From: Acanthornis magna
Taxonomy: Eukaryota; Chordata; Aves; Passeriformes; Acanthizidae
Length of the DNA: 64,000 nucleotides
Assembly: GCA_036785705.1 (NCBI GenBank)
Contig: JAWUZG010000352.1
Coordinates: forward strand, 310,001-374,000
Direction: 5' to 3'
In this document: positions 1-64,000 of the stretch, one piece after another
How positions within the stretch are numbered: position 1 is the first letter of the stretch
Layout: the number at the start of each line of letters is the position of its first letter
The notes under the pieces: model-generated
What the model was told of the DNA's origin: nothing
The model's input: the letters and a program-made list of their open reading frames with translations, nothing else
Databases searched by the model: none
Position numbers and translations under genes: made by a program

Positions 1-440
1 AATCCCATTGGGATCTGCCATTCCCATTCCCAATCCCATTGGGATTTGGTGCTCCCATTTCCCATCCTATTGGGATTTGCCAATCCCGTTCCCTATCCCA
101 TTGAGATTTGGCGTTCCCATTCCCCATCCCATCAGGATCTGCCATTCCCATTCCCCATCCCACTGGGATCTGCCGTTCCCAGCGTTCCCAATCCCACTGG
201 GATTTGGGATTCCCATTCCCCATCCCATTGGGATTTGGGATTCCTGTTCCAAATCCCATTGGGATCTGTCATTCCCATTCCCCATCCCATTGGGATTTGG
301 CATTCCCAGCGTTCCAGTTCCCCATCCCATCAGGATTTGGCGTTCCCGGCGTTCCCAATCCCATTGGGATTTGGCATTCCCAGCATTCCCAATCCCATGG
401 GGATTTGGCGTTCCCGGCGTTCCCACCCCCGTTCAGAGCC
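1..440. repeat. Tandem array in CDK5RAP3 intron 5
   Basis: Units of roughly 30-40 bp built from CCCATTGGGATTTGG and CATTCCCATTCCC, running from the window edge to the exon 5 donor. The open frames across it are repeat artefacts. Confidence 0.9.
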
Positions 441-448
441 CCCCTCAC

Positions 449-497
449 CCAGGTAGGTGTTCTCCTTCTCGTAGAGGGACACGATCTCCTGCCAGTC
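449..497 (-). CDS. CDK5RAP3: CDK5RAP3 coding exon 5
   Basis: Acceptor TCCCCAG, donor GTGAGG. Encodes DWQEIVSLYEKENTYL plus one base. The next exon is outside the window. Confidence 0.9.
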
Positions 498-3400
498 CTG
501 GGGAGGAAGAGGAGGGTGAGGAGGAGGAGGAGGAGGAGGAAGAGGATGGAGGAGGAACAGGAGGATGAGGAGGAAGAGGAGAAAGAGGGGGATGGAAGAG
601 GAAGAGGAGGGTGAGGAGAAGGAGGAACAGGAGGATGGTGGAGGAAGAGGAGGAGGATGATGATGAGGATGGAAGAGGAAGAGGAGGATGGAGAAGGATG
701 GAGGAGGAAGAGGATGAGGAGGATGAAGAGAATGGAGGAGGATGAGGAGAAAGGGGAAGTGGTGAGGATCAGGAGGATGAGGAGGAGGAGGAGGAGGATA
801 AAGAGAATGGAGGAGGATGAGGAGAAACAGGAGGATGGAGGAGGAAGAACAGGGAGGGAGAAGGAAGAGGAGGATGAGGAGGAAGAGGATAGAGATGGAT
901 AGAGGATGGGGAGGAAGAAGAAGAAAAGGAAGAGAGAGAGGAGGAAGAGGAAAATGGAGGAGGAAGAGGAGGATGAGGAGGAGGATGGAGGAGGAGGATG
1001 AGGAGGAAAAGGAGGAGGAAGATGATGAGGAGGAAGAGGAGGAAGAGGATAGAGATGGATGGAGGATGAGGAGGAAAAGGAGGAGGAAGATGATGAGGAG
1101 GAAGAGGAGGAAGAGGATAGAGATGGATGGAGGATGAGGAGGAAGAGGAAGAAAAGGAGGAGAGAGAGGAGGAAGAGGAGAATGGAGGAGGATGAGGATG
1201 ATGAGGAGGAAGAGGACAGAGATGGATGGAGGACGATGATGATGAGGATGAGGAGGCTCCCACCTTCATCCTCTGGGACGAGTAGCGGCCGAAGAGGTTC
1301 TTGGTGGAGGCCTCGGTGCCCTTGAGGATCTCCACGATGCGCAGGCAGTGGAAGTAGTGTAGGTCTGGGGGGGAACGAACGGGGTCAGCGGGGGGCTGGG
1401 GGTTTAGGGGATCCCAGGAGGTTTTGGGGGATCCTGGGAAGGTTTAGGGGATCCCCAGGAGGTTTTGGGGGATCCCAGGAGGTTTTGAGGGATCCCCAGG
1501 AGGTTTTGAGGGATCCTCAGGAGGTTTTGGTGGATCCCCAGGAGATTTTAGAGGATCCCAGGAGGTTCTAGGGCATCCCCAGGAGGTTTTAGAGGATCCC
1601 AGGAGGTTTTGAGGGATCCCCAAGAGGTTCTAGGGCATCTCCAGGAGTTTTTAGGGGGTCCCCAGGAGGTTTTAGAGGATCCCCAGGAGTTTTTAGGGAT
1701 CCCAGGATGTTTTGGAGGATCCCTATGAAGTTTTGGTGGATCCCCAGGAGGTTTTAGAGGATCCCAGGAGGGTTTGAGGGATCCCCAAGAAGTTCTAGGG
1801 CATCTCCAGGAGTTTTAGAGAATCCCAGGAGGTTCTAAGGGATCCCCAGGAGGTTTTGAGGGATCCCCAAGAGGCTTTAAGGCATCTCCAGGAGGTTTTA
1901 GGGGATCCCACCCCCAACCCTTCACACCCAACCTCCATCCGCACCCCAAAATCCAACCCCCAATCCTCAACCCCCAAACCCCAAACCCCAATTCCAAACC
2001 CTGCACCCCAAACCCCAATCGCACCCCAAACCCCAAACCCCAACCCCAACCCCTGCACCCCAAACCCCCAACCCCAAACCCCAATTCCAAACCCCAACCC
2101 CAAACCTCAAATCCCAAACCCCAACTCCCAAACCCCAACCCCCAAACCTCAACCCCCAACCCCAAACCTCAACCTCCATCCGCACCCCAAAACCCAACCC
2201 CCAACCCCAAACCCTGCACCCCAAACCCTGCACCCCAAACCCCAATTCCACCTCAAACCCCAACCCCCAAACCGCAACCCCTGCACCCCAAACCCCAACC
2301 CCGATTCCACCCCAAACCCCAACCCCAATTCCACCTCAAACCCCAACCCCCAAACCCCAACCCCTGCACCCCAAACCCCAACCCCGATTCCACCCCAAAC
2401 CGGCACTCACAGGAGCCCTGGAGCAGCTCCTTGATCTCCTGGTTCTCGGGCATGTCCTGCAGCGCGGCCTGGATGCGCTCGCGGATCAGCTGAGCCTGGC
2501 TCTGCCACCGGACACTGCAGTGCCGCCGGTCCAGCAGCCAGTCTGTGCCGCGGGGACAGCGGGGACAGCAGGGTCACCATGGGGACAGCAGGGACAGCGG
2601 GGTCACCACGGGGACAGTGGGGACAGCGGGGTCACAGCGGGGACAGTGGGGACAGCGGGATCACAGCAGGGTCACAGCAGGGACAGTGGGGTCACCACGG
2701 GGTCACAGCAGGGACACCACAGGGTCACCACGGGGACACCGCAGGGTCAGCGGGGACAGTGCGGGTCACAGCAGGGTCACAGCGGGGTCACCACGGGGTC
2801 ACAGCGGGGACAGCGCGGCCTGGATGCACTCGCGGATCAGCTGAGCCTGGCTCTGCCACCGGACACTGCAGTGCCGCCGGTCCAGCAGCCAGTCTGTGCC
2901 ACGGGGACAGTGGGGACAGCGGGGTCACAGTGGGGTCACAGCAGGGACAGCGGGGTCACCACGGGGACAGTGGGGACAGCAGGGTCACCACAGGGACAGC
3001 AGGGACAGCGGGGTCACCACGGGGACAGTGGGGACAGTGGGGACACCGCGGGGTCAGTGGGGACACCACGGGGTCACCGCGGGGTCACCACAGGGTCATC
3101 AGGGTTTCCGCAGGGTCACAGCGGGGTCACCACGGAGTCACCACGGGGACAGCGGGGTCATCGCGGGGACAGCAGGGACAGTGGGGTCACAGCGGGGACA
3201 GTGGGGTCACCATGGAGTCACCGCGGGGACAGCGGGGACAGTGGGGTCACCACAGGGTCACAGCAGGGACACCACGGGGACACTGCAGGGACAGCGGGGT
3301 CACCGCAGGGTCACAGCGGGGTCACAGCAGGGACAGTGCGGCCTGGATGTGCTCCCGGATCAGCTGAGCCTGGCTCTGCCACCGGACACTGCAGTGCCGC

Positions 3401-6400
3401 CGGTCCAGCAGCCAGTCTGTGCCGCGGGGACACAGTGGGGACAGCGGGGTCACCGCGGGGACAGTGGGGACAGTGGGGACACCGTGGAGTCAGCGGGGTC
3501 ACTGCAGGGTCACAGCGGGGTCACAGCAGGGTCACCACGGAGTCACCATGGGGACAGTGGGGTCACAGCGGGGACAGCAGGGTCACCATGGAGTCACCAC
3601 AGGGACAGCGGGTTCACAGTGGGGACAGCAGGGTCACCACAGGGTCACAGCTGGGACACCACAGGGTCACCACGGGGACACCGCAGGGTCAGCGGGGACA
3701 GTGCGGGTCACAGCAGGGTCACAGCGGGGTCACCACGGGGTCACAGCGGGGACAGCGCGGCCTGGATGCGCTCGCGGATCAGCTGAGCCTGGCTCTGCCA
3801 CCGGACACTGCAGTGCCGCCGGTCCAGCAGCCAGTCTGTGCCACGGGGACAGTGGGGACAGCGGGGTCACAGTGGGGTCACAGCAGGGACAGCGGGGTCA
3901 CCACGGGGACAGTGGGGACAGCAGGGTCACCACAGGGACAGCAGGGACAGCGGGGTCACCACGGGGACAGTGGGGACAGTGGGGACACCGCGGGGTCAGT
4001 GGGGACACCACGGGGTCACCGCGGGGTCACCACAGGGTCATCAGGGTTTCCGCAGGGTCACAGCGGGGTCACCACGGAGTCACCACGGGGACAGCGGGGT
4101 CATCGCGGGGACAGCAGGGACAGTGGGGTCACAGCGGGGACAGTGGGGTCACCATGGAGTCACCGCGGGGACAGCGGGGACAGTGGGGTCACCACAGGGT
4201 CACAGCAGGGACACCACGGGGACACTGCAGGGACAGCGGGGTCACCGCAGGGTCACAGCGGGGTCACAGCAGGGACAGTGCGGCCTGGATGTGCTCCCGG
4301 ATCAGCTGAGCCTGGCTCTGCCACCGGACACTGCAGTGCCGCCGGTCCAGCAGCCAGTCTGTGCCGCGGGGACACAGTGGGGACAGCGGGGTCACCGCGG
4401 GGACAGTGGGGACAGTGGGGACACCGTGGAGTCAGCGGGGTCACTGCAGGGTCACAGCGGGGTCACAGCAGGGTCACCACGGAGTCACCATGGGGACAGT
4501 GGGGTCACAGCGGGGACAGCAGGGTCACCACAGGGTCACAGCTGGGACACCACAGGGTCACCACGGGGACACCGCAGGGTCAGCGGGGACAGTGCGGGTC
4601 ACAGCAGGGTCACAGCGGGGTCACCACGGGGTCACAGCGGGGACAGCGCGGCCTGGATGCGCTCGCGGATCAGCTGAGCCTGGCTCTGCCACCGGACACT
4701 GCAGTGCCGCCGGTCCAGCAGCCAGTCTGTGCCGCGGGGACAGCGGGGACAGCAGGGTCACCATGGGGACAGCAGGGACAGCGGGGTCACCACGGGGACA
4801 GTGGGGACAGCGGGGTCACAGCGGGGACAGTGGGGACAGCGGGATCACAGCAGGGTCACAGCAGGGACAGTGGGGTCACCACGGGGTCACAGCAGGGACA
4901 CCACAGGGTCACCACGGGGACACCGCAGGGTCAGCGGGGACAGTGCGGGTCACAGCAGGGTCACAGCGGGGTCACCACGGGGTCACAGCGGGGACAGCGC
5001 GGCCTGGATGCACTCGCGGATCAGCTGAGCCTGGCTCTGCCACCGGACACTGCAGTGCCGCCGGTCCAGCAGCCAGTCTGTGCCACGGGGACAGTGGGGA
5101 CAGCGGGGTCACAGTGGGGTCACAGCAGGGACAGCGGGGTCACCACGGGGACAGTGGGGACAGCAGGGTCACCACAGGGACAGCAGGGACAGCGGGGTCA
5201 CCACGGGGACAGTGGGGACAGTGGGGACACCGCGGGGTCAGTGGGGACACCACGGGGTCACCGCGGGGTCACCACAGGGTCATCAGGGTTTCCGCAGGGT
5301 CACAGCGGGGTCACCACGGAGTCACCACGGGGACAGCGGGGTCATCGCGGGGACAGCAGGGACAGTGGGGTCACAGCGGGGACAGTGGGGTCACCATGGA
5401 GTCACCGCGGGGACAGCGGGGACAGTGGGGTCACCACAGGGTCACAGCAGGGACACCACGGGGACACTGCAGGGACAGCGGGGTCACCGCAGGGTCACAG
5501 CGGGGTCACAGCAGGGACAGTGCGGCCTGGATGTGCTCCCGGATCAGCTGAGCCTGGCTCTGCCACCGGACACTGCAGTGCCGCCGGTCCAGCAGCCAGT
5601 CTGTGCCGCGGGGACACAGTGGGGACAGCGGGGTCACCGCGGGGACAGTGGGGACAGTGGGGACACCGTGGAGTCAGCGGGGTCACTGCAGGGTCACAGC
5701 GGGGTCACAGCAGGGTCACCACGGAGTCACCATGGGGACAGTGGGGTCACAGCGGGGACAGCAGGGTCACCACAGGGTCACAGCTGGGACACCACAGGGT
5801 CACCACGGGGACACCGCAGGGTCAGCGGGGACAGTGCGGGTCACAGCAGGGTCACAGCGGGGTCACCACGGGGTCACAGCGGGGACAGCGCGGCCTGGAT
5901 GCGCTCGCGGATCAGCTGAGCCTGGCTCTGCCACCGGACACTGCAGTGCCGCCGGTCCAGCAGCCAGTCTGTGCCACGGGGACAGTGGGGACAGCGGGGT
6001 CACCACGGGGACAGCGGGGACAGCGGGGTCACAGCAGGGACAGCGGGGTCACCACGGGGACAGTGGGGACAGCGGGGTCACAGCGGGGTCACAGCAGGGA
6101 CAGCGGGGTCACCACGGGGACAGTGGGGACAGCAGGGTCACAGTGGGGTCAGTGGGGACAGTGGGGACACCGTGGAGTCAGTGGGGACACCGCGGGGTCA
6201 CCACGGAGTCACCATGGGGTCAGCGGGGTCATTGCAGGGATAGCGGGGTCACCACAGGGACAGCAGGGACAGTGGGGTCACAGCAGGGACACCACGGGGA
6301 CACCGCAGGGTCAGCAGGGACAGTGTGGGTCACAGCGGGGTCACCATGGAGTCACCATGGGGACAGCGGGGTCACCGTGGGGTCACCCTGGGGTCACAGT

Positions 6401-7748
6401 GGGGACACCGCAGGGTCAGCGGGGACAGTGGGGTCACCGCAGGGGCACTGGGGAATGGGAGACAGCCCCGGGATCCAGGGGCAGAGGGGGCAAACTCTGG
6501 GATTAATTCCAGGCCGAACTCTGGGATCAATTAAATTTCCAGTTCTGGAGGGGAAATGGACAGGCCAAACTCTGGGATCAATTCCAGGCCGAAATCTGGG
6601 ATCAATTCCCAGTTCTAGAGGGTAAAAAGGAAGGGTCAAACACTGGTGTGAATTCCCAATTCTGACCCCAAATCTGGAGGGTAAAGGAGAGGTCAGACTC
6701 TGGGGTGAATTCCAGGCTTTTTCCCATGTTTGGAGGGGAAAGAGAGGATCAAATATTTGAATGAATTTCCAAATCTTCCCCTAAATCTGGAGGGAAAAGG
6801 AAGAGCCAAACTCTGGGATCAATTCCAAGCTTTTTCCCGGGTTTGGACGGAAAGAGAGGGTCAAACTCTGGGATTAATTCCAGGCTCTTTCCCCAAATCT
6901 GGAGGGGAAAAGGAAGGGCCAAACTCTGGGATCAATTCCCAGCTCTGGATGAGAAGTTGGGGTTCAGGGGAGCCTAACACTGGGATGAATTCCCAACTCT
7001 TCCCCAGGTCTGGAGAAAAAACGGGAGGATTAGGCTGGGGATAAACTGGGAAGAATTCCTGACTCCTTCCCCAGTTTGGAGGGACAGGGAGAGTGGGGGG
7101 AGGCCGAGGACAATTCCCGTTCAAATTCCCGTTCAGATTCCCGTTAAATACCCAGGAGTTTGCTGGTCTGGATGTCGATGGGCACATTCTGGTAGTCCTG
7201 GGGAGCGACCTGCGGGGAGGGCACGGGAGGAGCGGGGCTGCGGGAGCCCGACCGGCACCGGCACCGGGAGCGGCACCGGGAGCGGCACCGGCACCGGGAG
7301 TGGGTTCGGGACCCTCCGCTCCAGCGCCCGGGCCCGAGCTGTCCCCGCTCCCCTGGGCCTGGACCCGCTCTCGGCCCCTTCCCCGGTCCCGGTCCCGATG
7401 CCGATCCCGGTCCCTTCCCCGGTCCCCGGTCCCTTCTCCGGTCCCGATCCCGGTCCCCATCCCCATCCCGATCCCGGTCCCGCTCCCGCTCCCGCTCCCG
7501 GTCCCGATCCCGCTCCCGGTCCCGATCCCGATCCCGATCCTGGTCCCGGTCCCGATCCCGCTCCCGGTCCCGATCCCCATCCCGATCCTGGTCCCGGTCC
7601 CGATCCCGATCCCGATCCCGGTCCCGATCCCGGTCCCGATCCCGATCCCGATCCTGGTCCCGGTCCCGATCCCCATCCCGATCCCGATCCCCATCCCGTT
7701 CCCGATCCCGCTCCCGGTCCCGGTCCCGGTCCCGGTCCTCACCTGCAT
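449..7748 (-). CDS. CDK5RAP3: CDK5RAP3 (C53/LZAP), first five coding exons; gene continues beyond position 1
   Basis: CDK5RAP3 is the adaptor of the UFL1-DDRGK1 UFM1 E3 ligase at the ER membrane, with reported roles in ER-phagy and checkpoint control (known for the family). Spliced exons 7743-7748, 7152-7197, 2411-2542, 1264-1364 and 449-497 give 111 codons plus one base in continuous phase. The peptide starts MQDYQNVPIDIQTSKLLDWL and contains MPENQEIKELLQGS, YLHYFHCLRI, GTEASTKNLFGRYSSQRMK and DWQEIVSLYEKENTYL, which align without gaps to the N-terminus of vertebrate CDK5RAP3. The remaining roughly 390 residues (UFIM motifs, C-terminal coiled coil) lie outside the window. It is divergent from PRR15L. 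All four introns are packed with tandem repeats, and intron 2 carries eight extra partial copies of exon 3. Identity is very secure; exon 1 rests on a six-base coding segment. Confidence 0.95.
500..1250. repeat. Near-pure purine (GGA/GAGGAT) array in CDK5RAP3 intron 4
   Basis: About 750 bp with almost only A and G on the plus strand apart from scattered T in GGATGA units. In the sense (minus) strand it is a continuous C/T tract upstream of the exon 5 acceptor. Confidence 0.92.
1264..1364 (-). CDS. CDK5RAP3: CDK5RAP3 coding exon 4
   Basis: Acceptor CCCCCCAG, donor AAG|GTGGGA. Completes Tyr from exon 3 and reads LHYFHCLRIVEILKGTEAS then TKNLFGRYSSQRMK, almost identical to the mammalian protein. 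Confidence 0.93.
1395..1905. repeat. GGATCCCAGGAGGTTTT array, CDK5RAP3 intron 3
   Basis: Degenerate units of about 20-30 bp containing GGATCCC(C)AGGAGGTTTT. Confidence 0.88.
1906..2402. repeat. CCCCAAACC array, CDK5RAP3 intron 3
   Basis: C/A-rich repeat (CCCCAAACCCCAA, CCTGCACCCCAAA, CCAATTCCA), ending nine bases from the exon 3 donor. Strongly strand-asymmetric. Confidence 0.9.
2411..2542 (-). CDS. CDK5RAP3: CDK5RAP3 coding exon 3 (authentic copy)
   Basis: Encodes WLLDRRHCSVRWQSQAQLI and onward to LLQGS, ending with one base at a GTGAGT donor. The acceptor is CACAG just above 2542. This is the only one of nine copies with the full exon and a donor: the first 83 bases (2460-2542) are repeated eight more times between 2811 and 5968, but only here does the reading continue through QDMPENQEIKELLQGS. 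Confidence 0.92.
2543..6450. repeat. Higher-order minisatellite containing partial copies of CDK5RAP3 exon 3
   Basis: The base unit is a 9-15 bp G-rich motif (GGGGACAGCGGGGTCACC and variants). Inserted at intervals are 83-bp copies of the first part of exon 3 with the adjoining acceptor. Acceptor-exon junctions lie at 2542 (authentic), 2893, 3416, 3835, 4358, 4726, 5077, 5600 and 5968, giving spacings 351, 523, 419, 523, 368, 351, 523, 368. This is a three-part higher-order repeat (351+523+368 = 1242 bp), with one block 51 bp longer and one lacking the 351-bp part. It fills most of intron 2. Long plus-strand open frames, one of 1328 codons, are by-products of stop-poor repeats. Confidence 0.95.
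6480..7080. repeat. Tandem array, CDK5RAP3 intron 2, exon 2 side
   Basis: Degenerate units of about 60 bp containing AACTCTGGGATCAATTCC, CCCAAATCTGGAGG and GGGAAAAGGAAG. No exon-like peptide seen. Confidence 0.82.
7152..7197 (-). CDS. CDK5RAP3: CDK5RAP3 coding exon 2
   Basis: Encodes DYQNVPIDIQTSKLL plus one base, ending at a GTATTT donor. The acceptor is CCCCAG at 7198-7200; another AG 12 bases upstream would add VAPQ in frame, so an alternative acceptor is possible. The single trailing G is completed by exon 3 to make Asp. Confidence 0.85.
7380..7738. repeat. (CCCGATCCCGGT)n array abutting the CDK5RAP3 exon 1 donor
   Basis: Six-base register repeat CCCGAT/CCCGGT/CCCCAT/CCCGCT ending directly at the exon 1 donor. 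The related array at 7976-8125 lies on the other side of the promoter. The stretch 7201-7380 between exon 2 and this array is GC-rich with GGCACCGGGAGC repeats and no exon. Confidence 0.9.
7743..7748 (-). CDS. CDK5RAP3: CDK5RAP3 coding exon 1 (Met-Gln)
   Basis: The minus strand reads ATGCAG followed at once by a GTGAGG donor. Joined to exon 2 this gives MQDYQ, parallel to MEDHQ of the human protein, whose first coding exon is equally short. The 5' UTR would extend upward into the CCAAT-rich promoter. Confidence 0.75.
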
Positions 7749-7749
7749 C

Positions 7750-7975
7750 TCTACTGTCGCCGCCTTTCCACTTCCGCCTTCCCCACCTCAGCCAATCCCC
7801 TGCCGCAGTGCCCGCGCCAGCCAATCAACGCGCGCTCCTCCCGGAGGTCCCGCCCCCTAGCCAATCAGGAGGAGGTGACGCCGCGGCAGCGCCACGTGCC
7901 AGCATTCCCATTGGCTGTAGGGAAAAGGGGCGGGGTCGTTGTGGACCAATCGGAGCTGGCGAGGGAGTTTGAGGG
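7750..7975 (-). promoter_or_regulatory. CDK5RAP3 promoter, CCAAT-rich
   Basis: Non-repetitive island just above the start codon with CCAAT at 7792, 7821, 7861 and 7946, the inverse ATTGG at 7910, a GC box GGGGCGGGG near 7927 and an E-box CACGTG at 7893. No TATA box is evident, as is typical of a housekeeping promoter. CCAAT in both orientations could support divergent transcription towards PRR15L, but no plus-strand transcript start can be shown. Confidence 0.7.
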
Positions 7976-8125
7976 TCCCAATTCCAATCCCGGTCCCGAT
8001 CCCGGTCCCTGTCCCCATCCCGATCCCGATCCCGGTCCCGGTCCCGGCCTTAGTTCGGGTCCCGGTCTCGATCCCGGCCTTAGTCCCGGTCCCGATCCCG
8101 ATCCCGATCCCGGTCCCGGTTCCGA
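7976..8125. repeat. (CCCGATCCCGGT)n array upstream of CDK5RAP3 promoter
   Basis: Same hexameric family as 7380-7738, separated from it only by the promoter and exon 1. Confidence 0.85.
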
Positions 8126-8314
8126 GGTGCCTCAGCACAGAGCCCAGATCTCCCAGGATCTGCCGGGACCCCCCACGAGTGACCGGGGGGAGCAGCTCCA
8201 GCCCCCGGGAGGGCCATCGGGAGTCCCACGGTGTCCCCGTGTCCCGGCGGGATGTGCCACCTCAGGGGCTGGGGAGTCCCCGCGTGGGGCCACACCCCGC
8301 GGGGACACGGGGAC

Positions 8315-8482
8315 ATGGCGGTGACCTGCGGGGACAGCAGGAGCGGCTCCGGGAGCCGCGGGGACATCGCGGTGACCTGGCGGGGACAGCAGCGCGGACA
8401 GGCGGAGCCGCTCCGGGAGCCGCGGGGACACCGCGGTGACCTGCGGGGACAGCAGGAGCGGCTCCGGGAGCCGCGGGGTTCG
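8315..8482. repeat. Short tandem repeat with GGAGCGGCTCCGGGAGCC
   Basis: Three imperfect copies of a unit of roughly 50-60 bp combining GCGGTGACCTGCGGGGACAG with GCGGCTCCGGGAGCCGCGG. The latter is self-complementary (hairpin-forming). Flanks 8126-8314 and 8483-8640 are GC-rich without a recognised gene. Confidence 0.75.
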
Positions 8483-8639
8483 GCTGATGCCACCGCAATT
8501 CCCTCCCTTCCCGGGGCCCGACCCTCGTGTCGCGGGGCCACCGCCACCGAACCGCGAGGCCACCGCGCCCGGAGCGCGGCCACGGCCGGCCCGCGGCGGT
8601 GACAGCCACCCAGGGCCACCCAGGGCCACCCCGGGTCAC

Positions 8640-8765
8640 CCGCGCAGGGCTGGCACCGCTCCCTGTCATGAATATTCAGCCGAGCGTGGCCCGGCCCCGC
8701 TGTTTGCTCGGCGGGAGGGGTTTGGGTTCACCTTGACGGGAACACCGCGACAGCGACAGGTGAGC
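8640..8765 (+). promoter_or_regulatory. Non-repetitive island, possible PRR15L 5' UTR exon or promoter
   Basis: A unique block between arrays with TCATGAATATTCAGCC and GCTGTTTGCTCGGCGGG, ending in CGACAG|GTGAGCGG, a good plus-strand donor at 8760. PRR15L needs an upstream non-coding exon because its coding exon starts after an acceptor. Position, strand and donor fit, but nothing else proves it. Confidence 0.25.
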
Positions 8766-8769
8766 GGCA

Positions 8770-9112
8770 CCTGTCCGAGCTGCCCCCCGGGACACCCCCG
8801 GGACACACCGGGACACCCCCGGGACACCGCGGGACACCCCCGGGACACACCGGGACACCGCGGGTCACACCCGGACACCCCCGGGACACCGCGGGATACA
8901 CCCGGGACACCGCGGGACACCCCCGGGACACCCCCGGGATACCCCGGGACACACCGGGACACCCCCGGGATACCCCGGGACACCGCGGGTCACACCCGGA
9001 CACCCCCGGGACACTCCCGGGACACCGTGGGACACCCCCGAACACCGCGGGACACAAAGGGACACCGCGGGACATCCCCGGGACACCGCGGGATACACCG
9101 GGACACCCCGGG
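8770..9112. repeat. GGGACACCCCCGGGACACCGC array
   Basis: Units of 10-22 bp. No gene within it. Confidence 0.9.
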
Positions 9113-9159
9113 TGCGGCAGGAGCAGGTACCGGGATGGGCTGTCGGTGTCGCGGATGAG

Positions 9160-10150
9160 TTTGGGAACCCCGGGGACACTCCGGTGACAGTCCCACCTGG
9201 CCCTGCCTCAGGAGGGGGCGTTGGGGACACGGGGGCCACCCGCGGGGTGGTGGCCGCAGGCTCTGCCACCTCGTCCCGCTGTCCCAAAGGGGATTTTTGT
9301 CCCCCCAAAGCCATGCCGGGGGGACATCGCAGAGGGGTCGCCGCTGGGGACACGGAGCTGTGCTGGCCCCGGGATGGGGAGGGGGCGTGGGGGGACACAG
9401 GCTCTGCCACCTCGTCCCCGTGTCCCACAGGGAAATGAGGATTTTTGTCCCCCCAGAGCCATGCCGGGGGGACATCGGGGAGGGGTCGCCGCTGGGGACA
9501 CGGAGCTGTGCTGGCCCCGGGATGGGGAGGGGGCGTTGGGGACACGGGGGGTGGTGGCCGCAGGCTCTGCCACTTCGTCCCCCTGTCCCAAAGGGGATTT
9601 TTGTCCCCCCAAAGCCATGCCGGGGGGACATCGCGGAGGGGTCGCCGGTGGGGACACGGAGCTGTGCTGGCCCCGGGATGGGGAGGGGGCGTGGGGGGAC
9701 ACAGGCTCTGCCACCTCGTCCCCGTGTCCCACAGGGAAATGAGGATTTTTGTCCCCCCAAAGCCATGCCGGGGGGACATCGCAGAGGGGTCGCCGCTGGG
9801 GACGCGGAGCTGTGCTGGCCCCGGGATGGGGAGGGGGCGTTGGGGACACGGGGGGTGGTGGCCGCAGGCTCTGCCACTTCGTCCCCCTGTCCCAAAGGGG
9901 ATTTTTGTCCCCCCAAAGCCATGCCGGGGTGACATCGGGGAGGGGTCGCCGGTGGGGACGCGGAGCTGTGCTGGCCCCGGGATGGGGAGGGGGCGTTGGG
10001 GACACGGGGGGTGGTGGCCGCAGGCTCTGCCACTTCGTCCCGCTGTCCCAAAGGGGATTTTTGTCCCCCCAAAGCCATGCCGGGGGGACATCGCGGAGGG
10101 GACGCCGCTGGGGACACGGAGCTGTGCTGGCCCCGGGATGGGGAGGGGGC
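9160..10150. repeat. ~150-bp tandem repeat, six to seven copies
   Basis: The landmark CCATGCC recurs at about 9311, 9459, 9614, 9763, 9919 and 10075, spacing 148-156 bp, in two subtypes (with or without GTGGTGGCCGCAG). High identity between copies suggests recent expansion. Minus-strand open frames are artefacts. Confidence 0.92.
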
Positions 10151-10690
10151 GCCGGGAATCTCCCGGGCTCGGGATCCGCCTTCCCTCGATCCCTACCCCG
10201 GACCCCGCTGGGCTCGGGACCCTTCCCGGATCGCTCCCGGAACTTTCCCAAACCCCTCCAGCGCGACCCCCGATGCCGGGGAGCCGCCGGTGGGGACCCC
10301 CGGCCCGCCCCCGGTGCCACCTGCGCCGCAGTTCCTGTTCCTGTTTGCTCTCGGCGCCGCTCCCTCCCTGCTCCCGCTACACGTGGCTGAGAAGGGCAGC
10401 TCCCGGCGCTGCCTGCAGCCTTTTCCCGGCGCTCCGGGAATTCCCGAGCCGGGGAACATCCCCTCCTGCCCGCCGGGAGCATCCCGCAGCCCTCACCTGT
10501 CGGATTTGCGGGCTGGGGTGTTGGTGAGGTTTGTTTCCGACGGTCGGGACGGAGATGAGAGGTGTCTGGAGTTTGGTCTTGGAAGGTGAGGTTTATTGTG
10601 AAAGGGCGTGGGGGTAGGGGAGCTGCCAGGAGCGCCAGACACAGCTCGGAGCAGGGCAGGGAGCTGAGAGAGAGAGAGAAGGACAGAATA
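10150..10690. other. Non-repetitive GC-rich interval, no gene recognised
   Basis: Contains an E-box-like ACACGTGGC near 10380, a C/T-rich CAGTTCCTGTTCCTGTTTGC stretch and, from about 10560, GGTGAGGTTTATTGTGAAAG. No coding exon or conserved peptide found. The 10560-10690 part, next to the pentanucleotide array, could be retroelement-derived. Confidence 0.4.
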
Positions 10691-11378
10691 CGGAATATAA
10701 AATAGAGTGGAATGGAGTGAAATGGAATGGAGTGGAATTGAATTAGAATAGAATGGAATAGAGAATAGAAAATAGAATAGAATAGAATAGAATAGAATAG
10801 AATAGAATAGAATAGAATAGAATAGAATAGAATAGAATAGAATAGAATAGAGAATAGAAAATAGAATGGAATGGAATGGAATGGAATGGAATGGAATGGA
10901 ATGGAACGGAATAGAATAGAATAGAGAATATAATAAGAGAAGAGAAGCGAAGCGAAGTGAAGCAAAGAGAAGAGAAGAGAAATAGAATGGAATGGAATAG
11001 AATAGAATTAGAATAGAATAGAATAGAATAGAATAGAATAGAATAGAGAATAGAATAGAAAATAGAATAGAAAATAGAATGGAATGGAATGGAATGGAAT
11101 GGAATAGAATAGAATAGGATAAAATAAAATAAAATAAAATAAAATAAAATAAAATAAAATAAAATAAAATAAAATAAAATAAAATAAAATAAAATAAAAT
11201 AAAATATTGCCACACTTCAGGAGCACCCTGGAGAATGGAATAGAATAGAATAGAAAATAGAATAGAATGGAATAGAATGGAATAGAATAGACTAGACTAG
11301 ACTAGACTAGACTAGACTAGAATAGAATAGAATAGAATAGAATAGAATAGAATAGAATAGAATAGAATAGAATAGAAT
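10691..11378. repeat. Pentanucleotide array (GAATA/GAATG, AAAAT, CTAGA)
   Basis: Consecutive blocks of (GAATA)n, (GAATG)n, (GAAGC)n-like, (AAAAT)n at about 11117-11204 and (CTAGA)n at about 11287-11320. A short non-repeat (GCCACACTTCAGGAGCACCC) interrupts at 11208-11230. All blocks keep the five-base register. Confidence 0.97.
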
Positions 11379-11690
11379 GCCATGGTTGCGTTTACAATAC
11401 AATAAATCAACTTCTGTGCTGAATATTCTAATTTTCGCTAACCAATCTAGAACAAGCTACAAATCCTACACCATTTACACACAGCCTAGGAGAGTCACTG
11501 CATTACCATATGGTGTTGTATTTTAAACTCTAAAAACTGCTTTTTGGACCCTCTGCCGAGTTGGTAGGGTCTGCTCTGACCCTCGGACCTGCCTGCAAGC
11601 AGAGGGGATTGTTTAATCAAAGAGGGTTGATTAAACAAAAAATTTAAAAAAAAAAAATTTGTTTAATCAAAAAGGGAATTACCTTCAGTG
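11379..11690. mobile_element. Possible retroelement (LTR-like) fragment
   Basis: An AT-richer, non-repetitive block with AATAAATCAACTTCTG and TTTGGACCCTCTGCCGAG, ending in an A-tract near 11645-11660. Composition and an AATAAA hint at an LTR or retrotransposon remnant, but no open frame, terminal repeat or target-site duplication was identified. Confidence 0.25.
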
Positions 11691-11696
11691 GCCATA

Positions 11697-12732
11697 CCAT
11701 TGTTTTTCCAGTTATTTAGTAACTGAGGTTTGGTATCTCAAAGCTTCTCTTCATTTCAATCTCGCTCATAATTTCCATATTCTCAGCACCTTTTGCCAGG
11801 TTATTTATATATTATATAAATATATTTCTATATTATTATGCCATAATATTTACAAGGCTTTCCTATTCCATCCTCCACATCCCTCTCCTCCACCTGCAGA
11901 GGGAATTTAATAACTGAGGTTTGGTATCTCAAAGCTTGGTATCTCAAAACTTGTCTTCATTTCAATCTTGCTCATAATTTCTATATTCTCAGCATCTTTT
12001 GCCAGGTAATTCATATATTATATAAATATATTTCTATATTATTATGCCATAATATTTACAAGGCTTTCCTATTCCATCCTCCCCATCCCTCAGCTCTCCT
12101 CCCCCTGCAGAGGGAATTTAATAACTGAGGTTTGGTGTCTCAAAGTTTAGTATCTCAAAGTTTGTCTTCATTTCAATCTCGCTCATAGTTTCCATACTCT
12201 CAGCATCTTTTGCCCGGTAATTTATATATTATATAAATATATCTGTATATTATTATGCCATAATATTGATAAAGCTTTCCTATTCCATCCTCCCCATCCC
12301 TCACCTCACCTCCACCTGCAGAGGGAATTTAATGACTGAGGTTTGGTATCTCAAAGTTTGGTATCTCAAAACTTGTCTTGATTTCAATCTCGCTCATAGT
12401 TTCCATATTCTCAGCATCTTTTGCCCGGTAATTTATATATTATATAAATACATTTCTATATTATTATGCCATAATATTGATAAAGCTTTCCTATTCCATC
12501 CTCCCCATCCCTCACCCATCTCCTCCCCCTGCAGAGGGAATTTAATAACTGAGGTTTGGTATCTCAAAACATGTCTTGATTTCAATCTCGCTCATAATTT
12601 CCATATTCTCAGCATCTTTTGCCCGGTAATTTATATATTATATAAATACATTTCTATATTATTATGCCACAATATTGATAAAGCTTTCCTATTCCATCCT
12701 CCCCATCGCTCACCCATCTCCTCCCCCCGCAG
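11697..12732. repeat. ~211-bp tandem array carrying copies of the PRR15L splice acceptor
   Basis: Five units, each ending in a pyrimidine tract and CTGCAGAGG. AG|AG junctions lie after 11899, 12110, 12321, 12534 and the authentic 12732 (spacings 211, 211, 213, 198). Units also contain GAGGTTTGGTATCTCAAAG, TATATTATATAAATA and TTTCCTATTCCATCC. The last unit runs straight into the PRR15L exon. Confidence 0.95.
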
Positions 12733-12775
12733 AGGCAATCCCGGGGGGGAACACCACCCCCAGATCCATCTCGGG

Positions 12776-13075
12776 ATGGCGGACGGGCACGGCTGGTGGA
12801 AGCTGACGTTCCTGCGGAAGCGCCAGGCTGCGCCCACGGTGCTGTACGAGAGCCCCGAGGGGCACGGCGCCGCGGGAGGGGACAGCGCCGAGGGGACAGG
12901 CCCGGAGGGACCCCCGGGCTTCGCCGCCCGCCTGGAGAAGATCGTGGACAAGAGCACCAAGGGCAAACACGTCAAGGTGTCGCACTCCGGGCGCTTCAAG
13001 GAGAAGAAGAAAGTGAGAGCCACGCTGGCCGAGCATCCCAACCTGTGCGGGGCCGGCGAGCGCGAGGAGAAGTGA
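12776..13075 (+). CDS. PRR15L: PRR15L, proline-rich protein 15-like, single coding exon
   Basis: A 99-residue protein; the human protein is of similar length (about 100 residues). It opens [20 protein letters not shown] and has the family core at residues 52-86 ([20 protein letters not shown], then [15 protein letters not shown]). The middle is Gly/Glu/Pro-rich and looks disordered. The molecular function is not established; the related PRR15 has been linked to cell-cycle exit and trophoblast survival. The start has G at +4 and lies 43 bases after the acceptor CCCCGCAG (12732|12733), so upstream exon(s) are non-coding. It is convergent with PNPO and divergent from CDK5RAP3, as in other tetrapods. 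Identity is secure. Confidence 0.95.
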
Positions 13076-13268
13076 CCTGGATGGACGGACGGAGGGAGGG
13101 ATGGACGGATGGACCGGGGCTGCGGGAGGAGAGAGGACTCGGGACGGAGTTTTTGTGGGCGATGGACCCTGCGGGATTGACCCCGGGGCGGGCGGGGAGC
13201 GGAGCCAGGCGCTCCCAGCGCGGACTGGTTTGTACTGGGAGGAGGACACGCCCCACAGCTCCCGCCTG
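13076..13268 (+). other. PRR15L proximal 3' UTR
   Basis: Non-repetitive sequence after the stop, with GGACGGAC-type short repeats at the beginning. No canonical AATAAA was found on the plus strand between the stop and 14200, so the transcript end is unknown. Confidence 0.4.
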
Positions 13269-13274
13269 GCTCTG

Positions 13275-13632
13275 CCCAAATCCCAATCCCAATCGCAATC
13301 CCATTCCCAATCGCAATCCCATTCCCAATCCGAATCCCAATCCCATTCCCAATCCCATTCCCAATCCCATTCCCAATCCCATTCCCAATCCCATTCCCAA
13401 TCCCATTCCCATTCCCAATCCCATTCCCAATCCCAATCCCTTTCCCATTCCCATTCCCAATCCCAATCCCATTCCCAAACCCATTCCCATTCCCAATCCC
13501 ATTCCCATTCCCAATCCCATTCCCAATCCCATTCCCAATCCCAATCCCATTCCCAATCCCAATCCCATTCCCAATCCCAATCCCAATCCCATTCCCAATC
13601 CCAATCCCATTCCCATTCCCAATCCCAATCCA
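13275..13632. repeat. (CCCAAT/CCCATT)n array downstream of PRR15L
   Basis: Six-base register repeat CCCAATCCCATT. It produces open frames in several phases with no coding value. Confidence 0.95.
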
Positions 13633-13634
13633 CG

Positions 13635-14120
13635 GAACCGGGGAGGATTTTCGGGATGGGTTCACCCGCGGTTGGACACAGACCCGGGGAAGATTTTTGG
13701 GATCGGTTTCACCCACCGTTGGGCTGGGCACAGACACGGAACCGGGGAGGGTTTTTGGGATCGCTTTCACCTGCGGTTGGACACGGAGGATTTTCGGGAT
13801 CGGTTTCACCCACAGTTGGGCATGGACACAGAACCGGGACGATTTTCGGGATCCGTTTCACCCACGGTTGGGCACAGACACGGAACCAGGAGGATTTAGG
13901 GATCGGTTTCACCCGCGGTTGGACACAGACACGGAACCAGGAGGATTTAGGGATCGGTTTCACCCGCGGTTGGACACGGAACTGGGAGGATTTAGGGATC
14001 GGTTTCACCCGCGGTTGGACACAGACATGGAACCGGGCAGGATTTAGGGATCGGTTTCACACACGGTTGGGCACGGAGGATTTTCGGGATCGGTTTCTCC
14101 CCGGGCCGGGATTCCTGACT
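13635..14120. repeat. ~45-60-bp array with GGATCGGTTTCACCCGCGG
   Basis: About eight to ten copies of a unit with GATTT(T/A)GGGATCGGTTTCACC, TTGGACACAGACACGGAACC and GGAGGATTT. Confidence 0.92.
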
Positions 14121-14435
14121 GCCCCGAGCTGCCCCGGGAGAGCGCGGCCCCGCCCGGGTAAACATTAACCTGACACAAACCCAAACCCTTCACATAAATC
14201 TCAGTTTAATTTTTTTTCCAAGCTTGGACAAGCAGCTGGAGGAGGGGGAAGGGAAAGGTTGGGTGACACGTCATTTAAATTAATTAATTAATTAATTAAT
14301 CGAGCACATTCCACGATTCCACATAAAACACGGAGGGGGTCGCAAGTGGACCCTGCACAATCATTAACGTGATTAATTAACCTCCGGCAGGCAGCGCCGG
14401 GATTTGGGGACACAGCAGGGACAGGCGGGATGGGG
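14121..14435. other. Convergent 3' flank of PRR15L and PNPO, non-repetitive
   Basis: Contains TTAATTAATTAATTAATTAA near 14280-14300 and an ATTAAA on the minus strand (14205-14210) that could end PNPO transcripts. No coding sequence seen. Confidence 0.5.
14205..14210 (-). terminator. Possible distal PNPO polyadenylation signal ATTAAA
   Basis: The minus strand reads ATTAAACTGAGA. It is the first plausible signal beyond the 3' UTR array, about 1.9 kb after the stop codon. Confidence 0.25.
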
Positions 14436-14439
14436 ACAC

Positions 14440-16125
14440 TGGGGGGCTCTGAATCCATTCCCGGTGACGATGGGGACAGGAGGGGTGGCCGAGGGGGGAC
14501 AACGGCACAGGAGGAGAGCATGGGGGGCTCTGAATCCATTCCTGACGATGGGGACAGGAGGGGTGGCCAAGGGACATTCCCAAGAGGGGACAGTGGCGCA
14601 GGATGAGAGCACAGGGGGCTCTGAATCCATTCCTGGTGACGATGGGGACAGGAGGGGTGGCCGAGGGACATTCCTGAGGGGGGACAGCGGAGCAGAATGA
14701 GAGCACCGGAGGGCCCTAAATCCATTCCCAGTGACCATGGGGACAGGAGGGGTGGCCGAGGGGGGACAATGGCACAGGATGGGGACCCCGGGGAACTCTG
14801 AATCCATTCCCAGTGACGATGGGGACACACGGGGGGTGGCGGAGGGACATTCCCGAGGGGGGACAGTGGAGCAGGATGAGAGCACGGGGGGCTCTGAATC
14901 CATTCCCAGTGACGATGGGGACAGAAGGGGTGGCTGAGGGACAGGGACATTCCCGACCGAGGGCTGCTGCACCAGGGGGCTCTGAATTTATTCCCGATGA
15001 CGATGGGGACAGGGCGGTGGCACCGGTGACACTCCCGACCGGGTGCAGCGGAGCAGGATGGGGACCCCGGGAACTCTAAATCCATTCCCGATGACAATGG
15101 CGACACGGGGGGTGGCCGAGGGACATTCCCGACTGGGGGCTGCTGCACCGGGGGGCTCTGAATCCATTCCCGATGACGATGGGGACAGGACAGAGCAGCC
15201 GAGGGACATTCCCGAGCAGGGGCCAGGGAACTCTAAATCCATTCCCGATGATGATGGGGACAGGGCGGGTGGCCGAGGGACATTCCCAATCGGAAACAGC
15301 AGAGCAGGATGGGGACCCCAGAGAACTCTAAATCCATTCCCGATGACGATGGGGACAGAGCGGGGTGGCTTTGGCACCGGTGACATTCCCGACCAGGAAG
15401 AGCATAGCAGGATGAGGACACCGGGGGGCTCTGAATCCATTCCCGATGACCATGGGGACAGGGCAGTGGCACCGGTGACACTCCCGACCGGGGGCAGCAG
15501 AGCAGGATGGGAACTCTAAATCCATTCCCGATGACCATGGGGACAGGACGGGTGGCTGACGGGGGACAGTGGCGCAGGATGGGGACCCCGGGGAACTCTA
15601 AATCCATTCCCGATGACAATGGCGACACAGGGGGTGGCCAAGGGGCATTCCCGAGCGGGGTCTGCTACACCAGGGGGGCTCTAAATCCATTCCTGATGAC
15701 GATGGGGACAGGGTGGGTGTCCGAGGGACATTCCCAATCGGAAACAGCAGAGCAAGACGGGGACCCCGGGGAACTCTGAATCCATTCCCGATGACGATGG
15801 GGACAGAGCGGGGTGGCTTTGGCACCGGTGACATTCCCGACCAGGAAGAGCATAGCAGGATGGGGACACCGGGGGGCTCTGAATCCATTCCCGATGACGA
15901 TGGGGACAGGACAGAGCGGCCGAGGGACATTCCCGAGCGGGGTCTGCTACACCGCGGGGGCTCTAAATCCATTCCCAATGACGATGGGGACAGGGTGGGT
16001 GTCCGAGGGACATTCCCAATCGGAAACAGCAGAGCAGGATGGGGACCCCGGGGGGCTCTGAATCCATTCCCGATGACGATGGGGACAGGACAGAGCGGCC
16101 GAGGGACATTCCCGACGGGGAGCAG
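14440..16125. repeat. Tandem array filling the PNPO 3' UTR/downstream flank
   Basis: Units of about 75-95 bp with CTCTGAATCCATTCCCGATG, ACGATGGGGACAGGA and GAGGGACATTCCCGA. The unit edge resembles the sequence just after the stop (GAGGGACATTCCCGACGGGG at about 16100), so the array appears to have grown from the start of the 3' UTR. Confidence 0.93.
14987..14992 (-). terminator. AATAAA hexamer inside the PNPO 3' UTR array
   Basis: Most units read GAATCCATTCCC on the plus strand. This unit reads GAATTTATTCCC, which makes AATAAA on the PNPO sense strand. Confidence 0.35.
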
Positions 16126-16133
16126 CGCCAGGC

Positions 16134-16299
16134 TCAGGGCGAGAAGCGCTCGTAGACCCAATCGCCGTGGGCGCGGTGGGTCATGGCCCCGAGCGGCGCC
16201 GCGCGGTCCCGCAGCCGCCGGAACACGATGCGGTCGTGGAGCCGATTGGTCTGGCCCTGCCAAAACTCCACCACCTCGGGCTCCACGATGTACGCCCCC
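16134..16299 (-). CDS. PNPO: PNPO coding exon 7 with stop
   Basis: The acceptor is TTCCAG at the array border. Encodes the active-site region [20 protein letters not shown] and ends [27 protein letters not shown] (TGA at 16134-16136). The EFWQG...RLHDR block is the diagnostic PNPO signature. Confidence 0.96.
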
Positions 16300-19200
16300 C
16301 TGGAACACACAGCCGCGGCTCGGGGGGGGCCCTGTCCCGGGGAGGGGCTCAGCCCCTGCCCGCAGCCCCCAGACTCACCAATAGTCAGGTTTAGGCAGGG
16401 CCCTGTCCCCGGGGAGGGGCTCAGCCCCCGCCCGCAGCCCCCAGACTCACCAATAGTCAGGTTTAGGCAGGGCCCTGTCCCCGGGAGGGGCTCAGCCCCC
16501 GCCCGCAGCCCCCAGACTCACCAATAGTCAGGTTTAGGCAGGGCCCTGTCCCGGGGAGGGGCTCAGCTCCCGCCCGCAGCCCCCAGACTCACCAATAGTC
16601 AGGTTTAGGCACGGCTGTGTCGCGATAGAGCTCCTCCAGCTCGGCGTTCTTCTTCCGCAGGTACTGTGGGGGGGGAGGGATCGGGGTGAGGAATTGGGGT
16701 GGGGATTAGGGTGGGGAAGGGAATTGGGGAGGGGGATTGGGGTGAAGGATTGGGGTGAGGAATTGGGGCAGGGGATTGGGGTGAGGGATTGGGGTGGGGA
16801 TTGGGGTGGGGATTGGGGTGGGGAGGGGATCAGGGTGAGGGATTGGGGTGGGGAAGGGGATTGGGGTGAGGAATTGGGGAAGGAGATTGGGATTAGGGCA
16901 GGGAAGGGAATTGGGGTGAGGGATTGGGGTGGGGGATTGGGGTGGGGGATTGGGGTGGGGATTGGGGCAGGGGATTGGGGTGAGGAATTGGGGCGGGGGA
17001 TTGGGGTGGGGAGGGGACCAGGGTGAGGAATTGGGGAAGGAGATTGGGATTGGGGCAGGGAAGGGAATTGGGGTGAGGGATTGGGATGGGGGATTGGGGT
17101 GGGGGATCGGGGTGGGGAAGGGATTGGGGTGGGAAAGGGAATTGGGATTGGGGTGGGGAAGGGGATTGGGGTGAGGATTGGGGTGAGGGATTGGGGCGGG
17201 GAGGGGGATTGGGGTGGGGATTGGGGTGGGGGATTGGGGTGGGGGATTGGGGCGGGGAGGGGGATTGGGGATTGGGATTGGGGTGGGGAAGGGAATTGGG
17301 GTGACGAATTGGGGTGGGGGATTGGGGTGGGGAAGGGGATTGGGGTGGGGAGGGGATCGGGGTGAAGAATTGGGGCGGGGAAGGGAATTGGGGTGAGGAA
17401 GGGAATTGGGGTGGGGGATTGGGGTGGGGAAGGGGATTGGGGTGAGGAATTGGGGAAGGGGATTAGGGTGAGGAAGGGGATTGGGGTGGGGAAGGGGATT
17501 GGGATTGGGACTGGGGTGATCGGGGCGGCCCAGGGCTGATCCCACGGGGAATCCCGGGATCTCCCGGCTGGGCTCACCTCGCGGTCCGGGATCACCGAGC
17601 TCTGCCGGCTCACCACGGCCCCGATCTGGTTGCTCTTGGGGCGCGAGTGGAAGTAGCGCTCGGCTTCCTCCTCCGGCAGTCGCTTCACCGAGCCCTCGAT
17701 GCGAACCTGCGCGGGGAGCGGCGGCTGCGGACGGCTCCGAGCGTGGAGCCACCCTGTTCCCGGAATTTCCACCCCGTTCCTGGAATTTCCACCCCTGAAT
17801 TCCCTGAATTTTCATCTTTTTCCCTGAATTTTCATCCTATTCCCTGAATTCCCACCCCATTCCCTAAATTTCCACCCCCTTCCCTGAGTTTTCATCCCAT
17901 TCCCTGAATTGTCATCCTATTCCCTGAATTGTCATCCTATTGCCTGAACTGTCATCCCGTTGCCTGAATTTTCATCCTATTCCCTGAATTTCCACCCTGT
18001 TCCCTGAACTGTCATCCTATTCCCTGAATTTTCATCCTATTGCCTGAATTTTCATCCTGTTGCCTGAAATTTCATCTTTTTCCCTGACTTTTCATCTTTT
18101 TCCCTGAATTTCCACCCCATTCCCTGAATCTCCTCTCTATTCCCTGAATTTCCACCCCATTCCCTGAATTTCCACCCCATTCCCTGAATTTCCACCCCAT
18201 TCTCTAAATTTCCACCCTATTCCCTAAATTTTCATCCTATTCCCTGACTTTCCACCCCATTCCCCGAATTCCCACCCCATTCCCTGAATTTTCCACCCAA
18301 AACTCAGGGACCAAATCCCACTCCTCCACCTCCCCACCCTCACCACTCCCCAGGACCCCTCCCAGTGCAGCCCCCAGCCCCAAATTCCCACCCTAACGCC
18401 CTTCCCAGCCCCACCCCCCGAGCCCCTCCTCACCTGGCGGCAGAGAGGCTCCCAGTAGAAGACGAGGGAAGCGAAAGGATTGGAATTCTGGGAGGGGAAG
18501 GAAGAAGATCCCCGTGAGCTCCGGGAATTTGGGGTCTGCCACCATCTGCCCCCCGATCCCCACCCCAGCCCTCTGAATTTCCACCCCATTCCCTGAATTT
18601 CCACCCCATTCCCTGAATTTTCATCCTATTCCCTAAATTTTCATCCTATTCCCTAAATTTTCATCCTATTCCCTAAATTTTCATCCTATTCCCTGAGTCT
18701 CCACTCCATTCCCTGACTTTCCACCCCACTCCCAGAATTTCCACCCCATTCCCTGAGTTTCCACCCCATTCCCTGAACTTCCTCTCCATTCCCTGAATTC
18801 CCACCCCATCCCTGAATTTCCACCCCAATTCCTGAGTTTCCACCCCATTCCCTGACTTTCCATCCTATTCCCTAAATTTTCATCCTATTCCCTGAGTCTC
18901 CACTCCATTCCCTAAATTCCCACTCCATTCCCCGAATTCCCACCCCATTCCCTAAATTTCCACCCCATTCCCTAAATTTTCACCCTATTCCCTGAATTTT
19001 CGTCCAATTCCCTGAATTTTTATCCTATTCCCTGAGTGTCCACCCCATTCCCAAATCCCCACCCCATTCCCAGAATTCCCACCTCATTCCCTAAATTTCC
19101 AGCTCTCTAAATTCCCACTCCATTCCCTAAATTTTCATCCTATTCCCTGAATTTTTATCCTATTCCCTAAATTCCCACCCCATTCCCAAATCCCCACCCC

Positions 19201-22200
19201 ATTCCCTGAATTCCCACCCCATTCCCTGAGTTTCCACCCCATTCCCTAAATTCCCACCTCATTCCCTAAATTTCCACCTCTCTAAATTCCCACCCCATTC
19301 CCTAAATTCCCACCCCATCCCCAAATTCCCACCCCACTCCCAGAATTCCCACCCCATTCCCTGAATTCCCACCCCATTCCCTAAATTTTCGTCCTATTCC
19401 CTGAATTTTCATCCTATTCCCTGAGTCTCCACCCCATTCCCAAATCCCCACCCCATTCCCTAAATTCCCACCCCACTCCCTGAATTCCCACCTCATTCCC
19501 TAAATTTTCATCCTATTCCCTGAATTTTCGTCCTATTCCCTGAATTCCCACCCCATTCCCTAAATTCCCACCCCATTCCCTAAATTTCCATCTCATTCCC
19601 TAAATTCCCACCCCACTCCCCGAATTCCCACCCCATTCGCTGACTTCCCTCCCCATTCCCAGAATTCCCACCTCATTCCCTAAATCTCCAGCTCTCTAAA
19701 TTCCCACTCCATTCCCTAAATTTTCATCCTATTCCCTGAATTTTTATCCTATTCCCTAAATTCCCACCCCATTCCCAAATCCCCACCCCACTCCCTGAAT
19801 TCCCACCCCATTCCCTGAATTTCCACCCCATTCCCTGAATTCCCACCCCATTCCCTAAATTTTCGTCCTATTCCCTGAATTTTCATCCTATTCCCTGAGT
19901 CTCCACCCCATTCCCAAATCCCCACCCCATTCCCAAATTCCCACCCCATTCCCTAAATCCCCACCCCACTCCCAGAATCCCCACCCCATTCCCTAAATTT
20001 TCATCCTATTCCCTGAATTTCCACCCCATTCCCTGAATTCCCACCCCATTCCCTGAATTTTCATCCTATTCCCTGAATTTTCGTCCTATTCCCTGAATTT
20101 CCACCCCATTCCCTAAATTCCCACCCCATTCCCTGAATTCCCACCCCATTCCCTGAATTTTCATCCTATTCCCTGAATTTTCGTCCTATTCCCTGAATTC
20201 CCACCCCATTCCCTAAATTCCCACCCCATTCCCTGAATTTTCATCCTATTCCCTGAATTTTCGTCCTATTCCCTGAATTCCCACCCCATTCCCTGAATTT
20301 CCACCCCATTCCCTAAATTTTCATCCTATTCCCTGAATTTTCGTCCTATTCCCTGAATTTCCACCCCATTCCCTAAATTTTCATCCTATTCCCTGAATTC
20401 CCACCCCATTCCCTAAATTCCCACCCCATTCCCTGAATTCCCGCCCCATTCCCTGAATTCCCACCCCATTCCCAGAATTCCCGCCCCATTCCCTGAATTT
20501 TCATCCCATTCCCCAACCCCCAGCCCACCCCAAACTCACCAGCTCCCTGCCCTTCCTGCTCTCGTGGTTGGTGAAGAAGCGGAACCCGTCCTGCCCGAAG
20601 CCCTTGAGCAGCACCATCCGAGCCGAGGGCTTCCCGTCCCTGCGTGGGGACAGCAGGGTGACGACAGGGCCCTGTCACCTCCCCTGTCACCTCCCCGGGA
20701 CCCTCCCGGTGTCACCTGGTGCAGGTGGCCAAGCACATGGCGTTGACCTCGCCGATGTCGGGGCAGTCCAAGGCCTCCTGGAACCAGGCTCGGAATTGCT
20801 CCACGGGGTCCAGGGACACCAAGTGACGCTCCTCGAAGGCCTGGGGACACCGGGGACACCGTCAGGGGGGGACAAGGGGGTTTGGGACGGCGTGGGGCAC
20901 GAGGGGACACGGGCAGGGCAGGGGATGGGGTGGCCACAGCAGTGGGGGGGGAAGGGAGGGGACCTCAGGTGTTGGGGACAGCATGGGGGGACAGAGCAGG
21001 TCTTGGGGACAGGCTTGGGGGACAGTTCAGGTCTTGGGGACAGGCTTGGGGGACACCACAGGTGTTGGGGACAGCCTGGGGTGTCTTGGGGACAGTCTGG
21101 GGAGACACTGCAGGTCTTGGGAACAGCCTGGGGAGTCACCACAGGTCATGGGGACAGCCTGGGGGGACACTGCAGGTGTTGGGGACAGACTGGGGGGGCT
21201 TGGGGACAGCCTGGGGAGTCACCACAGGTCATGGGGACAGCCTGGGCGGACACTGCAGGTGTTGGGGACAGACTGGGGGGGCTTGGGGACAGCCTGGGGA
21301 GTCACCGCAGGTCATGGGGACAGTCTTGGGGGGACACCTCAGGTGTTGGGGACAGCCTGGGGGACAGTCCAACTCTTGGGGACAGCCTGGGGGGACACGA
21401 CAGGTCATGGGGACAGCTTGGGGGGTCTTGGGGACAGCCTGGGTGGACACTGCAGGTGTTGGGGACAGTCTGGGGGGGCTTGGGGGCAGCCTGGGGAGTC
21501 ACCGAAGGTCATGGGGACAGCCTGGGGGGACACTCCAGCTCTTGGGGACAGCCTGAGGGGACACGACAGGTCATGGGGACAGTCTGGGGTGTCTTGGGGA
21601 CAGTCTGGGGAGTCACCGCAGATCTTGGGGACAGCCTGGGGGGCCACTGCAGGTGTTAGGGACAGTCTGGGGGGTCTTGGGGACAGTCTGGGGAGTCACT
21701 GCAGGTCTTGGGGACAGCCTCGGTGGGGCACTCCAACTCTTGGGGACAGCCTGGGGGAACACCACAGGTCTTGGGGACAGCCTGGGGGAACACTCTAGCT
21801 CTTGGGGACAGTCTTGGGGGGACAGTCCAGGTCTTGGGGACAGTCTCGAGGGACACCCCAGCTCTTGGGGACAGCCTGGGGGGACACCGTAGGTCTTGGG
21901 GACAGCCTGGGGCGACACTCCAACTCTTGGGGACAGCCTGGAGAGTCACTCCAACTCTTGGGGACAGCCTGAGGGGACACCACAGGTGTTGGGGACAGCC
22001 TGGGGTGTCTTGGGGACAGTCTGAGGAGTTACCGCAGGTCTTGGGGACAGTCTCGGTGGGGCACTCCAACTCTTGGGGACAGCCTGGGGGGTCACCCTAA
22101 CTCTTGGGGACAGGCTTGGGAGACCACCAGCCATCTTGGGGACAGCCTGAGTGGACACCGCAGGTGTTGGGGACAGCCTGGGGGGACATCCCCAATTTTG

Positions 22201-23710
22201 GGGACAGTCTCGGTGGGGCACTCCAACTCTTGGGGTCAGCCTGAGGGGACACCACAGGTCACGGGGACAGCTTGGGGGGACACTCCAGGTGTTGGGGACA
22301 GTCTTGGGGGACATCCCAGGTCTTGGGGACAGCCTGGGGGGACACTGCAGGTCTTGGGGACAGCTTGAGGGGACACCGCAGGTCTTGGGGACAGCCTGAG
22401 GGGACAGTCCAACTCTTGGTGACAGCCTGAGGGGACACCACAGGCCATGGGGACAGCTTGGGGGGACACTCCAGGTGTTGGGGACAGCCTGGGGGGACAC
22501 GCATCTCTTGGGGACAGCCTGGGGGGACACTGCAGCTCCTGGGGACAGCCTGGCACAGGGACCACAGCCCCACTCGGGATCACAGCCACCACGAACGGAA
22601 GCCACCGTGGGTCCAAGGTCACCCTCAGCACACGGAGGGAGGGACATCCTTTGGGGGGGGGGGGCGGTGTCACCCCAATTCCAAGGGGACAGCAGCACGG
22701 GGGGCAGGGGATGTCACCCCAGGCCTTGGGGACAGCTCAGGGCTGGGGTACCCCGGTCCTGGGGTCACTCCCAGCGCCATGAGGGGTACCCTGAGGGAAG
22801 CCCCGAGCCTTGGGGACACCCTGGGGGTGTCACCCTGGCTGGGGGGGGTTCCCCGAGCCTTGGGGACATCCTGGGAGTGTCCCCATGCCTTGGGGACACG
22901 CTGGGTAAGAGCTGCGTGGGAGGGTACCCCGGCTGGGGGGGCACCCCTCGGTTAAGGAGGGATGTCCCCGAGCCTTGGGGACATCCTCGCGTGTTCCCCG
23001 GGCCTTGGGGACATCCTGGGGGTGTCACCCTGGCTGGGGGGGATGTCCCCGTACCTTGGGGACACGCTGGGAAAGAGCTGCGTGGGAGCGCACCCCGGCT
23101 GGGGGGGCACCCCTCGGTTAAGGGGGGATGTCCCCGAGCCTTGGGGACATCCTGGAGTGTTCCCCGAGCCTTGGGGACATCCTGGGGTGCTCCCCGGGCC
23201 TTGGGGACATCCTGGGGATGTCCCCATGCCTTGGGGACACGCTTGGAAAGGACTGCGTGGGAGCACACCCCGGCTGGGGGGGCACCCCTCGGTTAAGGGG
23301 GGATGTCCCCGAGCCTTGGGGACATCCTGGGGTGCTCCCCGGGTCTTGGGGACATCCTGGGGGTGTCCCCATGCCCTGGGGACACGCTGGGAAAGAGCTG
23401 CGTGGGAGCGCACCCCGGCTGGGGGGGCACCCCTCGGTTAAGGGGGGATGTCCCCGAGCCTTGGGGACATCCTGGGGGTGTCACCCTGGTTGGGGGGGAT
23501 GTCCCCGTGCCTTGGGGACATCCTGGGAAAGAGCTGCGTGGGAGGGTACCCCGGCTGGGGGGGCACCCCTCGGTAAAGGGAGGATGTCCCCGAGCCTTGG
23601 GGACATCCTGAGGGCTCCTCCCGTGCCAGGACCCCCGGGCCGCCCCCCCGGGTCCCTTGTCGCACCTCGGTGTCCCCGCGGTAGCTCCGGCGCAGCTCCC
23701 CCAGATCCAT
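16134..23710 (-). CDS. PNPO: PNPO, pyridoxine/pyridoxamine 5'-phosphate oxidase, seven coding exons, complete
   Basis: PNPO is the FMN-dependent cytosolic enzyme that oxidises pyridoxine or pyridoxamine 5'-phosphate to pyridoxal 5'-phosphate. Exons 23666-23710, 20716-20840, 20540-20639, 18434-18487, 17578-17706, 16593-16663 and 16134-16299 total 690 bp in continuous phase: 229 residues and a stop. Recognisable blocks in order: [51 protein letters not shown] (FMN-binding region); [32 protein letters not shown]; the C-terminal [18 protein letters not shown] and WVYERFSP. The start matches the internal MDLG methionine of human PNPO; no in-frame upstream ATG was seen, so the roughly 31-residue human N-terminal extension is absent here. 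SP2 lies upstream on the same strand and PRR15L is convergent. All introns hold minisatellites. Confidence 0.96.
16337..16613. repeat. 71-bp array copying the PNPO exon 6 donor
   Basis: Exon|donor junctions at 16379, 16451, 16522 and the authentic 16593 (spacings 72, 71, 71). Each copy keeps about 20 exon bases (CCTAAACCTGACTATTG) then GTGAGTCTGGGGGCTGCG. The rest of the unit is CCTGTCCCGGGGAGGGGCTC. Confidence 0.96.
16593..16663 (-). CDS. PNPO: PNPO coding exon 6
   Basis: A 71-bp exon, acceptor CCCACAG, donor ATTG|GTGAGT. Encodes [20 protein letters not shown] then PDY plus two bases of Trp. Its last ~21 bases with the donor are copied three times in the following intron. Confidence 0.95.
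16672..17515. repeat. GGGGATTGGGGTGAGGAATT array, PNPO intron 5
   Basis: Degenerate units of about 20-40 bp filling the intron between exons 6 and 5. G-rich on plus, C-rich in the transcript. Confidence 0.95.
17578..17706 (-). CDS. PNPO: PNPO coding exon 5
   Basis: A 129-bp exon, acceptor CGCGCAG, donor GAG|GTGAGC. Encodes [20 protein letters not shown] through SSVIPDRE. Confidence 0.95.
17755..18300. repeat. CCCTGAATTTTCATCCTATT array, PNPO intron 4
   Basis: About 20-bp units alternating TTCATCCTATTCCCTGAATT and TCCACCCCATTCCCTGAATT. Same family as the array at 18560-20515, across exon 4. 18301-18433 is non-repetitive. Confidence 0.95.
18434..18487 (-). CDS. PNPO: PNPO coding exon 4
   Basis: A 54-bp exon, acceptor CCTCCCAG, donor CGCCAG|GTGAGG. 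Encodes [18 protein letters not shown], matching the human segment except for minor changes. Confidence 0.95.
18560..20515. repeat. CCACCCCATTCCCTGAATTT array, PNPO intron 3
   Basis: About one hundred units of roughly 20 bp (not counted exactly), the same family as in the next intron, so one array family spans exon 4 on both sides. Confidence 0.96.
20540..20639 (-). CDS. PNPO: PNPO coding exon 3
   Basis: Acceptor CCCACGCAG, donor GAGCTG|GTGAGT. Encodes [20 protein letters not shown] then [13 protein letters not shown], the FMN-phosphate binding core. Confidence 0.95.
20716..20840 (-). CDS. PNPO: PNPO coding exon 2
   Basis: Acceptor GTGTCCCCAG, donor CACCAG|GTGACA. Encodes [20 protein letters not shown] and on to NAMCLATCT plus two bases of Arg. 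Confidence 0.95.
20880..22565. repeat. CTTGGGGACAGCCTGGGGGG array, PNPO intron 1
   Basis: Units of 25-60 bp (TTGGGGACAGCCTGGGGGGA, CACTGCAGGTCTTGGGGACA). On the sense strand each unit reads GTGTCCCCCCAGGCTGTCCC, similar to the true exon 2 acceptor GTGTCCCCAG|GCCTTC, so it may have grown from that junction; the similarity is only about a dozen bases. Confidence 0.93.
22780..23620. repeat. ~150-175-bp composite array, PNPO intron 1 near exon 1
   Basis: Units combining GAGCCTTGGGGACATCCTGG, GGAAAGAGCTGCGTGGGA, CCCCGGCTGGGGGGGCACCC and CTCGGTTAAGGGGGGATG. 22566-22780 separates it from the previous array and holds no recognised feature. Confidence 0.92.
23666..23710 (-). CDS. PNPO: PNPO coding exon 1
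   Basis: ATG followed by [14 protein letters not shown], then a GTGCGA donor. Context GCCGCGATGG is a strong start. Confidence 0.93.
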
Positions 23711-23714
23711 CGCG

Positions 23715-23880
23715 GCCGAGCGGAGCCCCCACCGTGCCGGGGGCGGGGCTAACCGAGGCCACGCCTCCAGGCGGCAGCCAATAGGAAGCGGCGAAGCGCG
23801 CGCGCCGCCGGGAGTGCTGGCAGCCCATTGGAGGAGGCGGAGAGGGCGGGGCGAAGGAACCCGGAAGTTGAAGCCCCCCG
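23715..23880 (-). promoter_or_regulatory. PNPO promoter
   Basis: Non-repetitive GC-rich block above the start with a GC box (GGGGGCGGGG at about 23738), CCAAT at 23778 and ATTGG at 23827. No TATA box seen. Confidence 0.65.
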
Positions 23881-23924
23881 ATAGTTGGGGGGGCTCTTAA
23901 AGGGGCAGAGACCTCGGGAGGGGG

Positions 23925-24510
23925 ACACGGGCACTTGGGGACATCGGGGACGTCGGGGACAAGGAGGTGGGGACGGCGGGGACACACGGGGACGCCTGAA
24001 CTTGGGGACAGGGAGGGCGAGAGGGGACATTTGGGCCTGGACAGGGAAAGAGGGGGCAAGACTTGGGGCTGGGGGACACAGGGGACACACAAGGACACAC
24101 AGGGACACCTGAACTTGGGGACACTGGGGACAGGGAAGGTGGGGATGGGACAGTGGGGCCTGGGGGGATTGTGGCAAGGGGCAGGGAGATGGGAGGGGAC
24201 AGGGATTTGGGGACACGGGACAGGGATTTGGGGACAGTGGGGACAGGGAAGGTGGGGATGGGACATTTGGGCCTGAGGGATGCTGTGACAAGGGACAGGG
24301 ATTTGGGGACATTCGGGACAGGGATTTGGGGACACTGGGGACAGAGGAAGATGGGGATGGGATTTCTGCCCTGTGACAAGGGACAGGGATTTGGGAGGGG
24401 ACAGGGATTTGGGGACACTGGGGACAGGGATTTGGGGACATTCGGGACAGGGATTTGGGGACACTGGGGACAGGGATTTGGGGACACTGGGGACAGGGAT
24501 TTGGGGACAA
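23925..24510. repeat. GGGGACAGGGATTTGGGGAC array
   Basis: Units of 20-40 bp between the PNPO promoter and the next array. 24511-24590 is non-repetitive and shows no feature. Confidence 0.9.
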
Positions 24511-24590
24511 GGCCCCAGTCACAACCCCAGCACTGGGAGCAGAGGCAGCGGCCAAGCCCGGGGGCAGAGCAGCAAATTTCCTACAAAAAC

Positions 24591-26222
24591 CCCAATTCCA
24601 GAGATTTTGGGGATTTCCATCAAGCAATCCCAGTTTTCCCAACAAATTTAGGGATTCCCATTAATCGATTCCACTTTTCCCAGTGATTTTGGGCATTCCC
24701 ATTAAGCAATCCCATTTTTCCCAGCGATTTTGGGGATTTCCATCAAGCGATTTTGGGCATTCCCTCCAAGCAATCCCACTTTTCCCAACAATTTTGGGAA
24801 TTCCCATCAAGAAATCCCATTTTCCCCAAAATTTGGGAATTCCCACCAAACAATCCCAATTTTCCCAACAATTTGGGCATTCCCACCAAGCGATCCCACT
24901 TTTCCCAAAAATTTGGGAATTCCCATCAATCGATCCCATTTTTCCCAACAAATTTTGGGCATTCCCACCAAATGATCCCACTCTTCCCAAAAATTTAGGG
25001 ATTCCCACCAAGCGATTCCACTTTTCCCAACAATTTTAGGGATTCCCATCAAACAATCCCAATTTTCCCAGCGATTTTGGGGATTCCCATCCCAACAATT
25101 TTGGGGATTCCCACCAAATGATTTTGGGGATTCCCATCCCAAAAATTTGGGGATTCCCATCAATCAATTCCACTTTTCCCAGCGATTATGGGCATTCCCA
25201 TTAAGCAATCCCATTTTTCCCAATAATTTTAGAGATTCCCACCAAGCAATCCCATTTTTCCCAGAGATTTTGGGGATTCCCATCCCAGAGATTTTGGGGA
25301 TTCCCTCCAAGCAATCCCAATTTTCCCAACAATTTTGGGCATTCCCACCAAGAAATCCCAAATTTCCCAAGATTTTGGGAATTCCCATCAAGCAATCCCA
25401 TTTTTCCCAAGAACTTTGGGGATTCCCATCAATCAATCCCAATTTTCCCAACTATTTGGGCATTCCCATTAATCAATTCCACTTTTCCCAAAAATTTAGG
25501 GATTCCCACCAAGCGATCCCACTTTTCCCAGAGATTTTAGCGATTCCCACCAAACAATCCCACTTTTCCCAAAAATTTGGGAATTCCCATCAAGCGATCC
25601 CACTTTTCCCCAGAGATTTTAGGGATTCCCACCAAGCAATCCCAATTTTCCCAACAATTTTGGGGATTCCCATCAAGGAATTTTTGGGATTTCCACCAAG
25701 CAACCCCACTTTTCCCAAAAATTTGGGCATTTCCACCAAACAATCCCAATTTTCCCAACAATTTTGGGAATTCCCATCAAGCAATCCCATTTTTCCCAGC
25801 GATTTTGGGGATTCCCATCCCAACAGTTTTGGGGATTCCCACCAAACGATTTTGGGGATTCCCATCCCAAAAATTTGGGGATTCCCATCAAGTAATCCCA
25901 CTTTTCCCAACAATTTTGGGGATTCCCACCAAGCAATCCCATTTTTCCCAAAAATTTTGGGGATTCCCATTAACCAATCCCATTTTTCCCAAAAATTTTG
26001 GGCATTCCCACCAAGCAATCCCAATTTTCCCAACAATTTTGGGAATTCCCACCAAGCAATCCCAATTTTCCCAACAACTTTGAGGATTCCCATCAAACAA
26101 TCCCAATTTTCCCAACAATTTGGGCATTCCCATTAAGGAATTTTTGGGATTCCTATCAAACAATCCCAATTTTCCCAACAATTTTTAGGATTCCCACCAA
26201 GCAATCCCAATTTTCCCAGCGC
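24591..26222. repeat. ~37-bp array with AGCAATCCCAATTTTCCCAA
   Basis: Roughly 45 units combining ATTTTGGGGATTCCCATCAA and GCAATCCCATTTTTCCCA. It lies beyond the predicted SP2 3' end. Confidence 0.95.
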
Positions 26223-26286
26223 TCCTCGACATTCCCGGGATGCAGAGAGAAAAAAAAGGATCGCGGCTTTGCCTCTGGTGCCTAAA

Positions 26287-26292
26287 TTTATT
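26287..26292 (-). terminator. SP2 polyadenylation signal AATAAA
   Basis: The minus strand reads GCTAAATAAATTTAGG in a non-repetitive block (26225-26500) that looks like a terminal 3' UTR, about 3.9 kb after the SP2 stop codon. No better AATAAA was noticed between the stop and here. Confidence 0.55.
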
Positions 26293-26499
26293 TAGCAAGG
26301 AAAAGCTCCCGGCTGCCTCCGGGTACAGCTCGGAAAATTGGGAACAGATCCATCACATAATCCAGGGAAAAAAAAAAAAAAAAAAAAACAACCTAAAAAA
26401 TAAAGTGGATTTGTTTAATTTAAAAGCTCCAAAGCGATAGAATCTATGATACAATGTACACTGTACATGGGGAGGGAGGGAGGGATTCACACACGGGGC

Positions 26500-27480
26500 A
26501 GGGGAAAAAAAAAATAAGGAAAAAAAAATGAAATTCTGAAATTCTGGGGAAAAAAATAAAAAAAAAAGGGGTGAAATCCTGAAATTTCACAAAAAAAATG
26601 AGATGAAATCCCAAAATTTTACCAAAAAAAAAAGGAATCCCAAAATTTCACCAAAAAAAAAAAAGGAATCCCAAAATTTCACCAAAAAAAAAAAAAGGAA
26701 TCCCAAAATTTCACCAAAAAAAAAAAAGGAATCCCAAAATTTCACAAAAAAAAAGGAATCCGAAAATTTCACAAAAAAACCAAGACGAAATCCCAAAATT
26801 TCACCAAAAAAAAAAAAGGAATCCCAAAATTTCAAAGAAAAAAAAAAAGGGATGAAATCCCAAAATTCTGGAAAAAAAAACCAAACAAAAAAAGGGATGA
26901 AATCCCAAAATTCCACAAAAAAAAAAAGATGAAATCCCAAAATTCCAAAGAAAAAACCAAAAAAGGATGAAATCCCAAAATTCCAAAGAAAAAACCAAAA
27001 AAGGATGAAATCCCAAAATTCCAAGGAGAAAAGAAAAAAAAGGATGAAATCCCAAAATTCCAAAGAGAAAAGAAAAAAAAGGATGAAATCCCAAAATTCC
27101 AAAGGAAAAAAAAAAAAAAAGAAAAAAAAAAAAGATGAAATCCCAAAATTCCACCAAAAAAACCCAAAAAAAAAAAAAAAAAAGAAATCCCAAAAATCCA
27201 CAAAAAAAGGATGAAATCCCAAAAATCCAAAGAAAAAAAAAAGGATGTAATCCCAAAATTCCACCAAAAAAAAAAAGATGAAATCCCAAAAATCCACAAA
27301 AAAAAAGGATGAAATCCCAAAATTCCACCAAAAAAAAAAAAGATGAAATCCCAAAATTCCACCAAAAAAAAAAAAGATGAAATCCCAAAAATCCACAAAA
27401 AAAAAGATTAAATCCCAAAAATCCACCAAAAAAAAGATGAAATCCCAAAATTCCGGGGAAAAAAAAAAATTAAAAAAAAA
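26500..27480. repeat. A-tract array (GAAATCCCAAAATTCCA + An), SP2 3' UTR
   Basis: About 30 units of roughly 28-36 bp, each with a run of about 7-18 A. In SP2 sense RNA these are U-tracts. 27481-27720 between the two UTR arrays is non-repetitive with no feature recognised. Confidence 0.96.
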
Positions 27481-27724
27481 AAAGAAAAAGGGAAACGCCA
27501 ACGTTGCTGGGAAATCAAATCCGGGAGAGAGGAATTCGTCGAGTTGGGAGGAAAAAAAATGAATTTTTAGGGAAAAAATGGAGAATTAAATAGGTGAAAA
27601 AAGCACTCATGATCCGCAGGGCTCGGGAGCGTAAGGCAACGATTCCATAGAAAAAAAGGGAATTTTCCAAAGGGGAAATAGAGATATTTATAGCTATTTA
27701 TAAATATAAAGTTAGGAATGTGCT

Positions 27725-30205
27725 CTGGAGTCCCCGAGTCCGGGGGGTTGGGGACACCCCGGGGACATTTGGGGTTTTTTGGGGACATCTGGGGACACCC
27801 CAGGGACATTTGGGGTTTTTTTGGGGTCACCTCGGGGACATTTGGGGTTTTTTTTGGGGGTCGCAGTCCTTCCCGGGGTCACCCCGGGGACATCTGGGGA
27901 CACCCCGGGGGGGACACCCCGGGGACATTTGGAGTTTTTTTGGGGTTTTTTGGGGACATTCAGGGACACCCGGGGACATTTGGGGACACCCCGGGACTTT
28001 TGGGGTTTTTTGGGGACACCCCGGGGACATTTAGGGACACCCCGGAGACATTTGGGGACACCCCAGGGACATTTGGGGTTTTTTGGGGTCACCCCGGGGA
28101 CATTTGGGGACACCCCGGGGACATTTGGGGACACCCCAGGGACATTTGGGGCTTTTTGGGGTCACCCCGGGGACATTTGGGGACACCCCGGGGACATTTG
28201 GGGTTTTTTTTTGGGGTCGTAATCCTTCCCGGGGTCACCCCGGGGACATCTGGGGACAGCCCGGGGACATTTGGAGTTTTTGTGGGGGTTTTTTCAGGGA
28301 CATTTGGGGTTTTTTTGGGACACAATCCTTCCTGGGGTCCCCCCGATGACATTTGGGGTTTTTTTGGGGTCTAGAGTCCTTCCCGGGGTTGACATTTGGA
28401 GTTTTTTTCGGGGACATTTGGGTTTTTTTGGGGATATTTTGGGTTTTTTGGGAGTTGCCCCGGGGACATTTGGGGTTTTTTTTGGGTTTTTTTCAGGGAC
28501 ATTTGGGTTTTTTTGGGGTCACCCCAGGGACATTTGGGTTTTTTTGGGGACCGGAGCCCTTCCCAGGGTCACCCCAGGGACATTTGGGATTTTTCTGGGG
28601 ACACAGCCCTTCCCGGGGTTGACATTTGGGTTTTTTTGGGGACATTTGGGGTTTTTTTGGGGACACAGTCCTTCCCGGGGTCGACATTTGGAGTTTTTTG
28701 GGGACCGGAGTCCTTCCCGGGGTCCCCCCGGTGACATTTGGGTTTTTTTGGGAGTCACCCCAGGGACATTTGGGGTCTTTTGGGGACATTTGGGGTTTTT
28801 TTGGGGACACAGTCCTTCCCGGGGTTGACATTTGGAGTTTTTTCAGGGACATTTTGGGTTTTTTTGGGGACACAGTCCATCCCAGGGTTGACATTTGGAG
28901 TTTTTTGGGGACAGGAGCCCTTCCCGGGGTCCCCCCGGTGACATTTGGGTTTTTCTGGGGACATTTGGGGTTTTTTTGGGAGTCACCCCAGGGACATTTG
29001 GGGTCTTTTGGGGACATTTGGGGTTTTTTGGGGACACAGTCCTTCCCGGGGTCGACATTTGGGGTTTTTTCAGGGACATTTTGGGTTTTTTTGGGGACAC
29101 AGTCCTTCCCGGGGTTGACATTTGGAGTTTTTTGGGGACAGGAGTCCTTCCTGGTGACATTTGGGTTTTTTTGGGGACATTTAGGGTTTTTTGGGAGTCG
29201 CCCCGGGGACATTTGGGGTTTTTTGGGGACACAGTCCTTCCTGGGGTCATCCCAGTGACATTTGGGGTTTTTTTGGGGTCTGGAGTCCTTCCTGGGGTTG
29301 ACATTTGGGGTTTTTTTGGGGACATTTTGCATTTTTTGGGAGTTGCCCCGGGGACATTTGGGGTTTTTGTGGGGGTTTTTTCAGGGACATTTGGGTTTTT
29401 TTGGGGTCTGGAGTCCTTCCCGGGGTTGACATTTTGGGTTTTTTTGGGGACACGGCCGTTCCCAGGGCCACCCCGGGGACATTTGGGTTTTTCTGGGGAC
29501 ATTTGGGGTTTTTTTGGGGACACAGTCCTTCCCGGGGTTGACATTTGGAGTCTTTTGGGGACAGGAGTCCTTCCCGGGGTTGACATTTGGGGTTTTTTCA
29601 GGGACATTTTGGGTTTTTTTGGGGACACAGTCCTTCCCGGGGTTGACATTTGGAGTTTTTTCAGGGACATTTTGGGTTTTTTTGGGGACACAGTCCATCC
29701 CAGGGTTGACATTTGGAGTTTTTTGGGGACAGGAGCCCTTCCCGGGGTCCCCCGGTGACATTTGGGTTTTTCTGGGGACATTTGGGGTTTTTTTGGGAGT
29801 CACCCCAGGGACATTTGGGGTCTTTTGGGGACATTTGGGTTTTTTTGGGGTCTGGAGTCCTTCCGGGGTTGACATTTTGGGTTTTTTTGGGGACACGGCC
29901 GTTCCCAGGGCCACCCCGGGGACATTTGGGTTTTTCTGGGGACATTTGGGGTTTTTTTGGGAGTCACCCCAGGGACATTTGGGGTCTTTTGGGGACATTT
30001 GGGGTTTTTTTGGGGACACAGTCCTTCCCGGGGTTGACATTTGGAGTTTTTTGGGGACAGGAGTCCTTCCCGGGGTTGACATTTGGAGTTTTTTCAGGGA
30101 CATTTTGGGTTTTTTGGGGACACAGTCCATCCCGGGGTTGACATTTGGAGTTTTTTGGGGACAGGAGTCCTTCCCGGTGACATTGGGGTTTTTTTGGGGA
30201 CACGG
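27725..30205. repeat. GGGGACATTTGGGGTTTTTT array, SP2 3' UTR
   Basis: Units of about 30-45 bp (GACATTTGGGGTTTTTTTGG, GGACACAGTCCTTCCCGGGG, TTGACATTTGGAG). It stops about a dozen bases from the SP2 stop codon. C4A6C4-like in the mRNA, G4T6G4-like on the template strand. Confidence 0.96.
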
Positions 30206-30217
30206 CCACCGCCGTCC

Positions 30218-30318
30218 CTACAAGTTCTTGGTGACAAGGTGAGTCTTGTAGTGCTTGGTCAGGTGGTCGGAGCGCATGAAGCGTTTCTGGCACTGCGCGC
30301 ACTCGAAGCGTTTGTCAC
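30218..30318 (-). CDS. SP2: SP2 last coding exon, third zinc finger
   Basis: Acceptor CTCCCGCAG, phase completing Gly; encodes [20 protein letters not shown] then [12 protein letters not shown] and TAG at 30218-30220. C-X2-C...H-X3-H finger. Confidence 0.96.
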
Positions 30319-33300
30319 CTGCGGGAGAGGGGACACTCAGGGGTGGCACTGGGGACAGGGGACATCCCCCGTGTGACACCCCCGAAGGGACCTGTGTGGG
30401 TGCCCGGGGTGGGATTTGGGGGAATTTCCTGGAATTGGGGGAATTTCCCGGGATTTGGGGTGAATTTCCTGGGATTTGGGGTGAATTTCCTGGGATTTGG
30501 GTGAATTTCTCAGGATTTGGGGATACCCCACACCCGTGTGTGTACCCAGGGTGGGATTTGGGGGAATTTCCTGGGATTTGGGGTGAATTTCCCAGGATTT
30601 GGGGTGAATTTCCTGGGATTTGGGGTGAATTTCCCATGATTTTGGGCTCCCCAGACCTGTGTGTGTACCCAGGGAGGGATTTGGGGGAATTTCCTGGAAT
30701 TTTGGGTGAATTTCCTGGGATTTGAGGAAATTTCCTCGGAATTTGGGGATATCCCAGACCCATGTGTGTACCCAGGACAGATTTGGGGGAATTTCCTGGA
30801 ATTTGGGGCAATTTCTCGGGATTTGGGGTGAATTTCCCAGGATTTGGGGTGATTTTCCTGGGATTTGGGGTGAATTTCCTGGGATTTGAGGAAATTTCCT
30901 CGGAATTTGGGGATATCCCAGACCCATGTGTGTACCCAGGACAGATTTGGGGAATTTCCCAGGATTGGGTGAATTTCCCGGGATTTGGGGTGAATTTCCC
31001 AGGATTTGGGGGAATTTCCTGGGATTTGGGGTGAATTTCCTGGGATTTGGGGTGAATTTCCCATGATTTTGGGCTCCCCAGACCTGTGTGTGTACCCAGG
31101 GAGGGATTTGGGGGAATTTCCTGGGATTTGGGGCAATTTCTTGGGATTTGGGTGAATTTCCCAGGATTTGGGGTGAGTTTCCCAGGATTTTGGGTGAATT
31201 TCCCAGGATTTTGGGTGAATTTCCCGGGATTTGGGGTGAATTTCCCAGGACTTCGGGGTGAATTTCCCGGGATTTGGGGGAATTTCCTGGGATTTGGGAT
31301 GAATTTCCTGGGATTTGGGGTGAATTTCCCATGATTTTGGGCTCCCCAGACCTGTGTGTGTACCCAGGGAGGGATTTGGGGGAATTTCCCGGGAACTGGG
31401 GGAATTTCTCGGGATTTGGGTGAATTTCCCAGGATTTTGGGTGAATTTCCCAGGATTTTGGGTGAATTTCCCAGGATTTGGGGTGAATTTCCCAGGATTT
31501 TGGGTGAATTTCCCAGGATTTGGGGTGAATTTCCCAGGATTTGAGGACACCCCACACCCATGTGTATACCCAGGGCAGAATTTGGGTGAATTTCCCAGGA
31601 TTTTGGGGGTGCGATTTGGGTGAATTTCCCGTGATTTTGGGGTGGGATTTGGGTGAATTTCCCAGTATTTTGGGGGTGCGATTTGGGTGAATTTCCCAGG
31701 ATTTTGGGGGTGCGATTTGGGTGAATTTCCCAGGATTTTGGGGGTGCGATTTGGGGTGAATTTCCCAGGATTTTGGGTGAATTTCCCGGGATTTTGGGGG
31801 TGGGATTTGGGTGAATTTCCCAGGATTTTGAGGTTAATTTCCCAGGATTTGGGGGTGCAATTTTGGGTGAATTTCCCCGGATTTTGGGGTGGGATTTGGG
31901 TGAATTTCCCAGGATTTGGGGATGCGATTTTGGGTGAATTTCCCGAGATTTTGGGGATGCGATTTGGGTGAATTTCCCAGGATTTTGGGGTGCGATTTGG
32001 GTGAATTTCCCAGGATTTTGGGGTGCGATTTGGGTGAATTTCCCGAGATTTTGGGGGTGCGATTTGGGTGAATTTCCCAGGATTTTGGGGGTGCGATTTT
32101 GGGTGAATTTCCAGGATTTTGGATGAATTTCCCAGGATTTTGGGGTGCAATTTTGGGTGAATTTCCAGGATTTGGGGGTGCGATTTGGGATGAATTTCCC
32201 AGGATTTTGGGGTGGGATTTTGGGTGAATTTCCAGGATTTTGAGGTGAATTTCCCAGGATTTGGGGGTGCAATTTTGGGTGAATTTCCCCGGATTTTGGG
32301 GTGGGATTTTGGGTGAATTTCCCAGGATTTTGGGGTGAATTTCCCAGGATTTTGGGGTGAATTTCCCGGATTTTGGGGCTCCCCAGACCTGTGTGCGTGC
32401 GCGCGTGCCGCTGCAGCTCGTCGGAGCGCGTGAAGCGCTTCCCGCAGAACACCCAGTTGCACACGAAGGGTCTCTCTCCCGTGTGCAGCCTCACGTGCGC
32501 TCGCAGCAGCGACGTCTTCCGGAACGTTCTGCCGCACTCGGGGATGTGGCAGATGTGCTTCTTCTTCCGGGATCGCCCGGCCTGCGGAACGAGCCGTTCC
32601 CGGTTTTTCACAGCTCCAAACTCACCCGTTCCAATTTTTTCCATGTTCCCATTTTTCACCTCTCCAACCTCATCCGTTTCCATTTTCTCCTGCTCCAAAC
32701 TCACTTGTTCCTGCTTTTTGACATTCCAAACTCACCCATTCCCACTTTTCCCATTCCAAACTCACCCATTCCCAATTTTTCCCACTCCAAACTCACCCAT
32801 TCCAATTTTTCCCGCTCCAAACTCACCCATTCCAATTTTTCCCAATCCTAACTCACTTGTTCCTGCTTTTTTCATTCCAAACTCACCCTCCCACTTTTTT
32901 CCATGTTCCCATTTCTTCCCTTTCCAAAGTCACCCATTCCCACCTTTTTCCCCCGTTCCCACTTTGTCCTGGCTCCAACTCACCCATTCCAAATTTTTCC
33001 CACTCCAAATTCAGCCATTCCCACTTTTTTCCATGTTGCCATTTTTTCCCTTTCCAAACTCACTCGTTCCCACTTTTCTCCACTCTAAACTCACCTGCTC
33101 CCACTTTTTCCCACTCTGAACTCTCTCATTCCCACTTTTCTCACTCAAATTCACCCATTCCCATTTTTTCTCACTCCAAACTCACCCATTCCCATTTTTC
33201 TCACTCCAAACTCACCCATTCCCACTTTTTTTCACCCATTTCCCAGTTTTTTCCATGTTCTCACTTCCTCCACTCCAAACTCACTTGTTCTGTTTTCTGA

Positions 33301-36300
33301 CATTCCAAACTCACCCATTCCACTTTTTTCCCCCGTTCCACTTTTTCCCTGCTCCAAACTCATCTGTTTCCATTTTCTCCCCTCTCCAAACTCACCCATT
33401 CCCATTTCTTCCTGCTCCAAACTCACCCATTCCCACTTTTTCCACTCTGAACTCACCATTCCCACTTTTTTCCATGTTCCCATTTTTTCCCTTTCCAAGC
33501 TCAGCCATTCCCACTTTTTCCCTGCTCAAAACGCACCCATTCCCACTTTTTCTCACTCCAAACTCACTCGTTCCTGTTTTTTCTTGCCCCAAACTCAGCC
33601 ATTCCCACTTTTTTCCATATTCCCACTTTTCCCACCCCAAACTCACCCATTCCCACTTTTTCCCTGCTCTGAACTCACTCACTCCCACTTTTTCTCACCC
33701 CAACCTCACTTCTTCCTGTTTTTTGACATTCCAAACTCACCCCTTCACACTTTTTCCTTGCTCCAAACTCACCCATTCCCAGTTTTTCCCACTCTGAACT
33801 CACCCATTCTCACTTTTTTCCATGTTCCCATTTTTTCCCTTTCCAAACTCACTCATTCCCACTTTTCCCACTCCAAACTCGCCCATTCCTACTTTATTCC
33901 ATGTTTCCACTTTTTCCTGCTCCAAATTCACCCATCCCCATTTTTTCCCTCTCTGAACTCACCCATTCCCATTTTTCCCCTTTCCAAACTCACCCATTCC
34001 CACTTTTTCCACCCCAAACTCACTTGTTCCTGTTTTTTGACATTCCAAACTCACCCATTCCCACTTTTTCCAGGTTCCCACTTTTTGCTCACTCCAAAGA
34101 CTCGTTCCTGCTTTCTCCTACTCCAAACTCACCCATTCCTACTTTTATCCATGTTCCCATTTCTTCCCTCCCCAAACTCACCAATTCCCACTTTTTCCCA
34201 CTCAAAACTCACCCATTTCCACTTTTCCCCACTCCAAACTCACCTGCTCCCACTTTTTCCCACTCTGAACTCATTCATTCCCACTTTCCCTCTCCAAACT
34301 CACCCATTCCCACTTTTCTCACCTGAACTCACCCATTCCCACTTTTCCTGCCCCAAACTCACCCAAAATCACCCATTCCCACTCTTTCTCACTCCAAACT
34401 CACTTGTTCCTGTTTTTGGACATTCCAAACTCACCCATTCCCACTTTTCACTGCCCCAGACTCATCCATTCCCACTTTCCCCACCCCAAACTCACCCATT
34501 CCCACTTTTCTCACTCCAAACTCACCCATTCCTATTTTTTCCCACCCCAAACTCACCCATTCCCACTTTTCCCACACCCGAACTCACTTGTTCCTGTTTT
34601 TTGGACATTCCAAACTCACCCATTCCCACTTTCCCCGCCCCAAACTCACCCCAAACTCACCATTCCCACTTTTCCTGCCCCAAACTCACCCCACACTCAC
34701 CCCAAACTCACCCATTCCCATTTTTTCTCACCCCGAACTCACTTGTTCCTGCTTTTTGACATTCCAAACTCACCCATTCCCATTTTTTCCCCCCATTCCC
34801 ACCTTCCCCGCCCCGAACTCACCCATTCCCACTTTCCCTACCCCAAACTCACCTGTTCCTGTTTTTTGACATTCAAACTCACCCATTCCCACTTTCCCCG
34901 CCCCAAACTCACCCCAACTCACCCATTCCCACTTTTCTCATCTGAACTCACCCATTCCGACTTTTCCCCACCCCAAACTCACCCATTCCCACTTTTCCTG
35001 CCCCAAAACTCACTTGTTCCTGCTTTTTGACATTCCAAACTCAGCCATTCCCACTTTTCCTGTTCTAAAGTCACTTGCTCCCATTTTTTCCCACTCCAAA
35101 CTCAGCCATTCCCACTTTTCCCACCCTGAACTCACTTGTTCCTGCTTTTTGACATTCCAGACTCACTTATTCCCACTTTCCCCGCCCCAAACTCACCCCA
35201 AACTCACCATTCCCATTTTTTCTCACCCTGAACTCACTTGTTCCTGCTTTTTGACATTCCAAACTCACCCATTCCCATTTTTTCCCCCCATTCCCACTTT
35301 TACCCGCCCCAAACTCACCCGTTCCCAGTTTTCCTGCCCCGAACTCACTTGTTCCTGCTTTTTGACATTCCAAACTCACCCATTCCCATTTTTTCCCCCA
35401 TTCCCACCTTCCCCGCCCCGAACTCACCCCAAACTCACCCATTCCCACTTTCCCCGCCCCGAACTCACCTCTTCTCCCCATCCTTGCAGTTGGGGCAGGT
35501 GCAGGCCATCCTCCTCCTCTTCTCGCCGGGCTGCACATCCCCGGCCAGCGCCTGCTCCATCTGCAGCTGGATCTGCGTGGGGCTCAGGCCGCTGATGGTC
35601 ACGTTGTTCCCCGACACGTTCTGCACCGTCAGCTGCTGCTGGCCTGCACGGAGAAAAGAAATCACGATCCAAACTTTTCCCTCAGGCCGGAGGGAAGACC
35701 CCCCAGGAGTTGGGAATAACCCCGAATTTGTCCCCAAAAATTTGTCCCCGGCCCTGCGTCGCTGACGGTAAGTCCCCTTTTTTCTGAATATACTGTGCGG
35801 TTTTTCAAAGTTTTCCCTTTTATCGGGGAGGGTGGTGGGAGGAAAAAAAGGATCAAAGAGGAAACAAAAAAGAAACTTTGAAAAAACGTGCAATATATTG
35901 AGCAAAAAAACGGGACTTACCCCTGCAGCCTAAGGGCCGCTCCAGGCGGGGGTCCCCGGCAGCCGTGACGGGGGCTGGAAAGAAGAAGATGGGGTCAGCG
36001 TCAGCAAGCGGGATCGGGATCGGGATTTGGGATCGGGATTTGGGATCGGGATGGATGATCCCGGGCAGCACAGAGGAGGAGGAGGAGGAGGAGGAGGAGG
36101 AGGAGGAGGAGGAGGGAAGAACAAAGGGGATTCGGCAGCAGAGGAGCCAAGGCAGCGAGGAGGGAGCGCAGCAGAGCGAGGGATCCGCGGGAAGGAAGCG
36201 CGAAGCTGAGGAGGTGGGAGTGGCCCCGAGTGTCCTGGATGGGATTGTCCCCGAGTGTCCTGGATGGGATTGTCCCCAAGTGTCCTGGATGGGATTGTCC

Positions 36301-39300
36301 TGTATGGGAATGTCCTGGAGTGTCCTGGATGGGATTGTCTGGGGTGGGAGTGGCCCCGAGTGTCCTGGATGGGATTGTCCCCAAGTGTCCTGGATGGGAT
36401 TGTCCTGGCTGGGAATGTCCTGGAGTGTCCTGGATGGGACTGTCCTGTATGGGAATGGCCCCGAGTGTCCTGGATGGGATTGTCCCCCAAGTGTCCTGGA
36501 TGGGAATGTCCTGGAGTGTCCTGGATGGGATTGTCCCCGAGTGTCCTTGCTGGGAATGGCCCTGAGTGTCCTGTATGGGAATGACCTGGAGTGTCCCGGC
36601 TGGGATTGTCCCATCTGGGATTGTTCTGGAGTGTCCTGGCTGGGATTGTCCTGGCTGGGAATGTCCTGGCTGGGAATGTCCCCAAGTGTCCTGGACTGGA
36701 TTATCCCAGAGTGTCCTGGCTGGGATTGTCCTGTATGGGAATGTCCCTGAGTGTCCTGGATGGGATTGTCCCCAAGTGTCCTGGATGGGAATGGCCCGGA
36801 GTGTCCTGGATGGGATTATTCCGGAGTGTCCTGGCTGGGACTGTCCAGACTGGGAATGTCCCCAAGTGTCCTGGCTGGGAATGACCCAGAGTGTCCTGGA
36901 TGGTATTGTCCTGGAGTGTCCTGGCTGGGATTGTCCCCGAGTGTCCTGGGTGGGATTGTCCTGGCTGGGAATGACCCAGAGTGTCCTGCACGGGATTGTC
37001 CTGGATGGGAATGTCCTAGCTGGGAATGTCCTGGAGTGTCCTGGCTGGGATTGTCCTGGCTGGGAATGACCTGGCCGAGCCCTGGATGGGATTGTCCCAG
37101 CTGGGATTGTCCTGGAGTGTCCTGACTGGGAATGACCCTGAGTGTCCTGGCTGGGATTGTCCCCAAGTGTCCTGGATGGGAATGGCCCGGAGTGTCCTGG
37201 CTGGGATTGTTCTGGCTGGGAATGTCCCCAAGTGTCCTGGACGGGATTATCCCAGTGTCCTGGATGGGATTGTCCCAGGTGGGAATGTCCCCGAGTGTCC
37301 TGGATGGGATTGTCCTGGAGTGTCCTGGATGGGAATGTCCCGGAGTGTCCTGGATGGGATTGTCCTGGCTGGGAATGACCTAGAGTGTCCTGCATGGGAT
37401 TGTCCTGTATGGGAATGTCCTGGCTGGGAATGACCCTGAGTGTCCTGGATGGGAATGTCCTGGAGGGTCCTGGATGGGATTGTCCTGGAGTGTCCTGGCT
37501 GGGAATGTCCCCAAGTGTCCTGGCTGGGATTGTCCTGGAGTGTCCTGGATGGGATTGTCCCAGCTGGGAATGTCCCTGAGTGTCCTGGCTGGGAATGTCC
37601 CCAAGTGTCCTGGATGGGAATGGCCCGGAATGTCCTGGCTGGGAATGTCCCTGAGTGTCCTGGATGGGATTGTCCTGGGTGGGAATGTCCTGGAGTGTCC
37701 TGTCTGGCATTGTCCCATCTGGGAACGACCCCACCGAGCCCCGGCTCAGCTCACCCCACCCGCGGGCAGCAGGTCTGACCAGTCCCCTCCACATTTCCCC
37801 GTAATTAAAATCCCCGACGGAACGGCGATCCCGAGGGAATCCGCGCCGGATTTCTGCTGACGCGGCCGCAGGAGGAGCAGATCTCCTCTCGGAGCACAAA
37901 CCGCGCAGGGAGCAGGTCTGGCTGGATCGGGAGGGAGATAAAATCCCGCGGGAGCAGCTCCCTCCCCTCGGCTCCTCGGGAAAGGTTTGGGGGCGGAACG
38001 GGGACACGGGGACGGGGCGGCCGCAGGGACGTGACCGTGCCAGGAGCGGGAGCGGCGGGGCCGTGTCCGGCTGGGCTGGGGTTAAGGATCCCTGCAGTGA
38101 GGGTCATTTTTTGGGAATGCTGATCCCTGGAGGGTCACTCCTTGGGAATGGGGATCCCTGCAGTGAGGGTCATTTTTTGGGAATGGTGACCCCTGCAGTG
38201 AGGGGTCACTTTTTGGGAATGCTGACCCATGGAGTGAGGGTCACTCTCTGGGAATGGAGATCCTGCAGTGAGGGTCATTTTTTGGGAATGCTGATCCCTG
38301 GGGTGAGCGTCACTCCCTGGGGTTAAGGATCCCTGCAGTGAGGGTCACCCCCTGGGAATGAAGATCCTGGAGCAAGGGTCATTTTTTGGGAATGGTGATA
38401 CCTGCAGTGAGGGTCACTCCCTGGGAATGGTGACCCCTGGAGGGAGGGTCATTTTTTGGGAATGGCAATCCCTGGAATGAGGGTCACTCCCTGGGGTTAA
38501 GGAGATCCCTGCAGTGAGGGTCACTCCCTAGGAATGCTGATCCCTGGAGTGAGGGTCATTTTTTGGGAATGCTGATCCCTAGAGCAAGGGGTCATTTTTT
38601 GGGAATGGTGACCCCTGAGGTGAGGGTCAGTCCCTGGAGTAAGGGTCATTTTTTGGAAATGCTGATCGCTGGAGTGTCACCCCCTGGGAATGCTGATCCC
38701 TGGAGTGAGGGTCACTCTCTGGGAATGGAGATCCTGGAGTGAGGGTCATTTTTTGGGAATGCTGATCCCTGGAGGGTCACCCCCTGGGAATGCTGATCCC
38801 TGCAGTGAGGGTCATTTTTTGGGAATGGTGATCCCTGGAGTGAGGGTCACCCCCTGGGAATGGTGACCCCTGGAGTGAGGGTCATTTTTTGGGAATGGTG
38901 ACCCCTGGAGGGTCACTCCTTGGGAATGGTGATCCCTGGGTGAGGGTCGTGTTTTGGGAATGCTGATCCTGGAGTGAGGGTCACTCTCTGGGAATGGAGA
39001 TCCTGGAGTGAGGGTCATTTTTTGGGAATGCTGATCCCTGGACGGTCACCCCCTGGGAATGCTGATCCCTGCAGTGAGGGTCATTTTTTGGGAATGGTGA
39101 CCCCTGGAGTGAGGGTCACTCCCTGTCACCATGTCCCCTCAGGACACTCCAGGAGCCACCCACACCCTGTCCCTCCAGAACCTCCAGGCGCCATCCACAC
39201 CCTGTCACCGTGTCCCCTCAGGACACTCCAGGAGCCACCCACTCCCTGTCACTGTGTCCCCTCAGAAGGGTCCAGGAGCTGCCCGCACCCTGTCCCCTCA

Positions 39301-42300
39301 GGAGGCTCCAGGAGCCGTCCACTCCCTGTCACTGTGTCCCCTGAGAAGGCTCTGGGAGTTGTCCACTCCCTGTCCCTGTGTCCCCTCAGGACACTCCAGG
39401 AGCCACCCACACCCTGTCACCGTGTCCCCTCAGAAGGGTCCAGGAGCCGTCCACTCCCTGTCACTGTGTCCCCTGAGAAGGCTCTGGGAGTTGTCCATTC
39501 CCTGTCACTGTGTCCCCTCCAGAAGCTCCATGAGCCACCCACACCCTGTCCCTCCAGAACCTTCAGGAGCCATCCACATCCTGTCACCGTGTCCCCTCAG
39601 GACACTCCAGGAGCCACCCACTCCCTGTCACTGTGTCCCCTCAGGAGGGTCGAGGAGCCACCCACTCCCCGTCACTGTGTCCCCCCAGGAAGCTCTGGGA
39701 GCTGCCCACTCCCTGTCCCTGTGTCCCCTCAGGGCACTCCAGGAGCCACCCACACCCTGTCACCATGTCCCCTCAGAAGGGTCCAGGAGCCACCCACTCC
39801 CTGTCACCGTGTCCCCTCAGGAAGCTCTGGGAGCTGCCCACACCCTGGCCCCTCAGAAGGGTCCAGGAGCCACCCACTCCCTGTCACTGTGTCCCCTCAG
39901 GACACTCCAGGAGCCGTCCACACCCTGTCCCTCCAGAACCTCCAGGCGCCATCCACTCCCTGTCACCGTGTCCCCTCAGGAGGCTCTGGGAGCTGCCCAC
40001 ACTGTGTCCCTTCCAGAAGCTCCAGGAGCTGTCCACACCCTGTCACCGTGTCCCCTCAGGAGGCTCTGGGAGCTGCCCACACTGTGTCCCCCCAGGAAGC
40101 TCCAGGAGCCATCCACATCCTGTCACCGTGTCCCCTCAGGACACTCCAGGAGCCACCCACACACTGTCACTGTGTCCCCTCAGAAGGGTCCAGGAGCCGT
40201 CCACTCCCTGTCACTGTGTCCCCTCAGGAAGCTCTGGGAGCCACCCACTCCCTGTCACTGTGTCCCCTCGGGAGGCTCTGGGAGCTGCCCACACTGTGTC
40301 CCTTCCAGAAGCTCCAGGAGCCACCCACACCGTGTCCCTCCAGAACCCCCAGACACCCCCCACCCACCCCAGGTCACCCCACGCCACCCACCTGCGCTGT
40401 TGGTGATGGTGACAGGGACACCCTGCACCCATCCACTCCCTGTCACTGTGTCCCCTCAGGACACTCCAGGAGCCATGTACACACTGTCACCGTGTCCCCT
40501 CAGAAGGGTCCAGGAGCCACCCACACCCTGTCCCTCCAGACACACCCCACGCCACCCACCTGCGCTGTTGGTGATGGTGACAGGGACACCCTGCACCTGC
40601 ACGCCGTTGATGTTGATGGTCTGCATGGCCTGGGCAGCTGCCGCCAGCTGCGCCGCGTTCAGGCTCAGGATGCCCCCGGCCGGGGCGATTTTGGGTAGCG
40701 GCCGTTCCTTCCGCGGGGCACTTCTGCGGCCACCGCCACCGCCGGGGCTGCGGGACACGGGACTGCCACACGATGTCCCCGAGGATGGGGCCACGGCCAC
40801 CGAGGAGGCTTCCTGGAGGAGCAAGGTTTGCAGTTCGCCCGACGGGGTTTTGAAGTACATCTGGAGGGGAGATTTTAGGGGAAATAGGGGGTTAGATGGG
40901 GTTAGGAGAATTTAAAAGGTGTAATTTTAAATTTAAATTCAATGTAATGTCATAGAATGATAAATTTATGCTTTTATAAAAGGATAAATTTAAAGGCCTT
41001 GGGTATTTTCAGGGCAGAACCTTCCTGTGTCCACCCAAAGATGGACACTCAGGCCAAACCTCTTCACTCTTTGTCTTTTTTTAATTCTGTCCATTAGCAC
41101 ATTGGACCCCAATTCTCCAATTAATTACACTTTCAGCTGATGATGACAACTGCCCCAGCCTGCCCCCCCCACCTATTTTTTATATATTTTGTGGCCCCAA
41201 GGTAGCGAAAATGTCATTGGATTTCCTCTCAGAGGAATTGTTTGGGCTGAAGGGAACAGAAGTTCTTCAGTTCTTCACTCTTCACCTTTTTTAATTTCTG
41301 TCTATTAGCATATTGGACCCCAATTCTCCAATTAATTACACTTTCAGCTGATGATGTCAGCTGCCCCAGCCAGCTCCCCCCAACAATTCTCTGTTTTTTA
41401 CATATTTTGTGGCTCTGAGGCAGCAAAAATGTCTTTGGATTTCCTCTCAGAGGAAATTTGGCTAAAGGGAACAGAAGTTCTTCAGCTCTTCACTCTTTGT
41501 CTTTTTTAATTTCTGTTCGTTAGCATATTGGACCCCAATTTTCTAATTAATTACACTTTCAGCTGATGATGTCAACTGCCCCAGCCTGCTCCCCCCACCA
41601 ATTTTTTATATATTTTGCAGCTCTGAGGCAACAGAGAACCCAAAAACCAGGGAACATCCCCAAAAAAAACCCTCCAGCTCCTAAATCCTGGCCAAGAATC
41701 AGAGCAGATCCCATGGGATCATCACCTGGGTGGGAGTGATCCCAACCACCAGAGAATCCAAAACTGGGAACACCCCAAAAAAATCCCTCCAGCTCCTAAA
41801 TCCCAGGCGAGAATCAGAGCAGATCCCACGGGATCATCACCTGGGTGGGCGTGGGCTCGGCCGCACTCCCAACCACCACAGACCCCAAAATGGGGAATGT
41901 CCCCAAAAAAACCCTCCAGCTCCTAAATCCTGGGCGAGAATCAGAGCAGAACAGATCCCATGGGATCATCACTTGGGTGGGAGTGATCCCAACCACCAGA
42001 GTCCCCAAAAATAGGGAAAACACCAAAAAAAAAAAAACCCTCCAGGTCCTAAATCACTGGTGAGGATCAGAGCTGAAAAACGCGGAATCATCACCTGGGT
42101 GGGAGTGAGCTTGGCTGCACTCCCAACCACCACAAACCCCAAAACGGGGAATGTCCCCAAAAAGTCCCTCCAGCTCCTAAATCCTGTCCGAGAATCAGAG
42201 CAGAACAGATCCCACGGGATCATCACCTGGGTGGGAGTGATCCCAACCACCAGAGACCACTAAAACCAGAAAATGTCCCCAAAAAATCCCTCCAGCTCCT

Positions 42301-45300
42301 AAATCTCGGGTGAGGATCAGAGCAGAACAACGCGTGGGATCCCAACCACCAGAGAACCCCAAAACAGGGAAAACCCCAAAAAATCCCTCCAGTTCCTAAA
42401 TCCCGGGCAAGAATCAGAGCAGATCCTGCGGGATCATCACCTGGGTGGGCGTGGGCTCGGCCGTGCTCCCAACCACCAGAGACCCCAAAAACAGGGAAAA
42501 CACCAAAAAAATCCCACTAGCTCCTAAATCCTGGGCGAGAATCAGAGCAGATCCCGCGGGATCATCACCTGGGTGGGAGTGATCCCAACCACTAGAGACC
42601 ACTAAAACCAGAAAATGTCCCCAAAAAATCCCTCCAGCTCCTAAATCTCGGGCGACGATCAGAGCAGAACAACGTGGGATCATCACCTGGGTGGGAGTGA
42701 TCCCAACCACTGGAGAACCCAAACTGGGGAACACCACAAAAATCCCTCCAGCTCCTAAATCCTGTCCGAGAATCAGAGCAGAACAATGAATGGGATCCCA
42801 ACTACCAGAGACCCCAAAATCAGGAACGTCCCAATTAAAAAACCCTCCAGCTCCAAAATCCCAGACGAGAATCAGAGCAGATCCCATGGGATCATCACCT
42901 GGGTGGGAGTGATCCCAACCACCAGAGACCCCAAAAATAGGGAAAACACAAAAAGAAATCCTCCAGGTCCTAAATCCCTGGTGAGGATCGGAGCAGAAAA
43001 ACGCGTGATCATCACCTGGATGGGAGTGATCCCAACCACCAGAGACCCCAAAATGGGGAAAACCCCAAAAAATCCCTCCAGCTCCTAAATCCTGTCCGAG
43101 AATCAGAGCAAAACAGATCCCACAGGATCATCACCTGGGTGGGAGTGATCCCAACCACCAGAGACCACTAAAACCAGAAAATGTCCCCAAAAAATCCCTC
43201 CAGCTCCTAAATCTCGGGTGAGGATCAGAGCAGAACAACGCGTGGGATCCCAACCACCAGAGAACCCCAAAACAGGGAAAACCCCAAAAAATCCCTCCAG
43301 TTCCTAAATCCCGGGCGAGGATCAGAGCAGAAAAACGCGGCGGAGATCCTGTGGGATCATCACCTGCATGGGAGTGAGCTCAGCCGTGCTCCCAGCCACC
43401 AGAGACCCCAAAATGGGGAAAACCCCAAAAAATCCCTCCAGTTCCTAAATCCTGGGCAAGAATCAGAGCAGAACAACGTGGGAGCATCACCTGGGTGGGA
43501 GTGATCCCAACCACTGGAGACCACTAAAACCAGAAAATGTCCCCAAAAAATCCCTCCAGCTCCTAAATCCCGGGTGAGAATCAGAGCAGATCCCATGGAA
43601 TCATCACCTGGGTGAGAGTGAGCTCGGCTATGCTCCCAGCCACCAGAGAATCCAAAACCAGGGAAAACCCCCAAAAAAATCCCTCCAGCTCCTAAATCCT
43701 GGGCGAGGATCAGAGCAGAACAGATCCCATGGGATCATCACTTGGGTGGGAGTGATCCCAACCACCAGAGACCCCAAAAATAGGGAAAACACCAAAAAAA
43801 AAAATCCTCCAGGTCCTAAATCCCTGGTGAGGATCGGAGCGGAAAAACGCGGAATCATCACCTGCGTGGGAGTGAGCTCAGCTGCGCTCCCAACCACCAG
43901 AGACTCCAAAATGGGGAAAACCCCAAAAAATCCCTCCAGCTCCTAAATCCTGTCCGAGAATCAGAGCAGATCCCACGGGATCATCACCTGGGTGGGCATG
44001 GGCTCAGCTGTGCTCCCAACCACCAGAGACCCCAAAATGGGGAAAACCCCAAAAAATCCCTCCAGTTCCTAAATCCTGTCCGAGAATCAGAGCAGAAAAA
44101 TGAACGGGATCCCAACTACCAGAGAACCCAAAACTGGGAATGTCTCCAAAAAAATCCCTCCAGGTCCTAAATCCCGGGCGAGAATCAGAGCGGAAAAACG
44201 CGGTGGAGATCCCGTGGGATCATCACCTGCATGGGAGTGAGCTCAGCCGTGCTCCCAGCCACCAGAGACCCCAAAACCAGGGAAAACCCCCCAAAAAAAC
44301 CCCTCCAGTTCCTAAATCCTGGGCGAGGATCAGAGCAAAACAGATCCCACAGGATCATCACCTGGGTGGGAGTGATCCCAACCACCAGAGACCACAAAAA
44401 CCAGAAAATGTCCCCAAAAAAATCCCTCCAGCTCCTAAATCCTGTCCGAGAATCAGAGCAGATCCCACGGGATCATCACCTGGGTGGGCATGGGCTCAGC
44501 TGTGCTCCCAACCACCAGAGACCCCAAAATGGGGAAAACCCCAAAAAATCCCTCCAGCTCCTAAATCCTGTCCAAGAATCAGAGCAGAAAAATGAACGGG
44601 ATCCCAACTACCAGAGAACCCAAAACTGGGAATGTCTCCAAAAAAATCCCTCCAGCTCCTAAACCCCAGGTGAGAATCAGAGTGGAAAAACGCGGTGGAG
44701 ATCCCGTGGGATCATCACCTGCATGGGAGTGAGCTCAGCCGTGATCCCAGCCACCAGAGACCCCAAAATGGGGAAAACACCAAAAAAATCCCTCCGGCTC
44801 CTAAATCCTGGGCGAGAATCAGAGCAGAACAACATGGGATCATCACCTGGGTGGGAGTGATCCCAACCACTAGAGACCCCAAAAACAGGGAAAACACCCA
44901 AAAAAATCCCTCCGGCTCCTAAATCCCGGCCGAGAATCAGAGCAGATCCCGCGGGATCATCACCTGGGTGGGCGTGGGCTCGGCCGCCTGGATCTGGAAG
45001 TTCTGCGAGGATTTCTGGGGCACGGTGGGCAGCGTGGCCGAGGCTGCCTGCACCACGCGCAGCGCCTGCTGCGGAATCTGCACCACCTGCGACTCCTGCT
45101 TGGGCTGCACCACCTGCACCTGCTGCACCACCGCCGGCTGCCCCGAGCCCGGGCTCTGCACGATCAGCAGGTTATTCCCAGCCTGGATGATATTCTCCGC
45201 CGTGGTTTCGATCAGAACCGTCTCCACCTGCTCGGCCACGGCCACGGCGGCCGGTTGCCCCGGGGAAACGGCTTTTTTTCGGGGTTTTTTACCCGGTTTG

Positions 45301-47053
45301 GAAGGGCTGTCCGTGAGGAGTTGGGTTTGTCCACCCCCTTCGGGTGTCACCAAGTTGTTGACGGGTAGGGTCAAGGTGACGTTGCCACCTCCGGGTAATT
45401 TGACCACGCCGCTCGTGGTCGTCGTCGTCGTTGTCGTCGCCGTTTTCTGCGCCGGCGCCGGTTTGATGGGCACGGGTTTGTGCGAGGAAGAGGAAGGCGT
45501 GAGGATGGCTTGGTTGGTGCCAGGGATGATCTGGATCTGGTTGGGCTGCACCTGGATGGTCTGAGCCCCGCCGGCACCGCCTGGTACTGAATGTTGGAGG
45601 AGGAGGAGGATGAAGATGAAGAACGGGAGGTTTTGTTGAGCACCGCCGGGTTCTGGATGGCGAAAACCAACTGCCCCCGGGGTAGGAGGTCCCAACTTGG
45701 GATCCCTGGATCTGGAAGAGGTTCCCTTTGGAGGACAGGATGCCGATGCTGTTTTTGGCCGAGGCCAGGGGCAGCGGGGCGGGTTTGATGGGCACCAGCT
45801 TGCGAGGGGCCGGCTGCGGAGGGGCCGGCGGCGTCACGGCAGCTTCCACGGCGGGGGGACCGATCTTGCTACATGTGGCTGCCAGCAGGGCCAGGGGAGA
45901 GGGCTGCGAGTCCTGGGGAGAGAGGGGAGGTCGGTGGTTGTGTTCACGAGGCTCCCCTCGTTAAGGGAGACATTAATTATTTGTGGGATCGAGGAATTCC
46001 GAGGAAATGTGAAAATCTCGGAGATGGTCCAGCCCAGAGCACGGCGCTGAGTGCCACATCCAATATTTCCCTAAAAACCTCCAGGGATGGGGACTCCTCC
46101 TCCTCCCTGGGCAGCCCATCCCAATCCCTGATTTTTCTGTGAAAAAATTCCTCCTAATGTGTGCTTTTACCAGTGGTGACATCAGGCTGGTGACAGTTTT
46201 TAAATCCTATCCCCATGTCCTCAAAACCATCACAAAGCTATGGATATCAAGGAAGCTTCCCCATCCCAATCCCTGATTTTTCTGTGAAGAAATTCCTCCT
46301 GATGTGTGCTTTCAGGAGTGGTGATTTCAGCTTTTAAATCCCAATCTGTGTCCTTAAAACCATCACAAAGCTATGGATATCAAGGAAGCTTCCCCATCCC
46401 AATCCCTAATTTTTTCTGAAGAAATTCCTCCTGATGTGTGCTTTTAGCAGAGGTGACATCAGGCTGGTGACAGTTTTTAAATTCCATCTTCATGCATTTA
46501 AAACCATCACAAAGCTATGAGGATTTCCCTCGGAATCAGAATCCCAAACCCACCCCGAGATATTGCCAGAAACGTGAGAGACCCTCAGGGAGGAGGAACA
46601 CCACTGGGATCAGGACTAGGAATGAGCTCCAGGGGCTGTTCTGGATGCTCCTGAATCCTCCTGGACCCTCCTGGACCCTCCTGAATCCTCCTGGATCGTC
46701 CTGAACCCTCCTGAATCCTCCTGGACCCTCCTGGATCCTCCTGAATCCTCCTGGATCCTCCTGGACCCTCCTGAATCCTCCTGGACCCTCCTGGATCCTC
46801 CTGAATCCTCCTGGATCCTCCCGAACCCTCCCGAATCCTCCTGAATCCTCCCAAACCCTCCTGAATCCTCCTGGACCCTCCTGGATCCTCCCGAACCCTC
46901 CCGAATCCTCCCGAATCCTCCCAAACCCTCCTGAATCCTCCTGGACCCTCCTGGATCCCAGGAGAAATCCTGAGGATGATCTGGACTCACCTGGGCGGCC
47001 GAGGCTGCAGGCTGCAGGTATTCGCTGGGGCTGACGGCAGCAGTGGCAGCCAT
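30218..47053 (-). CDS. SP2: SP2 transcription factor, six coding exons
   Basis: SP2 is a nuclear Sp/KLF-family zinc-finger protein that acts at many CCAAT/GC promoters. Coding exons 46991-47053, 44964-45912, 40560-40860, 35469-35643, 32389-32581 and 30218-30318. In order: start [20 protein letters not shown]; a long Ser/Thr/Gln-rich activation region including [20 protein letters not shown] and [20 protein letters not shown]; the Buttonhead box CTCPNC in exon 5; three C2H2 fingers ([60 protein letters not shown]), ending HLVTKNL-stop as in human SP2. The frame is broken by two one-base losses in exon 3 and a phase mismatch at the exon 5/6 junction; allowing for those, about 594 residues (human 613). 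Human SP2 has MSDPQTS before MAATAAV; no such in-frame ATG is seen here. Identity is certain, intactness is not. Confidence 0.95.
30390..32385. repeat. GGGTGAATTTCCCAGGATTT array, SP2 intron before the last exon
   Basis: Units of 20-30 bp (GGTGAATTTCCCGGGATTTG), later GGGGTGCGATTTGGGTGAAT. Superimposed are copies of the exon 6 donor edge: CCCCAGACCTGTGTGTG at 30657, 31084 and 31352 (junction), and diverged copies near 30527, 30758, 30938 and 31555. Confidence 0.95.
32389..32581 (-). CDS. SP2: SP2 exon 6, zinc fingers 1 and 2
   Basis: Acceptor CCGCAG, donor CACACAG|GTCTGG. Encodes AGRSRKKKH, then fingers [20 protein letters not shown] and [20 protein letters not shown]. It opens in phase 0 while exon 5 ends in phase 2, so one base is missing at or near this junction. 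Confidence 0.93.
32600..35465. repeat. CCAAACTCACCCATTCCCAC array, SP2 intron between exons 5 and 6
   Basis: Around one hundred units of 25-30 bp (not counted exactly). The sense strand of most units contains GGTGAGTTTGG, matching the real exon 5 donor GAG|GTGAGTTCGGGG and its first ~30 intron bases. CTTGTTCCTG(C/T)TTTTTGACA is a second recurrent sub-unit. Confidence 0.96.
35469..35643 (-). CDS. SP2: SP2 exon 5 with Buttonhead box
   Basis: Acceptor CCGTGCAG, donor AAGAG|GTGAGT. Encodes [20 protein letters not shown] through [20 protein letters not shown] and [21 protein letters not shown] is the Btd/CXCPXC box found in Sp factors just before the fingers. Confidence 0.95.
35644..35920. other. 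Non-repetitive SP2 intron segment
   Basis: AT-richer intronic sequence between exon 5 and the cassette exon candidate. No other feature recognised. Confidence 0.5.
35921..35974 (-). CDS. SP2: Candidate 54-nt in-frame cassette exon of SP2
   Basis: The minus strand has two CTGAC branch-point-like motifs (TTGCTGACGCTGACCCC), a pyrimidine tract, CTTTCCAG, 54 bases, then GTAAGT, a near-perfect donor. Inserted between exons 4 and 5 (both sides phase 1) it reads [18 protein letters not shown] without a stop and keeps the frame. I do not recognise it as a standard SP2 exon; it could be alternative or lineage-specific, or a chance combination of good splice signals. Confidence 0.45.
36067..36114. repeat. 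(GGA)n microsatellite
   Basis: A pure GAGGAG run of about 45 bases just upstream (sense direction) of the cassette exon candidate. Confidence 0.9.
36215..37725. repeat. GAGTGTCCTGGATGGGATTG array, SP2 intron 4
   Basis: Units of 15-30 bp made of GTGTCCTGGATGGGATTGTC and CTGGCTGGGAATGTCC. Confidence 0.95.
37726..38080. other. Non-repetitive GC-rich intronic island
   Basis: Contains GTAATTAAAATCC, GCGGCCGC and GGAGGGAGATAAAATCCC. No exon recognised. CpG content and unique sequence make an internal regulatory element possible. Confidence 0.3.
38085..39122. repeat. GAGGGTCATTTTTTGGGAAT array, SP2 intron 4
   Basis: Units of about 35-40 bp with CCCTGCAGTGAGGGTCA and TGGGAATGCTGATCCCTGG. Confidence 0.95.
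39123..40548. repeat. CCCTGTCACCGTGTCCCCTC array, SP2 intron 4
   Basis: Units of about 40-55 bp (CTCAGGACACTCCAGGAGCC, CCCTCCAGAACCTCCAGG). Includes one 46-bp copy of the exon 4 end plus donor at about 40381-40426. Confidence 0.95.
40560..40860 (-). CDS. SP2: SP2 exon 4
   Basis: Acceptor CCCTCCAG, donor GCGCAG|GTGGGT. Encodes [20 protein letters not shown], then [20 protein letters not shown] and [20 protein letters not shown], very close to mammalian SP2. Confidence 0.95.
40865..41060. other. Non-repetitive SP2 intron 3 segment
   Basis: AT-rich intronic sequence with no recognised feature. Confidence 0.5.
41061..41640. repeat. ~213-bp AT-rich tandem repeat, three copies
   Basis: The landmark ATTGGACCCCAATT recurs at 41101, 41312 and 41527 (spacing 211 and 215). 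Units contain ACTTTCAGCTGATGATG and GGATTTCCTCTCAGAGG. Possibly derived from an older interspersed element; not identified. Confidence 0.9.
41641..44940. repeat. ~100-170-bp composite array copying the SP2 exon 3 donor, SP2 intron 3
   Basis: Units contain CTCCTAAATCCTGGGCGAGA, AATCAGAGCAGATCCC, GGGATCATCACCTGGGTGGG and CCAACCACCAGAGACCCC. On the sense strand CCCACCCAGGTGATGATCCC equals the true exon 3 donor. The fullest copies (near 41840 and 42440) extend through AEPTPTQ codons. Confidence 0.95.
44964..45912 (-). CDS. SP2: SP2 exon 3, activation domain (two apparent one-base losses)
   Basis: Acceptor CTCCCCAG, donor ACCCAG|GTGATG. Starts [20 protein letters not shown], then [20 protein letters not shown] and SYPGG. 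The frame then shifts: [12 protein letters not shown] to NIQYQAVP is in a second frame, and [20 protein letters not shown] to the exon end ([12 protein letters not shown]) in a third. The shifts map to the C5 run at 45674-45678 and the C4 run near 45566-45569, each one base short of the expected codon. A serine run (from AGG/AGA repeats) and a threonine run lie within. Length 949; 951 would be in frame. Confidence 0.94.
45913..46030. other. Unique SP2 intron 2 segment
   Basis: Non-repetitive sequence between the exon 3 acceptor and the CR1-like fragment. Confidence 0.5.
46030..46170 (+). mobile_element. CR1-type LINE 3' fragment
   Basis: Contains the hallmark avian CR1 string order: GAGTGCCACATCCAATATTT, AAAACCTCCAGGGATGGGGA, CCCTGGGCAGCCCATCCCAA and TGTGAAAAAATTCCTCCTAA. 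Only about 140 bp is present, non-coding and 5'-truncated as is usual for CR1. Confidence 0.8.
46171..46520. repeat. ~130-190-bp tandem repeat partly derived from the CR1 fragment
   Basis: Two further copies of CCCATCCCAATCCCTGATTT and GAAATTCCTCCTGATGTGTG (from about 46262 and 46396), each followed by ACCATCACAAAGCTATG and TCAAGGAAGCTTCC. The unit joins a CR1 piece to flanking DNA. Confidence 0.88.
46635..46965. repeat. CTCCTGGATCCTCCTGAATC array
   Basis: A 10-bp register repeat (CCTCCTGAAT / CCTCCTGGAC) ending about 25 bases from the SP2 exon 2 donor. Confidence 0.95.
46991..47053 (-). CDS. SP2: SP2 exon 2, first coding exon
   Basis: The exon spans 46991-47066: acceptor GACCCCACAG, 13 bases of 5' UTR, ATG, 21 codons, donor GCCCAG|GTGAGT. 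Encodes [23 protein letters not shown]. This ATG corresponds to Met8 of human SP2. Exon 1 offers no in-frame ATG (only GTG and an ATG followed shortly by TGA), so this start is chosen. Confidence 0.9.
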
Positions 47054-47066
47054 GCTGTCCCTCGAG

Positions 47067-47975
47067 CTGTGGGGTCAGAGAGGGGACAGATCAGCCGAGG
47101 GAGTCCCCAAAATGTCCCCAAACTGCTCAGGGGACACGGGGCTGTCCCTGGAGCTGTGGGGTCAGAGAGGTGACAGATCAGCCGAGGGAGTCCCCAAAAT
47201 GTCCCCAAACTGCTCAGGGGACATGGGGCTGTCCCTCAAGCTGTGGGGTCAGAGGGGACAGATCAGCCAAGGGAGTCCCCAAAATGTCCCCAAAGTGCTC
47301 AGAGGACACGGGGCTGTCCCTCGAGTTGTGGGGTCACATCAGGGACAGATCAGCCGAGGGGTTCCCCCTTGGGATGTCCCCAAACTGTCCCATCTCACTT
47401 GGGGGACATGGGGCTGTCCCTCGAGCTGTGGAGTCAGAGCGGGGATGGATCAGCCGTGGCATTCCCCTGGGATGTCCCCAAACTGTCCCCAAACTGCTCA
47501 GGGGACATGGGACTGTCCCTCAAGCTGTGGGGTCAGAGAGGGGACCGATCAGCTGAGGGAGTCCCCAAAATGTCCCCAAACTGCCAGGGGGATTTGGGGC
47601 TGTCCCTCGAGCTGTGGGGTCAGAGAGGTGACAGATCAGCTGAGGGATTGCCCCAGGATGTCCCCAAAGTGTCCCACCTCACTCAGGGGATATGGGGCTG
47701 TCCCTCGAGCTGTGGGGTCAGAGAGGTGACAGATCAGCCAAGGGAGTCCCCAAAATGTCCCCAAAATGTCCCACCTCGCTCAGGGGATATGTCCCTCAAG
47801 CTGTGGGGTCAGAGCGGGGATGGATCAGCCGTGGCATTCCCCTGAGATGTCCCCAAACTGCTCAGGGGACATGGGGCTGTCCCTCGAGCTGTGGGGTCAC
47901 AGCAGGGACAGATCAGCCAAGGGATTCCCTGGGATGTCCCCAAACTGTCCCACCTCACTCGGGATTGTCCCCAGG
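47067..47975. repeat. ~80-100-bp array copying the SP2 exon 2 acceptor
   Basis: Nine copies after the authentic exon, near 47150, 47237, 47320, 47422, 47520, 47607, 47701, 47790 and 47879. Each contains CTGTCCCTCGAGCTGTGGGG, which on the sense strand is CCCCACAG|CTCGAGGGACAG, the true acceptor with 12 exon bases. The rest is GACAGATCAGCCGAGGGA and GTCCCCAAAATGTCCCC. Confidence 0.95.
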
Positions 47976-48079
47976 GTGTCACCCACTCCCCGTTTTTTGG
48001 GTTTTGTTTGCCTCCAGAGGGAAATCCTGGGGAATATTCCCAAATTTCCCTCGTTTGGCTGCAGCCCTTGAGATGAAGG

Positions 48080-48150
48080 GACAGCCCCCCAAAAGTGACA
48101 GAGCCCCCCAAAAGTGACAGAGCCCCCCAAAAGTGACAGAGCCCCCCCAA
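48080..48150. repeat. Short CCCCCCAAAAGTGACAGAG repeat
   Basis: Four copies of an 18-19-bp unit. Confidence 0.85.
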
Positions 48151-48244
48151 AGAGCAGGTGTGCCCAGCGAGTCAAAATCCTCCTGTTTCCAGCCCAAAAT
48201 TTTCCCATTTCCAGCCAAAATCTTCCCAAAATTTAGTGAATTTT

Positions 48245-49800
48245 TTTGCTGGGAATGAAGAGCCACAGCCCAGGATCAGATGAAGGGAGGGATGATCCTG
48301 AGCTGTTCCAGCCCAAAATTAATTTGGATTTTTGCTGGGAATGGGGAAGATCAGCTGAAGGGATGATCCTGGGCTGTTCCAGCTCAAAATTAATTTGGAT
48401 TTTTGCTGGAAATGCAGAAGAGCAGCTGAAGTGATGATGGAGCTGTTCTAGCCCAAAATTAAATGGATTTTTGCTGGAAATGGGGAACAGCCAAATCCCA
48501 GGATGAGCTGAAGGGATGATCCTGGGCTGTTCCAGCCCAAAATTAATTTGGATTTTTCCTGGGAATGAAGAACCACATCCCAGGATGAGCTGAAGGGATG
48601 ATCCAACAGTTCCAGCCCAAAATTAAATGGATTTTTCCTGGGAATGGGGAAGATCAGCTGAAGGGACGATGGAGCTGTTCCAGCCCAAAATTAAGTGGAT
48701 TTTTGTTGGGAATGGGGAAAAACCACATCCCAGGATCAGCTGAAGGGGTGATCCAGCTGTTCCAGCCCAAAATTTAGAGATTTTTGCTCGGAATGGGGAA
48801 AAAAATACATCCCAGGATCAGCTGAAGGGATGATCCAGATGTTCCATCCCAAAATTAAGTGGATTTTTGATGGAAATGGGAAGAACCACATCCCAGGATG
48901 AGCTGAAGGGATGATCCAGATGTTCCAGCCCAAAATTAAATGGATTTTTGCTGGGAATGGGGAAAATCAGCTGAAGGGATGATGGAGCTGTTCCAGCCCA
49001 AAATAAAATGGATTTTTTCTAGAAATTAAGAGCCACATCCCAGCATCAGCTGAAGGGATGATCCTGGGCTGTTCCAGCCCAAAATTACATGGATTTTTTT
49101 TTGGGAATGGGGAAGAGCCACATCCCAGGATCAGCTGAAGTGATGATGGAGCTGTTCCAGCCCAAAATTAATTTGGATTTTTGCTGGAAATGGGGAACAG
49201 CCAAATCCCAGGATGAGCTGAAGGGATGATGGAGCTGTTCCAGCCCAAAATTAAATGGATTTTTCCTGGGAATGGGGAAAATCAGCTGAAGGGATGATCG
49301 AGCTGTTCCACCCCAAAATTCAGTGAATTTTTGATGGAAATGGGAAGAACCACATCCCAGGATAAGCTGAAGGGGTGATCCAGCTGTTCCAGCCCAAAAT
49401 TTAGAGATTTTTGCTCGGAATGGGGAAAAAAATACATCCCAGGATCAGCTGAAGGGATGATGGAGTTGTTCCAGCCCAAAATTAAATGGATTTTTGCTGG
49501 GAATGGGGAAAATCAGCTGAAGTGATGATGGAGCTGTTCCAGCCCAAAATAAAATTGATTTTTTCTAGGAATGAAGAGCCACATCCCAGGATCAGCTGAA
49601 GTGATGATGGAGCTGTTTCAGCCCAAAATTAAATGGATTTTTCCTGGGAATGAGGAAGAGCAGCTGAAGGGACGACGGAGCTGTTCCAGCCCAAAATTAA
49701 ATGGATTTTTGCTGGAAATGGGGAACAGCCAAATCCCAGGATGAGCTGAAGGGATGATCCAGCTGTTCCAGCCCAAAATTAAATGGATTTTTTTTTTTTG
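48245..49800. repeat. ~60-90-bp array with AGCTGTTCCAGCCCAAAATT, SP2 intron 1
   Basis: About twenty units with GATCAGCTGAAGGGATGATC, CCAGCCCAAAATTAAATGGA and TTTTTGCTGGGAATGGGG. Confidence 0.95.
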
Positions 49801-50690
49801 GGGAAATGGGGAAAAACCACATCCCAGGATCAGCCTCATCCCTTGGAAAAGGACATCCATTTCCTCGGAATTTCCCCAGAGCTGACAGTCCAAAACTGGC
49901 CTGGGATAAGAGGAAATATTCTTATCATTCCCAGGATTTCGTGGGGCTGCTCCATCCCTTTCCATCGGGCAGAGCTGAGGATGAAGAGCCCTGTTAAAAT
50001 CACAGGAATCAGGAAATTCCAAGAGAAAACTCGGAAAAATATCGGGAAAAATATTTATCCCGGAAAAAATAAATCGGGAAGGAAGCCTGGTGTGATCCTT
50101 CCACACTTTTCCCACTCCCAGTGGGAATCTGGGTGAAGAAAATCCTCTAAAATCCACGGAAAACTCCAAAAAAATCCCTCAGGATTAAGGATCCTGAGGG
50201 GAGACACCCCCGAGAGAAAAAACTCCGTTTTTTTGTGGGGAAAAAGGAGAATTCCAAGCCTAAAGGAGCTCAAGCACCTGCGGATTTCCATATCAACAGC
50301 AGGAAATCGGCAAAGCCTTGGGATAATCCCGGCCAGGATTTGTGGAGGGATTGGTTTAAAAATGGTTTAAAACCTTTCTCTGGGACAGGGGAGGATTTCA
50401 CCCACCTCGCCAGAATTCAGTTTGGGTTTTTTTTTAAATTTTTGGGTGTTTTGGGGGTGTTTGGGGAGAAGTAAAGAGGAGAAGAAGTTGAAATTCAGGG
50501 AGATGGGAAGGAGCTGCTCCTGGGATGGAGGGAATTGGAAATTGGATGGAGGAGTCAAACTTCCAGAAGCATCATTCCTTGTTTTCCTGAGAGGCTGAGG
50601 TCCACAACCTCAGGAATCAGAGATAATTCTGGGGATTTTTCCTTCTGCTGCATCCCCAGACTCGGGATGGGTCCTGCCAGGGCCTGAATC
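49801..50690. other. Non-repetitive SP2 intron 1 segment
   Basis: About 890 bp of intronic sequence without an exon, transposon or array that I could identify. Confidence 0.5.
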
Positions 50691-51640
50691 CCCCAGGGAA
50701 TGAATCCCACCAGGGAAAAAAGCTTAAATTCCACCAGGGGAATGAATTCCATGAGGGAAAACAACCCAAATTACTCCAGGGAAATTAATCCTATGAGGGA
50801 AAACAGCCCAAATTCCACCAGGGGAATGAATCCTATGAGGGAAAAAATCCCAAATTCCTCCAGGGGAATGAATCCCACCAGGAAAATGAATCCTATGAGG
50901 GAAAACAGCCCAAATCCCATCAGAGAAATTAATCCTATGAGGGAAAACAGCCCAAATTCCTCCAGGGAAATTAATCCGACAAGGGAAAAGCCCAAATTCT
51001 CCCAGGGGAATGAATCCCACCAGGAAAACAGTCCTAATTCCCCCAGAGGAGTGAATCCTACCAGGGAAAAAAGCCCAAATTACTCCAGGGGAATGAATCC
51101 CATGAGGGAAAACAATCCCAAATTACACCAGGGGAATGAATCCCATGAGGGAAAACAATCCCAAATTACACCAGGGGAATGAATACCACCAAGGAAATTA
51201 ATCCTATGAGGGAAAACAATCCCAAATTTCCCCAGGGGAATGAATCCCATGAGGGAAAAAAGCCCAAATCCCACCAGAGAAATTAATCCTATGAGGGAAA
51301 ACAGCCCAAATTCCCCCAGAGAAATTAATCCTATGAGGGAAAACAGCCCAAATTCCCCCAGGGGAATGAATCCCAACAGAAAAATTAATCTCATGAAGGA
51401 AAACAGCCCAAATTCCACCAGGGGAATGAATCTCATGAGGGAAATTAATCCCATGAGGGAAAACAGCCCAAATCCCACCAGGGGAATGAATCCTATGAGG
51501 GAAAACATCCCAAACTCTTCCAGGGAAATTAATCCCACCCAGGGGAATTAATCCCACCACGGAAATTAATCCCCCCAGTGGCGGAATTCCCCCAGGCCAA
51601 TGAACCTTTCCAAAGGAACGATCCCAAATCCCACCACGGG
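50691..51640. repeat. ~40-bp array with GAATCCTATGAGGGAAAACA, SP2 intron 1
   Basis: Units combine CCTATGAGGGAAAACAGCCC, AAATTCCACCAGGGGAATG and AAATTAATCC. Confidence 0.95.
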
Positions 51641-52142
51641 AACGAACCCCAACAAGAACCAGCCCGAATTCCTCTCCAAATCCCACGGGATTTGGGTCAA
51701 AATCCCCATCCCTACAGAGCCCCCAAATCACCGCCAGCCCCTCCATAGCCCCCCACAAACATCCTAAAATTGGGGCGGCTTCACTCAGACCCCGAAGCGA
51801 ACCCCACGTGTGCCCACCGTGACCCCCCGAGCATCCCGGGGACCCCCCGAGCATCCCGGGGACCCCCAGAACTGACCCCGCCACCCCCGGACCGGGATGA
51901 GGGGAAGACCCCCGAGGGGATCCCCCCAACTCCCCACACCGAGCCCCCCCCCCGGCCCCTCCGGGCGGTCCCGGGGGAGGCGGGTCCGAAAGGCCGGGCC
52001 CGCCCCCGACCGGGCCCCGGCGCCGGAAGCGCCGCCCGCCCGCCGGGCGCTGGGGGAGGGCGGGCCGGGGAGGCCGCAGGTCGCTCCCCGCCCCGGCGGC
52101 TCCCGAGCGGCCGCGCCCCGGCCCCGCTCCTCCCGCACTGAC

Positions 52143-52195
52143 CGGCCGGGGGCGGCGGCGGCTCCGTCCCGCTCACGGCGCCATCTTCCTCCGCC
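52143..52195 (-). other. SP2: SP2 exon 1 (5' UTR), approximate upstream end
   Basis: The minus strand reads GGAAGATGGCGCCGTGAGCG and GACGGAGCCGCCGCCGCC, then a GTCAGTG donor after 52143. The ATG here meets a stop after three codons. It sits at the edge of the CCAAT-rich promoter and a CpG-rich block (51830-52140, first part of intron 1). The transcription start is inferred, not seen. Confidence 0.5.
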
Positions 52196-52199
52196 GGGC

Positions 52200-52685
52200 A
52201 CCGCCCTGCCAGCCCCGCCCCACGCAGGGCTTCTGGCCAATCGCCGCTCGACTTTCCGGAGCTCTGGCCAATGGGTGGTGAGATGATGGAGAAGTGGCCA
52301 ATCCGCAGCGGGCTGGGAGTTGATTGACAGCTGCGCCGAGCAATAAGGCTCGTGATGGAGGGACAGCTCCGCCAATGGGCGCGGAGCTCCGAGATGACGG
52401 ACGGCAGCGGAGAGCCAATGGGAGGGCACAGTTTTGATTGACGGCGCAGACAGCCAATGGGCGCAAACCGAGCCGGTGGTTATCCGGTGTTTGATTGACA
52501 AGCCTTCAAAACGGGGGGGCGAACTTCCTCGTGGGCGGGATCCGCCCAAAACACGGTTTTTGATTGGCCGTGAGCAGTTTGATTGACAGACACATAGAAC
52601 AATGGAAAGCGCGAGGCGGCCGAGCTGCGCTTCTGATTGGCGGAGAGGGGGGTCTGAGCAGTTCAGACCTGGTGACGTCAGTGGG
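52200..52685 (-). promoter_or_regulatory. SP2 promoter: eight CCAAT boxes, four TGATTGAC motifs and a CRE
   Basis: CCAAT at 52237, 52268, 52299, 52372, 52415 and 52454; ATTGG at 52563 and 52636. TGATTGACAG (PBX-PREP/MEIS type) at 52321 and 52580, with close variants at 52435 and 52492. A full cAMP-response element TGACGTCA lies at 52673-52680. The elements alternate at roughly 30-60 bp. This block may also drive a plus-strand transcript. Confidence 0.75.
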
Positions 52686-52839
52686 GTCCCCCCGCAGGTG
52701 GGGTGTCCCGGGGATCCCCCCCTTCCCCCCCGCCCATCACGGGGCACCCCCAGACCCTCCGGGGCGGTCAGTGAGGAGGATCTGGGGGGCTCCGGGGGAA
52801 CCTCAACGCGATGGCGCCCAGCAGTGGCTCCTGAAGGTC

Positions 52840-53580
52840 CCCAAACCCCCCCGGAGTGGGGGGCACAGCGGAGTTTGGGGTGTCCGTCACCCTGCACAAG
52901 TCGGGGTGCCCCATCTCCCTCCAGGCCTCAGGGTGCTCAGAGGGGTTCAGGGTTCCTGGTCCCCTTACGGAGCTTGGGGTGCTCTGTGGGGGGGTCCCCA
53001 GTCCCCTCAGAGAGTTTGGGGGCGTTCTGGAGGAGTTTGGGGTGCCCACTCCCCTTGTCGTGCTCAGGGTGGATTAGGGGTCCCCAGTCCCTTGCAGAGG
53101 TTCGGGGGCTCAGGGCGCTCGGAGGGTTTTGGGGTGTTCAGGATGCCAGCAGGGAGGGGGATCCCCAATCCCGTTGCAGAGGTTGGGGTGCCCAAAAACG
53201 ATAGGGGGGTCCCCATCCCCTCTCAAACACCGCGGGGTGGCTCAGAGTCCCAGAAAGGCTCGGGGGTCCCCAATCCCCTCTCAAACATCGCGGCGTGGCT
53301 CAGGGTCCCAGAAGTGACAGGGGTCCCCAATCCCCTTACAGAGATTGGGGTACCCGAAAACGATGGGGGGTCCCCATCCCCTCTCAAACACCGCGGGGTG
53401 GTTCGGGGTCCCAGAAAGGACGGGGGTCCCCAATCCCCTTGCGCAGGTTGGGGTCCCCAAAGGCGACAAGGGGGTCCCCAATCCCCTCTCAGACACCGTG
53501 GGGTGGTTCGGGGTCCCAGAGCGGCTCGGGGGTCCCCATGTCCTCAAACACCGCGGAGTGGCTCAGTCTCAGTCCCACAG
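52840..53580. repeat. ~50-60-bp array with GGGGTCCCCAATCCCCTCTC
   Basis: Units with CAAACACCGCGGGGTGGCTC and GGGTCCCAGAAAGG; diverged copies at the 52.9-53.1 kb end. Confidence 0.9.
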
Positions 53581-53599
53581 CATCTCGGGGGTCCCCATC

Positions 53600-53890
53600 A
53601 GCCGTGACCCCATCCCCGCCGCCGGGGGTCCCTCCCTCGCCCTCCGCACGTCGCCCGTGTCCCCTGGGCCGTGCCAGCGCTGCCAGCCCGGGGGTGCCCA
53701 GCTGGCTCCAGCCCCCACGGGCCCGGCAGCTCCCACTGGAGCCAAATAATTGCTCGGTGCTTTGTTGTGCCGTGTCTGTGGCCGCGGGGCCTCCATTTGT
53801 GGGAACCTGCTGTGGCGAGAGCCTCCCTTTAATTAGCGCTCCGCTTAATCACCGCCCGCCACCGCCACCGGCGCCGCGACCCCCGCCCCG
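53600..53890. promoter_or_regulatory. Candidate conserved non-coding element A
   Basis: A non-repetitive island between arrays, with AAATAATTGCTCGGTGC, CTTTGTTGTG (SOX-like), CCTTTAATTAGCGCTCC and GCTTAATCACC (homeodomain-like). No coding potential seen. Conservation is not tested here. Confidence 0.35.
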
Positions 53891-53899
53891 CCACCCCAA

Positions 53900-54235
53900 A
53901 AGCCACCCGGGGGTCCCCGCCGGTGGATTTGGGGGTGTCGCAGCCTGCCGGACCCACCCCGGAGCCCCCCTGGGGTGGGCAGGTGGAAGGGGAGGGTGGG
54001 TTCGGGTGGCCCCGAGGGGTCACCGGGCTTGGGGACACTTGGGGACACACCCGGGGTTCCTGCCGGTGGATTTGGGGGTGTCGCAGCCTGCCGGACCCAC
54101 CCTGGAGCCCCCCCACTCCAGCCCCCCTGGGGTGCGGCAGGTGGAAGGGGAGGGTGGGTTCGGGTGGCGCGGAGGGGTCCCCGGGCTTGGGGACACTTGG
54201 GAACACTCGGGGACACCCCCGGGAGAGGCTGCGGC
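53900..54235. repeat. ~140-bp direct duplication
   Basis: GGTGGATTTGGGGGTGTCGC and AGCCTGCCGGACCCACC occur in two tandem copies starting near 53922 and 54065, with GGTGGAAGGGGAGGGTGGGT in each. Confidence 0.9.
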
Positions 54236-54735
54236 TCCGGCCAAGCTCGTAAAAGCTGAGCGGACGCGGACGCGGGCGTCGGGGACACGGGGACACGGGG
54301 ACACGGGGACAGGCACGTGCGGGACGTGGCCGGGGCTCGGTGCACCTGTCCCCGACCCCAATTCTGTCCCCGTGTCCCGGAGCGGGACCCCGGAGCTGCC
54401 GGGGGACATGGCACAGGGCACTGCCACCCCCCGGGAGGGGACGTGGGTGTCCCCGCGGGCTCAGCCAGGCTGAGGGGAGGGAGGGAGGGAGGGGACAGGG
54501 CCACCCCCGGAGCCCCCCGGGCGGGCAGTGGCCCGGGGGTGGCTCTGCTGGTGGCGGTCCCGCCCCGGCTGCGGGGACAAGTCGCAGCGTGTCGCTCCGT
54601 GCCTCAGTTTCCCCAGGCGGGAGTGACGCCGGCGCGGGCGCGGGCACGGTCCGTGTCACCGTGCCTGGGAAAGGGACATCGCCACGGCCCTGGAGGTGAC
54701 ACTGCCGCGCAGGGAGAGGGGACAGGGATGCGGTG
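54236..54735. other. Non-repetitive GC-rich intergenic segment
   Basis: No exon recognised. Contains GTGCCTCAGTTTCCCCAGG at 54600. Confidence 0.4.
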
Positions 54736-54744
54736 GCACGGCTG

Positions 54745-55330
54745 GGATGGGGACACAGGGACACGGGGGTGTGGGGACACAGGGACACGGGGATGTGGGG
54801 ACACAGGGACACGGGGACACAGGGATGTGGGGACACGGGGACACGGGGACACGGGGACACAGGGACACAGGGACACGGGGACATGGGGACACGGGGACAT
54901 GGGGACATGGGGACACGGGGACACAGGGACACGGGGACACGGGGACACAGGGACACAGGGACACGGGGACATGGGGACACGGGGACACAGGGATGTGGGG
55001 ACACAGGGATGTGGGGACACGGGGACACAGGGACACGGGAACACGGGGACACGGGGATGTGGGGACACAGGGACACGGGAACACAGGGACACGGGGACAC
55101 GGGGACACAGGGATGTGGGGACACAGGGACACAGGGACACAGGGATGTGGGGACACAGGGACACAGGGATGTGGGGACACAGGGACACAGGGACACAGAG
55201 ACACAGGGATGTGGGGACAAAAGGACATGGGGACACAGGGATGTGGGGACACAGGGACACAGGGATGTGGGGACAAAAGGACAAGGGGACACAGGGATGT
55301 GGGGACAAAAGGACATGGGGACACAAGTCC
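54745..55330. repeat. GGGGACACAGGGACAC array
   Basis: Units of 9-10 bp (GGGGACACA, GGGATGTGG). Confidence 0.96.
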
Positions 55331-55740
55331 CCGCAGTGAGGTTGGGATGGGGACACAGGTGTGCCCAGAGGGACAGGGACGCACAGGTTGTCACAGCAGG
55401 ACAGGGACACGAGGACATGGGGACACAGCCAGGCACGGACCCTGCACGGTCAGGCTGCACCGGCAGGTCCCGGAGGTCCCCGAGCAGTGACACGGGGCGA
55501 GGACACGCCACCCCTGCGGCCCCGCTGTCGCTGTCCCCAAGCCCCCTGTCCCCGCCCCGTGCCGGCGGGACGCTCCCGAGCCCACGCTCGGTTTCGGCTC
55601 CCGCCCGTGCCAGCCCCGTGTCCCTGTCCCCGGTGCCACTGCGTGTCCCTGTCCCCATCCCTGACCCGTCCCCATGTCCCCGTCCCCACCACATCCGTGT
55701 GTCCCACTCTCAGCGCACCCATGTCCCCATGTCCCCAAGT
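55331..55740. other. Non-repetitive to weakly repetitive intergenic segment
   Basis: GC-rich; no gene or element recognised. Confidence 0.4.
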
Positions 55741-56065
55741 CCCCAGCCCATCCCTGTCCCCATCCCTGTCCCCATCCCTGTCCCCATCCTTTCCCCATCC
55801 CTGTCGCCATCCCTGTCCTCATCCCTGTCCCCATCCTGTCCCTGTCCTGTCTCCATCCTGTCCCCTCCCCTGTCCCCATCCCTGTCCCCTATCCCCATCC
55901 CTGTCCCCATCCCGTCCCCATCCCTGTCCCCATCCTGTCCCCATCCCTGTCCCCTGTCCCCATCCCTGTCCCCATCCCGTCCCCATCCCTGTCCCCATCC
56001 TGCCCCCATCCCTGTCCCCTGTCCCCATCCTGTCCCCATCCTGTCCCCATCCTGTCCCCACCCGC
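55741..56065. repeat. CCCATCCCTGTC array
   Basis: Register of 6 and 12 bp (CCCATCCCTGTC, CCCATCCTGTC). Confidence 0.95.
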
Positions 56066-56099
56066 TGCTCCCCGTGCCGCGCTGTCCCCACCCCGTGCC

Positions 56100-56375
56100 G
56101 CGCAGGTTTCCCACGCCGTGATTGACAGCCGGGGCAGGTCGGGCGCAGATCCGGCAGCGAGATTAGCACGAGACTAATTAAAACTCCAATTAAAAATCGC
56201 ATCTCACCCTCGGCCGAGCCGCCAGCTCCGTCGCGAGTCGCAGAGGTCGAGTCCCAACAGCAATTCCTGCTGGCGCTGAGGAAATGTCGCCTCCGGGCAC
56301 GGGAATAATCGCGATAATCGCGACAGATATCTCTGCCAGGCTGGCAGCTGGCCCTGTCCTCGGGGACAGGTGGGC
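56100..56375. promoter_or_regulatory. Candidate conserved non-coding element B
   Basis: An AT-richer unique island with TGATTGACAG (56119-56128), GAGATTAGC, CTAATTAAAACTCC, CCAATTAAAAATCG, a repeated GATAATCGC and the palindrome TGCCAGGCTGGCA. Dense homeodomain/PBX-type sites inside a minisatellite desert suggest an enhancer, perhaps of SP6 or SP2. Confidence 0.4.
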
Positions 56376-56469
56376 AGCCCCGTGCCAGCTGTCCCCGCGG
56401 GCTCAGGCCTTGTGGCCGTGGTGGCACAGCTTGGGGACAGGGGTGGGATGGTGTCGCGCTGGTTATGGA

Positions 56470-57268
56470 GGCACCCCCGTGGGGACAGTGACACCCCCGT
56501 GGGACTGTGACACCCCCGGGGGGACTGTGACACCCCCAAGAGTGGCTGTGACACCCCCACAGGGCTGTGACACCCCCGGGGGACAGGGACACCCCCGTGG
56601 GGCGGTGACACCCCCGTGGGGACTGTGACACCCCCGTGGGGACAGTGACACCCCCGTGGGACTGTGACCACCCTGTGAGGCTGTGACACTCCCGTGGGAC
56701 TGTGACACTCCCGTGGGGCTGTGACACCCCCGTGGGGACTGTGACACCCCCGTGGGACTGTGACACCCCCGTGGGGACAGTGACACCCCCGTGGGGCTGT
56801 GACACCCCCGTGGGGACCGTGACACCCCCGTGAGACTGTGACACCCCCGGGGGGACTGTGACACCCCCGTGGGGACTGGGACACCCCCGTGGGACTGTGA
56901 CACTTCCGGGGGGACTGTGACACCCCCAAGAGTGGCTGTGACACCCCCACAGGGCTGTGACACCCCCGGGGGACAGTGACACCCCCGTGGGGCTGTGACA
57001 TCCCCGTGGGGACAGTGACACCCCCAATAGTGGCGGTGACACCCCCGTGGGACTGTGACACCCCCGTGGGGACCGTGACACCCCCACAGGACTGTGACCA
57101 CCCTGTGGGACAGTGACACCCCCGTGGGGACAGTGACACCCCCGTGAGGCTGTGACACCCCCAATAGTAACTGTGACACCCCCGTGGGACTGTGACACCC
57201 CCGTGGGACAGTGACAACCCCCCTAGGACTGTGACACCCCCGTGGGGACAGTGACACCCCCCCAGGAC
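56470..57268. repeat. GTGACACCCCCGTGGGGAC array
   Basis: Units of 18-20 bp, about 40 copies. Confidence 0.96.
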
Positions 57269-57860
57269 TGCCACCCCCGCAGCGCTGTGCCCACCCGGTG
57301 CCACCACCGCCACCCCTCCTCACCTGGCACTGTCCCCGCCGCGCCACCTCCGCCAGTCCCGGGGTGTCCCCAGGCTCCCGCCGCCACCCCCGGCAGCCTC
57401 AACGTCACCGCAGTGTCACCTCCCCGGGGCCGTCTGGGCGTGGGGCCCCCAAAACCCCGGGGCTGTCCCGTCTGTCCCCGCCTGTCCCCGTCTGTCGCCC
57501 CGGGCTGTCCCCCAGAGGCTGGGGACACCCAGACGGCGCAGCCCCGCGGCAGAGCCCCCCCGGGGACACCCCGGGGACACCGCGGGGCCACCGCGGCTCG
57601 GAACAAGCTCCGAGGGGCGCTGTGACAACCCCGCGCGCTCGGGGACACGGGGACAGCCACTCGTCCCCGTGTCCGGCGGATTTGGTGGCCCGGGAGGAAA
57701 TTGTCGTGTGGAGAGCTCGGCCCCGGGGGGTGGCAGGGCTTGGGGATGTCCCTGTGTCCCCCGGTGTCCTCCTGGGGCCTGGGGGGACAGGGGGTGGCTG
57801 TCCCCTCCGTCCCTCTCTCCCTAGCCTCACTTCCCCTGGGGACAGGGACAGCCCTGTCCC
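57269..57860. other. GC-rich non-repetitive intergenic segment
   Basis: No homologous protein recognised in any frame. Open frames here are long only because GC-rich DNA has few stops. Confidence 0.4.
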
Positions 57861-57861
57861 C

Positions 57862-58262
57862 CTCCTTGTCACCCATGGGGTCTGTGTCCCCCTCCTTGTC
57901 ACCCATGGGGTCTGTGTCCTCCTTCTTGTCACCCACGGTGGCTCCGTCTCCCTCTTTGTCACCCTGTCCCTCTCCTTGTCACCCGCGGTGGCTCTGTCCC
58001 CTCCTTGTCACCCACGCGGTCTCTGTCCCTCTCCTTGTCACCCACGGTGGCTCTGTCCTTCTCCTTGTCACCCAAGGTGGCTCTGTCCCCTCCTTGTCAC
58101 CTACGCGGTCTCTGTCCCCTCCTTGTCACCCGCGGTGGCTCTGTCCCCTCCTTGTCACCCACGGGGTCTCTGTCCCCTCCTTGTCACCCGCGGTGGCTCT
58201 GTCCCCTCCTTGTCACCCACGGGGTCTCTGTCCCCTCCTTGTCACCGCGGTGGCTCTGTCCC
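57862..58262. repeat. CTCCTTGTCACCCACGGTGG array
   Basis: Units of about 28-30 bp (CTCTGTCCCCTCCTTGTCAC). Confidence 0.95.
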
Positions 58263-58384
58263 CCCACCGCGGCTGTCCCCATCTCGGGACACCTCTGCCG
58301 GCTGAGGTCCCGCCGCGGTTTTTGTCCCCTCCTGTCCCCACCCTGTCCCCACCCCCAAACCCCCGTGTCCCCACCCCCCCGAGC

Positions 58385-58500
58385 GATCGGAGGCGTTTGC
58401 CTCTTGCCTCATAATTTATGCAAATGAGCTGTGTAATTAGCCGTAATTTCAAGGCACCGCTCGGGGTTTCAGACGCTCGGGGCGAGAGGAGACCCCCCCG
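58385..58500. promoter_or_regulatory. Candidate conserved non-coding element C
   Basis: A perfect octamer ATGCAAAT at 58418-58425 and TAATTA at 58434-58439 in CATAATTTATGCAAATGAGC, followed by GCCGTAATTTCAAGG. POU plus homeodomain site content; unique between arrays. Confidence 0.4.
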
Positions 58501-58544
58501 GGATGCTCCAGACCCCGCGGGTGGTCCCAGCGCTGATGAGGAGC

Positions 58545-59195
58545 CCCCAGACCCCAAATCCTGGACCCCCAGACCCCAAATCCTGGACCCCCAGTGCCCC
58601 CAGACCCCAAATCCTTGACCCCCCAGTCCCCAAATCCTTGTCACCCAATCCCCCCAGTCCCCCCAGTCCCCAAATCCTGTCCCCCCAGTCTCCAAATCCT
58701 TGTTCCCCCAGACCCCAAATCCTTGTCCCCCCAGTGCCCCCAGACCCCAAATTCTGGACCCCCAGACCCCAAATCCTTGTCACCCAATCCCCCCAGTGCC
58801 TCCAGTCCCCCCAGGCCCCAAATCCTGGTCCCCCCAGACACCAAATCCTGGACCCCCAGACCCCAAATCTTTGTCCCCACAGACTCCAAATCCTTGACCC
58901 CCCAGTCCCCCCAGACCCCAAATCCTGTTCCCTCTGTCCCCCCAGTCCCCCCAGACCCCCCAGTCCCCAAATCCTTGTCCCCCCAGTCCCCCCAGACCCC
59001 AAATCCTGTTCCCCCTGTCCCCCCAGTCCCCCCAGACCCCCCAGACCCCAAATCCTGGTCCCCCCAGTCCCCAAATCTTTGTCCCCCCGACCCCAAATCC
59101 TTGTCCCCCAGTCCCCAAATCCTTGTCCCCCAGTCCCCCCAGACCCCAAATCCTTGTCCCTCCAGTCCCCCCAGTTTCCCCAGTCCCCCCAGTCC
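58545..59195. repeat. CCCCAGACCCCAAATCCTTG array
   Basis: Units of 20-30 bp (GTCCCCCCAGTCCCC, AGACCCCAAATCC). Confidence 0.95.
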
Positions 59196-59199
59196 TCCC

Positions 59200-59312
59200 A
59201 GTGGGATTGGGGATTGGAGATTGGGATTGGGATTGGGGATTGGGATGGGAATCGGGAATGGGATCGGGATTGGGATGGGGATGGGGTTCAGGGATTGGGA
59301 TCGGGATTGGGA
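59200..59312. repeat. GGGATTGGGGATTGG microsatellite
   Basis: Six- to seven-base register repeat; 59313-59560 behind it shows no feature. Confidence 0.9.
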
Positions 59313-59574
59313 TGGCCGACTCTGCCCCAGAGAGCTGTTGGTGGCCACAATCTGTCACCAGGGTCAGCCAGGGACCCGAGGCCACCACCCCGGCCCCAAA
59401 AACCCTCGGGGGTCCCCAAATTGGAGCATCCCTCTCCCCTGCCACCACAGGACCCCCGGACCAAGGCAGAGGAGAGGACAGGCGGTGACACCCTGGGGTT
59501 GGGGTCACCTGGGGTTGGGGTCACCCCAAATCCCTCCATGCGTGCCCTGCAGAGCCCCACGCTGGGTTCACCCC

Positions 59575-59908
59575 CAAATCTGAACAGCCAAACCCATCGG
59601 CTGTACAACCAAACCTGTTCACCCCAAATCTGTACAACCAAATCTGCTCACCCCCAAATCTGTACAACCAAACCTGTTCACCCCAAATCTGCACAACCAA
59701 ATCTGTTCACCCCAAATCTGTACAGCCAAACCTGTTCACCCCAAATCTGTACAACCAAATCTGTTCACCCCAAATCTGAACAACCAAACCTGTTCACCCC
59801 AAATCTGTACAACCAAATCTGTTCACCCCAAATCTGTACAACCAAATCTGCTCACCCCCAAATCTGTACAACCAAATCTGTTCACCCCCAAATCTGTACA
59901 GCCAACCC
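59575..59908. repeat. ~29-bp array CTGTACAACCAAATCTGTTC
   Basis: About twelve copies of AAATCTGTACAACCAAATCT plus GTTCACCCC. Confidence 0.96.
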
Positions 59909-59939
59909 CCATCAGCTGCTCGTCCTGACCCTTCCCATC

Positions 59940-60885
59940 CCGGGGTCCCCTTGGGAGGATCCCCCTCCCCATGGCAGGATCCCCCCTCCAAGGTCCCCAT
60001 CCCAGTGTCCCCAACCCGAGATCCCCATCCCGGGGTTCCATTGCAGGATCCCCCTTCCCATCCCGGGGTCCCCGTGGGAGAATCCCCTTCCCCACTGGAG
60101 GATCCCCCTCCCCATGGCAGGACCCCCATCCCAAGGTCCTCGTCCCGGGGTCCCCATGGCAGGATCCCCATCCCCATCCCGGGGTCCCCATCCCAAGGTC
60201 CCCATCCCAAAGTCCCCACTGCAGGATCCCCCTCCCCATGGCAGGACTCCCATCCCGGGGTCCCCATCCCAAAGTCCTCATCCCGGGATCCCCATTGCAG
60301 GATCCCCTTGGCAGGATCCCCTTCCCCATTGCAGGATCCCCTTGGCAGGATCCCCTTCCCCATTGCAGGATCCCCTTGGCAGGATCCCCTTCCCCATTAC
60401 AGGATCCCCTTGGCAGGATCCCCTTGGCAGGATCCCCATCCCCATTGCAGGATCTCCTCCCCATGGCAGGACCCCCATCCCAAGGTCCCCACCCCAGGGT
60501 CCCCATCCTGGAGTCCCCATCCCAAGCTCCCCATCCCAGAGTCCCCATTGCAGGATCCCCCTCCTCATTGCAGGATCCCCCTCCTCATGGCAAGACCCCC
60601 TTCCTCATTGCAGGATCTCCCTCCTCATTGCAGAATCCCCCTCCTCATTGCAGGATCTCCCTCCTCATTTCAGGATCCCCCTCCTCATGGCAGGACCCCC
60701 ATCCCAAGGTCCCCATCCCGGGATCCCCATTGCAGGATCCCCCTCCCCATTGCAGGATCTCTTCCCCATGGCAGGACCCCCATCCCAAGGTCCTCATCCC
60801 GGGGTCCCCATGGCAGGATCCCCTTCCTCATTGCAGGATCCCCCTCCCCATGGCAGGACCCCCACCCGGGGATCCCACCCCGTCT
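59940..60885. repeat. GCAGGATCCCCTTCCCCATT array
   Basis: Units of 15-40 bp (CCCCATTGCAGGATCCCC, ATCCCAAGGTCCCCATCCC). Confidence 0.95.
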
Positions 60886-60889
60886 CCCC

Positions 60890-61860
60890 ACCGCGGGCCG
60901 CCCCTCCCGTATCCCAGCCGAGCCGAGCCGAGCCGAGCCGAGCCGAGCCGTGGGGCTCAGCCCACAAGGCAGCCGCGTTTCGGTGGCGGCGGCGGCGGCG
61001 GTGGAGCCATCCCTGCGATGATGAAAACCAGGAGAGTTTTCCCCGAGGCGAAGGAGTTCCCTGCACCCTCCGCCCGGCCGGGCGCTTGGCAGGCTCGCCG
61101 GGAGCTGAGGGCTCCCACGCGCCGGCCGCGATCCCGGCCCGGGCCCGGCTCGCCGGGGCCACCGCCGCCTGTTCCCATGGCATTTGGGGACGGGTGGGCT
61201 CCCGCCGTGCCCACCGGGGTCCCCGCGGGGCTGTGTGGCCACCAGCCGGGAGCGAGGGGTGGAAATGGGGCCACGACGCGCCGGTGATTAAGTGGCTCCA
61301 GTGGCCGTGGTGTTGTCACCCGGCAGCTCGCGGGGTTTGTCCCTCCCGCCAGCCTCGGGGGGGACACGTTGGACACCCCCGGCCGAGGTGGGACAGGCTC
61401 GGCCAGGGCCTTGCGGGCTGTTTTGGGCTGTCCCAAATCCATCGGGGTCACGGTGGGTGCTGTCACCAGCGTCCCACTCCGTCCCGCCGCGGATCCGCCT
61501 CGGACCCCAAAATTGTCCCCCGTGTCCATCGCTGTCCCATTTACCCCACGGCACAGGGCCGGGGGACATCGGGGGACACCGAGCCCCCCACGGGGACACA
61601 GCAGGTGGTCACCTCTGTGCGGTGGGGACACACCCCGGGGGTGGCAGGAGGAGAGCGGCCACCCCTGCGTGTCACCCCTCGATGTGGGGACAGCTCCGGG
61701 GGTCTCCGTGGGGTGTGGCAGGATGGGACAACAACCACCTGCGTGTCCCCAGCAGGCGAGGGGGGACAAGTCGGGGGGGATGGCGACAAAAGGGACGCCC
61801 GGGGGTCGCCGGGGGGCGGCAGGAGGAGGCGACCACGGGCGCGGGAGGGAGGCAGGGAGG
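60890..61860. other. CpG-rich non-repetitive block, possible 5' region of a downstream gene
   Basis: Starts with (GCCGA)n at 60916-60945 and (GGC)n at 60983-61000. A small open frame begins at 61018, but I recognise no homologous protein. In tetrapods SP6 lies divergent to SP2 beyond this point, so untranslated SP6 exons could be here. No SP6 coding sequence (its three zinc fingers) is present in the window. Confidence 0.3.
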
Positions 61861-62930
61861 CAGGGAGGGAGGGAGCGAGGCGGTTGTTGCTTTCTTCTTT
61901 AATTACCCCCCTGTTTGCGGTGTCTGCTGCGAACTTCCCGTCCCCTCCCTCCGCTTTCATCCGCCGGATCCTGGGACCGGAGCCGGCTCCTGTCAAGCGG
62001 CGGGGCTGCGGCTCTGCCTCCAAGGGTTAAAATCACCGGGGCCGGGGGTGGAGCTGGGCGGGGGGGCGGAGGGAAGAGCCGGCGGCCGGGCTGGGACCCG
62101 GCCATTCCTGCTCGCCCGGCCCAGTGGGTGCCCCGTCCCTGGGGAGCCGCGCGGGTCCCTCGGGGTCCCCTCGGGAACAGCGCCCGCGCCACTCCGATGA
62201 GGACGGACCCGCCGGGACCTCGCCGCCGCTAGATCCGTACGTATTCCCGGTGCTGCCGGGCACGGCGACCCCCGACGGGACCCCCGGGAGGGTCCGGGGA
62301 CGCGGCTGCCCTGACCGACGCGGTGGCTGCGGTCCCGGCGAGTCCCTGCTCGCCACCGCACCGCGCCCGCTGGCCACCGAGCCCCGCGGTGTCCCCCGCG
62401 GTGCCCCCCGCTCCGGTTTCCAGCGCGACCCCCATTCCCTCGGGACAGAGACCCTTCCCGTGGTGCCGAGTGCTGCGAGGGGCTGGACAGCCCGGACCCC
62501 CCCGCCGCCGCCGCCCCACCGCCGGTGCGGCCCCGTTCCATCCCAAAAAACCCCCGGGGAGTTTCGCTGCGGCTCCGGGCTGGGCGGAGGGGACAATCCT
62601 GACCCCCCGACCCCGAGGCATCCCCCCAAAAACCGCGACATCCCCCGAGCCGCCGGGGCCGGGCCTCGTCCCCCCCGTCGGGGCTGCCGGTGCTTGGGGC
62701 AGCGGCGCCCGGCCGGCCCCGCCGCGGGGCGAGGCACCGGCGGGGCTGGGAGACGGGGCCGGGCCGCCTGTGCCCAGCCCGGGCCGTGACTCACGGGACG
62801 CTTCAGCCGCCGCTGCCTCAGTTTCCCTGCGGTGAAATGGCCAACGCGTCGCTGAGCCCCGCCAGGGAGGGAGGGAGGACGCTGGGGGCCCCTGGGGATT
62901 TTTGTCATCATTCCCGGATGGAAAAATGTC
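61861..62930. promoter_or_regulatory. CpG island with AT-richer edge, possible promoter
   Basis: 61890-61915 has CTTTCTTCTTTAATTACCCC; the rest is CpG-dense with no array, and a TGACTCA AP-1 site lies at 62788. GCTGCCTCAGTTTCCC at 62810 resembles a MIR core. Candidate promoter or 5' exon of the next plus-strand gene. Confidence 0.3.
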
Positions 62931-63180
62931 CTGGGAGGCTCCGTGCCTGGGTGAGGCAGGCCCGTGCAGGGGGGCTCTCCCGGCGCTGCCCCCCGGCCCT
63001 TTTCCCCGGCTTTGGAGCTGGGATGGTGGCGATGGTGTCACCGGCCGCGGTGGGGCCGCGTGGGGGGCTCGGTGCGACCCCCGAGCCGAGGGGGAGTGGG
63101 GTGTGCCGGGAGAGCCCCGGGGGGGCCGTGCGGGAGCGACCCCGGAGCCCACGGGGGTCCCTTCCCCTCCTACCTGGGCT
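62931..63180. other. Non-repetitive GC-rich segment
   Basis: No feature recognised. Confidence 0.4.
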
Positions 63181-63184
63181 AGGG

Positions 63185-63395
63185 GAAGTCCCTGCCAGGC
63201 CCCCTCGGTCACCGCCAGGTCCCCTCAGTCCCTGCCAGGTCCCCTCGGTCACCGCCAGGTCCCCCCAGTCCCTGCCAGCCCCCCTCGGTCACCGCCAGGT
63301 CCCCTCAGTCACCGCCAGGTCCCCTCAGTCCTCACCAGGTCCCCTCAGTCTCCGCCAGGTCCCCTCGGTCCCCACCACGTCCCCTCAGTCCCCAG
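63185..63395. repeat. CCCCTCAGTCCCTGCCAGGT array
   Basis: Units of about 20 bp, ten copies (CCCCTCGGTCACCGCCAGGT). Confidence 0.94.
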
Positions 63396-64000
63396 ATCTG
63401 GGGGGCCCCGCGCGTGCCAGCTGCCACCCCAAAGCCCCGTGAGGCGCTGTCACCGTGGGGTTTTGCGGCTTTGTCCCCAATTTCGAGCCCACGGGGAGCA
63501 GAGGTCTGGGGGGGCTCGGAGCCACCGCTGCGGGTGGGAGCGATGGACCCTCAGTGCCAGCCCTCCCCGACCCCGCTCGTGTCCCCAGGAAAGTCACTAG
63601 GAGGTGTCCCCAGGGTTGGGGTGGGCAGAGCTGAGCCCCTCCCGGGGAGCAGGACCCCAAAACCTGCTCGGCTGTCACCCCGGGGAGCTCAGCCTGCCCC
63701 CAGCTCGAAGCCGAGCCCCCCACAGTGTCACTAACACAGGTCCAGGTGGGTCCCGGCGGGAGGGTTTGGAGCCCCCCAAACTCCCACTCTGATCTTTGGG
63801 GTCCCCTGCCTTCCTGGGTGACACCTGGGGGGGCAAACGGTGTCCCCACGCAGCTGAGGGGTCTTCAGCAGTGAGGGGAGCCTCTCCCTGCCCCGGAATC
63901 ACAGTGTGGGGATGGGGGCGCTCTGGGGGTCGCACCCCTTCGCTCAGGGGGTCCCCCACCCCAAATCTTCCAGCACCTCCCAGCTGTGTCCCTAAGGGTC
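63396..64000. other. Non-repetitive GC-rich window end, no gene recognised
   Basis: Open frames on both strands are short and resemble nothing I know. No splice-consistent homologous peptide found. Confidence 0.4.

Follow-up and report, generated by a model that had tools for sequence, protein, structure and literature searches.

Tandem copies of exon edges in intronic arrays of CDK5RAP3, PRR15L, PNPO and SP2 in Acanthornis magna: a probable instance of exon stuttering

The DNA analysed here (the window) is a stretch of 64,000 nucleotides from contig JAWUZG010000352.1 (C352) of the Acanthornis magna assembly GCA_036785705.1, in which 19 exons with 33 splice edges were placed by splice sites and reading frame. 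CDK5RAP3 was identified by matches to human CDK5RAP3 (PDB 8qfc/8ohd) and to PF05600, and PNPO by a match to PDB 1nrg. PRR15L is present with a coding exon and a presumed acceptor. The identity of the last gene is based on three zinc fingers and the exon structure, and we take this zinc-finger gene to be SP2. Tandem Repeats Finder (TRF) covers 72% of the whole window, and in CDK5RAP3, PNPO and SP2, which have several exons each, 90–97% of intronic sequence lies in local self-similarity; such heavy simple-repeat cover of introns is one criterion of exon stuttering, which is taken up below. Ten stretches of the C352 flanks are 41–94% TRF, and ten stretches on eight other contigs are 0–35%, with a median of about 1%. 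G-quadruplex motifs occupy 14% of the bases in repeated and 6% in unrepeated DNA; as a common driver they were rejected, because they cover merely 0–3% of six of the eight arrays and so do not explain the array set.

Table 1. Exons, arrays and exon-edge copies in the window (positions of the window; extra copies of an exon edge are termed decoys).
Feature	Position	Strand	Basis
CDK5RAP3 exon 3, functional copy (first 83 bases 2460–2542)	2411–2542	-	splice sites, reading frame, human CDK5RAP3 match
CDK5RAP3 intron 2 array, short G-rich minisatellite; 8 exon 3 acceptor decoys (first exon base 2893, 3416, 3835, 4358, 4726, 5077, 5600, 5968)	2543–6454	-	
1129-bp block with 83 bp of functional exon 3, zero mismatches to 4644–5772	2460–3588	-	
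Perfect second copy of 2460–3588	4644–5772	-	
PRR15L array of 211-bp units ending at the presumed coding-exon acceptor; 4 decoy acceptors (first exon-side base 11900, 12111, 12322, 12535)	11728–12739	+	acceptor presumed from position
PNPO exon 6 donor array, 71-bp unit x4 (19 exon bases + GTGAGT + intron); exon part of the functional copy 16593–16615	16327–16615	-	
PNPO exon 6	16593–16663	-	splice sites, reading frame, PDB 1nrg
SP2 intron E6-E7 array; 5 exon 6 donor decoys (first intron base 30533, 30656, 31083, 31351, 31557)	30411–31557	-	
SP2 exon 6, zinc fingers	32389–32581	-	splice sites, reading frame, zinc-finger match
SP2 intron E5-E6 array; repeats hold the exon 5 donor motif GTGAGTT	32596–35468	-	
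SP2 exon 5	35469–35643	-	splice sites, reading frame
Lone extra edge from the SP2 exon 4 donor, with 38 bases of exon and 17 of intron	40375–40429	-	
SP2 exon 4	40560–40860	-	splice sites, reading frame
SP2 intron E3-E4 array	41632–44981	-	
SP2 exon 3 (two single bases of C1177 missing from the window)	44964–45912	-	
SP2 exon 2	46991–47066	-	splice sites, reading frame
Array in SP2 intron 1, upstream of exon 2; 9 exon 2 acceptor decoys (47153–47888)	47054–47971	-	

An earlier reading, made from the DNA letters alone (the sequence-only reading), had placed repeats that copy the neighbouring exon edge at eight junctions, and the span it gave, 2411–47900, is right. Copying is clear at four of the junctions (the CDK5RAP3 exon 3 acceptor and the donors of PNPO exon 6, SP2 exon 3 and SP2 exon 4, with 13–83 exon bases) and short at two (the SP2 exon 2 acceptor, at most 13 bases, and the SP2 exon 6 donor, 7–10), whereas the PRR15L acceptor and the SP2 exon 5 donor share little past the splice site. 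Its figure of 10–80 exon bases in most cases applies to about six of the eight junctions and not to the others. The repeat units do contain splice sites, as it had proposed, and in six cases exon bases too; it was also right that the functional exon stands at one end of the copies.

In CDK5RAP3, the exon 3 acceptor edge recurs in eight extra copies with 83 exon bases each, and AG is kept in 8/8. The intron 2 array, with a best TRF period of 1242, has a higher-order structure in which a 1129-bp block including coding bases recurs perfectly, and the break on the exon side falls at CGCTG, which is common to the exon and the minisatellite. Beyond the window, eight junctions of this gene were run, including the exon 7 donor, which was misplaced and carries no information. 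Three further cases were found there, namely a donor with 6 decoys and acceptors with about 28 and 5, the exon part of the copies reaching up to 95 bp. The figure of about 28 belongs to the exon 8 acceptor, which has 38 matches, 34 of them with AG; it counts the continuous run at 300142–304778 alone and leaves out the further 10 matches. The acceptors of exons 9, 11 and 6 have no decoys (the exon 6 query was one base off), and the exon 7 acceptor has three weak matches of 9 exon bases without AG. The three extra copies of the PNPO exon 6 donor are identical over 19 exon bases, their alignments extend to 32 exon bases with mismatches, and GT is kept in 3/3. At the PNPO exon 3 donor, an edge absent from the earlier reading, 8–14 exon bases align and the aligned copy is without GT.

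With an anchor outside the splice site used for counting, the SP2 E3-E4 array consists of 28 units, 27 of them decoys; the units have diverged by about 10%. The exon 3 donor is kept in 22 of the 27, with 13–24 aligned exon bases and GT in 22/22, and its absence from the other five looks like one common deletion. At the SP2 exon 4 donor the single extra copy keeps GT (1/1), as do all five copies of the exon 6 donor (5/5), and the nine extra copies of the exon 2 acceptor, with 11–13 exon bases, keep AG in 8/9. The four extra PRR15L copies align over 7 exon bases with one mismatch each and keep AG in 4/4; inspection of seven bird PRR15L proteins by eye found nothing repeated that would point to array-derived extensions. 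For the SP2 exon 5 donor, alignment to the functional site gave 12 extra copies with GT in 12/12. Here the intron side is copied, and copying of the exon side, which is 70% alike (52/74) over 6–8 bases, is not convincing.

A second contig of the same assembly (C1177) spans PNPO–SP2 and contains neither CDK5RAP3 nor PRR15L. All six PNPO and SP2 array families are present in it. The window has 22 decoys of the SP2 exon 3 donor and C1177 has 13; the corresponding numbers are 9 and 16 for the exon 2 acceptor and 1 and 2 for copies of the exon 4 donor, and the three other families have equal decoy counts, the PNPO exon 6 donor array with 4 copies in C1177 too. The SP2 E3-E4 array has 28 units in the window and 18 in C1177, where this intron measures 2886 bp as against 4103 bp, and intron E4-E5 measures 4377 bp as against 4916 bp. 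If C1177 is the other allele, these are the 2 of 11 introns whose length differs by more than 10%, another criterion of exon stuttering; the remaining nine differ by 0–18 bp. We infer that C352 and C1177 represent alleles, although in principle C1177 might instead come from a diverged paralogue. No marks of exchange between the contigs were seen in the exon edges, the one difference in SP2 exon 4 lying outside the copied edge. The exon base differences in SP2 exons 3 and 6 mean that neither contig is error-free.

These data bear on the concern that mis-stacked repeat reads might have produced false exon-edge copies or copy numbers. The perfect 1129-bp duplicate lies in CDK5RAP3, a gene outside C1177, and local consensus errors occur: SP2 exon 3 lacks two single bases in the window, and C1177 has an additional base in SP2 exon 6. 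However, C1177 has the same arrays with other copy numbers; therefore, a one-off assembly error does not account for them, and some of them are variable. Most decoys also differ from the functional copy by 2–30%, depending on the family (exon or intron side; SP2 exon 4 excepted), which stacking errors would not produce, and a like structure in a chicken gene is reported as verified by raw nanopore reads (PMC12954441). An assembly artefact is thus highly improbable.

The exon-edge copies go beyond chance. The screen of Hron et al. (a match of at least 20 bp and at least 42.1 bits on the sense strand) covered 15 introns of CDK5RAP3, PNPO and SP2, with neither PRR15L nor SP2 intron 1 among them. 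It gave 11 matches in three introns (CDK5RAP3 E2-E3, SP2 E3-E4 and SP2 E4-E5), every one adjoining its source exon; PNPO E6-E7, SP2 E5-E6 and SP2 E6-E7 fail it. The top score in 20 mononucleotide shuffles was 20.3 bits, as against the 42.1-bit threshold.

Whether exon edges are preferred is a separate matter. From its eight cases the sequence-only reading had argued for a general process seeded at exon edges; on such a view, a feature of the junction (a composition step, R-loops, U1-bound RNA or a nucleosome edge) would make it a preferred origin of duplication. By the refutation test that it set itself, this argument is not supported, as local repeats match 0.92 of 1417 intron positions and 8 of the 33 exon edges, the latter eight differing from the reported ones in that the PNPO exon 3 donor is in and PRR15L is out. 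There is no jump in the repeated fraction at the splice site, across which it rises smoothly. Because the introns are nearly all repeat, exon placement was then randomised as well, with exons required to be at least 37% unrepeated (a matched filter, set at the value of CDK5RAP3 exon 3, the most overlapped exon barring mask errors) or at least 80% unrepeated (a stricter one). Under the 37% filter, 8 overlaps were observed in gene bodies and 8.4 expected, and 4 against 7.7 for overlaps of at least 15 exon bases; for the whole window, without the 80% filter, 8 compare with 5.7 ± 2.0 (P = 0.19). The 80% filter, which largely shuts out the very overlaps being counted, gives a clear excess, the 8 observed comparing with expected numbers of 2.7 ± 1.4 for gene bodies and 1.8 ± 1.3 for the window. 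The overlaps were entered by hand for 32 of the 33 edges, the 6-base CDK5RAP3 exon 1 being omitted; SP2 exon 5 was set to 8 and PNPO exon 6 to 23, the end of the TRF array, since the mask wrongly spanned the whole exon. An alternative version, unused for the verdict, had a filter of its own that dropped large overlaps and retained 19 of the 33 edges; it found at least 8 bases at 5 of these 19, versus 0.23 in controls. Exon edges thus need not be favoured seeds, the outcome hanging on the placement condition, and the eight near-exon matches were rejected as proof of a special process, although the 80% filter leaves room for a pull towards exon edges. In addition, array ends pile up modestly within 20 bp of the junction (6 edges at -20 to 0 and 4 at 0 to 20, of 29; four values deeper than -60 in this histogram are wrong-side or mask errors), and the SP2 E3-E4 and E5-E6 repeats contain the donor itself. 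A selective wall would give such a pile-up anyway, and seeding at exon edges appears unlikely to us.

The earlier claim that selection keeps the terminal copy alone intact does not agree with the decoys, since GT or AG is largely retained in all eight families, albeit among copies recovered by aligning to the functional site, a procedure biased towards intact copies. Moreover, an end copy is functional without selection, because duplication of an exon edge plus intron leaves the remainder of the exon on one end copy. Retention of GT/AG might also be taken to mean that the decoys are used alternative sites, U1-binding sites or switches for unproductive splicing. In a parsimony test of the splice core in five families, two fell below expectation: the SP2 exon 3 donor with 2 steps against 14.8 expected (P = 0.002 with random columns and 0.011 with contiguous windows; 0.04 and 0.02, respectively, without CpG columns) and the SP2 exon 5 donor with 1 step against 9.8 (P = 0.005 and 0.042). 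Against this, no splice-core conservation was found in CDK5RAP3 exon 3, SP2 exon 2, PRR15L or SP2 exon 6. The SP2 exon 5 signal is an effect of copy choice, because with an off-site anchor GTGAGT occurs in 39 of 64 subunits and shows no more conservation than the neighbouring columns. Selection on the decoys was accordingly rejected, as the families disagree and the exon 5 effect vanishes with the off-site anchor. Use of the nearest decoy would add stop codons in all three cases examined, and a function for the decoys is doubtful, indeed rather improbable. The notion that the introns are filled with strong-looking pseudo splice sites was not supported either. Donors that equal or outscore the real one are in sense excess in just 3 of 15 introns (SP2 E5-E6, 21 v 0; SP2 E3-E4, 21 v 7; PNPO E6-E7, 3 v 0) and in antisense excess in five (SP2 E6-E7, 5 v 61; CDK5RAP3 E2-E3, 97 v 147; PNPO E1-E2, 13 v 22; PNPO E5-E6, 0 v 3; CDK5RAP3 E4-E5, 0 v 2), with neither strand favoured in the other seven.

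We favour, with a probability of about 80%, exon stuttering by local, repeated tandem duplication with roughly arbitrary breakpoints, in introns that are almost wholly arrays. Duplications would begin and stop at more or less arbitrary points, most of them staying within the intron; where one breakpoint fell inside an exon, the exon edge would be copied together with its splice site and adjoining intron. The copy joined to the remainder of the exon would stay functional and the others, lacking that remainder, would become decoys, while unequal exchange or slippage may then alter the number of units, so that arrays and introns come to differ in copy number and length. As the sequence-only reading had suggested, the arrays are most naturally read as tandem duplications whose boundary lies within the exon. 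Slippage, unequal crossing-over or repair synthesis would probably be the molecular route, and the decoys are presumably ignored by splicing. Absence from ohnologues, a further criterion of exon stuttering, is seen at two SP paralogues on the large contigs C12 and C28, which we take to be SP3- and SP4-like: their stretches are 0% and 0.9% TRF, and no exon copies were found in one 10-kb stretch and one exon of each.

Related systems have been described. The repeats of the IFI6 (6-16/G1P3) minisatellite are said, in NAR in 1995, to give multiple splice donors in the transcript. Like the present arrays, it has a unit that includes the donor site where an exon ends; unlike there, the repeat donors here are putative, and their use would introduce stops in the three cases looked at. 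The mirages of amphioxus were reportedly the subject of Canestro et al. in 2002. In later papers, mirages (Adh3, globins, PGBD5) are minisatellite-like repeats across exon-intron boundaries that affect acceptors and donors, many with AG/GT, and are unstable in length; amphioxus is far from birds, and splicing is reported as undisturbed there (PMC3087553, PMC3902484). Minisatellite expansion at exon-intron boundaries is likewise described for human duplicated genes, with coding change or new introns as the outcome (PMC2812944), whereas the exon is apparently unchanged here. The nearest likeness is sequence stuttering or exon stuttering in chicken, published in February 2026 (Hron et al. 2026, PMC12954441). 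It consists of local tandem expansion of introns in which part of the adjoining exon and its donor or acceptor are copied while the exon is unaltered, with allelic length variation and absence in ohnologues; in the window, too, part of a coding exon recurs in the neighbouring intron as one or more directly oriented tandem copies. The exon part is 20–187 bp in 1–44 copies in chicken, and 7–83 bp (in the window) in 1 to about 28 copies here. A mismatch-free kilobase repeat with coding bases occurs here, and no mention of one was found in the available text of PMC12954441. The sequence-only reading knew of no described class of this kind, which the chicken (PMC12954441) and amphioxus (PMC3087553) precedents contradict. 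The locus is thus a strong fresh example of a published class, not a new class. New are the perching-bird gene block, the copy-number variation between two contigs and the repeat-free paralogue controls, together with a null test in which, under one condition, array-saturated introns yield about as many exon-edge overlaps as were observed. The likely allelic pairs, such as the 13 and 22 decoy donors of SP2 E3-E4, offer material for the old question of how the spliceosome chooses among near-identical sites.

As to location, the genes CDK5RAP3-PRR15L-PNPO-SP2 presumably lie on chicken chr27, which is not a dot chromosome, a placement that we did not find in print. The arrays here lie on a perching-bird contig of 848 kb that is unplaced; those of chicken are mostly on dot chromosomes, with 190 of 236 introns there and 10 on other microchromosomes (PMC12954441). 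The chicken dot chromosomes are given as chr16, 29–32 and 34–38, with an average of 4.0 Mb, in PMC9974502. It is conceivable, and we offer it tentatively, that exon stuttering extends beyond dot chromosomes and saturates another microchromosomal block in perching birds, that coding exon edges are live members of the arrays there, with the number of intact decoys differing between the two alleles of one bird, and that exchange between decoys and the functional edge, to which the 1129-bp block with its 83 coding bases would point, is able to change both the coding sequence and the choice of splice site. Among the bird entries with a longest contig above 1 Mb, 23 of 30 are at 5–12 Mb and the others at 1.9–4.8 and 42 Mb.

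For 33 splice edges, flanks of 120 bases either way were aligned to the window, and each family of copies was then aligned in turn. Eight junctions in four genes had been claimed by the sequence-only reading to carry intronic copies of the adjoining exon edge; four of these are clear and two are short, while those of PRR15L and SP2 exon 5 proved marginal. The donor of PNPO exon 3, absent from that list, aligns over 8–14 exon bases, and GT is absent from the copy examined. Exon stuttering is the published avian phenomenon in which parts of exons are tandemly copied into the neighbouring intron; the screen that Hron et al. (2026) devised for it was positive in 3 of 15 introns, namely CDK5RAP3 E2–E3 (8 hits), SP2 E3–E4 (2) and SP2 E4–E5 (1), the maximum in 20 mononucleotide shuffles being 20.3 bits. 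Most decoys (extra intronic copies of an exon edge with its splice site) retain the splice dinucleotide. The donor is missing from 5 of the 27 decoy units in SP2 E3–E4, apparently through one shared deletion. Use of the nearest decoy would be predicted to add stop codons at all three junctions examined (SP2 exon 3, PNPO exon 6 and CDK5RAP3 exon 3). The donor core of the SP2 E3–E4 decoys is unusually constant, with 2 parsimony steps versus 14.8 expected (P = 0.04 without CpG columns), and constancy of this type was not found in the other decoy families, allowing for ascertainment.

Features of the window and its surroundings (window positions unless prefixed with C352, the contig carrying the window)
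Feature	Position	Extra copies	Exon bases	Remark
CDK5RAP3 exon 3 acceptor		8	83	clear
PNPO exon 6 donor		3	19, identical	clear
SP2 exon 3 donor	41,632–44,981 (decoys)	22	13–24 aligned	clear
SP2 exon 4 donor		1	38	clear
SP2 exon 2 acceptor		9	11–13	short
SP2 exon 6 donor		5	7–10	short
PRR15L acceptor			7 aligned, one mismatch	marginal
SP2 exon 5 donor			6–8, 70% alike	marginal
CDK5RAP3 exact repeat	2460–3588 and 4644–5772			1129 bp
CDK5RAP3 exon 8 acceptor	C352:299974–304778	~28	~89	outside window
SP-type zinc-finger exon	C352:376148			just outside window, beyond SP2
GAATA-type pentamer array	10,735–11,378			644 bp, upstream of PRR15L
Inverted repeat	35,767–35,921			~155 bp overall, SP2 intron E4–E5
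SP2 exon 3, two bases missing	45,573–45,674			2 stop codons on translation

The decoys of the CDK5RAP3 array are spaced at 351, 523, 419, 523, 368, 351, 523 and 368 bp, and TRF gives 1242 bp as the best period; the exact repeat takes in 83 functional-exon bases. On the exon side the break is at CGCTG, a motif common to exon and minisatellite, which is only suggestive, since sequence so simple carries limited weight. The rest of the gene was located on C352 with a human CDK5RAP3 protein probe. Outside the window, the exon 6 donor (in the numbering used here) has 6 decoys with ~51 exon bases and GT in 5, and the acceptor of the PRYVER exon has 5 decoys with ~40 exon bases and AG in all five. The largest exon-edge array of this analysis, at the exon 8 acceptor, forms one continuous run upstream of the exon; there were 38 hits in total, 34 with AG, and the 10 of the 38 outside the run are putative. 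No decoys were found at three other CDK5RAP3 acceptors run outside the window, and one further acceptor gave weak hits only, without AG.

Such arrays could arise by duplication of a segment comprising intron, acceptor and exon start, which would place the new copy upstream and leave whole the copy adjoining the remainder of the exon; donor duplications would be the mirror image. The working copy would then be the terminal one because of the duplication geometry. G-quadruplex motifs cover 14% of repeated versus 6% of unrepeated window bases; by array, cover is 31% in CDK5RAP3, 14% in SP2 E5–E6 and 0–3% in the other six.

The view that exon edges seed a process of their own was not supported by a local-copy test on a 20-bp grid, in which a spanning copy needed at least 8 bases per side: 92% of 1417 intron positions have one, versus 8 of 33 exon edges (4 at 15 or more bases), and so do 3% of 131 positions inside exons. 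Averaged over edges, the repeated fraction climbs without a jump: it is 0.30 for the ten exon bases nearest the intron, then 0.37, 0.47, 0.49 and 0.56 for consecutive ten-base bins of the intron. Some values deep in exons are inflated by short exons and a mask error at PNPO exon 6. When the same exons were placed randomly, each at least 37% unrepeated, the 8 observed overlaps of 8 bases or longer compare with expectations of 8.4 ± 2.1 for gene bodies and 5.7 ± 2.0 for the whole window. For overlaps of 15 bases or longer, 4 were observed and 7.7 and 5.2 expected. Under an alternative condition of 80%, the expectations for 8 bases or longer fell to 2.7 (gene bodies, P 0.002) and 1.8 (window, P under 0.001), since so strict a filter rules out most overlaps in short exons. 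The data can thus be accounted for either with or without a particular preference for exon edges.

A second contig of the same assembly, C1177 (38.6 kb), spans the window from 14.5 to 52.2 kb. The seven PNPO exon stretches are identical between the two, SP2 exons are 99.5–100% identical, and the longest blocks show 94–99.7% identity. Decoys number 22 in the window versus 13 in C1177 at the SP2 exon 3 donor (28 versus 18 E3–E4 units when counted with an anchor set apart from the splice site), 9 versus 16 at the exon 2 acceptor and 1 versus 2 at the exon 4 donor, and are equal at PNPO exon 6 (3), SP2 exon 5 (12) and SP2 exon 6 (5). SP2 introns E3–E4 (4103 versus 2886 bp) and E4–E5 (4916 versus 4377 bp) differ in length; nine others compared are 0–18 bp apart. 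The simplest reading is that these are two alleles of one bird, C1177 probably being the second haplotype. SP2 exons 2 and 3 read open in C1177 and lack two single bases in the window; exon 6 is open in the window and has one extra base in C1177. These single-base differences are most likely consensus errors. The PNPO–SP2 intergenic stretch measures 6508 bp in the window and 8457 bp in C1177, 1949 bp apart.

A 1995 paper on IFI6 is said to describe a minisatellite giving multiple splice donors. The sequence-only reading knew of no described class of this kind; published accounts exist. Hron et al. (2026) describe 'sequence stuttering' in chicken, of which 'exon stuttering' is one form; the latter affects 115 genes and 236 introns, 190 of these introns on dot chromosomes, with possible alternative transcripts noted and the same geometry as the arrays here (PMC12954441); amphioxus 'mirages' are exon-intron boundary minisatellites reportedly without effect on splicing (PMC3087553, PMC3902484). 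In the literature collection searched, the term 'exon stuttering' occurs in PMC12954441 alone, whose main text names neither PNPO, CDK5RAP3 nor 'chromosome 27'; the present genes may be in its tables. The exon-edge arrays are a striking, real case of a known kind. What this case adds is a gene block from a perching bird, copy numbers that differ as between alleles, an explicit null test, and a perfect kilobase repeat that contains coding bases.

The window (C352:310001–374000, of an 848-kb contig in a 1.48-Gb assembly) holds CDK5RAP3, PRR15L, PNPO and SP2 in that order, and the zinc-finger exon beyond sits at the place that human gene order predicts for SP6. Perching birds supply the best PRR15L matches, which puts the source bird in that group. 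TRF covers 72% of the window, and in the three multi-exon genes 90–97% of intron bases lie in locally self-similar sequence. TRF cover is 41–94% in ten 10-kb C352 stretches around the window and 0–35% (median ~1%) in ten stretches from eight other contigs, which are not a random sample because they were drawn from contigs returned by an earlier search. Stretches at two SP paralogues (C12 and C28), which we take to be SP3- and SP4-like, have 0% and 0.9%, and no exon copies were found there with one exon searched in each. The inverted repeat in SP2 has 36-nt arms (83% complementary) flanked by an outer pair of 17 nt (94%), and looks like a small inverted-repeat element.
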